Source of the DNA: Argopecten irradians | Lineage: Eukaryota > Mollusca > Bivalvia > Pectinida > Pectinidae | Assembly: GCF_041381155.1 (NCBI RefSeq) | Contig: NC_091134.1 | Coordinates: forward strand, 73,925,469-73,989,468 | Length of the DNA: 64,000 nucleotides | Direction of reading: 5' to 3' | Part shown: one piece after another, positions 1 through 64,000 of the stretch | Position numbering within the stretch: position 1 is the stretch's first letter | Layout of the letters: every line of letters starts with the position of its first letter | The notes under the pieces: generated by a model | The model's database searches: none | What the model was told of the DNA's origin: nothing | Seen by the model: the letters and a program-made list of their open reading frames with translations, nothing else | Made by a program: the position numbers and the translations under genes

Positions 1-3000
1 ACATTAGAAATGTCTATCCCACAATAACATTGATGTCAGACAACAACACATTAATAACGAACATTAGAAATGTCTATCCCACAATAACATTGATGTCAGA
101 CAACAACAACAATTAATAACGAACATTAGAAATGTCTATCCCACAATAACATTGATGTCAGACAACAACATATTAATAACGAACATTAGAAATGTCTATC
201 CCACAATAACATTGATGTCAGACAACAACATATTAATAACGAACATTAGAAATGTCTATCCCACAATAACATTGATGTCAGACAACAACATATTAATAAC
301 GAACATTAGAAATGTCTATCCCACAATAACATTGATGTCAGACAACAACACATTAATAACGAACATTAGAAATGTCTATCACACAATAACATTGATGTCA
401 GACAACAACATATTAATAACGAACATTAGAAATGTCTATCACACAATAACATTGATGTCAGACAACAACATATTAATAACGAACATTAGAAATGTCTATC
501 CCACAATAACATTGATGTCAGACAACAACATATTAATAACGAACATTAGAAATGTCTATCACACAATAACATTGATGTCAGACAACAACACATTAATAAC
601 GAACATTAGAAATGTCTATCCCACAATAACATTGATGTCAGACAACAACATATTAATAACGAACATTAGAAATGTCTATCCCACAATAACATTGATGTCA
701 GACAACAACATATTAATAACGAACATTAGAAATGTCTATCCCACAATAACATTGATGTCAGACAATAACACATTAATAACGAACATTAGAAATGTCTATC
801 CCACAATAACATTGATGTCAGACAACAACATATTAATAACGAACATTAGAAATGTCTATCCCACAATAACATTGATGTCAGACAACAACATATTAATAAC
901 GAACATTAGAAATGTCTATCCCACAATAACATTGATGTCAGACAACAACATATTAATAACGAACATTAGAAATGTCTATCCCACAAATAACATTGATGTC
1001 AGACGAACATTAGAAATGTCTATCACACAATAACATTGATGTCAGACAACAACATATTAATAACGAACATTAGAAATGTCTATCCCACAATAACATTGAT
1101 GTCAGACAACAACATATTAATAACGAACATTAGAAATGTCTATCCCACAATAACATTGATGTCAGACAACAACATATTAATAACGAACATTAGAAATGTC
1201 TATCCCACAATAACATTGATGTCAGACAACAACATATTAATAACGAACATTAGAAATGTCTATCCCACAATAACATTGATGTCAGACAACAACACATTAA
1301 TAACGAACATTAGAAATGTCTATCCCACAATAACATTGATGTCAGACAACAACACATTAATAACGAACATTAGAAATGTCTATCCCACAATAACATTGAT
1401 GTCAGACAACAACATATTAATAACGAACATTAGAAATGTCTATCCCACAATAACATTGATGTCAGACAACAACATATTAATAACGAACATTAGAAATGTC
1501 TATCCCACAATAACATTGATGTCAGACAACAACATATTAATAACGAACATTAGAAATGTCTATCCCACAATAACATTGATGTCAGACAACAACATATTAA
1601 TAACGAACATTAGAAATGTCTATCCCACAATAACATTGATGTCAGACAACAACATATTAATAACGAACATTAGAAATGTCTATCAGACAATAACATTGAT
1701 GTCAGACAACAACACATTAATAACGAACATTAGAAATGTCTATCCCACAATAACATTGATGTCAGACAACAACATATTAATAACGAACATTAGAAATGTC
1801 TATCCCACAATAACATTGATGTCAGACAACAACATATTAATAACGAACATTAGAAATGTCTATCCCACAATAACATTGATGTCAGACAACAACATATTAA
1901 TAACGAACATTAGAAATGTCTATCCCACAATAACATTGATGTCAGACAACAACACATTAATAACGAACATTAGAAATGTCTATCCCACAATAACATTGAT
2001 GTCAGACAACAACATATTAATAACGAACATTAGAAATGTCTATCCCACAATAACATTGATGTCAGACAACAACATATTAATAACGAACATTAGAAATGTC
2101 TATCCCACAATAACATTGATGTCAGACAACAACACATTAATAACGAACATTAGAAATGTCTATCCCACAATAACATTGATGTCAGACAACAACACATTAA
2201 TAACGAACATTAGAAATGTCTATCCCACAATAACATTGATGTCAGACAACAACATATTAATAACGAACATTAGAAATGTCTATCCCACAATAACATTGAT
2301 GTCAGACAACAACACATTAATAACGAACATTAGAAATGTCTATCCCACAATAACATTGATGTCAGACAACAACATATTAATAACGAACATTAGAAATGTC
2401 TATCCCACAATAACATTGATGTCAGACAACAACATATTAATAACGAACATTAGAAATGTCTATCCCACAATAACATTGATGTCAGACAACAACACATTAA
2501 TAACGAACATTAGAAATGTCTATCCCACAATAACATTGATGTCAGACAACAACACATTAATAACGAACATTAGAAATGTCTATCCCACAATAACATTGAT
2601 GTCAGACAACAACATATTAATAACGAACATTAGAAATGTCTATCCCACAATAACATTGATGTCAGACAACAACACATTAATAACGAACATTAGAAATGTC
2701 TATCCCACAATAACATTGATGTCAGACAACAACATATTAATAACGAACATTAGAAATGTCTATCCCACAATAACATTGATGTCAGACAACAACATATTAA
2801 TAACGAACATTAGAAATGTCTATCCCACAATAACATTGATGTCAGACAACAACATATTAATAACGAACATTAGAAATGTCTATCCCACAATAACATTGAT
2901 GTCAGACAACAACATATAAATAACGAACATTAGAAATGTCTATCAGACAATAACATTGATGTCAGACAACAACACATTAATAACGAACATTAGAAATGTC

Positions 3001-5930
3001 TATCCCACAATAACATTGATGTCAGACAACAACATATTAATAACGAACATTAGAAATGTCTATCCCACAATAACATTGATGTCAGACAACAACATATTAA
3101 TAACGAACATTAGAAATGTCTATCCCACAATAACATTGATGTCAGACAACAACATATTAATAACGAACATTAGAAATGTCTATCCCACAATAACATTGAT
3201 GTCAGACAACAACACATTAATAACGAACATTAGAAATGTCTATCCACAATAACATTGATGTCAGACAACAACAACATATTAATAACGAACATTAGAAATG
3301 TCTATCCCACAATAACATTGATGTCAGACAACAACATATTAATAACGAACATTAGAAATGTCTATCACACAATAACATTGATGTCAGACAACAACATACA
3401 TTAATAACGAACATTAGAAATGTCTATCCCACAATAACATTGATGTCAGACAATAACACATTAATAACGAACATTAGAAATGTCTATCCCACAATAACAT
3501 TGATGTCAGACAACAACACATTAATAACGAACATTAGAAATGTCTATCCCACAATAACATTGATGTCAGACAACAACATATTAATAACGAACATTAGAAA
3601 TGTCTATCCCACAATAACATTGATGTCAGACAACAACATATTAATAACGAACATTAGAAATGTCTATCCCACAATAACATTGATGTCAGACAACAACACA
3701 TTAATAACGAACATTAGAAATGTCTATCCCACAATAACATTGATGTCAGACAACAACACATTAATAACGAACATTAGAAATGTCTATCCCACAATAACAT
3801 TGATGTCAGACAACAACATATTAATAACGAACATTAGAAATGTCTATCCCACAATAACATTGATGTCAGACAACAACACATTAATAACGAACATTAGAAA
3901 TGTCTATCACACAATAACATTGATGTCAGACAACAACATATTAATAACGAACATTAGAAATGTCTATCCCACAATAACATTGATGTCAGACAACAACACA
4001 TTAATAACGAACATTAGAAATGTCTATCCCACAATAACATTGATGTCAGACAACAACATATTAATAACGAACATTAGAAATGTCTATCACACAATAACAT
4101 TGATGTCAGACAACAACACATTAATAACGAACATTAGAAATGTCTATCCCACAATAACATTGATGTCAGACAACAACACATTAATAACGAACATTAGAAA
4201 TGTCTATCCCACAATAACATTGATGTCAGACAACAACATATTAATAACGAACATTAGAAATGTCTATCCCACAATAACACTGATGTCAGACAACAACACA
4301 TTAATAACGAACATTAGAAATGTCTATCACACAATAACATTGATGTCAGACAACAACATATTAATAACGAACATTAGAAATGTCTATCCCACAATAACAT
4401 TGATGTCAGACAACAACACATTAATAACGAACATTAGAAATGTCTATCACACAATAACATTGATGTCAGACAACAACATATTAATAACGAACATTAGAAA
4501 TGTCTATCCCACAATAACATTGATGTCAGACAACAACATATTAATAACGAACATTAGAAATGTCTATCCCACAATAACATTGATGTCAGACAACAACACA
4601 TTAATAACGAACATTAGAAATGTCTATCCCACAATAACAATAACATTGATGTCAGACAACAACACATTAATAACGAACATTAGAAATGTCTATCCCACAA
4701 TAACATTGATGTCAGACAACAACATATTAATAACGAACATTAGAAATGTCTATCCCACAATAACATTGATGTCAGACAACAACATATTAATAACGAACAT
4801 TAGAAATGTCTATCCCACAATAACACTGATGTCAGACAATAACATATTAATAACGAACATTAGAAATGTCTATCCCACAATAACATTGATGTCAGACAAC
4901 AACATATTAATAACGAACATTAGAAATGTCTATCCCACAATAACATTGATGTCAGACAACAACATATTAATAACGAACACATATTAATAACGAACATTAG
5001 AAATGTCTATCCCACAATAACATTGATGTCAGACAACAACATATTAATAACGAACATTAGAAATGTCTATCAGACAATAACATTGATGTCAGACAACCAA
5101 CAACACATTAATAACGAACATTAGAAATGTCTATCCCACAATAACATTGATGTCAGACAACAACATATTAATAACGAACATTAGAAATGTCTATCCCACA
5201 ATAACATTGATGTCAGACAACAACATATTAATAACGAACATTAGAAATGTCTATCACACAATAACATTGATGTCAGACAACAACATATTAATAACGAACA
5301 TTAGAAATGTCTATCCCACAATAACATTGATGTCAGACAACAACATATTAATAACGAACATTAGAAATGTCTATCCCACAATAACATTGATGTCAGACAA
5401 CAACATATTAATAACGAACATTAGAAATGTCTATCCCACAATAACATTGATGTCAGACAACAACATATTAATAACGAACATTAGAAATGTCTATCCCACA
5501 ATAACATTGATGTCAGACAACAACACATTAATAACGAACATTAGAAATGTCTATCAGACAATAACATTGATGTCAGACAACAACATATTAATAACGAACA
5601 TTAGAAATGTCTATCCCACAATAACATTGATGTCAGACAACAACATATTAATAACGAACATTAGAAATGTCTATCAGACATAACATTGATGTCAGACAAC
5701 AACACATTAATAACGAACATTAGAAATGTCTATCACACAATAACATTGATGTCAGACAACAACACATTAATAACGAACATTAGAAATGTCTATCCCACAA
5801 TAACATTGATGTCAGACAACAACACATTAATAACGAACATTAGAAATGTCTATCCCACAATAACATTGATGTCAGACAACAACATATTAATAACGAACAT
5901 TAGAAATGTCTATCCCAGCAATAACATTGA
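1..5930. repeat. 60-bp satellite array (about 98 units)
   Basis: Head-to-tail 60-bp units run from the window edge to about 5930, so the array continues to the left. Each unit has a small dyad (ACATT-AGA-AATGT). Units vary mainly at two places: a T/C in AACA(T/C)ATTA and a CCC/CAC/CAG in the TATCnnACA part. A few units carry small indels (near 110, 985, 3245, 4640, 4975, 5095 and 5680). Because 60 is divisible by 3 and one plus frame has no stop, the array reads as long open frames with a 20-residue repeat. Both common variants change the amino acid and nothing suggests selection on codons, so I treat it as non-coding. It lies downstream of the last exonuclease exon seen, in a position where the next intron of that gene would be. 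Confidence 0.95.
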
Positions 5931-6228
5931 TGAACCACAACCCCATATCATACCATACCACCCCCCATACCACCCTCACAACTCACATACACACACCCCC
6001 CACCCCCCACCCAATCATACCCCCCCCCAAACCAACCACCCTCCCCAACTCCCATACCCACACCCCCACCACCCACAATCCTACCTCCCCCCCCCTAACA
6101 ACCACCCTCCCCAACTCCCATACACACCCCCCACCCCAATCCCACCTCCCCCACCCATACCCCCCCAACCCAATCCCCCACCCCCATAACACCCCACCCA
6201 CCCTTCCCCCCCTTCAGACAACAACATA
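5931..6228. other. G-free C-rich low-complexity stretch
   Basis: From about 5936 to 6215 the plus strand contains essentially no G. It is runs of C broken by A and some T (CCCACC, CATACC, CAACTCCC motifs, partly repeated internally). The minus strand is correspondingly rich in G runs. It joins the 60-bp array on the left, and just before the assembly gap a few bases of 60-bp-array sequence reappear. It may be real simple sequence or an artefact of gap-edge assembly. Confidence 0.8.
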
Positions 6229-6238
6229 NNNNNNNNNN
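6229..6238. other. assembly gap (10 N)
   Basis: Ten Ns separate the 60-bp array from the 64-bp array. The true distance and order across it are unknown. The C-terminal exons of the exonuclease gene may lie in the missing or adjacent sequence. Confidence 0.99.
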
Positions 6239-9200
6239 GTCCTTCCAGAGCTTGTCTTACTGACTAATATTTGTATGTATTTACCTTGTATATATACTGG
6301 GTAACGTTCCTTTCAGTGCTGGTCTTACTGACTAATATTGTTATTTTTTCCTTGATATACTAGTATAGTCCTTACTGAGCTTGTCTTTATGACTTATAAT
6401 GTATATATATGACCTTGTACATATACTGGTAAAACGTCCTTCAGAGCTGGTCCATTACTGTACATAATTTTGTATTTTCATTTTACATTGTATATTTACT
6501 AGGTCATTTGTCTTCAGAGATGGTATTTCTGGAATAATTTTTGTTTATACTTTACCTTGTATATATACTAGTTCACATCCTTCTGACGATGGTATTACTG
6601 AATACTTCATTGTATTGATTTACCTTGTTTTTCATAATTAAGGTTAATCGTCATTCAGCATGATGCGTCGCTAATTACTACTAATGATTGTCTATATTTA
6701 CCTTGTATTTATACTGGTAACAGTCCTTCAGAGCTTTGTCTTACTCACTAATATTGTATATATTTACATTGTATTTATACTAGTGTAACGTCCTTCAGAG
6801 CTGGTCTTACCTGGGAACTACTTCTTTGGTATTTTTACCTGGTATATTTACTTGTAACGTTCTTCAGAGTGCGTTCATACTGACTTAACTATTGTATATA
6901 TTTGACCATTGTATATATACTAGAAAAGTCCTTCTGAGCTGGTACTTACTGTCTTTATATTGTATATATTTACCTGGTATGCTATTACTGGTATACTTCC
7001 TTAAGAGCTTGTCTTACTGACATATTTTTGTATGATATTTACACCTTGGTACTATTTTACTGGTAATGTCCTTCAGTGCTTGTACTTATTGACTAATATT
7101 GTATATATTTACCTTTGTTAATAATATATAGGTAACATCCTTCACGAGCTGGTCTGACTGAATATTATCTGTATATAGTTATCCTTGTATACTTTACTTA
7201 GTAAAACATCCTTCTGTGCTTGTCTTACTGACCTATATTGTATATGTGTACCTTGAATATATACTGGTACGTCCTTCTGAGCTTTGTTCATACTGACCTA
7301 ATATTGTATTTATCTTAACCTTGTTTATTTAACTGTAAACCATCTTCTGAGCTTGTCTTACTGACTAAAATTTGTTGAAATTTACCTTGTATATATTCTA
7401 GTATACGGTCCTTCAGTGCTTGGTCTGTACAGGTACCTACATAATTGTCATATATTTTCCTTGTTTATATAACTAGGTTACATCCTTCAGAGATTGGTCT
7501 TACTGACTAATATTGTATATATTTACCTGATGTATATTTTCTAGCGTAATCATCCTTCAGAGATGGTCTTTTACATGACTAATAATGTATATATTTTACC
7601 TTGTTTTATATACTCGGTAACTGTCCTTCAGAGCTTGGTATTATCTGACACTATCTATTGGTATATATTTACATTGTATATATATATGGCTAACATACCT
7701 TCAGAGCTGTCTCTTACTGGACTCTATATTGAATATATTTTACCTTGTATATATACTGGTAATGTCATTACTGAGCTTGTCTTAATCTGACTAATTTTGT
7801 ATTTATCTACCTTGTATATATACTGGTATCATCCTTCAGAGCTGGTCTTACTGATCTAATATTGTATATATTTTTCCTTGTATATATTTACTGGTAACGT
7901 CCTTCAGAGCTTGTCTTTACTGACTCATTATTGTATTTATTTACCTTTGTATTATATCTGGTAACCTTCTTCAGAGCTGGTCTTACTGGACTAATATTGT
8001 ATATATTTAACTTGTATATATTACTGGTAACGTCCTTCAGAGCTGGTCTTACTGACTAATATTGTATATATTTACCTCACTGTATATATACTGGCTAACG
8101 TCCTTCAGAGCTGGTCTTACCCTGGACTAATATTGCTATATATTTACCTTGTATATATACTGGTATCTCGTCCTTCAGAGCTGGTCTTACTGACTAATAT
8201 TGTATATATTTACTCTTGTATATAATACCTCCAAGGTAACATCCCTTCAGAGCTGGTCTTACTGGACTCTATATTGTATATATTTACCTTGTATATATAT
8301 AATGGTAACATCCTTCAGTGCTGGGTCTTACTGACTTCATATTGTATTTATTTACTTGTATATATACTGGTAAAGTCCTTCAGTAGCTTGTCTTATCTGA
8401 CTAATATTGTGTATATATTTACCTTGTATATATACTCGGGTAATCGTCCTTCAGAGCTGTTGTCTTACTGACTATTATTTGTATATTATTTACCTTGTTT
8501 ATATACTGGTAACATCCGTTCAAGAGCTTGTCTATACTGACTAATTATCGCATTATATTTTACACTTCGGTATACTATACTGGTAACGTCTCTTCTGAGC
8601 TTGTCATTTACTGAACTAATATTGTATACTATTTACCTTAGTTATATTTACTAGTAACATCCTTCAGAGCTTGGTCTTTTATGACTAATCATTTGTATAT
8701 TTTTACCTTGTATATATACTGGTAACATCCTTCAGAGATGGTCTTACTGACTAACTATTGTATATATTTAACCTTGTTTTTTTATATGGGTAACATTCCT
8801 TCAGCAGTCTGGTGATTTCCGAATAATATTGTTTTTATTACCTTGTCATATATACTGGTAATGTCTTCAGAGGATTGTCTTGGACTGACTATTATTGTAT
8901 ATATATTTTACCTTGTATGTATATTACTGGTAACGTCTTCAGAGATGGTCTTACTGACGTATTTATTGTATTTATTTACCTTGTATATTTACTGTTAACG
9001 TCCTTCAGGAGCATGTTCTTAGCTGACTTATAATTGTATATATTTTACCTTGTATATATTAACTGGTAAACGTTCCTTCAAAGAGCTGGTCTTACTGGTC
9101 CACTTAATATTTGTATTTATTATAACATTGTATATATTACTGGTAAACGTCCTTCAGAGCTCGTCTTACTTGACTAATATTGTATATATTTACCTTGTAT

Positions 9201-11360
9201 ATATACTGGTAACGGTCCTTCAGTGCTTGTCTTATATGACTAATATTGTATATATTTACCTTGTATATATACTTGTAACAATCCTTCAGAGCTTGTTCTT
9301 ACTGACTAAATTTTGTATATATTTACCTTGTATATATACTGGTAACGTCCTTCAGAGCTGGTCTTACTGACTAATATTGTTATATATTTACCTTGTATAT
9401 ATACTGGTAACGTCCTTCAGAGCTTGTCTTACTGACTAATATTGTATATATTTACCTTGTATATATACTGGTAACGTCCTTCAGAGCTGGTCTTACTGAC
9501 TAATATTGTATATATTTTACCTTGTATATATACTGGTAACGTCCTACAGATTTAACCTTTGTCCTTACTGACTAATAATGGGGTAATATATTTACCTTGT
9601 ATATATACTGGTAATGTCCTTCAGAGCTTGTCTTACTGACTAATATTGTATACATATATCCTTCTACCTAATGACATAATATATATACTGTGTATAATAT
9701 AACGTCCTTCAGAGCTTGTCCTTACTGACTAATATTGTATATATTTACCTTGTTTATATACTGGTAACGTCCTTCAGAGCTTGTCTTACTGACATAATAA
9801 TTGTATATTTTTACCTTGTTTATATATGGTAAACATCCTTCAGAGCTGGTCTTATGACTATTATTGTATTTATTTACCCTGGTATATATGGTAACGTACT
9901 TCAGAGCTGGTCTTACTGATTGCTAACCTTGTATATTGTAATGTCCTTATCTTGTTACCTTGTCATATATTTATATACTATACTGGTAACGTCCCTTCAG
10001 AGTCTTAGTCTTACTGACTAATATTGGTATATATTTACCTTGTATATGTACTGCGTAACACCCTTATTATCTTGTCTTATAATAGTGTATATATTCTACC
10101 TTGTACTGGTTAATTGTCCTTCCATATCTTGTATTTACTGACTAATCATTGTAATATATTTACCTTGTATATAATACTGGGTAACGTCCTTCAGGAGCTT
10201 GTCTTACTGACTAATATTGTATATATTTACCTTGTATATATACTAGTAAGGTCCTTCAGAGATGGTCTTATGTCTACTGTATATATTTTACCTTACTGTC
10301 CTAAGCTTGTCTTTTCTGACTAATATTGTACTTTACCTTGTATATATACTAGGAACCGTCCTTCAGAAGCTTGTCTTACTGACTAATATTGTATATATTT
10401 ACCTTGTATATATACTTGTAACGTCCTTCAGTAGCTTGTCTTACTGACTAATTATTGTAATATATTTTCCATGTATATATACTGGTAACGTCCTTCAGAG
10501 CTTGTATCCTTACTGGACTAATATTGTATATATTTACCTTGTTATATACTAATGGTTATGTCTCTTCAGAGCTGGTCTTACTGACTAATATTGTATATAT
10601 TTACCTTGTATAGTATACTAGTAACGATCCTTCAGAGCTTGTCTTACTGACTAATTATTGTATATATTTACCTTGTATATATACTGGGTAAAATCCTTCA
10701 GAGCTTGTCTTACTGACTAACTAATATTGTATATAGATTTAACTTGTATATATACTAGTAACGTCTTCAGAGCTTGTCTTACTGACTAATATTGATATAT
10801 ATACCTCTTGATATATTTACCTTGTTATACCTTGTATATATTACTAGTAACATCCTTCAGAGCTTGTCTTACTGACTAATATTGTATATATTTACCTTGT
10901 ATATATACTAGGTAACAACCTACAAGAGCATGTCTTACTGACTAATATTTGTATATATTGTACCTATGTATATATAACTAGTAACGTCCTTCTAGAAGCT
11001 TGTCTTACTGACTAATATGTATATATTTAATTACCTTGTATATGTACTCGGTAACATCCTTTCAGACTTGTGCTTACTGACTAATAATTGTATATATTTA
11101 CCTTGTCTGTAATAGCTTAACGTCCTTCAGAGCTTGTCTTACTGACTAATATTGTATATATTTACCTTGTATATATACTGGTAATGTCCTTCATATCTTG
11201 TCTTACTGACTAATATTGTATATATTTACCTTGTATATATACTGGTAACGTCCTTCAGAGCTTGTCTTACTGACTAATATTGTATATATTTACCCTTTGT
11301 ATATATACTGGTAACGTCCTTCAGATGCTGGTCTTTACTGACTAAATTTGTATTATATTT

Positions 11361-11403
<43 letters not shown>

Positions 11404-14400
11404 ACCTTGTATATATACTGGTAACGTCCTTCAGAGCTTGTCTTACTGACTAATATTGTATATATTTACCTTGTATATATACTGGTTTAATGTCCTTCTT
11501 TCTTGTCTTACCGATCTAATAGATTGTATATATTTACCTTGTATATATACTGGTAACGTCCCTTCAGTGCTTGTCTTTAGCTGACTAATATTGTATATAT
11601 TTTACCTTGTATATATACTGGTAACGTCCTTCAAGAGCTTGTCTTACAGACTAATATTGTATATATTTACCTTAGTATATATATACTGGTAATGTCTCTT
11701 CTAGATCTTGTCTTCTTTATTGACTGAACTGATATTGTATATATTTACTTGTATATCCTTGTATATATATTGTAACGTCCTTCAGAGACTTGTCTTACTG
11801 ACTAATATTGTATATATTTACCGTGTATATATACTGAAGTAACGTCTTCTAGAGCTGGTCTTAATGACTAATATTGTATATATTTACATTGTATATATAC
11901 TAGTAACGTCCTTCAGTGCTTGTCTTACTGACTAATATTGTAGAATATTTACCTTTGTATATATACTGGTAATGTCCTTCAGAGCTTGGTTCTTACTGAC
12001 TAATATTGTATATATCTTACCCTTGTATATATATAAGATAGTAAGCGTCCTTCAGAGCTTGTCTTACTGACTAATATTGTATATATTTACCTTGTATATA
12101 TACTGGTAATGTCTTCAGGGCTTGTCTTACTGACTAATATATGTATATATTTACTTGTATATATACTGTACCGGTCCTTAGAGTTGTCATTTAACTGGAC
12201 TACATATTGTTTATATCTTACCTTGCTATATATACTCAGTATCAGTCCTTCAGAGCTTGTCTTAACTGACTAATATTGTATATATTTACCTTGTATATAT
12301 ACTAGTAACGTCCTTTCAGAGCTATGTCTTACTGACTAATATTGTATATATCTTACCTTGTATATATACTAGTAACCACCTACAGAAGCTTGTCTTTACT
12401 GACTATTATTGTATATATTTACCTTGTATATATACATAGTAACTCGTGCCTTCAGAGCTCTGTCTTACTGACTAATTATTGTATATATTTACCTTGTATA
12501 TATACTGGTAATGTCCTTCATATCTTGTCTTACTGACTAATATTGTATATATTTACCTTGTATATATACTGGTAATGTCCTTCAGAGCTTGTCCTTACTG
12601 ACTAATATTGTATATATTTACCTTGTATATATATTAGTAAACGTCCTTCAGAGCTGGTCTTACTGACTAATATTGTATTATTTACCTTCGTATATATACT
12701 GGTATGTCCTTCAGTGGCATTTCTTACTGACTAATCATTGTATATATTTTATACCTTGTATATACTAGTAACGTACCTTCAGATGCTTGTCTTACTGACT
12801 AATATGCTGCTATATATTTACCTTGTATTATATACTGGGTAATGTCCTTCAGATCTTGTCTTACTGACTAATATTGTATATTATTTACCTTGTATATATA
12901 CTGGTAACGTCCTTCAGAGCTTGTCTTACTGAATAATATTGTGTATATATTTACCTTGTATATATACTAGTATACGGTAACGTCCTTCAGAGCTGGTCTT
13001 ACTGATAATATTGTATATATTTACCTTGTATATATACTAGTAAACGTCCCTTTCAGAGCTTGTCTTACTGACCCTAATATTGTATATATTTACCTTGTAT
13101 TATATACTGCTAAGTAATGTCCCTTCATATCTTGTCTTACTGATAATATTGTATATATTTACCTTGTATATGTATGGTAACGTCCTCCTTCAGAGCTTGT
13201 CTTACTGACTAATATTGTATATATTTACCTTGTATATATATACTAGTAACGTCCTTCAGAGCTTGTCTTACTGACTAATATTGTATATTATTTACCTTGT
13301 TATATACTGGTAACGTCCTTCAGAGCTTGTCTTACTGACTAATATTGTATATATTTACCTTGTATATATACTGGTACCGTCCTTCAGAGCTTGTCTTACT
13401 GACTAATATTGTATATATTTACCTTGTATATATATGGTATAGTCCTTTCAGAGCTGGTCTTACTGACTAATATTGTATATATTTACTAGTTTCATATACT
13501 TGTCCTTCAGAGCTGGTCTTACTGACTAATATTGTATATATTTACCTTGTATATATACTGGTAACATCCTTCAGAGCTGGTCTTACTGACTAATATTGTA
13601 TATATTTACCTTGTATATATACTAGTAACGTCCTTCAGAGCTGGTCTTACTGACTAATATTGTATATATTTACCTTGTAATATATACTGGTAACATCCTT
13701 CAGAGCTTGTCTTTACTGACTAATATTGTATATATTTACCTTGTATATATACTGGTAACGTCCTTCAAGAGCTGGTCTTACTGACTAATATTGTATATAT
13801 TTTACCTTGTATATATACTGGTAACGTCCTTCAGAGCTGGTCTTACTGACTAATATTGTATATATTTACCTTGTATATATACTGGTAACGTCCTTCAGAG
13901 CTGGTCTTACTGACTAATATTGTATATATTTACCTTGTATATATACTGGTAATGTCCTTCAGAGCTGGTCTTACTGACTAATATTGAATATATTTACCTT
14001 GTATATATACTAGAAACGTTCCTTCAGAGCTGGTCTTACTGACTAATATTGTATATATTTACATTGTATATATACTAGTAACGTCCTTCAGAGCTTGTCT
14101 GACTGACTAATATTGATATATATTTACCTTGTATATATAACTGGTAATGTCCTTCAGAGCTGGTCTTACTGACTAATATTGTATATATTTACCTTGTATA
14201 TATACTGGTAACGTCCTTCAGAGCTGGTCTTACTGACTAATATTGTATATATTTACCTTGTATATATACTGGTAACGTCCTTCAGAGCTTGTCTTACTGA
14301 CTAATATTGTATATATTTACCTTGTATATATACTGGTAACGTCCTTCAGAGCTGGTCTTACTGACTAATATTGTAATATATTTACCTTGTTATAACTGGT

Positions 14401-17178
14401 ATATATCTTGTACTTACTGACTAATATTGTATATATTTACCTTGTATATATACTGGATACGTCCTTCAGAGCTTGGTCTTACTGACTAATATTGTATATA
14501 TTTACCTTGTATATATACTGTAACGTCCTTCATATCTTGTCTTACTGACTAATATTGTATATATTTACCTTGTATATATACTGGTAACGTCCTTCAGAGC
14601 TGGTCTTACTGACTAATATTGTATTATATTTATCTTGTATATATACTAGTAACGTCCTTCAGAGTTGGTCTTACTGACTAATATTGTATATATTTACCTT
14701 GTATATATACTAGTAACGTCCTTCAGAGCTTGTCTTACTGACTAATATTGTATATATTTACCTTGTATATATACTGGTAATGTCCTTCAGAGCTTGTCTT
14801 ACTGACTAATATTGTATATATTGACCTTGTACATATACTGGTAACATCCTTCAGAGCTGGTCTTACTGACTAATATTGTATATATTTACCTTGTATATAT
14901 ACTGGTAACGTCCTTCAGAGCTGGTCTTACTGACTAATATTGTATATATTTACCTTGTATATATACTGGTAACGTCCTTCAGAGCTTGTCTTACTGACTA
15001 ATATTGTATATATTTACCTTGTATATATACTGGTAACATCCTTCAGAGCTGGTCTTACTGACTAATATTGTATATATTTACCTTGTATATATACTGGTAA
15101 CGTCCTTCAGAGCTGGTCTTACTGACTAATATTGTATATATTTACCTTGTATATATATACTGGTAACGTCCTTCAGAGCTGGTCTTACTGACTAATATTG
15201 TAAATATTTACCTTGTATATATACTGGTAATGTCCTTCATATCTTGTCTTACTGACTAATTATTGTATATATTTACCTTGTATATATACTGGTAATGTCC
15301 TTCATATCTTGTCTTACTGACTAATATTGTATATATTTACCTTGTATATATACTGGTAACGTCCTTCAGAGCTTGTCTTACTGACTAATATTGTATATAT
15401 TTACCTTGTATATATACTGGTAACGTCCTTCAGAGCTTGTCTTACTGACTAATATTGTTTATATTTACCCTGTATATATACTGGTAACATCCTTCAGAGC
15501 TGGTCTTACTGACTAATATTGTATATATTTACCTTGTATATATACTGGTAACGTCCTTCAGAGCTGGTCTTACTGACTAATATTGTATATATTTACCTTG
15601 TATTATACTGGTAATGTCCTTCATATCTTGTCTTACTGACTAATATTGTATATAATTTACCTTGTATATATACTGGTAACGTCCTTCAGAGCTTGTCTTA
15701 CTGACTAATATTGTATATATTTACCTTGTATATATACTGGTAACGTCCTTCAGAGCTTGTCTTACTGACTAATATTGTATATATTTACCTTGTATATATA
15801 CTGGTAACGTCCTTCAGAGCTGGTCTTACTGACTAATATTGTATATATTTACCTTGTATATATACTAGTAACGTCCTTCAGAGCTGGTCTTACTGACTAA
15901 TATTGTATATATTTACCTTGTATATATACTGGTAATGTCCTTCAGAGCTTGTCTTACTGACTAATATTGTATATATTTACCTTGTATATATACTAGTAAC
16001 GTCCTTCAGAGCTTGTCTTACTGACTAATATTGTATATATTTACCTTGTATATATACTAGTAACGTCCTTCAGAGCTTGTCTTACTGACTAATATTGTAT
16101 ATATTTACCTTGTATATATAATGGTAATGTCCTTCATATCTTGTCTTACTGACTAATATTGTAAATATTTACCTTGTATATATACTAGTAACGTCCTTCA
16201 GAGCTTGTCTTACTGACTAATATTGTATATATTTACCTTGTATATATACTGGTAACACCCTTCATATCTTGTCTTACTGACTAATATTGTATATATTTAC
16301 CTTGTATATATACTAGTAACGTCCTTCAGAGCTTGTCTTACTGACTAATATTGTATATATTTACCTTGTATATATACTGGTAACACCCTTCATATCTTGT
16401 CTTACTGACTAATATTGTATATATTTACCTTGTATATATACTGGTAACATCCTTCAGAGCTTGTCTTACTGACTAATATTGTATATATTTACCTTGTATA
16501 TATACTGGTAATGTCCTTCAGAGCTTGTCTTACTGACTAATATTGTATATATTTACCTTGTATATATACTGGTAACGTCCTTCAGAGCTGGTCTTACTGA
16601 CTAATATTGTATATATTTACCTTGTATATATACTGGTAATGTCCTTCATATCTTGTCTTACTGACTAATATTGTAAATATTTACCTTGTATATATACTAG
16701 TAACGTCCTTCAGAGCTGGTCTTACTGACTAATATTGTATATATTTACCTTGTATATATACTAGTAACGTCCTTCAGAGCTGGTCTTACTGACTAATATT
16801 GTAAATATTTACCTTGTATATATACTAGTAACGTCCTTCAGAGCTGGTCTTACTGACTAATACTGTATATATTTACCTTGTATATATACTGGTAACGTCC
16901 TTCAGAGCTTGTCTTACTGACTAATATTGTATATATTTACCTTGTATATATACTGGTAATGTCCTTCATATCTTGTCTTACTGACTAATATTGTATATAT
17001 TTACCTTGTATATATACTGGTAACGTCCTTCAGAGCTGGTCTTACTGACTAATATTGTATATATTTACCTTGTATATATACTAGTAACGTCCTTCAGAGC
17101 TGGTCTTACTGACTAATATTGTAAATATTTACCTTGTATATATACTGGTAATGTCCTTCATATCTTGTCTTACTGACT
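6239..17178 (-). repeat. 64-bp array of exon 10 donor junctions (about 170 units)
   Basis: Read on the minus strand, each unit is about 46 nt matching the end of exonuclease exon 10 (AGTCAGTAAGAC through TATATATACAAG) followed by about 18 nt of intron starting GTAAAT. Each unit therefore carries the junction ACAAG|GTAAAT. The array begins inside exon 10 and fills the following intron. Units right of about 13500 are nearly identical. Units left of about 11000 are full of single-base insertions and deletions. Two main subtypes occur, read on the plus strand as CAGAGCTGGTC/CAGAGCTTGTC and CATATCTTGTC. Exon 10 itself matches the second, rarer subtype. Confidence 0.93.
11362..11403. repeat. 42-nt poly-C run inside the 64-bp array
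   Basis: A run of 42 C interrupts one 64-bp unit at its TTTACCTTG position. It is unlike every neighbouring unit. It lies within the noisy left part of the array, so a sequencing or assembly artefact is as likely as a real expansion. Confidence 0.85.
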
Positions 17179-17257
17179 AGTTTGTACACAGGTATTGGCC
17201 AATGATGTTTAACACAGGTGGTGTGAAGGAAGAAGCCTGGAGACATTCCATCATGTA
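17133..17257 (-). CDS. exonuclease exon 10 (first half of dsRBD3)
   Basis: The acceptor is GGTTTTACTGTTACAG|TACATG (phase 1) and the donor TATACAAG|GTAAAT (phase 0). The 41 whole codons include FFLHTTCVKHHWPIPVYKL, the helix 1 and W.PVY pattern of a dsRBD, and end EGHYQYIYK. A matching second-half exon must lie beyond the arrays, outside the window or in the gap. The last 46 nt of this exon are the seed of the 64-bp array. Confidence 0.8.
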
Positions 17258-20200
17258 CTGTAACAGTAAAACCACTATTTATTCTTTGAAGATTGAGTCT
17301 TGAAATATAACTAAATTAAAAATGACTTACTTTAATAGTACCTGGTATATGGATTTAGTCATCAAAGTTATATTTTTGTAAGCCTTAATTGGCAAGTAAA
17401 AATTAAATGTGAGCCTCATGCAACCAAAAAGAGTTTCACACAACACAATTTAAGATTATTTTCATCATTCAGACTCAGGTAAATTGCACTCATGGCTAAA
17501 AATATCATTTGTTCATACACAGGTTTGATTGAAAGTGTAAGGTAAACATTGTGAAAGTGACACTTTCTTGTATCCTCCTTGAATCTGTGATGTTGTAGTT
17601 TTATAAAGATTAAATCACTGTGTATATTACAACATCACAATGTATTATGTAATTCCCCTTTCATAGATATTGTTTCTGATTAAAGGCTATCAACAAAAGA
17701 GAATATACCTTCAGCAGCTTGAGATTTCTTTCTTGGTTTCTTCATCCAAGACTGCAACATTTCAGTATAGGTATCATTTTCAGATTTCTGATGACAGGCA
17801 AAGAATGTTTCTGCTGCGGCAAATTTGGCTTCTTTTTCATCAGAGCATGGACCCGACCAATATTCCTTACCATCAATTAAAGCCTGCAAAAATGTTGCAA
17901 AAAACAATTATTTCCTTTTTTATTTCACTAGTCTTTAAAAGTAAAAAATCAAAATGGTAAAATGTTTTTATCTTATTTTAAATTGAATAAAATTTTTTTG
18001 ACACACTGATGTTTCTGTTATTGAAATCCTGTTGAACTGTCATGTTTGGTGCAGTACATGTTCTAAGCGTGGTTGTGAAATTAAGAAACAGTTACACAGT
18101 TTCAAGGTAACACCTGCAGGCACTGCTTGTTTGTAAAGGTTACTTTCTAGGTCTCATAGAGTACTTACCTTACACACACACTGGTCTGAGGGTACTGGGT
18201 CTCATAGAGTACTTACCTTACACACACACTGGTCTGAGGGTACTGGGTCTCATAGAGTACTTACCTTACACACACACTGGTCTGAGGGTACTGGGTGTTA
18301 TAGAGTACTTACCTTACACACACACTGGTCTGAGGGTACTGGGTCTCATAGAGTACTTACCTACCACACACACTGGTTTGAGGGTACTGGGTCTCATAGA
18401 GTACTTACCTTACACACACACTGGTCTGAGGGTACTGGGTCTCATAGAGTACTTACCTTACACACACACTGGTCTGAGGGTACTGGGTCTCATAGAGTAC
18501 TTACCCTACACACACACTGGCCTGAGGGTACTGGGTGTTATAGAGTACTTACCTTACACACACACTGGCCTGAGGGTACTGGGTCTCATAGAGTACTTAC
18601 CTTACACACACACTGGCCTGAGGGTACTGGGTGTTATAGAGTACTTATCTGATACACACACTGGTTTGAGGGTACTGGGTCTCATAGAGTACTTACCTTA
18701 CACACACACTGGCCTGAGGGTACTGGGTGTTATAAAGTACTTACCTTACACACACACTGGTCTGAGGGTACTGGGTGTTATAGAGTACTTACCTTACACA
18801 CACACTGGTCTGAGGGTACTGGGTGTTATAGAATGCTTACCTTACACACACACTGGCCTGAGGTTACTGGGTCTCATAGAGTACTTACCTTACACACACA
18901 CTGGTCTGAGGTTACTGGGTCTCATAGAGTACTTACCTTACACACACACTGGTCTGAGGGTACTGGGTGTTATAGAGTACTTACCCTACACACACACTGG
19001 CCTGAGGGTACTGGGTGTTATACAGTACTTACCTTACACACACACTGGCCTGAGGGTACTGGGTGTTATAGAGTACTTACCTTACACACACACTGGTCTG
19101 AGGGTACTGGGTGTTATAGAGTACTTACCTTACACACACACTGGTCTGAGGGTACTGGGTGTTATAGAATGCTTACCTTACACACACACTGGCCTGAGGG
19201 TACTGGGTGTTATAGAGTACTTACCTTACCAACACACTGGCCTGAGGGTACTGGGAGTACTTACCTTAAACACAAACAGGCCTGAGGGTACTGGGTCTCA
19301 TAGAGTACTTACCTTACACACACACTGGCCTGAGGGTACTGGGTGTTATAGAGTACTTACCTTACACACACACTGGCCTGAGGGTACTGGGTCTCATAGA
19401 GTACTTACCTTACACACACACTGGTCTGAGGGTACTGGGTGTTATACAGTACTTACCTTACACACACACTGGCCTGAGGGTACTAGGTCTTATAGAGTAC
19501 TTATCTGATACACACACTGGTCTGAGGGTACTGGGTGTTATAGAGTACTTACCTTACACACACACTGGTCTGAGGATACTGGGTGTTATATAGAGTACTT
19601 ACCTTACACACACACTGGCCTGAGGGTACTGGGTCTCATAGAGTACTTACCTTACACACACACTGGCCTGAGGGTACTGAGTGTTATAGAGTACTTACCT
19701 TACACACACACTGGTCTGAGGGTACTGGGTCTCATAGAGTACTTACCTTACACACACACTGGCCTGAGGGTACTGGGTCTCATAGAGTACTTACCTTACA
19801 CACACACTGGCCTGAGGGTACTGGGTGTTATAGAGTACTTACCTTACACACACACTTGCCTGAGGGTACTGGGAGTACTTACCTTACAAACAAACTGGCC
19901 TGAGGGTACTAGGTCTCATAGAGAACTTACCTTACACACACACACTGGCCTGAGGGTACTGGGTCTCATAGAGTACTTACCTTACACACAAAGTGGCCTG
20001 AGGGTACTGGGTCTCATAGAGTACTTACTTACACACACACTGGCCTGAGGGTACTGGGTGTTATAGAGTACTTACCTTACACACACACTGGCCTGAGGGT
20101 ACTGGGAAGTACTTACCTTACAAACAAACTGGCCTGAGGGTACTAGGTCTCATAGAGAACTTACCTTACACACACACTGGCCTGAGGGTACTGGGTCTCA

Positions 20201-23200
20201 TAGAGTACTTACCTTACACACAAAGTGGCCTGAGGGTACTGGGTCTCATAGAGTACTTACCTTACACACACACTGGCCTGTGGGTACTGGGTGTTATAGA
20301 GTACTTACCTTACACACACACTGGCCTGAGGGTACTAGGTCTCATAGAGAACTTACCTTACACACACACTGGCCTGAGGGTACTGGGTCTCATAGAGTAC
20401 TTACCTTACACACAAAGTGGCCTGAGGGTACTGGGTCTCATAGAGTACTTACCTTACACACACACTGGCCTGTGGGTACTGGGTGTTATAAAGTACTTAC
20501 CTTACACACACACTGGCCTGAGGGTACTGTGTGTTATAGAGTACTTACCTTACACACACACTGGCCTGAGGATACTGGGTGTTATAGAGTACTTACCTTA
20601 CACACACACTGGCCTGAGGGTACTGGGTGTTATAGAGTACTTACCTTACACACACACTGGCCTGAGGATACTTGGTGTTATAGAGTACTTACCTTACACA
20701 CACACTGGTCTGAGGGTACTGGGTCTCATAGAGTACTTACCTTACACACACACTGGCCTGAGGATACTGGGTGTTATACAGTACTTACCTTACACACACA
20801 CTGGCCTTAGGGTACTGGGTCTCATAGAGTACTTACCTTACACACACACTGGCCTGAGGGTACTGGGTGTTATACAGTACTTACCCTACACACACACTGG
20901 CCTGAGGGTACTGGGTCTCATAGAGTACTTACCTTACACACACACTGGCCTGAGGATACTGGGTGTTATAGATTACTTACCTTACACACACACTGGCCTG
21001 AGGATACTGGGTGTTATAGATTACTTACCTTACACACACACTGGCCTGAGGGTACTGGGTCTCATAGAGTACTTACCTTACACACACACTGGCCTGAGGG
21101 TACTGGGTGTTATACAGTACTTACCTTACACACACACTGGCCTGAGGGTACTGTGTGTTATAGAGTACTTACCTTACACACACACTGGCCTGAGGATACT
21201 GGGTGTTATAGATTACTTACCTTACACACACACTGGCCTGAGGGTACTGGGTGTTATAGAGTACTTACCTTACACACACACTGGTCTGAGGGTACTAGGT
21301 GTTATAGAGTGCTTACCTTATACACACACTGGCATGAGGGTACTGTGTGTTATAGAGTACTTACCTTACACACACACTGGCCTGAGGGTACTGGGTGTTA
21401 TACAGTACTTACCTTACACACACACTGGCCTGAGGGTAGAGTATCAAACTGGTAACGTGGAACCCATCCAAACTTCTGAGCAGCAATATTTAATGCAGAC
21501 ACAACATCTAGACCTGTGGTCACAAAAATATCATTAAATATCCCTTTTATCCTTTTCCTTTTTCGTTATGTTGATGTTATAGTTGTAAAGATCATATATT
21601 ATCAATCGCTATCGAATATTAAAGATGAATATTGTAACACTTGTAAAAGATAGTGTAGGTCAGTTCCTCCTGGACAAAGACTTCTTAATTAGAAATTTTC
21701 CTTATATTAGAATTAAATTTCCCAGGGAGCTTGAGCCCTCTTCTCCTTAAAAGGAAATTTTCCAGTGAGCTTGAGCCCATCTTCTCCTTAAAAAGAAATT
21801 TTCCAGGGAGCTTGAGCCAATCATCTCCTTTTAAGGAATTATTCCAGGGAGCTTGAGCCCATCTTCTCCTTTAAAGGAATTTTTCCAGGGAGCTTGAGCC
21901 AATCATCTCCTTTAATGGAATTTTTTCCAGGGAGCTTGAGCCAATCATCTCCTTTAAAGGAATTTTTCCAGTGAGGTTGAGCCAATTATCTCCTTTTAAG
22001 GAATTATTCCAGGCAGCTTGAGCCCATCTTCTTCTTTAAAGGAATTTTTCCAGGGAGCTTGAGCCAATCATCTCCTTTAAAGGAATTTTTACAGCGAGCT
22101 TGAGCCAATCATCTCCTTTAAAGGAATTTTTCCAGAGAGCTTGAGCCAATCATCTCTTTTAAAGGAATTTTTTCCAGGGAGCTTGAGCCAATCATCTCCT
22201 TTAAAGGAATTTTTCCAGCGAGCTTGAGCCAATCATCTCCTTTAAAGGAATTTTTCCAGGAAGCTTGAGCCAATCATCTCATTTAAAGGAATTTTTCCAG
22301 TGAGCTTGAGCCCATCATCTCCTTTGAAGGAATTTTTTCCAGGGAGCTTGAGCCAATCATCTCCTTTAAAGGAATTTTTCCAGGAAGCTTGAGCCAATCA
22401 TCTCCTTTAAAGGAATTTTTTCCAGGGAGCTTGAGCCAATCATCTCCTTTAAAGGAATTTTTCCAGCGAGCTTGAGCCAATCATCTCCTTTAAAGGAATT
22501 TTTCCAGGAAGCTTGAGCCAATCATCTCATTTAAAGGAATTTTTCCAGTGAGCTTGAGCCCATCATCTCCTTTGAAGGAATTTTTTCCAGGGAGCTTGAG
22601 CCAATCATCTCCTTTAAAGGAATTTTTCCAGGAAGCTTGAGCCAATCATCTCCTTTAAAGGAATTTTTCCAGGGAGCTTGAGCCAATCATCTCCTTTAAA
22701 GGAATTTTTTCCAGGGAGCATGAGCCAATCATCTCCTTTAAAGGAATTTTTCCAGGGAGCTTGAGCCAATCATCTCCTTTAAAGGAATTTTTCCAGTGAG
22801 CTTGAGCCAATCATCTCCTTTAAAGGAATTTTTCCAGGGAGCTTGAGCCAATCATCTCATTTAAAGGAATTTTTCCAGGGAGCTTGAGCCAATCATCTCA
22901 TTTAAAGGAATTTTTCCAGGGAGCTTGAGCCAATCATCTCCTTAAAAGGAATTTTTCCAGGGAGCATGAGCCAATCATCTCCTTAAAAGGAATTTTTCCA
23001 GGGAGCTTGAGCCTATCATCTCCTTTGAAGGAATTTTTCCAGGGAGCTTGAACCCATCATCTCCTTTGAAGGAATTTTTCCAGTGAGCTTGAGCCCATCA
23101 TCTCCTTAAAAAGAAATTTTCCAGGGAGCTTGAGCCAATCATCTCCTTTAAAGGAATTATTCCAGGAAGCTTGAGCCCATCTTCTCCTTTAAAGGAATTT

Positions 23201-26200
23201 TTCCAGGGAGCTTGAGCCAATCATATCCTTTAAAGGAATTTTTACAGCGAGCTTGAGCCAATCATCTCCTTTAACGGAATTTTTCCAGCGAGCTTGAGCC
23301 AATCATCTCCTTTAAAGGAATTTTTCCAGGGAGCTTGAGCCAATCATCTCATTTAAAGGAATTTTTCCAGGGAGCTTGAACCAATCATCTCCTTAAAATT
23401 AATTTTTCCAGTGAGCTTGAGCCCATCATCTCCTTTGAAGGAAATTTTCCAGTGAGCTTGAGCCCATCATCTTCTCTGAAGGAATATTTCCAGTGAGCTT
23501 GAGCCAATCATCTCCTTAAAAGGAATTTTTCCAGGGAGCTTGAACCAATCATCTCCTAAAAAGGAATTTTTCCAGTGAGCTTGAGCCCATCATCTCCTTA
23601 AAAGGAAATTTTCCAGGGAGCTTTCTCATTTCCTAAAAAGGAGAATACCCAATGTTCTTGTACAGAGGTTTTTATATTGTACAGCAATGATTATGAATAT
23701 CTCCTGCCAATTTAAGGCAGAGAAGACTATTTGTTCAATCTAACTACGTACAGCCAAACAATGGTTACTTTACCTGAATACTTTTCCACCTTTGTGTTGC
23801 TAAAAAACTGACCCATGATATCTATGTATGTGTCAGTTTCAGATCTCTGATGATGTGTGAAAAATGCTTGGGCTGCTGAACTTTTGGCCTCTTTATGTGT
23901 AGAACACACTTCAGAGTGATACTCTCTACCGTTCACAAGCACCTATCAAAAAGAAATTATGTAATATATTTGTTATGGAATATTTCTAAAATGTTTGATT
24001 TAAAAGTAAAATGATAGTCTGCTATAAATTTTGATATTCCAATTTGAGGAAAATTAATGGTGCAAAATTAATATGACCTTTCACATTTATTGTAAATATT
24101 GACTGAAATTGTGCTCTAAATGTGGACTCCAACATTGTACAAGAAGGTAAAATTGACAAATGAACTCAGAGGAATCAAAAGATTTACCATTTTGTCTGCA
24201 ATACACCTGATTGCTTCTTGTGCAGATAAGGTCAAACTTGTATCCCTCATTGTGTATCTCGACATTATAATCAATGAAGTGGGAGGTCATTGAAACTAAT
24301 TGACAATGTGATAAATGAAGCTATGTTTAGATATGGTTTATCAAATGAGAAGGGAGATATTTGAGTAAACAGTAGCCTTGTAGACTGGTTGTCATGGATA
24401 CCTTACAGATGAATGTTTCCTGTGTCAGCGAATCAAAGCGATAAACCGGTGGATCCCAACCGAGACTTCGACAATTTTTATGAAGAAACTTGACTGGATT
24501 AAGGACTTTCTCTACATTAACAGAAAAAAATATATGCTATTTTGGGTTCATCTTCCAAAATTTGAACAAAATGTCAAAGAGCACATCAATTCTAAAATAG
24601 ATAAATATGTAAAACAAATATCATTCATATGTATTTTGAAAAAAAAACCAGTAAAACAAATCTGTGTTCCTGAGCACTTTGGCAGCTGTTCTGTTGATCG
24701 GGTGGATTGTGTTTATTGGTGGCATTGACAACATAACAACACAATAACGTAGGAAAGACAACATCATTATCAACAATACATTATGACGTCATAAGATATG
24801 ACACATCTTAGAAGTTATTTTACATAATCACATATCTATAGACAAGCTTACTAATTATTTAATAGAACTATTCAAACCTGGATTGAACACAACTTTTAAT
24901 TTTGAATCTTTTGCTTCTCTGTTAACAACATTTACAATGTATATATACATATACAGCATTATATATACTAGGTAGTGTAGGTAAACCTTACATATCTCTA
25001 ATACAATGTATATATACATATACAGCATTGTATATACTAGGTAGTGTAGGTAAACCTTACATATCTCTAATACAATGTATATATACATATACAGCATTAT
25101 ATATACTAGGTAGTGTAGGTAAACCTTACATATCTCTAATACAATGTATATATACATATACAGCATTATATATACTAGGTAGTGTAGGTAAACCTTACAT
25201 ATCTCTAATACAATGTATATATACATATACAGCATTATATATACTAGGTAGTGTAGGTAAACCTTACATATCTCTAATACAATGTATATATACATATACA
25301 GCATTATATATACTAGGTAGTGTAGGTAAACCTTACATATCTCTAATACAATACAAACACAAACATTATACATTACATTTCAAACCCATGTACTCAATCA
25401 ATGTCATCACAATAAATTTAAAATTGTAGGAAGTTTATTATAGCAAATAAATCTCAAAACAGCCAAGTAGGGTACAAGAAATATGTTACCTTTCATTCTA
25501 TCTTGTGAGGACGTGTGTGGTTTCATTTTGTTTTCTATGTGATTCTCTCTCTCTGAGTCATCACTGATATCTGTCCTAGGAGCCTAGTAACATACAGTCA
25601 TGTACAATCATTCTAAGTGATATCTTTACCTGATCACTCATCCACTAGCTCTATTTTAGTTTTATATATAAATATTATTAAATTAACGCAGTTAACTTAT
25701 CCTACAGGCTGTACATAATACATAATTTGGAATAATTGACCACTAACAAGGTAAACACTGGTAAGTAATCCACTTTCATTTATAACTGAAACCGCTAAGT
25801 TGTTTACAGTTGTAACATGTACAGCTTCTATTGTTATTATTTTGGTAGCTTTTCTGTGGGTTTAAGGAATATGTAAAAGATACTTGCCTTGTCCTCTACA
25901 GATAGACAGTCAATTGGCTGTGTCAGCGATGGGGGTGGTGTTGGTGTGTCTGTATCTAGACAGTCAGAGTTGGTAAGACACTTCTCCCATTTCTCTCTCA
26001 CTAGTGTGTCTGTATCTATAGAGTCAGAGTTGGTAAGACACTTTTCCCATTCCTCTCTTACTAGTGTGTCTGAATCTATACAAACAGGGTTTGTAAGACA
26101 CTTCTCCCATTCCTCTCTCACTAGTGTGTCTGTATCTATAAAGTCAGGGTTTGTAAGACACTTCTCCCATTCCTCTCTCACTAGTGTGTCTGTATCTATA

Positions 26201-29200
26201 CAGTCAGGGTTTGTAAGACACTTCTCCCATTCCTCTCTCGCAAGTGTGTCTGTATCTAGACAGTCAGAGTTTGTAAGACACTTCTCCCATTTCTCTCTCA
26301 CTAGTGTGTCTGTATCTATACAGTCAGGGTTTGTAAGACACTTCTCCCATTCCTCTCTCACTAGTGTGTCTGTGTCTATACAGTCAGGGTTTGTAAGACA
26401 CTTCTCCCATTCCTCTCTCACTAGTGTGTCTGTGTCTATACAGTCAGGGTTTGTAAGACACTTCTCCCATTCCTCTCTCACTAGTTTAAAAAGGTCCATG
26501 GTGGCTGTAGCGTCCTCCACTGAGTTATGGGCAGGTCGCCTCTGAATATTCCTTCCTACAGAATAACCAAACTCACTATGAAGATAATACCCAACAACCA
26601 TGAAGTGTCATGTCTTTAAAACTTTATCTATTCTACAATCACGATCTTTACAATGAAAGAAATGAAAGAACTGATAATAGTATATGTATACATAATTATG
26701 TACATGTAGATATAACCATGGTAAGAACATCAAAACAGATTTATCAATGGGGAAAAGAGATTCAACAAGGTGATAGGAGGAAGCATATTTAGCAAGGAGC
26801 ATAGGCATGTAGATTTACAAAGGAGACACATGTACTAGAAGTTAAATTAATAGGAAAAGTAAAGTAAAGGGGGTCTAGAAACTTATGACTTTTCTATAAA
26901 CAGAAGACCAGGTAAATCAGGGATGAAATGCAGTCAAGTTCAAATAGGAGACACAAGCAAGTATATTGCAGGACATATGTCAAGAAGACACATGGAGACA
27001 GTTTATGATAGAGACATGTGCAAGTAGGACATGTCCAAAGGAGACATCTGCTAGCAGGATGTTAGTCAAAGAGACATATGCTAGCAGGATGTTAGTCAAA
27101 GAGACATATGCTAGTAGAATGTTAGTCAAAGAGACATATGCTAGTAGGGTGTTAGTCAAAGAGACATATGCTAGTAGGGTGTTAGTCAAAGAGACATATG
27201 CTAGTAGGGTGTTAGTCAAAGAGACATATGCTAGTAGAATGTTAGTCAAAGTGACATATGCTAGTAGGGTGTTAGTCAAAGTGACTGACATATGCTAGTG
27301 GGGTGTTAGTCAAAGAGACATATGCTAGTAGGGTGTTAACAAAAGAGATATATTCTAGTAGGATGTTAGCCAAAGACACATATGCTAGTAGGGTGTTAAC
27401 TTAAGAGACATATTCTAGTAGGATGTTAGCCAAAGAGACATATGCTAGTAGGATGTTAGCCAAAGGGACATATGCTAGTAGGGTGTTAGTCAAAGGGACA
27501 TATGCTAGTAGGGTGTTAGTCAAAGAGACATTTGCTAGTAGGATGTTAGTCAAAGAGACATATGCTAGTAGGGTGTTAGTCAAAGAGACATATGCTAGTA
27601 GTATGTTAGTCAAAGAGACATATGCTAGTAGGGTGTTAGTCAAAAAGACATTTGCTAGTAGTATGTTAGTCAAAGAGACATTTGCTAAGAGGATGTTAGC
27701 CAAAGAGACATATGCTAGTAGAATGTTAGTCAAAGAGACATATGCTAGTAGGGTGTTAGTCAAAAAGACATATGCTAGTAGGGTGTTAGCCAAAGAGACA
27801 TATGCTAGTAGGGTGTTCGTCAAAGAGACATTTGCTAGGAGGATGTTAATCAAAGAGACATTTGCTAGTAGGATGTTAGTCGAAGAGACATATGCTAGTA
27901 GGGTGTTAACAGAAGAGACATATTCTAGTAGGATGTTAGCCAAAGAGACATATTCTAGTAGGATGTTAATCAAAGAGACATTTGCTAGTAGGATGTTAGT
28001 CATAGAGACACATGCTAGCAGGGTGTTAGTCAAAGAGACATATGCTAGTAGGATGTTAGTCAAAGAGACATATGCTAGTAGGATATTAGTCATAGAGACA
28101 TATGCTAGTAGGGTGTTAGTCAAAGAGACATATGCTAGTAGGATGTTAGTCAAAGAGACATATGCTAGTAGGATGTTAGTCAAAAAGACATATGCTAGTA
28201 GGGTGTTAGTCAAAGGGACATATGCTAGTAGGGTGTTAGTCAAAGAGACATATGCTAGTAGGGTGTTAGTCAAAGAGACATATGCTAGTAGGATGTTAGT
28301 CAAAGAGACATATGCTAGTAGGGTGTTAGTCAAAGAGACATATGCTAGTAGGGTGTTAGTCAAAGAGACATATGCTAGTAGGGTGTTAGTCAAAAAGATA
28401 TATGCTAGTAGGGTGTTAGTCAAAGAGACATATGCTAGTAGGGTGTTAGTCAAAGAGACATATGCTAGTAGGGTGTTAGTCAAAGAGACATATGCTAGTA
28501 GGGTGTTAGTCAAAAAGATATATGCAAGTAGGGTGTTAGTCAAAGGGACATTGCTAGTCAAAGGGACATCTGCTAGTAGGGTGTTAGTCATACAGACATA
28601 TGCTAGTAGGGTGTTAGCCAAAGAGACATATGCTAGCAGGATGTTAACCAAAAAGACATATGCTAGTAGGGTGTTAACTAAAGAGACATATGCTAGTAGG
28701 GTGTTAGCCAAAGGGACATATGCTAGTAGGGTGTTAGTCATAGAGACATATGCTAGTAGGGTGTTAGGCAAAGAGACATATGCTAGTAGGGTGTTAGGCA
28801 AAGAGACATATGCTAGTAGGGTGTTAGTCATAGAGACATATGCTAGTAGGGTGTTAGGCAAAGAGACATATGCTAGTAGGGTGTTAGTCATAGAGACATA
28901 TGCTAGTAGGGTGTTAACTAAAGAGACATATGCTAGTAGGATGTTAGCCAAAGAAATATATGCTAGTAGGGTGTTAGCCAAAGAAATATATGCTAGTAGG
29001 GTGTTAGCCAAAGAAATATATGCTAGTAGGGTGTTAGCCAAAGAAATATATGCTAGTAGGGTGTTAGTCATAGAGACGTATGCTAGTAGGGTGTTAACTA
29101 AAGAGACATATGCTAGTAGGATGTTAGCCAAAGAAATATATGCTAGTAGGATGTTAGCCAAAGAGACATATGCTAGTAGGGTGTTAGCCAAAGAAATATA

Positions 29201-32200
29201 TGCTAGTAGGGTGTTAGCCAAAGAAATATATGCTAGTAGGGTGTTAGTTAATGAGAAATATGCTAGTAGGGTGTTTGTTAAAGAGACATATGCTAGTAGG
29301 GTGTTAGCCAAAGAAATATATGCTAGTAGGGTGTTAGCCAAAGAAATATATGCTAGTAGGGTGTTAGTTAATGAGAAATATGCTAGCAGGATGTTAGCCA
29401 AAGAGACATATGCTAGTAGGCTGTTAGTCATAGAGACATATGCTAGTAGGGTGTTAGTCAAAACGACATATGCTAGTAGGGTGTTAGTCAAAGAGACATA
29501 TGCTAGTAGGGTGTTAGCCAAAAAGACATATGCTAGTAGGATGTTAGCCAAAAAGACATATGCTAGTAGGGTGTTAGCCAAAAAGATATATGCTAGTAGG
29601 GTGTTAGTCAAAGAGACATATGCTAGTAGGGTGTTAGCCAAAACGACATATGCTAGTAGGATGTTAGCCAAAGAGATATAGGCTAGTAGGGTGTTAGTTA
29701 ATGAGAAATATGCTTGTAGGGTGTTAGTCAAAGAGACATATGCTAGTAGGGTGTTAGTCAAAACGACATATGCTAGTAGGATGTTAGCCAAAGAGATATA
29801 GGCTAGTAGGGTGTTAGTTAATGAGAAATATGCTTGTAGGGTGTTAGTCAAAGAGACATATGCTAGTAGGGTGTTAGTCAAAACGACATATGCTAGTAGG
29901 GTGTTGGTTAATGAGAGATATGCTAGTAGAATGTTAACTAAAAAGACATATGCTAGTAGGATGTTAGTCAAAGAGACATATGCTAGTAGGATGTTAGTCA
30001 TAGAGACATATGCTAGCAGGATGTTAACTAAAGAGACATATGCTAGTAGGATGTTAGTCAAAGAGACATATGCTAGTAGGGTGTTAGCCAAAGGGACATA
30101 TGCTAGTAGGGTGTTAGTCAAAGGGACATATGCTAGCAGGATGTTAGCCAAAAAGATATATGCAAGTAGGGTGTTAGTCAAAGAGACATATGCTAGTAGG
30201 GTGTTAGTCAAAGAGACATATGCTAGTAGGGTGTTAGCCAAAGAGACATATGCTAGTAGTATGTTAGTCAAAGAGACATTTGCTAGGAGGATGTTAATCA
30301 AAGAGACATTTGCTAGTAGGATGTTAGCCAAAGAGACATATGCTAGTAGGATGTTAGTCAAAGAGACATATGCTAGTAGGATGTTAGCCAAAGAGACATA
30401 TGCTAGTAGGATGTTAGTCAAAGAGACATATGCTAGTAGGATGTTAGTCAAAGAGACATATGCTAGCAGGATGTTAGTCAAAGAGACATATGCTAGTAGG
30501 ATGTTAGTCAAAGAGACATATGCTAGTAGGATGTTAGTCATAGAGACATATGCTAGCAGGATGTTAACTAAAGAGACAAATGCTAGTAGGATGTTAGTCA
30601 TAGAGACATATGCTAGCAGGATGTTAACTAAAGAGACAAATGCTAGTAGGGTGTTAGCCAAAGAGACATATGCTAGTAGTATGTTAGTCAAAGAGACATT
30701 TGCTAGGAGGATGTTAATCAAAGAGACATTTGCTAGTAGGATGTTAGCCAAAGAGACATATGCTAGTAGGGTGTTAGTCAAAGAGACATATGCTAGTAGT
30801 ATGTTAGTCAAAGAGACATTTGCTAGGAGGATGTTAATCAAAGAGACATTTGCTAGTAGGATGTTAGCCAAAGAGACATATGCTAGTAGGATGTTAGTCA
30901 AAGAGACATATGCTAGTAGGATGTTAGTCATAGAGACATATGCTAGCAGGATGTTAACTAAAGAGACAAATGCTAGTAGGATGTTAGTCAAAGAGACATA
31001 TGCTAGTAGGGTGTTAGCCAAAGGGACATATGCTAGTAGGGTGTTAGTCAAAGGGACATATGCTAGTAGGGTGTTAGTCAAAAAGATATATGCAAGTAGG
31101 GTGTTAGTCAAAGAGACATATGCTAGTAGGGTGTTAGTCAAAGAGACATATGCTAGTAGGGTGTTAGTCAAAAAGATATATGCTAGTAGGGTGTTAGTCA
31201 AAGAGACATATGCTAGTAGGGTGTTAGCCAAAACGACATATGCTAGTAGGATGTTAGCCAAAGAGATATAGGCTAGTAGGGTGTTAGTTAATGAGAAATA
31301 TGCTTGTAGGGTGTTGGTTAATGAGAGATATGCTAGTAGGGTGTTAGTCAAAACGACATATGCTAGTAGGATGTTAGCCAAAGAGATATATGCTAGTAGG
31401 GTGTTGGTTAATGAGAGATATGCTAGTAGAACGTTAACTAAAAAGACATATGCTAGTAGGATGTTAGTCAAAGAGACATATGCTAGTAGGATGTTAGTCA
31501 TAGAGACATATGCTAGTAGGATGTTAACTAAAGAGACACATGCTAGCAGGATGTTAACTAAAGAGACATATGCTAGTAGGATGTTAGTCAAAGAGACATA
31601 TGCTAGTAGGGTGTTAGTCAAAGAGACATATGCTAGTAGGGTGTTAGTCAAAGAGACATATGCTAGTAGGGTGTTAGTCAAAGAGACATATGCTAGTAGG
31701 GTGTTAGTCAAAGAGACATATGCTAGTAGGGTGTTAGTCAAAGAGACATATGCTAGTAGGGTGTTAGTCAAAGGGACATATGCTAGTAGGGTGTTAGTCA
31801 AAAAGATATATGCAAGTAGGGTGTTAGTCAAAGGGACATCTGCTAGTAGGGTGTTAGTCAAAGAGACATTTGCTAGGAGGGTGTTAGCCAAAGAGACATA
31901 TGCTAGTAGGGTGTTAGTCAAAGGGACATATGCTAGTAGGGTGTTAGTCAAAAAGATATATGCAAGTAGGGTGTTAGTCAAAGGGACATCTGCTAGTAGA
32001 ATGTTAGTCAAAAAGATATATGCAAATAGGGTGTTAGTCAAAAAGACATATGCTAGTAGGGTGTTAACTAAAGAGACATATGCTAGTAAGGTGTTAGTCA
32101 AAGGGACATATGCTAGTAGGGTGTTAGCCAAAGAGACATATGCTAGTAGGGTGTTAGTCATACAGACATATGCTAGTAAGGTGTTAGGCAAAGAGAGATA

Positions 32201-35200
32201 TGCTAGTAGGGTGTTAGTCATAGAGACATATGCTAGTAGGGTGTTAGCCAAAGGGACATATGCTAGTAAGGTGTTAGGCAAAGAGACATATGCTAGTAGG
32301 GTGTTAGTCATAGAGACGTATGCTAGTAGGGTGTTAACTAAAGAGACATATGCTAGTAGGATGTTAGCCAAAGAAATATATGCTAGTAGGGTGTTAGCCA
32401 AAGAAATATATGCCAAAGCTAGTAGGGTGTTAGCCAAAGAAATATATGCTAGTAGGGTGTTAGCCAAAGAAATATATGCTAGTAGGGTGTTAGTCATAGA
32501 GACGTATGCTAGTAGGGTGTTAACTAAAGAGACATATGCTAGTAGGATGTTAGCCAAAGAAATATATGCTAGTAGGATGTTAGCCAAAGAGACATATGCT
32601 AGTAGGGTGTTAGCCAAAGAAATATATGCTAGTAGGGTGTTAGTTAATGAGAAATATGCTAGTAGGGTGTTTGTTAAAGAGACATATGCTAGTAGGGTGT
32701 TAGCCAAAGAAATATATGCTAGTAGGGTGTTAGCCAAAGAAATATATGCTAGTAGGGTGTTAGTTAATGAGAAATATGCTAGCAGGATGTTAGCCAAAGA
32801 GACATATGCTAGTAGAATGTTAGTCAAAGAGACATATGCTAGTAGGCTGTTAGTCATAGAGACATATGCTAGTAGGGTGTTAGTCAAAAACGACATATGC
32901 TAGTAGGGTGTTAGTCAAAGAGACATATGCTAGTAGGGTGTTAGCCAAAAAGACATATGCTAGTAGGATGTTAGCCAAAAAGACATATGCTAGTAGGGTG
33001 TTAGCCAAAAAGATATATGCTAGTAGGGTGTTAGTCAAAGAGACATATGCTAGTAGGGTGTTAGCCAAAACGACATATGCTAGTAGGATGTTAGCCAAAG
33101 AGATATAGGCTAGTAGGGTGTTAGTTAATGAGAAATATGCTTGTAGGGTGTTAGTCAAAGAGACATATGCTAGTAGGGTGTTAGTCAAAACGACATATGC
33201 TAGTAGGATGTTAGCCAAAGAGATATAGGCTAGTAGGGTGTTAGTTAATGAGAAATATGCTTGTAGGGTGTTAGTCAAAGAGACATATGCTAGTAGGGTG
33301 TTAGTCAAAACGACATATGCTAGTAGGGTGTTGGTTAATGAGAGATATGCTAGTAGAATGTTAACTAAAAAGACATATGCTAGTAGGATGTTAGTCAAAG
33401 AGACATATGCTAGTAGGATGTTAGTCATAGAGACATATGCTAGCAGGATGTTAACTAAAGAGTCATAGAGACATATGCTAGCAGGATGTTAACTAAAGAG
33501 ACATATGCTAGTAGGATGTTAGTCAAAGAGACATATGCTAGTAGGGTGTTAGTCAAAGGGACATATGCTAGCAGGATGTTAGCCAAAAAGATATATGCAA
33601 GTAGGGTGTTAGTCAAAGAGACATATGCTAGTAGGGTGTTAGTCAAAGAGACATATGCTAGTAGGGTGTTAGCCAAAGAGACATATGCTAGTAGGATGTT
33701 AGCCAAAGAGACATATGCTAGTAGGGTGTTAGCCAAAGAGACATATGCTAGTAGTATGTTAATCAAAGAGACATATGCTAGCAGGATGTTAGTCATAGAG
33801 ACATATGCTAGCAGGATGTTAACTAAAGAGACAAATGCTAGTAGGATGTTAGTCAAAGAGACATATGCTAGTAGGGTGTTAGCCAAAGGGACATATGCTA
33901 GTAGGGTGTTAGTCGAAGGGACATATGCTAGTAGGGTGTTAGTCAAAAAGATATATGCAAGTAGGGTGTTAGTCAAAGAGACATATGCTAGTAGAGTGTT
34001 AGTCAAAGAGACATATGCTAGTAGGGTGTTAGTCAAAAAGATATATGCTAGTAGGGTGTTAGTCAAAGAGACATATGCTAGTAGGGTGTTAGCCAAAACG
34101 ACATATGCTAGTAGGATGTTAGCCAAAGAGATATAGGCTAGTAGGGTGTTAGTTAATGAGAAATATGCTTGTAGGGTGTTGGTTAATGAGAGATATGCTA
34201 GTAGGGTGTTAGTCAAAACGACATATGCTAGTAGGATGTTAGCCAAAGAGATATATGCTAGTAGGGTGTTGGTTAATGAGAGATATGCTAGTAGAATGTT
34301 AACTAAAAAGACATATGCTAGTAGGATGTTAGTCAAAGAGACATATGCTAGAAGGGTGTTAGTCAAAAAGACATATGCTAGTAGGATGTTAACTAAAGAG
34401 ACATATGCTAGTAGGGTGTTAGCCAAAGAGACATATGCTAGTAGGATGTTGGCCAAAGAGACATATGCTAGTAGAATGTTAGTCAAAGAGACATATGCTA
34501 GTAGGGTGTTAGTCAAAACGACATATGCTAGTAGGATGTTAGCCAAAGAGATATATGCTAGTAGGGTGTTGGTTAATGAGAGATATGCTAGTAGAATGTT
34601 AACTAAAAAGACATATGCTAGTAGGATGTTAGCCAAAGAGATATATGCTAGTAGGGTGTTGGTTAATGAGAGATATGCTAGTAGAATGTTAACTAAAAAG
34701 ACATATGCTAGTAGGATGTTAGTCAAAGAGACATATGCTAGTAGGGTGTTAGCCAAAGAGACATATGCTAGTAGGATGTTAGTCAAAGAGACATTTGCTA
34801 GCAGGATGTTAGTCAAAGAGACACATGCTAGCAGGGTGTTAGTCAAAGAGACATTTGCTAGCAGGATGTTAGTCAAAGAGACACATGCTAGCAGGGTGTT
34901 AGCCAAAGAGACATATGCTAGTAGGGTGTTAGTCATAGAGACATATGCTAGTAGGGTGTTAGTCAAAGAGACATATGCTAGTAGGGTGTTAGTCAAAGAG
35001 ACATTTGCTAGCAGGATGTTAGTCAAAGAGACATTTGCTAGCAGGATGTTAGTCAAAGAGACATTTGCTAGCAGGATGTTAGTCAAAGAGACACATGCTA
35101 GCAGGATGTTAGTCAAAGAGACACATGCTAGCAGGATGTTAGTCAAAGAGACATATGCTAGTAGGGTGTTAGTCAAAACGACATATGCTAGTAGGGTGTT

Positions 35201-38200
35201 AGCCAAAGAAACATATGCTAGTAGGGTGTTAACTAAAAAGACATATGCTAGTAGGGTGTTAGCCAAAGAGACACATGCTAGTAGGGTGTTAGCCAAAGAG
35301 ACATATGCTAGTAGGGTGTTAGTCAAAACGACATATGCTAGTAGGGTGTTAGCCAAAGAAACATATGCTAGTAGGGTGTTAACTAAAAAGACATATGCTA
35401 GTAGGGTGTTAGCCAAAGAGACACATGCTAGTAGGGTGTTAGCCAAAGAGACACATATGCTAGTAGGGTGTTAGCCAAAGAGACATATGCTAGTAGGGTG
35501 TTAGTCAAAGAGATATATGCTAGTAGGGTGTTAACTAAAGAGGCATATGCTGGCAGGATGTTAACTAAAGAGACATGTGCTAGTAGGGTGTTAGTCATAG
35601 AGATATATGCTAGTAGGATGTTAGCCAAAGAGACATGTGCTAGTAGGGTGTTAGTCATAGAGATATATGCTAGTAGGGTGTTAACTAAAGAGACATATGC
35701 TAGTAGGATGTTAGCCAAAGAGACATATGCTAGCAGGATGATAACTAAAGAGACATCTGCTGGCAGGATGTTAACTAAAGAGACATCTGCTAGCAGGTTT
35801 GCTAGCAGACCTAGGTTTACAAAAGAGGCTCATAATTTAGTAAGGACATATGTATACAGTCAAGGGATTTTACGAAGAGATTCATTAAGTAAAAATAATT
35901 TAATAATTAGATACAAAGCAAAGCTTATAAAGGAAAGACCAGGACAGAAACTTCTGAGAAATATGAATTGGTAAAGGCTTAGAGTGTGTAAAGAATTTAA
36001 AAAAACAACATACTAATTAGAGAAAGAAAGGCTTACCAAGTAAACACAAAGAAACAGACTTTAGGCTGCCATTCTGACATCCCAAATCTGCAGCGTTTTT
36101 TCCTCATACTCCCATTGAATTGAAACATCTCTGGTCATCTCGGCTGGGTGCTCTATTTGTAGAACACGTAAATCGTGTTTGACATCATACCCAACCAGAT
36201 CTTACCCTGTAAACCAAATGTCTTTTTTCTCAGATTCATTAGGCTCAACAAGTCCATCATTAGATACAACCATGTATACATTTCTATACTTATATAACCA
36301 TCAGATACAACCATGTATACATTCTATACTTATATTACAATCATTACACTCATGTATACATTCGATCTTAATATTACCATGATATACACTCATGTATACA
36401 TTCTATACTTATATTCAGATTATACTTCATATATACCATTAGATACAACCATGTATAATACTTATATATACCATCAGATACAACCATGTATACATTCTAT
36501 ACTTATATTTACCATCAGATACAACCATGTATACATTCTATACTTATATAACCATCAGATACAACCATGTATACATTCTATACTTATATTACCATCAGAT
36601 ACAACCATGTATACATTCTATACTTATATTACCATCAGATACAACCATGTATACATTCTATACTTATACATTCTATACTAATATACATTCTATACTAATA
36701 TTACCATCAGATACAACCATGTATACATTCTATACTTATATAACCATCAGATACAACCATGTATACATTCTATACTTATATTACCATCAGATACAACCAT
36801 GTATACATTCTATACTTATATTACCATCAGATACAACCATGTATACATTCTATACTTATATTACCATCAGATACATAAAACCATGTATACATTCTATACT
36901 TATACATTCTATACATTCATACATACATTCTATACTTATATTACCATCAGATACAACCATGTATACATTCTATACTTATATTACCATCAGATACAACCAT
37001 GTATACATTCTATACTTATATTACCATCAGATACAACCATGTATACATTCTATACTTATATTACCATCAGATACAACCATGTATACATTCTATACTTATA
37101 TACCATTCATTATACTATATACCATACCATCAGATACAACCATGTATACATTCTATACTTATACATTTCTATACTAATATTACCATCAGATACAACCATT
37201 CATACATTCTATACTTATATCACCATCAGATACAACCATGTATACATTCCGTACTTATATCACCATCAGATACAACCATACATACATTCTATACTTATAT
37301 TACCATCAGATACAACCATGTATATACATTCTATACTAATATTACCATCAGATACAACCATGTATACATTCTATACTTATATTACCATCAGATACAACCA
37401 TGTATACATTCTATACTTATATAACCATCAGATACAATCTGATACAAACCAACTGTCCCATTATTACCATCAGATTATACAACCATGGATATACATTCTA
37501 TACTGTATATCACCATCAGATACAACCATGTATACATTCCTATACTTATATCTAACCATCAGATACAACCATAGACATATACATTCTATACTTATATTAC
37601 ACCATCAGATACAACTCATGGTATATACATTCTATACTTATATATCACCATCAGATACAACCATGTATACATTCCATACTTATATCACCATCAGATACAA
37701 CCATGTATGACATTCTATACTTATATATTACCATCGAGAAACAACATATATATTGTCCAATTTCTTATATCAACCATCACAGTTACAACCATATATACAC
37801 ATTCAGAAATGATACACTTAGTATACACCTATACTTATATAACCATCAGATACTTACAAACATGTTTATCAGTCTCATCACGTGTACATGTACCTATCTG
37901 ATACATTCTATACATTCGCATTTATTATACCATCAGTTACTATACTACTTATACCACCAACCATGTATACATTCCTATACTTATATACCATCAGATACAA
38001 CCATGTATACATTCTATACTTATATTACCATCAGATACAACCATGTATATACATTCTATACTTATATTACCATCAGATACAACCATGTATACATTCTATA
38101 CTTATATTACCATCAGATACAACCATGTATACATTCTACACTTATATCACCATCAGATACAACCATGTATACATTCTATACTTATATCACCATCAGATAC

Positions 38201-41200
38201 AACCATGTATACATTCTATACTTATATTACCATCAGATACAACCATGTATACATTCTATACTTATATCACCATCAGATACAACCATGTATACATTCTATA
38301 CTTATATCACCATCAGATACAACCATGTATACATTCTATACTTATATTACCATCAGATACAACCATACATACATTCTATACTTATATCACCATCAGATAC
38401 AACCATGTATACATTCCATACTTATATCACCATCAGATACAACCATGTATACATTCTATACTTATATCACCATCAGATACAACCATATATACATTCTATC
38501 TCATACAAATACATTCCATACTTATATCACCATCAGATACAACCATGTATACATTCTATACTTATATCACCATCAGATACAACCATGATACATTCTATAC
38601 TTATATCACCATCAGATACAACCATGTATACATTCTATACTTATATCACCATCAGATACAACCATGTATACATTCTATACTTATATACCATCAGATACAA
38701 CCATGTATACATTCTACACTTATATCACCATCAGATACAACCATGTATACATTCTATACTTATATTCACCATCAGATACAACCATACATACATTCTATAC
38801 TTATATCACCATCAGATACAACCATGTATACATTCTATACTTATATCACCATCAGATACAACCATGTATACATTCTATACTTATATCACCATCAGATACA
38901 ACCATACATACATTCTATACTTATATACCATCAGATACACACCATCATACATACCATACCATCAGATACAACATATATACATTCTATACTTATATCACCA
39001 TCAGATACAACCATTATACATTCTATACTTATATTACCATCAGATACAACCATGTATACATTCTATACTTATATCACCATCAGATACAACCATGTATACA
39101 TTCTATACTTATATCACCATCAGATACAACCATGTATACATTCTATACTTATATTACCATCAGATACAACCATGTATACATTCTACACTTATATCACCAT
39201 CAGATACAACCATGTATACATTCTATACTTATATTCACCATCAGATACAACCATGTATACATTCTATACTTATATCACCATCAGATACAACCATACATTC
39301 TATACATCCCATCTATACATTCATACTTATATCACCATCAGATACAACCATACATACATTCTATACTTATATTACCATCAGATACAACCATGTATACATT
39401 CTATACTTATATCACCATCAGATACAACCATGTATACATTCTATACTTATATCACCATCAGATACAACCATGTATACATTCTACACTTATATCACCATCA
39501 GATACAACCATGTATACATTCTATACTTATATTACCATCAGATACAACCATGTATACATTCTATACTTATATTCACCATCAGATACAACCATGTATACAT
39601 TCTATACTTATATCACCATCAGATACAACCATACATACATTCCTATACTTATATTACCATCAGATACAACCATGTATACATTCCTACACTTATATCACCA
39701 TCAGATACAACCATGTATACATTCTATACTTATATCACCATCAGATACAACCATGTATACATTCTATACTTATATTACCATCAGATACAACCATGTATAC
39801 ATTCTATACTTATATCACCATCAGATACAACCATGTATACATTCCATACTTATATTACCATCAGATACAACCATGTATACATTCTATACTTATATCACCA
39901 TCAGATACAACCATGTATACATTCTATACTTATATCACCATCAGATACAACCATACATACATTCTATACTTATATTACCATCAGATACAACCATGTATAC
40001 ATTCTATACTTATATCACCATCAGATACAACCATGTATACATTCTATACTTATATCACCATCAGATACAACCATGTATACATTCTATACTTATATTACCA
40101 TCAGATACAACCATGTATACATTCTATACTTATATCACCATCAGATACCGATAACAACATCAACCATGTATACATTCTATACTTATATTACCATCAGATA
40201 CAACCATGTAATACATTCATACTTATATCACCATCAGATACAACCATGTATACATTCTATACTTATATCACCATCAGATACAACCATACATACATTCTAT
40301 ACTTATATCACCATCAGATACAACCATACATACATTCCATACTTATATTACCATCAGATACAATCATACATACATTCCATACTTATATCACCATAGATAC
40401 AACCATGTATACATTCTATACTTATATTACCATCAGATACAACATACATACATTCCATACTTATATCACCATCAGATACAACCATACATACATTCCATAC
40501 TTATATCACCATCAGATACAACCATACATACATTCTATACTTATATTACCATCAGATACAACCAACATACATTCCATACTTATATTACCATCAGATACAA
40601 CCATGTATACATTCTATACTTATATCACCATCAGATACAACCATGTATACATTCTATACTTATATTACCATCAGATACAACCATATACATTCTATACTTA
40701 TATTACCATCAGATACAACCATGTATACATTCCTATACTTATATTACCATCAGATACAACCATACATACATTCTATACTTATATCACCATCAGATACAAC
40801 CATGTATACATTCCATACTTATATTACCATCAGATACAACCATGTATACAATACTTATATCACCATCAGATACAACCATACATACATTCTATACTTATAT
40901 TACCATCAGATACAACCATGTATACATTCTATACTTATATCACCATCAGATACAACCATGTATACATTCCATACTTATATTCACCATCAGATACAACCAT
41001 ACATACATCCTATACTTATATCACCATCAGATACAACCATGTATACATTCCATACTTATATCACCATCAGATACAACCATGTATACATTCTATACTTATA
41101 TCACCATCACATATTATACTTATATTACCATCAGATACAATCATGTATACATTCTATACTTATATTACCATCAGATACTATCATACATACATTCCATACT

Positions 41201-44200
41201 TATATCACCATCAGATACAACCATACATACATTCCATACTTATATTACCATCAGATACAATCATACATACATTCCATACTTATATACTTATATTACCATC
41301 AGATACAACCATACATACATTCCATACTTACATCACCATCAGATACAATCATACATACATTCCCATACTTATATCACCATCAGATACAACCATGTATACA
41401 TTCTATACTTATATCACCATCAGACATACAATCCATACTTATATTACCATCAGATACAACCATATATACATTCCATACTTATATCACCATCAGATATAAC
41501 CATGTATACATTCTATACTTATATCACCATCAGATACAATCATATATACATTCTATACTTATATCACCATCAGATACATTATGTACAACCATGTACACAT
41601 TCTATACTTATATTACCATCAGATACAACCATATACATACATTCCATACTTATATCACCATCAGATACAACATCATACATTCCATACTTAATCACCATCA
41701 GATACAATCAGTATACATTCTATACTTATATCACCATCAGATACAACCATTATCATACATATAATCTATACTTATATCACCATCAATACAACCATAATAC
41801 ATTCCATACTTATATCACCATCAGATACAACCTACATACTATACATTCCATACTTATATTACCATCAGATACAACCATTATACATTCCATACTTATATTA
41901 CCATCAGATACAACATTATACATTCTATACTTATATCACCATCAGATACATTATATACATACATTCATACTTATATCACCATCATCAATACAACCATTAT
42001 ACATTCATACTTATATTACCATCAGATACAACAACATACTTCATACTATATACCATCAGATACAACCATACATACATTCCATACTTATATCACCATCAGA
42101 TACAACCATGTATACATTCCATACTTATATCACCATCAGATACAACCATGTATACATTCTATACTTATATTACCATCAGATACAACCATGTATACATTCT
42201 ATACTTATATCACCATCAGATACAACCATGTATACATTCTATACTTATATCACCATCAGATACAACCATGTATACATTCTATACTTATATTACCATCAGA
42301 TACAACCATGTATACATTCTATACTTATATCACCATCAGATACAACCATGTATACATTCTATACTTATATTACCATCAGATACAACCATGTATACATTCC
42401 ATACTTATATCACCATCAGATACAACCATGTATACATTCTATACTTATATTACCATCAGATACAACCATGTATACATTCTATACTTATATCACCATCAGA
42501 TACAACCATGTATACATTCTATACTTATATTACCATCAGATACAACCATGTATACATTCTATACTTATATCACCATCAGATACAACCATGTATACATTCT
42601 ATACTTATATTACCATCAGATACAACCATGGATACATTCTATACTAATATTACCATCAGATACAACCATGTATACATTCTATACTTATATCACCATCAGA
42701 TACAACCATGTATACATTCTATACTTATATCACCATCAGATACAACCATGTATACATTCTATACTGATATTACCATCAGATACAACCATGTATACATTCT
42801 ATACTTATATCACCATCAGATACAACCATAAATACATTCCATACTTTATTCCTATAACATTCTCTGAGCATTTCTTGCCTTAATTAATGGGAAACTCAAC
42901 CTTACTTCTATATGTATTTAAATACATAATTTCTGTCTGTTTGCTGCTTATATCACAAGTGTTCAGGTAACATTCAATATTAACGAACAAAAATTAGATT
43001 CTGATTTTATTTTATTTTAAGAACTTACAAATTTCAATCTTTACCTTCAGTAAATTTGTCACAGTGTTTCGTACATCCTCAAACGTGACACCATCAATGT
43101 TGTGACCAGCGTGTCTTCCACTGTAACGTGTGCCGCAGTCTGTGATAGTGTCCTTCTCACAAATCTTCATATCGTAAACCACGTTACCATCAAAATCCAC
43201 GATACTACAGCCACCTAAATAGTTACCTAGATAAAACAAACAGAATTATCCTATAGTATCAAGTCAATAACAAGTATGTTTTACAAAGAGTTTTCTGCTC
43301 TTAAAGATAGATATATGTACTATTGATTTTGATGTGATCAAAAGGATTAAGTTTTCTCTGAAAACATTATATACAAGTAGTTTAGCTCACAAACACATGA
43401 TGTCAAAATCAATATATTGTTTAATTAATTGATTTTCCATCTAGTTATTCAACTTATACAAATCACTTTCGATGGTCCGGATGAAAGCATGTGAGGGGTC
43501 TTAGAGTGGGAGGAAACCAGAGTGCCTCGAGAAAACCCATGTGATCAGGTAGGTGACCCTTGACCTTTTCATGTGCATGCTGGGGATCGAACCCTGGCCG
43601 ACTAGGCGAGAGGCGAGTGGCTTAACCACTACACCACACGATCACCTCAATTTACTTATCTTTATGAGAAGATAGCTATATATAGATAAGTATATAATAG
43701 ACACAAATGTAGAGAGGGTAGCAATAATCATATTGTTTATAGACAAATGGAAAGATTTCAGTCCAAAAGCATCATCAAAGACACATCCCTGAGACATACT
43801 TACCTAGCTGCTTATCAGTGGATACCTTGGGAAGGTCTCCTACAAACTCACAGTCCAGGGACAAGTACTGGTCCAATGACGCTATCTCTCGTTTTACTCT
43901 TGTATCTTCTGAATCATTAGATTCATCAATTTGAAAGTCAATCGCAGATGTAGAATTACCATTACTATCTGCCACGTTAACATGTTTTTGATCAGATAAC
44001 TTATTTCGTTCTCCTTTGTCCAGATCACAATCAGTGGCTGCAGGATTTCCAACAACATCAGATGAGGATTTTAAAGATAGTTTCTTGTCAGAATTCTCAC
44101 ATAACACTAAATCATACCCATTGGTCCAGCCTAACTCCGACTTGGTTAATATGTTTGGTACAGGAGAGTTTAGATCATTACTTAAATGTACCATCCATGT

Positions 44201-46476
44201 TTTAGTTTGATATTTTTTACAGCAGCTATACTTCACTATGTCACACAATTCAACGAGGACCTGACTGACGTTTACAGCATTACATTTACCAGCCAATAAG
44301 GATGATGGGTTATTGATTACTGGTCTAAAGTTGATCCGATTGGACAGTCCAGAAAAATAGTAAACAATTAGCTTCTTCATCTGAAAATGAATGGATAAAC
44401 ATTAGTTTGCAAGGTGACTTAATGAATGATCAAAACATGCATAGTCATTATGTTAAGACAAGCAAGAAAAAAATATCCATTACCCTAAAAATAGCAACCA
44501 AAAATACAGTATTGTTTGTTTTGCACAAATTCAGAATTGTATGTAGGACAAATCTCATCATCGTTAGCCATGGCTTCGGATTATTTTACATTGCATATGT
44601 AACTGTAATCTCCATATGGAGTGTAACTGTAATCAGAAGCCTTGGCTAGCAAACATAGGCAAATCTATGGTCTAAATGTAGGACAAATCTGTGGTCTAAA
44701 TCAGGTTATATTAAGTCTTAATATGTAGGGCAAATCCATGGTCTAAATCAGGTTATATCAAGTCTGAATTAATATGTAGGGCAAATCCGTCCGTGATCTA
44801 AATCTGGTTATATCAAGTCTTAATATGAAGGGCAAATCCATGGTCTAAATCTGGTTATATCAAGTCTGAATATGTAGGGCAAATCCATGGTCTAAATCTG
44901 GTTATATCAAGTCTGAATATGTAGGGCAAATCCATGGTCTAAATCTGGTTATATCAAGTCTGAATATGTAGGGCAAATCCATGGTCTAAATCAGGTTATA
45001 TCAAGTCTGAATATGTAGGGCAAATCCATGGTCTAAATCAGGTTATATCAAGTCTGAATATGTAGGGCAAATCCATGGTCTAAATCAGGTTATATCAAGT
45101 CTGAATATGTAGGGCAAATCCATCGTCTAAATCAGGTTATATCAAGTCTGAATATGTAGGGCAAATCCATCGTCTAAATCAGGTTATATCAAGTCTGAAT
45201 ATGTAGGGCAAATCCATCGTCTAAATCAGGTTATATCAAGTCTGAATAGGTAGGGCAAATCTGTGGTCTAAATAAGGTTATATCAAGTCTGAATATGTAG
45301 GGCAAATTTATTGTCTAAATCAGGTTATATCAAGTCTGAATATGTAGGCAAATCCATGGTCTAAATCAGGTTATATCAAGTCTGAATATGTAGGGCAAAT
45401 CCATGGTCTAAATCAGGTTATATCAAGTCTGAATATGTAGGGCAAATCCATGGTCTAAATCAGGTTATATCAAGTCTGAATATGTAGGGCAAATCCATGG
45501 TCTAAATCTGGTTATATCAAGTCTGAATATGTAGGGCAAATCCATGGTCTAAATCTGGTTATATCAAGTCTGAATATGTAGGGCAAATCCATGGTCTAAA
45601 TCAGGTTATATCAAGTCTGAATAGGTAGGGCAAATCTGTGGTCTAAATCAGGTTATATCAAGTCTGAATATGTAGGGCAAATCCATTGTCTAAATCAGGT
45701 TATATCAAGTCTGAATATGTAGGGCAAATCCATGGTCTAAATCTTATTTTAGTTACCTGTTAATGACTACAACAATATTTTAGTTACCTGATAATGACCA
45801 CAGCGATATTTTAGTTACCTGATAATGACTACAAAGATGTTTTAGTTACCTGATAATGACCACAGCGATATTTTAGTTACCTGATAATGACTACAAAGAT
45901 GTTTTAGTTACCTGATAATGACCACAGCGATATTTTAGTTACCTGATAATGCATGACCACAACGATATTTTAGTTACCTGATAATGACCACAACGATATT
46001 TTAGTTACCTGATAATGACCACAACGATATTTTAGTTACCTGATAATGACCACAACAATATTTTAGTTACCTGATAATGACTAGAAAGATGTTTTAGTTA
46101 CCTGATAATGACCACAGCGATATTTTAGTTACCTGATAATGACCACAACAATATTTTAGTTACCTGATAATGAACACAACGATATTTTAGTTACCTGATA
46201 ATGCATGACCACAACGATATTTTAGTTACCTGATAATGACCACAACAATCTTTTAGTTACCTGATAATGACCACAACGATATTTTAGTTACCGGATATCC
46301 TCAGTGGTCCTTGAGTTACCTGATAAGGACCATTACGATATTCCAGTTACCTGATAATGACCACAGACGATATTTCAGTTACCTGATTATGACCATAACG
46401 ATATTACCTGAACATATTTCGTGTTTCCTTTATGGCCCGCGATCATCAGTCGAGATCCCATGGCACGTGAGACCAT
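17133..46476 (-). CDS. DEDDh 3'-5' exonuclease (REXO4/ISG20/AEN-like) with coding repeats and tandem dsRBDs; partial, ten exons
   Basis: Exons in transcript order (minus strand): 46408-46476, 43804-44380, 43045-43226, 36037-36206, 25884-26555, 24402-24511, 23774-23942, 21413-21513, 17709-17883, 17133-17257. The 3' end is not in the window. All junctions are GT-AG and phases match throughout, apart from two single-base deletions inside exon 4. The product is at least about 784 residues: an uncharacterised N-terminus, Exo I (SLDCEFVGD), Exo II (VGYDVKHDLRVL), Exo III (HNSVEDATATMDLFKL), nine 20-residue repeats, then dsRBD1, dsRBD2 and the first half of dsRBD3. All DEDDh residues are present: D and E of Exo I, D of Exo II, H and D of Exo III. 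By family knowledge it should remove nucleotides from RNA or DNA 3' ends using two metal ions. The dsRBDs suggest structured-RNA substrates (inference). The REXO4-like EEWEK helix after Exo III favours REXO4 over ISG20. The function in this animal is unknown. Confidence 0.85.
17258..18149. other. unique intron sequence around exon 9
   Basis: Apart from exon 9 (17709-17883), this is AT-rich intron with no repeat, RNA gene or further exon that I can support. The open frames on the plus strand here overlap exon 9 antisense and are chance frames. Confidence 0.6.
17709..17883 (-). CDS. exonuclease exon 9 (second half of dsRBD2)
   Basis: The acceptor is CAACATTTTTGCAG|GCTTTA (phase 0) and the donor GCTGAAG|GTATAT (phase 1), the same phases as exon 7. 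It encodes ALIDGKEYWSGPCS, then DEKEAKFAAAETFFACHQ (helix 2, KEAK motif), then a basic linker KKPRKKSQAAE. The linker could act as a nuclear localisation signal or extra RNA contact (inference). Confidence 0.88.
18150..21438 (-). repeat. 48-bp array of exon 8 donor junctions (about 68 units)
   Basis: Read on the minus strand, each unit is 26 nt matching the end of exon 8 (TACCCTCAGG, then CCAGTGTGTGTGTAAG) followed by 22 nt of intron beginning GTAAGTAC. Every unit thus repeats a near-consensus 5' splice site, TGTAAG|GTAAGT. Two subtypes alternate: CTATAACACCC and CTATGAGACCC. Both place a stop (TAA or TGA) five codons after the junction in the exon frame. The array occupies most of intron 8. 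Plus-strand open frames across it are artefacts of the 48-bp period. Confidence 0.95.
21413..21513 (-). CDS. exonuclease exon 8 (first half of dsRBD2)
   Basis: The acceptor is TTTTTGTGACCACAG|GTCTAG (phase 1) and the donor TGTGTAAG|GTAAGT (phase 0). It encodes LDVVSALNIAAQKFGW and VPRYQFDTLPSGQCVCK. This is helix 1 and the first strands of a dsRBD. The last 26 nt of the exon together with the donor form the unit of the 48-bp array that follows. The donor next to the exon body was taken as authentic, because every later copy is reached only through an in-frame stop. Confidence 0.85.
21514..21718. other. unique end of intron 7
   Basis: AT-rich intron holding the pyrimidine tract and acceptor of exon 8. 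Nothing else is seen. Confidence 0.6.
21719..23630. repeat. 41-bp array in intron 7 (about 46 units)
   Basis: Units have the form TTCCAGGGAGCTTGAGCC then AATCATCTCC then TTTAAAGGAATT. Most carry the perfect 12-bp palindrome TCCTTTAAAGGA. Variation is at single positions (AGGGAG/AGTGAG/AGCGAG/AGGAAG, CCAATC/CCCATC). Both edges grade into more diverged units. It contains no exon or splice-site sequence. Confidence 0.95.
23774..23942 (-). CDS. exonuclease exon 7 (second half of dsRBD1)
   Basis: The acceptor is TTTCTTTTTGATAG|GTGCTT (phase 0) and the donor TATTCAG|GTAAAG (phase 1). It encodes VLVNGREYHSEVCST (strands 2-3) and HKEAKSSAAQAFFTHH (helix 2 with the KEAK RNA-contact motif). A linker with HQRSETDTY follows and is shared with exon 9 (HQKSENDTY), showing that the whole module was duplicated. 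Confidence 0.88.
23943..24401. other. intron 6
   Basis: Unique AT-rich intron between the two halves of dsRBD1. A 67-codon minus-strand open frame at 24087-24290 looked at first like an exon. It was set aside once exon 6 at 24402-24511 was found with correct phases and a clear dsRBD match. Confidence 0.65.
24402..24511 (-). CDS. exonuclease exon 6 (first half of dsRBD1)
   Basis: The acceptor is strong (TATTTTTTTCTGTTAATGTAG|AG, phase 1) and the donor is TGTAAG|GTATCC, phase 0. It encodes NPVKFLHKNC (helix 1) and LGWDPPVYRFDSL, ending TFICK (strands 1-2). The pattern P..L.......GW.PP.Y.F is the standard opening of a double-stranded RNA-binding domain. It aligns with exon 8 (LNIAAQKFGWVPRYQFD) and exon 10. 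Unlike those two, its donor is not amplified into an array. Confidence 0.85.
24512..24925. other. unique part of intron 5
   Basis: AT-rich intron sequence with the T-rich tract of the exon 6 acceptor at its left end. No further exon, RNA gene or mobile element is recognised. The 82-codon plus-strand frame here runs antisense across exon 6 and is not a gene. Confidence 0.6.
24926..25352. repeat. 69-bp array in intron 5 (about 6 units)
   Basis: Six nearly identical 69-bp units contain the AT palindrome TGTATATATACA, then CAGCATTATATATACTAGG, TAGTGTAGGTAAACC and TTACATATCTCTAATACAA. Copies differ by about one base, so the expansion is recent. Both strands have stop-free frames because 69 is divisible by 3. 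I see no sign of coding use. Confidence 0.95.
25353..25883. other. unique start of intron 5
   Basis: Intron sequence after exon 5, including a short CT-rich stretch. No other feature is supported. Confidence 0.6.
25884..26555 (-). CDS. exonuclease exon 5 (Exo III and nine 20-residue repeats)
   Basis: The acceptor GGTTATTCTGTAG|GAAGGA (phase 1) joins exon 4 to give LLGRNIQRRPAHNSVEDAT, the classic end of this nuclease family with the Exo III His and Asp. The family's terminal helix (FKLVREEWEKCLTN) then becomes the first of nine tandem 60-bp coding repeats. A proline-rich tail (PTPPPSLTQP) and a short linker follow. The donor is AAGGCAA|GTATCT, phase 1, required by exon 6. A GC donor four bases earlier (AAG|GCAAGT) looks good alone but gives the wrong phase. 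Confidence 0.85.
25945..26490 (-). repeat. in-frame coding minisatellite, 60 bp x 9
   Basis: Nine 60-bp units encode a 20-residue repeat, consensus LVREEWEKCLTNPDCIDTDT. Variants are E/K in REEWEK, NPDC/NSDC/NPDF/NPVC/NSDS, and CID/CLD. The two K-type units (REKWEK...NSDCLDTDT) are nearly identical to each other, which suggests block duplication within the array. No unit has a stop or frameshift, unlike the non-coding arrays around it. The basic-acidic WEK helix alternating with an acidic DTDT turn could extend as helical repeats (inference). Confidence 0.9.
26556..27029. other. end of intron 4, grading into the 30-bp array
   Basis: Unique AT-rich intron leading to the exon 5 acceptor. From about 26780, diverged relics of the 30-bp unit (AGACACATG..., AGGAGACAC) appear. 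They mark the decayed edge of the neighbouring array. Confidence 0.6.
27030..35812. repeat. 30-bp array in intron 4 (about 290 units)
   Basis: Units have the form AAAGAGACATATGCTAG then TAGGGTGTTAGTC, with many subtypes (GTC/GCC/ACT/ATC, GGGTG/GGATG, AAAGAG/AAAAAG/AAAGAA). Higher-order structure is visible: a run of AAAGAAATATATG units at about 28940-29360 recurs with the same neighbours at about 32370-32770, roughly 3.4 kb away. The 30-bp period and lack of stops give open frames on both strands. The minus strand reads as a hydrophobic LLAYVSLTNT decapeptide for over 1800 codons, the plus strand as ASRVLVKETY. These are period artefacts inside an intron, not genes. Confidence 0.95.
35813..36036. 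other. unique start of intron 4
   Basis: Short non-repetitive intron sequence between exon 4 and the 30-bp array. Together with exon 4 it is the only unique island in about 16 kb of arrays. Confidence 0.6.
36037..36206 (-). CDS. exonuclease exon 4 (Exo II), with two apparent single-base deletions
   Basis: This exon was found by splice phase and homology, since no long open frame marks it. The acceptor is TTTGGTTTACAG|GGTAAG and the donor TTACTTG|GTAAGC. Read literally it stops after about 17 codons. One missing T near 36197 (ATC-TGG) and one missing A in the T6 run on the plus strand at 36096-36101 account for everything. With both allowed for, it reads through GKI-VGYDVKHDLRVLQIE, HPAEMTRDVS and GSLKSVSLCLLG, as the family expects. 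It then ends in phase 1, which is what exon 5 requires. It sits on a unique island of about 430 bp between two long arrays, where polishing would be poor. A consensus error is more likely than a disabled gene, but both remain possible. Confidence 0.8.
36245..42842. repeat. 40-bp array in intron 3 (about 165 units)
   Basis: Units have the form ACCATGTATACATTCTATAC then TTATATTACC or TTATATCACC, then ATCAGATACA. The left (36250-38000) and middle-right (41100-42060) parts have many small indels, and 42060-42830 is almost perfect. The array starts about 40 bp upstream of the exon 4 acceptor. The plus-strand unit contains no stop in any frame, so although 40 is not a multiple of 3, frames of up to 1205 codons run through it. 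None looks real. Confidence 0.95.
42843..43044. other. unique start of intron 3
   Basis: About 200 bp of AT-rich intron between exon 3 and the 40-bp array. Nothing else is recognised. Confidence 0.6.
43045..43226 (-). CDS. exonuclease exon 3 (core sheet between Exo I and Exo II)
   Basis: The acceptor is TTTTATCTAG|GTAACT (phase 1) and the donor CTGAAG|GTAAAG (phase 0). It encodes NYLGGCSIVDFDGNVVYD and TDCGTRYSGRHAGHNIDG. These correspond to the SIVN.G.VVYD and ITD.RT..SGI segments of the REXO4/ISG20 family. It ends at VTNLLK, just before the Exo II strand encoded by exon 4. A second donor, GTAAGT, lies 22 nt downstream but would break the family alignment. Confidence 0.9.
43227..43469. other. 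rest of intron 2
   Basis: AT-rich intron between exon 3 and the SINE. No feature beyond the exon 3 acceptor is seen. Confidence 0.55.
43470..43650 (-). mobile_element. tRNA-derived SINE in intron 2
   Basis: On the minus strand a tRNA-like head contains an A-box-like TGGTGTAGTGG and a perfect B box GGTTCGATCCC (plus 43583-43593), about 40 bp apart. These are the two halves of an internal RNA polymerase III promoter. Downstream is a conserved-looking core, GGGTTTTCTCGAGGCACTC then TGGTTTCCTCCCAC. It resembles the shared core of invertebrate SINE superfamilies such as MetaSINEs (from memory, unchecked). The head no longer folds as a perfect tRNA, so I call a SINE rather than a tRNA gene. Confidence 0.75.
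43804..44380 (-). CDS. exonuclease exon 2 (N-terminal region and Exo I)
   Basis: The acceptor is TTCATTTTCAG|ATG and the donor is CAGCTAG|GTAAGTAT, phase 1. It encodes residues 24-215. The first about 100 residues (LIVYYFSGLSNRINFRPV, SQVLVELCDIVKYSC) resemble nothing I can name. An acidic, serine-rich linker follows. The exon ends with the Exo I motif SLDCEFVGD, holding the first two metal-binding acidic residues. If exon 1 were wrong, translation could begin at this exon's first codon, also ATG. Confidence 0.88.
44381..44649. other. unique end of intron 1
   Basis: Intron sequence with the acceptor for exon 2. The 80-codon plus-strand open frame here has no recognisable content. Confidence 0.55.
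44650..45743. repeat. 47-bp array in intron 1 (about 23 units)
   Basis: Units have the form GTCTGAATATGTAGGGCAAA then TCCATGGTCT, AAATCAGG, TTATATCAA. Variants are CATGG/CATCG/TGTGG and TCAGG/TCTGG. The left edge (44650-44830) has diverged units. It abuts the 31-bp array directly at about 45744. Confidence 0.95.
45744..46407 (-). repeat. 31-bp array beginning at the exon 1 donor (about 21 units)
   Basis: Read on the minus strand, each unit contains TTATCAG|GTAACTAAAATATC followed by GTTGTGGTCA. It thus repeats a good 5' splice site. The array starts immediately at the real exon 1 donor (GTTCAG|GTAATATCGTT). The real donor and first intron bases closely match the unit, with a 4-bp difference after GTAA. 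A few units are lengthened (ATGCATGACC at about 45950 and 46200). Exon matching is limited to the last few bases, so exon amplification is less clear than in the 48-bp and 64-bp arrays. Confidence 0.9.
46408..46476 (-). CDS. exonuclease exon 1 (start codon, residues 1-23)
   Basis: The ATG at 46476 has A at -3 and G at +4. An in-frame TGA lies seven codons upstream, so this is the first usable start in the frame. The 23 codons (MVSRAMGSRL...NTKYVQ) end in phase 0 at CAG|GTAATA, which fits the phase-0 acceptor of exon 2. Nearby ATGs in other frames hit stops before the donor. The exon directly abuts the 31-bp array, whose units repeat a very similar CAG|GTAACT site. Confidence 0.65.
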
Positions 46477-46852
46477 GATGTACACATCGCATCATCCCAA
46501 AAACGCTCTAATTCAATTTAGCTCCAATTCAAACGCCCGTGTGATTAACGAAATAATTAGACAAGTCAAGATAATATTAGCGGACTATATATCCGGTTAC
46601 AGAAAATATTAAACTATCTTAATCTCTGTACTGTATAAATGTTGCGATATTGCCCTCAAAAAATGGATTTTAAGTTTAAATATTTGCAGCTAATTCATAA
46701 ATTATTGAATTATTGAATTGAATATCAGTAATACCCGGTATATGTTTCTGAAATGAGCAACAAATTAAAAAGGGGGAGCACCGAAATACAGAGAACTCTT
46801 TAGTCAGGGAGGTAACATTCTCGTTTAAACGACTGGCGCGGTGGAGAGGAAG
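46477..46852. promoter_or_regulatory. head-to-head intergenic region, probable bidirectional promoter
   Basis: Only 376 bp separate the start codons of the minus-strand exonuclease gene and plus-strand NUP37. Both promoters and both 5' UTRs must lie here, unless unseen 5' non-coding exons exist. The NUP37 side is locally GC-rich (GACTGGCGCGGTGG). I see no convincing TATA box. The promoter role is inferred from gene layout. Confidence 0.6.
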
Positions 46853-46993
46853 ATGTCTGAATGCTCGGCAAGTTTAACCATTCCATGCCATGATGTTGTT
46901 AGTGTTGTGGAATTTGTGTCTTTTGAATGGTGTACAAATCTTTTAGCCATTGGTTCAAGTTCAAGAGTTACGATATACAGCGTTGATTATACG
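46853..46993 (+). CDS. NUP37: NUP37 exon 1 (residues 1-47)
   Basis: Starts MSECSASLTIPCHDVVSVVE and ends IYSVDYT in phase 0 at ACG|GTAAGC. VVEF near the start matches the first strand of NUP37 propellers. The start is chosen by family length and good context. Confidence 0.92.
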
Positions 46994-49900
46994 GTAAGCT
47001 GACTGCAGGTTAAATTTAAGGACTGTTCGCTTATTACGAAAATTGAGATAATTCCAAATGTTGAGCAGCAGGCACTTGAGATTGTGTTTAAGTTGAAAAT
47101 TTCTTGTAGTTATGTCCATTTTAAATCTTTAAACGTAGTGGTCATGGAAAGTGGCGAAAACCTCTGTTTACATAGAATAATGTTATGTTTCCAACAGTAC
47201 CGCACCAAAAATTTCGGATAAGTTGAATCATCAAAATAATTTGTAATAACCCAAAATCTGGGCAATGAATCACATGATCAGACATTTGACTTCCGGTACT
47301 TTGTTGACATACTGCTGATCAGTGCACATGGCAGTCAAACGCTGACAGTATTGTTTTTAAGTTTCATTTAAAATTGACTTAAGAAAATACCTTCATTTTG
47401 GGGTATATTGCTACATCGTATTTATAAAATCACTTGGTTACACACTCGCTTTTAAGCAAGACCAATCTTCCTTGATCAAATCTGCTTTGGCAGACGACAC
47501 TCTTTATGAAATCACACGATAGTTTATGAGATATTAGCAAAATTGTAAACATGACGAAAATAGGTCCCTGACGAATTAAGGGCACTCAACCCTATCTAAG
47601 TCACATTCCACCAAAACAACTAAAAAATAACACTGTGTACATAATTTAAAAAAAAAAACAGCGCATGACTTATAAACTTCATCTTGAAGGTTTGTCATTA
47701 TCCCCGAAGAAGATAACCACCTACCCTTAGGCTAATCATAGGTAGAAGGCTGGTAAGTCAAAGACCCACTATAGACTAAATTAGTATATAGAGAAAGGTA
47801 AGGAATTCTCCGTGATGTAAGATTGGGTACTTTAGTTCAAAGTGTTGTAAAAAAAATATCCAGACCAGATATCTTAACAGCTTCGGTCTTAATTGAAAGT
47901 TAAGATGTTAAACTTCAAGATGATAACAAGAAATCCTACTGAACTAGTCAACATTTTCACAAACAGCCTCGAAACTTAAAAAAGTGACGAATGTCCCATA
48001 GTCGGACACGATCGAGAACCTTTTTGCAAACGAAAATGTCTATTCGCTACACTGAAAACACGGCAGCCTACAATAGCAGGCTTTGACATAAACAAACATC
48101 AGGTAAAAACAAACGTATTTACTTGTTTGATGCTTCATTCAGATCCCCCTCTCGTGGTCCTTATGTCGTTTTTCAGTGCTAATAGTTATCCGGGTTAGGT
48201 TGACGGCCATTTTGCCACTATCTTGAAAGTTATGTAAAGCCATAATCTCATTGGTCGGTTGGTTTTAAATCTGCCAATGAGATTAGGCTTTACATAACTT
48301 TCATGATAGAGACGACTGGTTCGCCCGTTGTCAGCATAATGTGACCGGATGGAGTGTATTGCTTAGTGTCTTCAGCGGCATGCTTCAGTGATATAGCGCT
48401 ATAAAAAGGGCAACAGTTCCACTATAAAAGAAGACACAACACGAACATACCGCAGTCTCCCAAAGCACGCACCTCGCCCTTCACACACGCTACATGCTGC
48501 ATGCATGGGAGACCGTCCTTACATGACACTGGCTGGTAATAGGACGTTGAAATAATCAAACAAACAAACAAACAAACCCCCAGGGGCCAGAAGGGCGGGG
48601 CCAAAAGGGGTCAAAATGGCTAAAATTCCCCAAAAAAATCCTCTTCTGAATTCGCAGATTTGATGGACCTAAATAATCTTCATAGATTAAAAAGTCAAAT
48701 TTATCAAATCACAGACTGACTTCAAGAGCCTGGCCAATATATAGTGTTTATATGTCTTTGTTTCATTCTGTATCCAAACTCAGCTAGGTGACCATTAAAG
48801 CCCATGGATCTTTTCAGCTTGTTTACTTATTTTCAAAGTGTTGAAGCTTAAGTTTATAAACATATTTCATATATGTCAAGTTCTGTAACAATTTCATTAG
48901 GAAAATAAGTATTTTTCCATATTTATAATAATGCAATATAAGTTTAACATTGTAACCATCCTCATTTCTACCTGATTATTCAGGAGGAGCCTGCTGATGG
49001 AAAACCATTCCTGTTTAAACAAGTGAGAGATTTTCAAAATGGATGCAGAGTGACAGCCATATCATGGAGCCCAGAAACATCCTATCAATCCAGGGAGGTT
49101 GCAGATTGTTTAAGGTAATGGGTCACACAATTTATTAATGTTGATGAGAAATATCTAATAGGCTTGCTTGAATGGATTTTGTTTCACTGTCTTATATTGG
49201 CATTCTCAAGTACACATGAATCAGTTTGATTCCAATGAAGAATTGACAGTAGCGGTAGGTCATTTTGAACTACGGTAAAAAAAAAGATGAACTTACGGCA
49301 AATTAATGGTTAGTACTTTTCATTCCCTGTCAAGTTTCCTATAAGATGCATGTAATTTTATTAGCTTTCCGTTGTTTGCAGATTGGCTGTTGCTGGGTCC
49401 AACAACAAAATTCATCTATTTGATTCAGATTTACGAGGAAAGGATGCTATAGAGGTATGACAAAATCATGTATAATGAACCCTGACAATTTTGTTTGTTG
49501 AATTAGCATATGATGTTAGGATAGTTTATAATCAGCTGTTGAATTAGCTATGATGTTAGGATAGTTTATAACCAGCTGTTGAATTAGCTATGATGTTAGG
49601 ATAGTTTATAACCAGCTGTTGAATTAGCTGTGATGTTAGGATAGTTTATAATCAGCTGTTGAATTAGCTATGATGTTAGGATAGTTTATTATCAGCTGTT
49701 GAATTATCTGTGATGTTAGGATAGTTTATAACCAGCTGTTGAATTAGCTATGATGTTAGGATAGTTTATAACCAGCTGTTGAATTAGCTATGATGTTAGG
49801 ATAGTTTATAACCAGCTGTTGAATTAGCTATGATGTTAGGATAGTTTATAACCAGCTGTTGAATTAGCTATGATGTTAGGATAGTTTATAATCAGCTGTT

Positions 49901-52900
49901 GAATTAGCTGTGATGTTAGGATAGTTTATAACCAGCTGTTGAATTAGCTATGATGTTAGGATAGTTTATTATCAGCTGTTGAATTATCTGTGATGTTAGG
50001 ATAGTTTATAATCAGCTGTTGAATTAGCTGTGATGTTAGGATAGTTTATAATCACCAGCTGGTTTTTTAGGTCACCTGAGACGAAGTCTCAAGTGACCTA
50101 TTCTACTCGCCTTTTGTCCGTCGTCGTGCGTCGTCCGTCGTATGTCCGTAAACAATTTACGTTTTCGACTTCTTCTCCAAAACTGCAGAAGCAATTTCAA
50201 TGAAATTTTGCACAAACCTTCTAAGGCATAAGGCCAATCAAAATTGTGAATTATATGGTCCCCACCCCCCAGGGGATTGTGGGAAGGGCCAAAAGGGGTA
50301 AAATTGAGTAAAATTTCAAAAATCTTCTTCTCTACTCACAGATGTGGTAGAATCAAATACTCTTCATAGATAGAAAGGTCTAAAGGTCCTTTACAAAAAT
50401 TGTGAATTATATGACCCTGGGGTCTCTAGTTTCCCCCTGGGGAGGAGGTTAAGTTTACTATAGTTTATATTGGGAAAACACATTTTTGAGCATTATTTGG
50501 TCATTTGTAATAGGAAATGAGTCAAATGTTGTCAGAATTATCAGTATGAGATGGCCATTTAATCCTATTAACAAATTTTCTATGACTGACCCCCAGGGGC
50601 CTTAGGGGCGGGGTCAAAAGGGGTCAAATAGGCTAAAACTTCAAAAATCTTCTTCTGAAATTCTGGAAATGGTAGAATCAAATACTTTTCATAAATAGTA
50701 AGGTCTTAAGGTCCTTTACAAAAATTGTGAATTATATGACACTGGGGTCTCACGTTTCCCCCTGGGGAGGGGGTCAAATTTACTATTGGTTATATAGGAA
50801 AAACACATTAATGAGCATTTTTTGCTCAATTTTCATTGGAAACAAGTCAAACTTGGTTAGAATTATTAGCCTGAGATAGCATTTTAACATCATATCCATA
50901 TTGGTCCAGGCTGACCCCCTGGGGCAGAGGGGCGGGGCCAAAAAAGGTCAAACAGGCTAAAACTTCAAAAATATTCTTCTAAAATTCTGGATATGGTAAA
51001 ATCAAATACACTTTACAGATGAAAAGGTCTTAAAGTTTGTTTTATTAAAATTGTTAATTATATGACCCTGGGGTCTCATGTTTTCCCTTGGGGAGGGGGT
51101 CAAGTTTACTATAGTTTATATAGGAAAAACACATTAATGAGCATTTTTTGCTCAATTTTCATAGGAAATGAGTCAAACTTGGTTAGAATTATTAGCCTGA
51201 GATAGCATTTTAATATCACATCCACATTGGTCCTGGCCAACCCCATGGGGGCAGAGGGGCGGGGCTAAAAAAGGGTCAAATAGGCTAAAACTTCAAAAAT
51301 CTTCTAAAATTCTGGAAATAGTAGAAACAAAAACAAATAATTATAGTTGGAAAGGTCTTAAGGTGTTTTATAAAAATTGTGAATTATATGACCTTGGGCT
51401 CTCACGTTACCCCCTGGGGAGGGGGTCAAGTTTACTTTAGTTTATATAGGAAAAACATATTTGTGAACATTATTTGCCCAATTTTCAAAGGAAATTAGTC
51501 AAACTTGATTAGAATTATTAGCCTAAGATATAGCATCTTAACATCCATATCCGTCCTCGATGACCCCTTAGGGGACCAGAGGGGCAGGACCAAACAGGGT
51601 CAAAATGATTAAAATTTCAAAAAAATACCTCTAAGTTCACAGGTTTGATGGAAGCAAATACTCTTTATAGTCTAAAAAGTCAAATTTATAAATCACTGAC
51701 CAACCTCAAGGCCCAGCATATAGTGTTTATATGTCTTTAATTTGTTTCATTATTTGTTTCATTATATATTCTATCTCAGGTGACTGTTAAGGCCCATGGG
51801 CCTCTTGTTATAATCAGCTGAATCAGAAATCTACACTCGATTTGGTGTTATGAGTTTAGTCTGCTCCTAATAAAACTACAAAATTACAAATGTGTTTTCC
51901 ATGTCTGTTCCAGAACAAATTCTGGCTAGCTATGTATTTAGAAATAAGAGGATTTAAATCATTTGCTCATGTTGTGATTAAAAAACATGCAGTTTAAATT
52001 TTCATGACTATAACAACTAGATGTAATCCTGTTTTTAGCCTGCTGTTTGACTATGACATTGAATGTAGAATGGGTGTACATACTGGTGATGTTTATTTCA
52101 GGTGTTGGAGGGCCACACTGACTTCATTAATTCACTGGCCTATAACCCCCAGAGTGGAGAGACTTTTGCCTCTACTGGTGATGATATGACCTGTAGACTG
52201 TGGGTAGGAGATGAACTCAACGCCTGTTTCCAACTTGGTGCTCCTGGCATGTCCGTGTGTATTCATGAAAGGGAACCAGGCAAGGTAAAAACTCTTTTGA
52301 TTTAATGTACAAAATACAAGCACATGAATATCATTGGTCCAACTTCTCCAAAACACTACTGCATCACTTTAAACCTACTGAATATGATAGAGGAATTTAC
52401 ATGAGTGACTATGTAATATGATATTTATTTAACAAGTTTTTAAGGAATAGATATTTATTTTGTTGAGGTTATGAGGGTATAATGATAATGGAGCCCATGT
52501 AAATTTTATGTAACCCGGATCTATTCCTTATATTTACAGTTTTTCAAGTAAATGAATATTATTTTTGGCAGTTGCATATGTTTTATTAAAATACCCATAT
52601 TTTTTTCTCTCCTGTCATCGTCAACGAATTAGATTGAACAGCTGATTGGAATCGAGTCATTCATATATTCCAGCCAAAAGTAAGGTCATGACCCCACATT
52701 GCTACGCCATCGACTATTCACGTAACAATAGAATCGCTGTGCGTGTTGTGCTAACATTATACACTGATAATGATAATACTAGAAAGCATGGTTATTGAGT
52801 CCATGTCAGTGCAAACTGTAAATATGATAATTTAGTGTGCACAATTTAGCCTTTATACAGGCATGTCAAATTGATAAATTCATATTACGTAGCCACAAGT

Positions 52901-55900
52901 TTTAAGATGTTTGTTTCCATTCAGTTTATTGGTGTTATTTCTCAAACATATTTTATAACACTTAACATCTCAATCTGACCATACTCAGTTTATCACTATT
53001 TCTCAGAAAGTATTGAAGGGATCTTCTCATATATAGATTCCCCTATAGGGCCCTAGTTGTGCATATTGCATTTTAGAACTGATCGGCAACAAGATGGCCG
53101 GTAGGCCGCCATCTTGGATTATGATGGTTAAATATTGTTACCGTTACTTCTTTGAAAGTACTACTGACGGGATCTTCCTCACATTTCATATGTAGGTTCC
53201 CCTGGGGTCATAGTTGTGCATTTTGCATTTTGGGACCGAATGGTCAACAAGATGGCCGGCTGGCTACCATCTTGGATTTTGATAGTTGAAGTTGAAGTTT
53301 GTTACCACTATTTCTCAGAAAGAACTGAAGGGATCTTTCTCAAATTTCATATATTGTTTGTAGTTTGAAAAGCAGAGAAAAGATTCGTCTTTCCGTTGTC
53401 AGACATAAATTATTCTTTGGTGGGCGCCAACAAGATCCCTCTGGGATCTCTTGTTAAAATCAGAAACTTTCATGATGTTCCATATTCATTTCAAATTATT
53501 GGCATAAAATGGTGATATCTCATGTACAAGAGTAAATAACAAATTATTGGCATTAAATGGTGACAAGTCATGTCCAAACTTAAACAACAAATTATTGGCA
53601 TTAGATGGTGACAAGTCATGTCCAAACTTAAACAACAAATTATTGGCATTAGATGGTGACATCTTATGTTTAAGTTTAAACAACAATTACTCCCATCTCA
53701 TGTATAAGATTAAATAACAAATTATAGGCATTAAATGGTGACATCTCATGTCCAAGCGTAAATAACAAATTATTGGCATTAAATGGTGACATCTCATGTC
53801 CAAGCGTAAATAAGAAATTATTGGCATTAGATGGTGAAATCTTATGTCCAAGCTTAAATAACAAATTATAGGCATTAAATGGTGACATCTCATGTCCAAG
53901 CGTAAATAAGAAATTATTGGCATTAGATGGTGACATCTCATGTCCAAGCGTAAATAACAAATTATTGGCATTAGATGGTGAAATCTTATGTCCAAGCGTA
54001 AATAACAAATTATTGGCATTAGATGGTGAAATCTTATGTCCAAGCTTTAACAACAAATTACTGGCATTAAATGGTTACATTTCGTGTCCAAGCTTAAAAA
54101 GATTTTAGTGTAAAAGTTAAAGACTAGAAATATGCCCTTGGGCTGATATGGCGGTCTAGGGCTGATAAAGGCTGTGATATCAAAATAATTATAACTTTCA
54201 CAGGTGATGGTAGCACAGAAGAATGGTATAATAAAGATATTCAGTATGGACCTTCAGCTACAGATCATGTCCCTCGATTGCTGCCAGTCTCCCCTGATGA
54301 GTGCTGATTGGAGTCGGTTAGATGACGATATAATCGGTGCTGTGGCTGGCACGGAGTGGCTCATTTTCCACTTATCACGATCCAGGTAATCAGTGATCTA
54401 TATCATCGGATTGTTATCACTAGAACACATAGGTCAAATGTTTCTTGGTAGATCTTAATATAAGAATCCAATGACAAATTTAGATTCCATTCGTGAGAAG
54501 ATGTTGTAGGAACGTAAAAAATTTATTGGTTATGCACATTAACTGTTTATGATAAAATGGTGCCTCTTATTCAGTTTGCGAGTCTGTTTTCAATATTCAT
54601 TGAATACCAACAGACAGGGTGATGACAAGTGTGAACATTTTCTCTGATGAGTTTGGTTGAATTTGATTTAAGGTACTATGGACATGATTATTTTGATTGT
54701 ATAACTTACATTCATTGATCAATGAATGTTTTTATCACAGCCAGCCACAGGAGAGACGACAAGCACACTCTGAAGGGGCACGAGACATTCGGTGGGCTAA
54801 GTCTTCACCGATCCTGCTTGCCACGACAGGACGACCAGGACGACAGATCAAAGTCTTCAGTACAAGGCATCACCAGGTATAACAAGATCATTTTCCTGTG
54901 GGGACTTTTCAGTATTTCTTCTGAAGGAGACAATAGTAGCATTGCTTTGTCCAAACTGAGATCACTATATTGATATTCTATATCATTCTATATTCTATTC
55001 CTTCAAGTGACCTATGTACAAATATATTGATTCTGTTTCAGGTTCCCTTGAATACCAGACAACAAGTGACCTATGTACATATATGTTGATTCTGTTTCAG
55101 GTTCCCTTGAATACCAGCCAACAAGTGGCCTATGTACAGATATGTTGGTTCTGTTTCAGGTTCCCTTGAATACCAGACAACAAGTGACCTATGTACAGAT
55201 ATGTTGATTCTGTTTCAGGTTCCCTTGAATACCAGACAACAAGTGACCTATGTACAGATATGTTGGTTCTGTTTCAGGTTCCCTTGAATACAGCACAGTC
55301 CTATGTACAGATATGTTGGTTCTGTTTCAGGTTCCCTTGAATACCAGACAACAAGTGACCTATGTACAGATATGTTGTTGATTCTGTTTCAGGTTCCCTT
55401 GAATACCAGACAACAAGTAACCTATGTACAGATATGTTGATTCTGTTTCAGGTTTCCTTGAATACCAGACAAGTGACCTATGTACAGATATGTTGATTCT
55501 GTTTCAGGTTCCCTTGAATACCAGACAACAAGTGGCCTATGTACAGATATGTTGATTCTGTTTCAGGTTCCTTGAATACCAGACAACAAGTAACCTATGT
55601 ACAGATATGTTGGTTCTGTTTCAGGTTCCCTTGAATACTAGACAAGTAACCTATGTACAGATATGTTGATTCTGTTTCAGGTTCCCTTGAAAACCAGACA
55701 ACAGGTGACTTATGTACAGATATGTTGGTTCTGTTTCAGGTTCCCTTGAATACCAGCCAACAAGTGACCTATGTACAGATATGTTGGTTCTGTTTCAGGT
55801 CTCCTTGAATACCAGCCAACAAGTGACCTATGTACAGATATGTTGGTTCTGTTTCAGGTTCCCTTGAATACCAGCCAACAAGTAACCTATGTACAGATAC

Positions 55901-57588
55901 GTTGGTTTTGTTTCAGGTTCCCTTGAATACCAGCCAACAAGTAACCTATGTACAGATATGTTGGTTCTGTTTCAGGTTCCCTTGAATACCAGACAACAAG
56001 TAACCTATGTACAGATATGTTGATTCTGTTTCAGGTTTCCTTGAATACCAGACAAGTGACCTATGTACAGATATGTTGGCTCTGTTTCAGGTTTCCTGGT
56101 ATTGTTTCAGGTTCCCTTGAATACCAGACAACAAGTAACCTATGTACAGATATGTTGGTTCTGTTTCAGGTTTCCTTGAATACCAGACAACAAGTGACCT
56201 ATGTACAGATATGTTGGTTCTGTTTCAGGTTCCCTTGAATACAAGACAACAGGTGGCCTATGTACAGATATGTTGGTTCTGTTTCAGGTTCCCTTGAATA
56301 CCAGCCAACAAGTAACCTATGTACAGATATGTTGGTTGTGTTTCAGGTTCCCTTGAATACTAGACAAGTACCTATGTACAGATATGTTGGTTCTGTTTCA
56401 GGTTCCCTTGAATACCAGACAACAAGTAACCTATGTACAGATATGTTGGTTCTGTTTCAGGTTTCCTTGAATACCAGACAACAAGTGACCTATGTACAGA
56501 TATGTTGGTTCTGTTTCAGGTTCCTTGAATACCAGACAACAAGTGACCTATGTACAGATATGTTGGTTCTGTTTCAGGTTCCCTTGAATACCAGACAACA
56601 AGTAACCTATGTACAGATATGTTGGTTCTGTTTCAGGTTCCCTTGAATACCAGACAACAAGTGACCTATGTACAGATATGTTGGTTCTGTTTCAGGTTCC
56701 CTTGAATACCAGACAACAAGTAACCTATGTACAGATATGTTGATTCTGTTTCAGGTTTCCTTGAATACCAGACAAGTGACCTATGTACAGATATGTTGGT
56801 TCTGTTTCAGGTTCCCTTGAATACCAGACAACAAGTAACCTATGTACAGATATGTTGATTCTGTTTCAGGTCTCCTTGAATACCAGACAACAAGTAACCT
56901 ATGTACAGATATGTTGGTTCTGTTTCAGGTTCCCTTGAATACTAGACAAGTAACCTATGTACAGATATGTTGGTTCTGTTTCAGGTTCCCTTGTATACCA
57001 GCCAACAAGTAACCAATGTACAGATATGTTGGTTCTGTTACAGGTTCCCTTGAATACTAGCCAACAAGTGGCCTATGTACAGATATGTTGGTTCTGTTTC
57101 AGGTTTCCTTGAATACCAGACAACAAGTGACCTATGTACAGATATGTTGGTTCTGTTTCAGGTTCCCTTGAATACCAGACAACAAGTAACCTATGTACAG
57201 ATATGTTGGTTCTGTTTCAGGTTCCCTTGAATACCAGCCAACAAGTGGCCTATGTACAGATATGTTGGTTCTGTTTCAGGTTCCCTTGAATACCAGACAA
57301 CAAGTAACCTATGTACAGATATGTTGGTTCTGTTTCAGGTTCCCTTGAATACCAGCCAGCAAGTGGCCTATGTACAGATATGTTGGTTCTGTTTCAGGTT
57401 CCCTTGAATACCAGCCAACAAGTGGCCTATGTACAGATATGTTGATTCTGTTTCAGGTTCCCTTGAATACCAGCCAACAAGTGGCCTATGGAATGAGCTG
57501 GCATTACACCTTTCCTCTATTAGCAGTTGGCGGAGACCAGAAAGTCAGCCTTTATCATATAGAGCCTACTAGGGCACAGATTGGCTGA
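46853..57588 (+). CDS. NUP37: nucleoporin NUP37 (WD40 protein of the Y complex), seven exons
   Basis: Exons: 46853-46993, 48984-49114, 49382-49454, 52102-52284, 54204-54385, 54741-54876, 57457-57588. All introns are GT-AG and the phases (0, 2, 0, 0, 2, 0) match at every join. The product is 325 residues, against 326 in human. Diagnostic segments include SWSPET, VLEGHTDFINSLAYNP, STGDDMTCRLW, GAPGMSV, VAQKNGIIKIF, PLMSADW, GAVAGTEWLIF, LLATTGRPGR and LLAVGGDQKVSLYHIE. NUP37 is a seven-bladed WD40 propeller in the Nup107-160 (Y) complex of the nuclear pore, found at kinetochores in vertebrate mitosis. The ATG has A at -3. The gene looks intact. It diverges from the exonuclease gene, and intron 6 is almost entirely copies of the exon 7 acceptor. 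Confidence 0.95.
46994..48216. other. NUP37 intron 1, left part
   Basis: Unique intron sequence. No repeats, RNA genes or exons are recognised. Confidence 0.55.
48218..48309. repeat. imperfect inverted repeat (long hairpin) in NUP37 intron 1
   Basis: The arms are 48218-48254 and 48274-48309: CTATCTTGAAAGTTATG... and ...CATAACTTTCATGATAG. They pair along about 36 bases with one mismatch and one bulged A, around a loop of about 19 nt. The size suits a small MITE-like element or a pre-miRNA-sized hairpin. No clear target-site duplication is seen. Confidence 0.8.
48557..48577. repeat. (CAAA)5 microsatellite
   Basis: A five-copy CAAA run lies directly at the 5' junction of the truncated dispersed element that follows. 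Confidence 0.9.
48578..48812 (+). mobile_element. 5'-truncated copy of the GGTCACCTGAG...CTTGTT element
   Basis: Starting CCCCCAGGGGCCAGAAGGG, this stretch aligns with the last about 240 bp of the full copy at 50063-51809. Shared parts include GGGGCCAAAAGGGGTCAAAA, AGTGTTTATATGTCTTTG, and AGGTGACCATTAAAGCCCAT against AGGTGACTGTTAAGGCCCAT. Only the 3' end is present, and it is more diverged. Confidence 0.75.
48813..48983. other. end of NUP37 intron 1
   Basis: Unique AT-rich intron with the exon 2 acceptor. Confidence 0.5.
48984..49114 (+). CDS. NUP37: NUP37 exon 2 (residues 48-91)
   Basis: The acceptor is CTGATTATTCAG|GAGGAG and the donor TTAAG|GTAATG, phase 2. It encodes KPFLFKQVRDFQNGCRVTAI and SWSPETSYQSREVADCLR. 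The V.AISWSPET block is strongly conserved in NUP37. Confidence 0.93.
49382..49454 (+). CDS. NUP37: NUP37 exon 3 (residues 91-115)
   Basis: The acceptor is CCGTTGTTTGCAG|ATTGGC and the donor ATAGAG|GTATGA, phase 0. It encodes LAVAGSNNKIHLFDSDLRG, a WD40 blade strand set. A 40-bp array starts about 40 bp into the following intron. Confidence 0.93.
49495..50060. repeat. 40-bp array in NUP37 intron 3 (about 14 units)
   Basis: Units have the form TGATGTTAGGATAGTTTATA then ATCAGCTG or ACCAGCTG, then TTGAATTAGCTA. Adjacent copies differ by one to three bases. It is unrelated to the 40-bp array of the exonuclease gene. The last unit is interrupted by the dispersed element at 50063, and unit-like sequence (TAATCAGCTGAATCAG) resumes at 51811. 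Confidence 0.93.
50063..51809 (+). mobile_element. full-length dispersed element with internal 326-bp repeats, inserted in a minisatellite
   Basis: It begins with the inverted repeat AGGTCACCTGAGAC-GAA-GTCTCAAGTGACCT (50069-50099) and ends GGCCCATGGGCCTCTTGTT. Inside, a module of about 326 bp (AATTATATGACCCTGGGGTC, CCCCTGGGGAGGGGGTCAA, GGGGCGGGGCCAAAA) recurs about three and a half times, at about 50397, 50722, 51049 and 51376. There is no open reading frame, so it is non-autonomous. It resembles a family common in bivalve sequences (from memory). Confidence 0.8.
51810..52101. other. end of NUP37 intron 3
   Basis: A fragment of the 40-bp unit followed by unique intron and the exon 4 acceptor. 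Confidence 0.55.
52102..52284 (+). CDS. NUP37: NUP37 exon 4 (residues 116-176)
   Basis: The acceptor is GTTTATTTCAG|GTGTTG and the donor GGCAAG|GTAAAA, phase 0 on both sides. It encodes VLEGHTDFINSLAYNP and FASTGDDMTCRLW, the canonical WD40 repeat of the protein with its GH and structural D residues, then GAPGMSVCIH. Confidence 0.96.
52285..52974. other. start of NUP37 intron 4
   Basis: About 700 bp of unique AT-rich intron. No feature is recognised. Confidence 0.55.
52975..53455 (+). mobile_element. non-autonomous dispersed element ending GGGATCTCTTGTT
   Basis: At least two tandem modules of roughly 170 bp share TTTCTCAGAAAG, AAGGGATCTT, AGGTTCCCCT, GTGCATTTTGCATTTTGGGA and CAACAAGATGGCCGG. 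The element ends GGTGGGCGCCAACAAGATCC then CTCTGGGATCTCTTGTT. It has no coding capacity. A more decayed relative lies at about 59105-59805. Confidence 0.75.
53484..54112. repeat. 48-bp array in NUP37 intron 4 (about 13 units)
   Basis: Units have the form AACAAATTATTGGCATTAGA then TGGTGACATCTCATGTCC, AAGCGTAAAT. Shortened units occur at the left edge. It ends about 90 bp before the exon 5 acceptor. Open frames on both strands reflect the 48-bp period. Confidence 0.93.
54204..54385 (+). CDS. NUP37: NUP37 exon 5 (residues 177-237)
   Basis: The acceptor is TAACTTTCACAG|GTGATG and the donor TCCAG|GTAATC, phase 2. It encodes VMVAQKNGIIKIFSMDLQ, SPLMSADW and IIGAVAGTEWLIFHLSRSR, closely matching the NUP37 family. 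Confidence 0.95.
54386..54740. other. NUP37 intron 5
   Basis: A 355-bp unique intron, the only sizeable NUP37 intron apart from intron 2 without an array or element. Confidence 0.7.
54741..54876 (+). CDS. NUP37: NUP37 exon 6 (residues 237-282)
   Basis: The acceptor is TTTTTATCACAG|CCAGCC (phase 2) and the donor CACCAG|GTATAA (phase 0). It encodes RDIRWAKSSPILLATTGRPG and QIKVFSTRHHQ. The upstream SQPQERRQAHSEGA segment is a loop between blades. Confidence 0.94.
54877..55017. other. unique start of NUP37 intron 6
   Basis: About 140 bp of ordinary intron sequence after the exon 6 donor, before the 59-bp array. Confidence 0.6.
55018..57490 (+). repeat. NUP37: 59-bp array of exon 7 acceptor junctions (about 43 units)
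   Basis: Each unit is the last 25 nt of intron 6 (TACAGATATGTTGATTCTG, TTTCAG) plus the first 34 nt of exon 7 (GTTCCCTTGAATACCAG, then ACAACAAGTGACCTATG). I counted about 43 TTTCAG|GT junctions from about 55041 to 57456, the last being the real one. Some units are 55 bp, with a 4-bp loss (AGACAAGTAACC). Most internal units have GTGACC or GTAACC where exon 7 has GTGGCC. Short open frames across the array are artefacts. Confidence 0.95.
57457..57588 (+). CDS. NUP37: NUP37 exon 7 (residues 283-325, stop)
   Basis: It encodes VPLNTSQQVAYGMSWHYTFP and LLAVGGDQKVSLYHIE, ending ARAQIG-type residues (TRAQIG) and TGA. It matches the closing blade of NUP37. The acceptor is the last of about 43 near-identical TTCTGTTTCAG|GTTCCC sites. 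This copy is chosen because only here does the frame continue past TATG into GGAATGAGC. Any earlier copy leads to a stop within about 24 codons. Confidence 0.94.
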   Translation, partial: VPLNTSQQVAYGMSWHYTFPLLAVGGDQKVSLYHIEPTRAQIG

Positions 57589-58123
57589 TAGACGATGCTA
57601 ATGGTCAAAGGTTAACTAGCTGACAGTAACTGCGAATGACAAAGGACGCGTACTAGTATTGTGTGTATTAACCCCATGAAGATGTGAAGGACTAAAGTGA
57701 ACTTTTATGACCACATCAAGTACAAAGGCAGATCATCTACGGCTACATTAAAGACAAAGGCAGATCTTCTATCTCCACACTAAGGATAAAGGCATATCAT
57801 ATATTGCCACATTGAGTTGAAGACTTCATGCCATCGTGTACTGGCGTTGTTGTTGTGGAAGAACATCCATTTATTTCGTCTTTGATAGGAGGAGATATAA
57901 AACTGATTTAATTGATGAATGGTAGATGAGTAAAATCATCAGATAGATGTCAGAAAACAGACAAAATAGGTTTATTAATATTAATTATAACCATTTTTGT
58001 TGTTATGAAGAAGTAGAAGAGTTAGTACTTATGCTGCAGAATATACCACTGATATAACAAATATCTGCAGTTTGTCTACTGCTTTTTACAAAGAGCACTT
58101 AATCCATTTACAAACAAAATAAA
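57589..58123 (+). promoter_or_regulatory. NUP37: NUP37 3' UTR with poly(A) signal
   Basis: Unique sequence follows the stop. A canonical AATAAA lies at 58118-58123 within AAACAAAATAAAATTG, about 530 bp after the stop, and no better signal precedes it. Extent is inferred from the signal. Confidence 0.6.
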
Positions 58124-58189
58124 ATTGTGGAAAGATGAAGATGAGTGATTATTTACATTTCTATAAAAATGATGCCTAAAGGTCTGTCA

Positions 58190-59000
58190 AAAGTGACAAC
58201 TGACGAGTCCTGCAAGGTCTAAACACACATGTTTATAAAATCACTGACGAGTCATGGAGAATCTAAACACCTGTGATAATAACTACACGGACAAATCATA
58301 GAAAGTCCAAACACCCATGGTAATAACATCACTGACAAGTCATAGAAAGGCCAAACACCCATGGTAATAACATCACTGAAAAGTCATAGAAAGTCGAAGC
58401 ACCCATGGTAATAAAATCACTGAAAAGTCATAGAAAGTCGAAGCACCCATGGTAATAAAATCAGTGAAAAGTCATAGAAATTCGAAGCACCCATGGTAAT
58501 AAAATCACTGAAAAGTCATAGAAAGTCGAAGCACCCATGGTAATAAAATCACTGAAAAGTCATAGAAAGTCGAAGCACCCATGGTAATAAAATCACTGAA
58601 AAGTCGTAGAAAGTCGAAGCACCCATGGTAATAAAATCACTGAAAAGTCATAGAAAGTCGAAGCACCCATGGTAATAAAATCACTGAAAATTCATAGAAA
58701 GTCGAAGCACCCATGGTAATAAAATCACTGAAAAGTCATAGAAAGTCGAAGCACCCATGGTAATAAAATCACTGAAAAGTCATAGAAAGTCGAAGCACCC
58801 ATGGTAATAAAATCACTGAAAAGTCATAGAAAGTCGAAGCACCCATGGTAATAAAATCACTGAAAAGTCATAGAAAGTCGAAGCACCCATGGTAATAAAA
58901 TCACTGAAAAGTCATAGAAAGTCGAAGCACCCATGGTAATAAAATCACTGAAAGTCATAGAAAGTCGAAGCACCCATGGTAATAACATCTCTGACTATCA
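58190..59000. repeat. 44-bp array downstream of NUP37 (about 17-19 units)
   Basis: Units have the form AAATCACTGAAAAGTCATAG then AAAGTCGAAGCACCCATGG, TAATA. The left end is a decayed gradient (CTGACGAGTC, GTCTAAACACACATG), becoming near-perfect from about 58380. It lies outside any exon found. Confidence 0.93.
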
Positions 59001-59104
59001 TGGAAGCTCCAAACGCCCGTGGTTCAGACATTAATATGTCTCTTATAGAATATAATTAGCCATATTTACTTCTTAGCCCAGCATTCCAATTCACTTACAT
59101 GGTC

Positions 59105-59805
59105 TCTCCGTACCTCCATAAACAATTATTGTTATCGTTATTCCTCAGAAAGTTCAGAAGGGAATGGATCTCTCTCAAATTTCTTGTGTAGGGTTATCTT
59201 TGTGCGTAGTTGTACACCTCACATTTTGGCTTTGATGGGATTACACGACGGCTGACCGGCAGTCATATTTGATTTTGACAATTGAAGTTTTGTTGCTGCT
59301 ATATCTCAAAAAGAACTCAAGGAGTCTATCTCAAATTTCATACGCTGGTTCCTCTTTGTTCCTATTTTTTATATCGTGTATTGGGACTGGCTGAATAACA
59401 AGATGACGGAAAAGCAGTCCTCTAGCATTTTGACAGTTGAATTTTGATATCGCATTTTTTCAGAAAGTCCTTGTAGGTTCTCCTTCATGCGTAGATTTGC
59501 ACATTTAATTTAAGGCCGAGCCATATTCCAGATGGCCGACTGGCAGTCACATTGGCTTTTGACAATTGAAGTTACATGTAGTAGTGTTTTTCTCAGATAA
59601 TACCGAAGGGATCTCTCGCATTTTCTAGGTTCCCATGGGTGGCTAGTTATACACATTCCATTCCATTTAAGACCGATTGGAAGGCAACATATATAATTAC
59701 ATGTACAGATAAAGGAAACGATGAGAAATGCCCTTCTTTCCTTTGACCAACTTAAAACATTCAATGGTGGGCACCATTAAATCCCTCTGGTATTTCTTGT
59801 TGTTT
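59105..59805 (+). mobile_element. decayed relative of the CTTGTT-ending element
   Basis: Degenerate modules (CTCAGAAAGTTCAGAAGG, ATGGCCGACTGGCAGTCAC, TTTTGACAATTGAAG, AGGGATCTCTCGCA) match the element at 52975-53455. The end reads AATGGTGGGCACCATTAAAT then CCCTCTGGTATTTCTTGTTG. Its last about 155 bp are copied again at 61979-62133 by the segmental duplication. Confidence 0.65.
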
Positions 59806-61978
59806 ATCATTTTAGCACATTAATATGTCAATGACAAACGATTCGGTTGACTGTGGTCCCGACATGACTGAGGAGTCCTAGAAGGTAGAATAACCTCCAA
59901 CATCACTGAAAAGGCTAAAGATTTAGACAATGTAAACTGGACAAGGATCTTAGAATGGTTTGTCCTGCTCGCTACTGTCTGTGGTTCATGGTAAATTGTT
60001 TTATTACTGACCAAATCAAATGTTTCTCTGTATGGAAATAAATTCAAATTACTACTTTCTTTTATTTGATACGGTGTGGCACGATGGGTTGCTATATAAA
60101 CTAAATGAGATCGGTATAACGTCGAAATCATGGCATATTTTGAAATCAATATATACTGATATAACAAGTTGTGTTATGTTTAATGGTTTGAATTCAAGAT
60201 GGATACGGACGGAGAGAGGGATTTTACAAGGGAGTGCGTTGTCTGCCAAAATGTACTTAGTTTTTATAAATAATTTATTAGACATGATTGAAAATTGTAA
60301 TTATGGTGCACTTGTTGTAGATTTAAGAATCAATGTACCAACACAAGCTGATGATATATGTCTAGTTAGTACACAGCGTAAAAGTTTACAAAATATGCTT
60401 GATATATGTGATTTATACAGTAAAAGGTGGCGCTTCACCTTTTCTGCAGTTAAAAGTAAAATAATGCGTTTCACAAGAACAAAGAAGCGAAACTATGTTG
60501 TTAGAAATCTGTATCTATATGAGCAAATTCTTCCTGTAGTTAAGGACATCACACACGTTGGTGTGATATTAAACAATAATTGTAACAGTATGGAACGCAC
60601 AGTGCGTGCTTGTAATAAGCTTAAAAGTGGTGTCATGAGTTTAATAAGAAGCGGTGCTCATCCTTGTGCCTTAAATCCCTTGACTGTGTGTAAAGTAATT
60701 AAATCAAAAGTATATGCTTCTGCCCTGTATGGATGTGAATTGTGGTGCCTTCCAAAATGTGAACTTGTTATGCTAGAAAGAGCTCAGAGGTTTATTTTAA
60801 AATCAATTCAAGGATTTCATACAAGAACTCGTACGGATATGTGTACGGGACTTCTTGGATGGTTCAGTATAGAGGCATATATAGACATGAGGAAATTAAT
60901 GTTTTTTGGTAGATTATGTAACCTCGATAAAAACTGTATGTCATATCAGATATTTTTCACTCGTATTTTTATGTCAGACATGGGATCAGATATGTACAAA
61001 TATGGTTTTACAAGTGATATATTGATTATTCTAAAGAAATACAATTTACACATGTTCTTACAAGAATATTTATCAAATGGTGTGTTTCCAGTGAAGAGTT
61101 CATGGAAAGCGAAAGTAAAGTATAATGTACATTTATATGAAGAAAGAGCATGGAGAGAAAGGATGCGTAGTGATTGTGATTTTAATAGATTTATTTTGGT
61201 CCATGATAATTTGTTTCCTCATACACAAATTTATTGGAGATTATTGATAAAACATCCGCAAATTAGAACATCAGTCTACAATATAATGTCATTAGTTGTT
61301 GATTTAAGAAGTCCAGAGACGGATAAATTAGATTTATGTCATAGGTGTGGGAAAATGTATAATGATATATATACGCATATTGTGTTACAGTGTGGATTTA
61401 CGGAAGAGGTGCGAGATCGGTTTATGGTGTGAGCTTTTAAGTATAGATGGAATCGGTTTCAACGTATACTTTACATTCCCATTCAGACTTCCAATTATTT
61501 CATATACTTATAGGTGGTAGAATTATGTATGATTTGAACAGTATAGATATAATAGAATTTCGCCACGTTTCTGTCAGATATGTTTCAAAAATGTTAAATG
61601 ATTTTTTCAAATAGTTATAAATCACGTCTAATTATGACTATTCTTACTACTTGTATGTGTAGTAAATTGATTGGGTTCATTGTGCATATATATATACTGA
61701 AGTGTTAATTTTTCCCCCTGATTTTTATTATTATTATTACTATTATTTTTTATTTATTTACTATTATCATTATCATTATATTATTGTCTATCAATTATTT
61801 TGCACCATTATACTGCACTGTAGATAGTACTAAATAGTTGTATGTACATTTACTCAACTAGTTGTCACATCACTTATATTATTCGTTGTACAGATTAAGC
61901 CATGTTGAATGTTGTATTACATGTATGTTATTCTATTTATGTAATCTTCAAACTGGAGGAAATAAAGAGAATAATAAT
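59651..61978. repeat. tandem segmental duplication, copy 1 (2328 bp)
   Basis: The stretch starting ACACATTCCATTCC is repeated 2328 bp further on. It holds the end of the decayed element, about 250 bp of other sequence, and a 5'-truncated LINE. The two copies differ by few substitutions and several small indels. Confidence 0.93.
60062..61978 (+). mobile_element. 5'-truncated non-LTR retrotransposon, copy 1
   Basis: LINE sequence seems to start in reverse-transcriptase motif A (FDTVWHDGLLYKL, catalytic Asp) and runs to a 3' tail AATAAAGAGAATAATAAT (61961-61978). No endonuclease region precedes it. The open frame (60020-61432; its first 15 codons are flanking DNA) has motif B (GILQGSALSAK) and motif C (QADDICLVS). 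It also has a C-terminal zinc-knuckle-like CHRCG...H....C segment, as in CR1/Jockey-type LINEs. It ends early through an extra T in GATCGGTTTATGG; copy 2 lacks that T and reads on about 30 codons. It is not autonomous. Confidence 0.85.
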
Positions 61979-64000
61979 ACACATTCCATTCCATTTAAGA
62001 CCGATTGGAAGGCAACATATATAATTACATGTACAGATAAAGGAAACGATGAGAAATGCCCTTCTTTCCTTTGACCAACTTAAAACATTCAATGGTGGGC
62101 ACCATTAAATCCCTCTGGTATTTCTTGTTGTTTATCATTTTAGCACATTAATATGTCAATGACAAACGATTCGGTTGACTGTGGTCCCGACATGACTGAG
62201 GAGTCCTAGAAGGTAGAATAACCTCCAACATCACTGAAAAGGCTAAAGATTTAGACAATGTAAACTGGACAAGGATCTTAGAATGGTTTGTCCTGCTCGC
62301 TACTGTCTGTGGTTCATGGTAAATTGTTTTATTACTGACCAAATCAAATGTTTCTCTGTATGGAAATAAATTCAAATTACTACTTTCTTTTATTGGTGTG
62401 GCACGATGGGTTGCTATATAAACTAAATGAGATCGGTATAACGTCGAAATCATGGCATATTTTGAAATCAATATATACTGATATAACAAGTTGTGTTATG
62501 TTTAATGGTTTGAATTCAAGATGGATACGGATGGAGAGAGGGATTTTACAAGGGAGTGCGTTGTCTGCCAAAATGTACTTAGTTTTTATAAATAATTTAT
62601 TAGACATGATTGAAAATTGTAATTATGGTGCACTTGTTGTAGATTTAAGAATCAATGTACCAACACAAGCTGATGATATATGTCTAGTTAGTACACAGCG
62701 TAAAAGTTTACAAAATATGCTTGATATATGTGATTTATACAGTAAAAGGTGGCGCTTCACCTTTTCTGCAGTTAAAAGTAAAATAATGCGTTTCACAAGA
62801 ACAAAGAAGCGAAACTATGTTGTTAGAAATCTGTATCTATATGAGCAAATTCTTCCTGTAGTTAAGGACATCACACACGTTGGTGTGATATTAAACAATA
62901 ATTGTAACAGTATGGAACGCACAGTGCGTGCTTGTAATAAGCTTAAAAGTGGTGTCATGAGTTTAATAAGAAGCGGTGCTCATCCTTGTGCCTTAAATCC
63001 CTTGACTGTGTGTAAAGTAATTAAATCAAAAGTATATGCTTCTGCCCTGTATGGATGTGAATTGTGGTGCCTTCCAAAATGTGAACTTGTTATGCTAGAA
63101 AGAGCTCAGAGGTTTATTTTAAAATCAATTCAAGGATTTCATACAAGAACTCGCACGGATATGTGTACGGGACTTCTTGGATGGTTCAGTATAGAGGCAT
63201 ATATAGACATGAGGAAATTAATGTTTTTTGGTAGATTATGTAACCTCGATAAAAACTGTATGTCATATCAGATATTTTTCACTCGTATTTTTATGTCAGA
63301 CATGGGATCAGATATGTACAGTTATGGTTTTACAAGTGATATATTAATTATTCTAAAGAAATACAATTTACACATGTTCTTACAAGAATATTTATCAAAT
63401 GGTGTGTTTCCAGTGAAGAGTTCATGGAAAGCGAAAGTAAAGTATAATGTACATTTATTATGAAGAAAGAGCATGGAGAGAAAGGATGCGTAGTGATTGT
63501 GATTTTAATAGATTTATTTTGGTCCATGATAATTTGTTTCCTCATACATTTTGGAGATTATTGATAAAACATCCGCAAATTAGAACATCAGTCTACAATA
63601 TAATGTCATTAGTTGTTGATTTAAGAAGTCCAGAGACGGATAAATTAGATTTATGTCATAGGTGTGGGAAAATGTATAATGATATATATACGCATATTGT
63701 GTTACAGTGTGGATTTACGGAAGAGGTGCGAGATCGGTTATGGTGTGAGCTTTTAAGTATAGATGGAATCGGTTTTCAACGTATACTTACATTCCCATTC
63801 AGACTTCCAATTATTTCATATACTTATAGGTGGTAGAATTATGTATGATTTGAACAGTATAGATATAATAGAATTTCGCCACGTTTCTGTCAGATATGTT
63901 TCAAAAATGTTAAATGATTTTTTCAAATAGTTATAAATCACGTCTAATTATGACTATTCTTACTACTTGTATGTGTAGTAAATTGATTGGGTTCATTGTG
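61979..64000. repeat. tandem segmental duplication, copy 2 (cut by window end)
   Basis: It repeats copy 1 from ACACATTCC onwards, directly after the LINE tail. It runs off the window about 300 bp before its expected end, so further copies may follow. Confidence 0.93.
62394..64000 (+). pseudogene. 5'-truncated non-LTR retrotransposon, copy 2 (disabled)
   Basis: Same element as copy 1. A 6-bp deletion at its 5' junction (TTTATTTGATACGG becomes TTTATTGG) removes the motif A Asp. An extra T near 63458 (CATTTATTATGAAG) causes a frameshift and stop. A 6-bp in-frame loss lies near 63548. Past that point a second frame (63447-63836) carries the C-terminal CHRCG region to an apparently natural stop. 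It cannot make an active reverse transcriptase as written. Confidence 0.85.

Follow-up and report, generated by a model that had tools for sequence, protein, structure and literature searches.

Minisatellites that span exon–intron junctions in two adjacent genes of the bay scallop

Genes and tandem arrays of the window

The sequence analysed, called the window below, is a stretch of 64,000 nt from the bay scallop Argopecten irradians (C1:73925469-73989468). The contig that holds it, C1, comprises 75,513,862 bases of an assembly of 845.8 Mb. Arrays were defined with TRF by a period of at least 20, at least 4 copies and a score of at least 100. They cover 68.9% of the window and 20.6% of a random sample (41,189 of 200,000 bases masked), which consisted of 20 stretches of 10 kb out of 40 drawn. 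Tandem arrays are described as abundant in scallop genomes (PMC7090048, PMC10225492), and the cited part of the report on the A. i. irradians draft genome gives 15.10% TRF repeats (PMC7090048).

Two genes contain the arrays of interest, NUP37 on the forward strand and an exonuclease gene on the reverse strand. Their relevant features are as follows.

46853..57588, forward: NUP37 gene, 7 exons, intact frame, 325 codons
55004..57490, forward: 59-bp array (TRF), 42 near-full copies, exon copy included
57457..57588, forward: NUP37 exon 7, the last exon, which starts where the last copy of the array has its acceptor
17133..46476, reverse: ISG20-like exonuclease gene with dsRBDs, exons E1 to E11 seen in the window
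46408..46476, reverse: exon E1, supported solely by its weak alignment, at the N terminus, with pectinid relatives
45745..46407, reverse: 31-bp array (TRF), unit GTAACT...ATTATCAG, 21 near-full copies
25944..26485, reverse: 60-bp coding array in exon E5, 20 codons repeated 9 times, in frame in the NCBI protein
21413..21513, reverse: exon E9 (earlier exon 8), N-terminal half of a dsRBD, its end (..SGQCVCK) coinciding with the first 48-bp donor
18156..21438, reverse: 48-bp array (TRF), 69 rows, 68 near-full copies including the exon copy
17133..17257, reverse: exon E11 (earlier exon 10), N-terminal half of the last dsRBD
6262..17186, reverse: 64-bp array (TRF), 165 near-full copies including the exon copy, ending at a gap of 10 N

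The forward-strand gene matches human NUP37 in the PDB at E=2.8e-75, with an alignment that runs through exon 7, and the NUP37 of Ylistrum balloti at 87% identity over 100% of the query. Exon 7 of the first-pass annotation, which was made from the sequence letters, is a real exon. No A. irradians protein among 63 matches is named NUP37 (several matches are nameless).

Pectinid relatives align along the protein of the reverse-strand gene. An NCBI protein model of A. irradians, P0064, extends from an internal ATG in E5 to E11 plus 8 codons and is identical in 470 of 470 residues, which also confirms the end of E9. In Pfam searches with single pieces, one of which carried a wrong guess for E7, all matches fell below the curated cut-offs: RNase_T at 0.026, dsrm at 0.003-0.004 and DND1_DSRM at 3.9e-4, the last of these in the E11 region. 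E9 and E10 together matched dsrm at 0.0042, also under the cut-off.

Two further exons deserve mention. E4 (36037-36206, reverse strand) matches the relatives only in two different frames, through single-base frame losses; P0064 starts downstream of it, and the frame break is either a real loss or an assembly error. The array in E5 adds nine 20-residue repeats where the exonuclease domain ends, and the compared relatives have no such repeat there. Its seed lay entirely inside the exon.

Arrays that span splice junctions

The units of three arrays span an exon–intron junction, as the first-pass annotation had proposed. The 48-bp unit consists of the last 26 nt of E9 and the first 22 nt of the following intron, and its consensus includes AAG|GTAAGT. 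The 64-bp unit combines about 46 nt of the end of E11 with 18 nt of intron. At the opposite kind of border, the 59-bp unit joins 25 nt of intron end (..TTCTGTTTCAG) to the 34 nt with which NUP37 exon 7 begins, and holds the polypyrimidine tract, the AG and the start of the exon. Compared without gaps backwards from the donor, the exons share 26/26 nt (48-bp array) and 47/47 nt (64-bp array, where 46 had been reported) with the best of the nearest copies. NUP37 exon 7 shares 34 nt, counted forwards from its acceptor, with each of the six nearest copies. In all three arrays, the exon copy lies at the array edge and the remaining copies lie within the intron. Near-full copies thus number 68 in the 48-bp, 165 in the 64-bp and 42 in the 59-bp array, head to tail; the 31-bp array has 21.

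The exonic parts of these units encode conserved residues. That of the 48-bp unit encodes SGQCVCK, where P0069 and P0071 have SGEFVCK; the exonic residues of the 64-bp unit align with relatives; and in the 59-bp unit the residues are VPLNTSQQVAY, whose counterpart in Ylistrum is VPLSTSQQVAY. Since the exonic parts of all three units align with relatives in this way, the exon preceded the array in each case.

At E9, the protein model P0064 takes the edge copy, the first of the 48-bp donors. All 62 further donors found in this array lead to an in-frame stop, and in the 59-bp array the same holds for each of the 41 acceptors upstream. The conserved NUP37 frame requires the last 59-bp copy only, and no new intron has come from the copies. 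Outside the exon copies, the donor motif is intact in 57/67 copies of the 48-bp array (AAGGTAAGT) and in 128/164 copies of the 64-bp array (AAGGTAAAT), and TTTCAGGT is intact in 39/40 of the 59-bp copies examined.

The case of E11 is more complex. It matches the first half of the last domain in P0069 and P0070, at 5e-4 and 2e-5, and these relatives continue past E11 with the second half of that domain. P0064 bypasses the E11 donor, reads into the 64-bp array and stops after 8 codons. E11 (exon 10 of the first-pass annotation) is a real exon; its donor, which P0064 reads through, is deduced from relatives only. No sequence for the second half of that dsRBD turned up in the window or in the 30 kb below it, and the gap of 10 N at 6252-6261 may hide the exon that follows E11.

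The NUP37 exon retains TGGC at a position that is changed in 34 of the 41 other near-full 59-bp copies, in 32 of them to TAAC or TGAC. These two motifs look like a possible branch point, which would lie about 30 nt before the next AG (distance judged by eye). Most NUP37 decoy acceptors (32/41) are thus accompanied by a better branch-point-like motif (TAAC or TGAC) than the real acceptor (TGGC). A pattern of variation by codon position in the 59-bp array looked suggestive; it rests on few sites and was not used.

The 31-bp array at exon 1

Exon 1 ends at 46408 and the 31-bp array begins at 46407, so the array does start at the exon 1 donor, as had been noted. It has only 4 nt in common with exon 1, however, and for this reason it adjoins the junction and is not an amplified junction. 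Its unit reads ATTATCAG|GTAACT, which is acceptor-like and donor-like, and CAG|GTAACT is present in 19/20 copies.

The first-pass annotation had also pointed to AG|GT, which is indeed contained in all four units, as the driver of their amplification and as a route to new introns. AG|GT is found at 14/17 donors and 6/16 acceptors of the two genes. Since it is so common at their junctions, its presence in four of four units is unremarkable (P 0.12-0.20), and its proposed role as a driver falls away.

Chance placement in the window

The placement test used 12 genic array units, each array collapsed to one unit, over a span of 13,157 bp with 33 splice sites. Random placement yields a mean of 1.39 junction-spanning units, with P(>=3)=0.15 and P(>=4)=0.04. 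The probability of at least three is 0.13 if the 31-bp array is left out along with the exon 1 donor, 0.17 with the 11 non-coding arrays prevented from lying wholly in an exon, 0.30 when a 326-bp repeat is included, and 0.03 when the 12 units are placed over the whole window (25,830 bp). With nulls that range from 3% to 30%, the window does not by itself demonstrate a preference for junctions.

Repeat units were also scored for splice-like motifs. In the random sample of 20 10-kb stretches, from which one overlapping 23-mer row of a single stretch was dropped before counting, 0/31 array units had a donor of at least 8/9, against 1.05 in shuffles. Donors of at least 7/9 were found in 7/31 units against 7.2 in shuffles, which is no excess, and acceptors in 1 against 0.58. 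Among the window units, 3/14 had a donor of at least 7/9, not above the 4.0 in shuffles. The acceptor score was too strict, as the NUP37 unit itself remained unflagged, and it was not used further.

Donor-like tandem motifs in the genome

A tandem pattern of three AGGTAAGT motifs with gaps of 25-55 has 9432 matches in the genome, against 1010 for the reversed motif, 2471 for a same-letter shuffle and 3111 for the reversed shuffle. These counts are of matches, not arrays, and big arrays dominate them, so the AGGTAAGT excess reads as 3- to 9-fold, depending on the control; the 100 shuffle matches listed all fall in one cluster (C1:6.60-6.63 Mb). As single sites outside arrays (158.8 kb), AGGTAAGT occurs 5 times, its reversal 9, the shuffle 7 and the reversed shuffle 5 times. 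Tandem AGGTGAGT has 5314 matches against 1226 reversed, and its single sites outside arrays, 7 against 1 in the same 158.8 kb, differ as much as the tandem ones, so no AGGTGAGT excess is shown. The acceptor-like TTTTACAG has 4935 matches against 3277 reversed (1.5-fold), with 28 against 21 single sites in 158.8 kb. In this small sample, neither TTTTACAG nor AGGTGAGT exceeds its single sites. AGGTAAGT, the strongest donor, is the sole motif with an excess over single sites, 3- to 9-fold in matches.

Arrays at other genes were collected from these matches. The 100 AGGTGAGT matches listed represent 12 distinct arrays in the first 41 Mb of C1, and the 100 AGGTAAGT matches listed represent two arrays. 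The upstream flanks of 12 arrays were inspected, namely ten of the 12 AGGTGAGT arrays, in listing order, and both AGGTAAGT arrays; an inverted duplicate of another array and a low-complexity AGGTGAGT array were left out. One further locus (L037) lies inside an array and was not used.

By eye, 10 of the 12 arrays begin at an exon-like stretch, in which an acceptor is followed by an open frame that runs up to the array's first donor. A fixed rule accepted 11 of the 12, whereas of 636 donor-like sites elsewhere it accepted 41% (P=4e-4), a comparison tilted towards the exon reading because the null sites include weaker motifs (7/9). No convincing exon was seen at the start of the arrays L036 and L040, of which L040 was accepted by the fixed rule. 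In the 11 arrays for which it was measured, the exonic part of the unit spans 5 to 44 nt; in four of the ten convincing ones it has 5 to 12 nt.

Homology of the ten exon peptides gave one firm case, a UreF match at 5.3e-5, above its cut-off. Three others have weak homology: Laminin_G at 0.012 (with agrin in the PDB at 2.8e-4), OSCP1 at 0.024 and SLC2A3 in the PDB at 0.1. The remaining six have no usable homology. A reading of one of the loci (L035) as an NRF-6-like acyltransferase found no confirmation in the homology search and was dropped. Taken together, the flanks support the presence of arrays of the same kind at the predicted exon ends, or 5' splice sites, of other bay scallop genes. Because similar arrays lie at other exon-like stretches, the three cases in the window are no local oddity.

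Two of these loci show peculiarities of their own. L036 (C1:1098521-1099270) is a 48-bp array whose unit contains CTAAC followed by TATTAG|GTAAGT, a sequence both acceptor- and donor-like, with no exon seen beside it. The 23-bp donor array at C1:30127600-30128560 occurs again, in the opposite orientation, at C1:30361783-30361999. The two listings are 233 kb apart, which suggests an inverted duplication.

Origin of the junction arrays

The junction minisatellites probably began as a duplication that straddled a real exon–intron border, followed by minisatellite growth into the intron, with the edge copy as the working site and the rest as decoys. A short tandem duplication would have happened, or tended, to straddle the border. 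Ordinary minisatellite growth would then have carried the duplicated junction into the intron in many copies, of which the one next to the exon would stay the working splice site and the tens to hundreds of others would become intronic decoys. Splicing would most likely take the exon-proximal copy, as the NCBI protein model shows it to do at E9; we propose that this copy is chosen because exon definition ties it to its nearby partner site. Wrong choices would lead to a premature stop, and the transcript would presumably be destroyed.

The reverse order, in which an exon boundary slid into an existing repeat and a unit was recruited as splice site, is quite improbable. It could apply to the 31-bp array, whose units run from an initial GT to a final CAG and have only 4 nt in common with exon 1. 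For the 48-, 64- and 59-bp arrays it was rejected, since their exonic parts encode conserved residues that align with relatives, and the TGGC kept by the NUP37 exon, where 34 of the 41 other copies are changed, also speaks against it. Nor is the growth of arrays from existing borders a case of intron gain. In the AGGT model, as outlined in the cited text, an exonic AGGT segment is duplicated and an intron is thereby created (PMC4974935). AG|GT is present in all four units, yet it is the usual sequence at donors of both genes (14/17), and the units span an existing junction with their copies inside an existing intron, to which no intron has been added. AGGT-driven intron gain, the route suggested by the first-pass annotation, is accordingly very improbable and was a mistaken reading; the phenomenon itself extends further than first noted.

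It is improbable, if slightly less so than recruitment of a pre-existing repeat, that the copies are functional, whether by offering U1 or the factors of the 3' splice site additional places to bind or by allowing stepwise (recursive) removal of the intron. The splice motif belongs to the less variable parts of the unit, with shift ranks of 6/48, 8/64, 1/31 and 4/59 for all rows and 10/48, 8/64, 1/31 and 4/59 for unique rows (Fisher P=0.012, exploratory), and the 31-bp unit ATTATCAG|GTAACT is acceptor-like and donor-like at once. This signal comes mostly from the 31-bp array, however, as the other three each fail 0.05 by shift rank, and neutral, recently grown arrays would keep their motifs too. 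No sign of decay was seen in the decoy motifs of the four arrays (intact in 57/67, 128/164, 19/20 and 39/40). An assembly artefact might be suspected from the gap of 10 N that ends the 64-bp array and from the two frames of E4. It is hardly credible, given that the arrays are internal to a 75.5-Mb contig and have diverged copies, and that donor arrays recur beside other exon-like stretches.

Growth from a junction-spanning duplication is compatible with two readings of why such duplications are seen. Exon–intron borders, mainly 5' splice sites, may be preferred birthplaces of minisatellites, with hundreds of genes carrying arrays of their own donors; something acting at the border during transcription or repair would then seed the tandem duplications. 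This is a serious possibility that falls somewhat short of probable. Under plain coincidence, whose odds likewise lie a little under even, the seeds of minisatellites land throughout a genome full of them and a few happen to cover a splice site, so that junctions are not favoured. Coincidence leaves the arrays as amplified junctions and denies only the preference. It agrees with the share of arrays in the random sample (20.6% of 200 kb) and in the draft genome (15.10% in the cited part of PMC7090048), with the placement in the window (P=0.15), with the 60-bp array that is wholly exonic and other arrays that lie deep in introns, with the 0/31 donor units of the random sample, and with AGGTGAGT and the acceptor pattern, which show no excess over single sites. 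Against it stand the tandem AGGTAAGT counts, 3- to 9-fold above three same-letter controls where the single sites are not, and the arrays chosen by motif, which start at exon-like sequence in 11/12 cases against 41% at other donor-like sites.

The exon-like starts and the AGGTAAGT excess allow both readings, a preference and frequent chance in a minisatellite-rich genome. The overlap above chance that the first-pass annotation anticipated is not seen in the window, and genome-wide a junction preference is only indicated, by the AGGTAAGT excess. A preference of minisatellites for donors may exist and is credible enough to merit a test. If the donor excess holds per array, it would point to a mutational process tied to exon–intron borders.

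Work on how the spliceosome chooses among near-identical sites generally relies on small numbers of engineered copies. Here, tens to about 165 near-identical donors or acceptors lie beside real exons and differ mainly in position. If the preferred-birthplace reading is true, a genome-wide class of splice-junction minisatellites would form a natural library for the study of splice-site choice.

Comparison with known systems

The nearest precedent is the human IFI6 minisatellite, which has multiple splice donors (Turri, Cuin and Porter 1995; cited in PMC2572611, PMC4526556). As in the scallop arrays, its tandem repeat units carry splice donors, and the 48- and 64-bp arrays share two features of this type, namely a head-to-tail series of units, each tens of bp long, at the end of an exon and an intact 5' splice site in the units. 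As far as the cited accounts go, IFI6 is one gene in which downstream units are used as donors (PMC4526556), whereas the scallop arrays have up to about 165 copies, involve several junctions, including one acceptor, and give stops at the tested alternatives.

In potato RdRp, a tandem duplication spans a junction in the same way as the 59-bp unit, with intron end, AG and exon start. As described in the account consulted, that duplication made a new intron, in contrast to the 42 copies at scallop NUP37, which made none. Tandem duplications of 24 bp containing AGGT are known from fission yeast (SPOG_01682 and SOCG_00815; Zhu and Niu 2013, via PMC4974935). They resemble the scallop arrays in having multiple AGGT-containing tandem copies that are spliced across. 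In the fission yeast cases, as summarised there, the segments are exonic and the intron is made from the copies, whereas the scallop units span a junction and lie in an existing intron. The ordinary tandem repeats of scallops (PMC7090048, PMC10225492) are similar in that arrays are plentiful in such genomes; three window arrays span a splice site, unlike the other nine of the 12 genic arrays.

Among the open-licence papers listed in literature searches, neither a report of a genome-wide class of such arrays nor a name for one was found. IFI6 is nevertheless a direct precedent for the arrangement. With IFI6 and potato RdRp as precedents, what is new here is the scale and the recurrence.

Other repeats of the window

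The gap of 10 N at 6252-6261 joins the 64-bp array to a satellite with a 60-bp unit, with a G-rich 66-bp repeat (reverse strand) between them. The satellite measures about 10 kb (window 1-5932 plus L012:5827-10000) and extends beyond the window. At the other end, a stretch of about 2 kb bearing RVT_1 occurs twice in direct order, at 59649-61684 and 61977-64000 on the forward strand. The two copies are 98.97% identical, and their reverse transcriptase frames match RVT_1 at 4.3e-15 and 1.2e-12.
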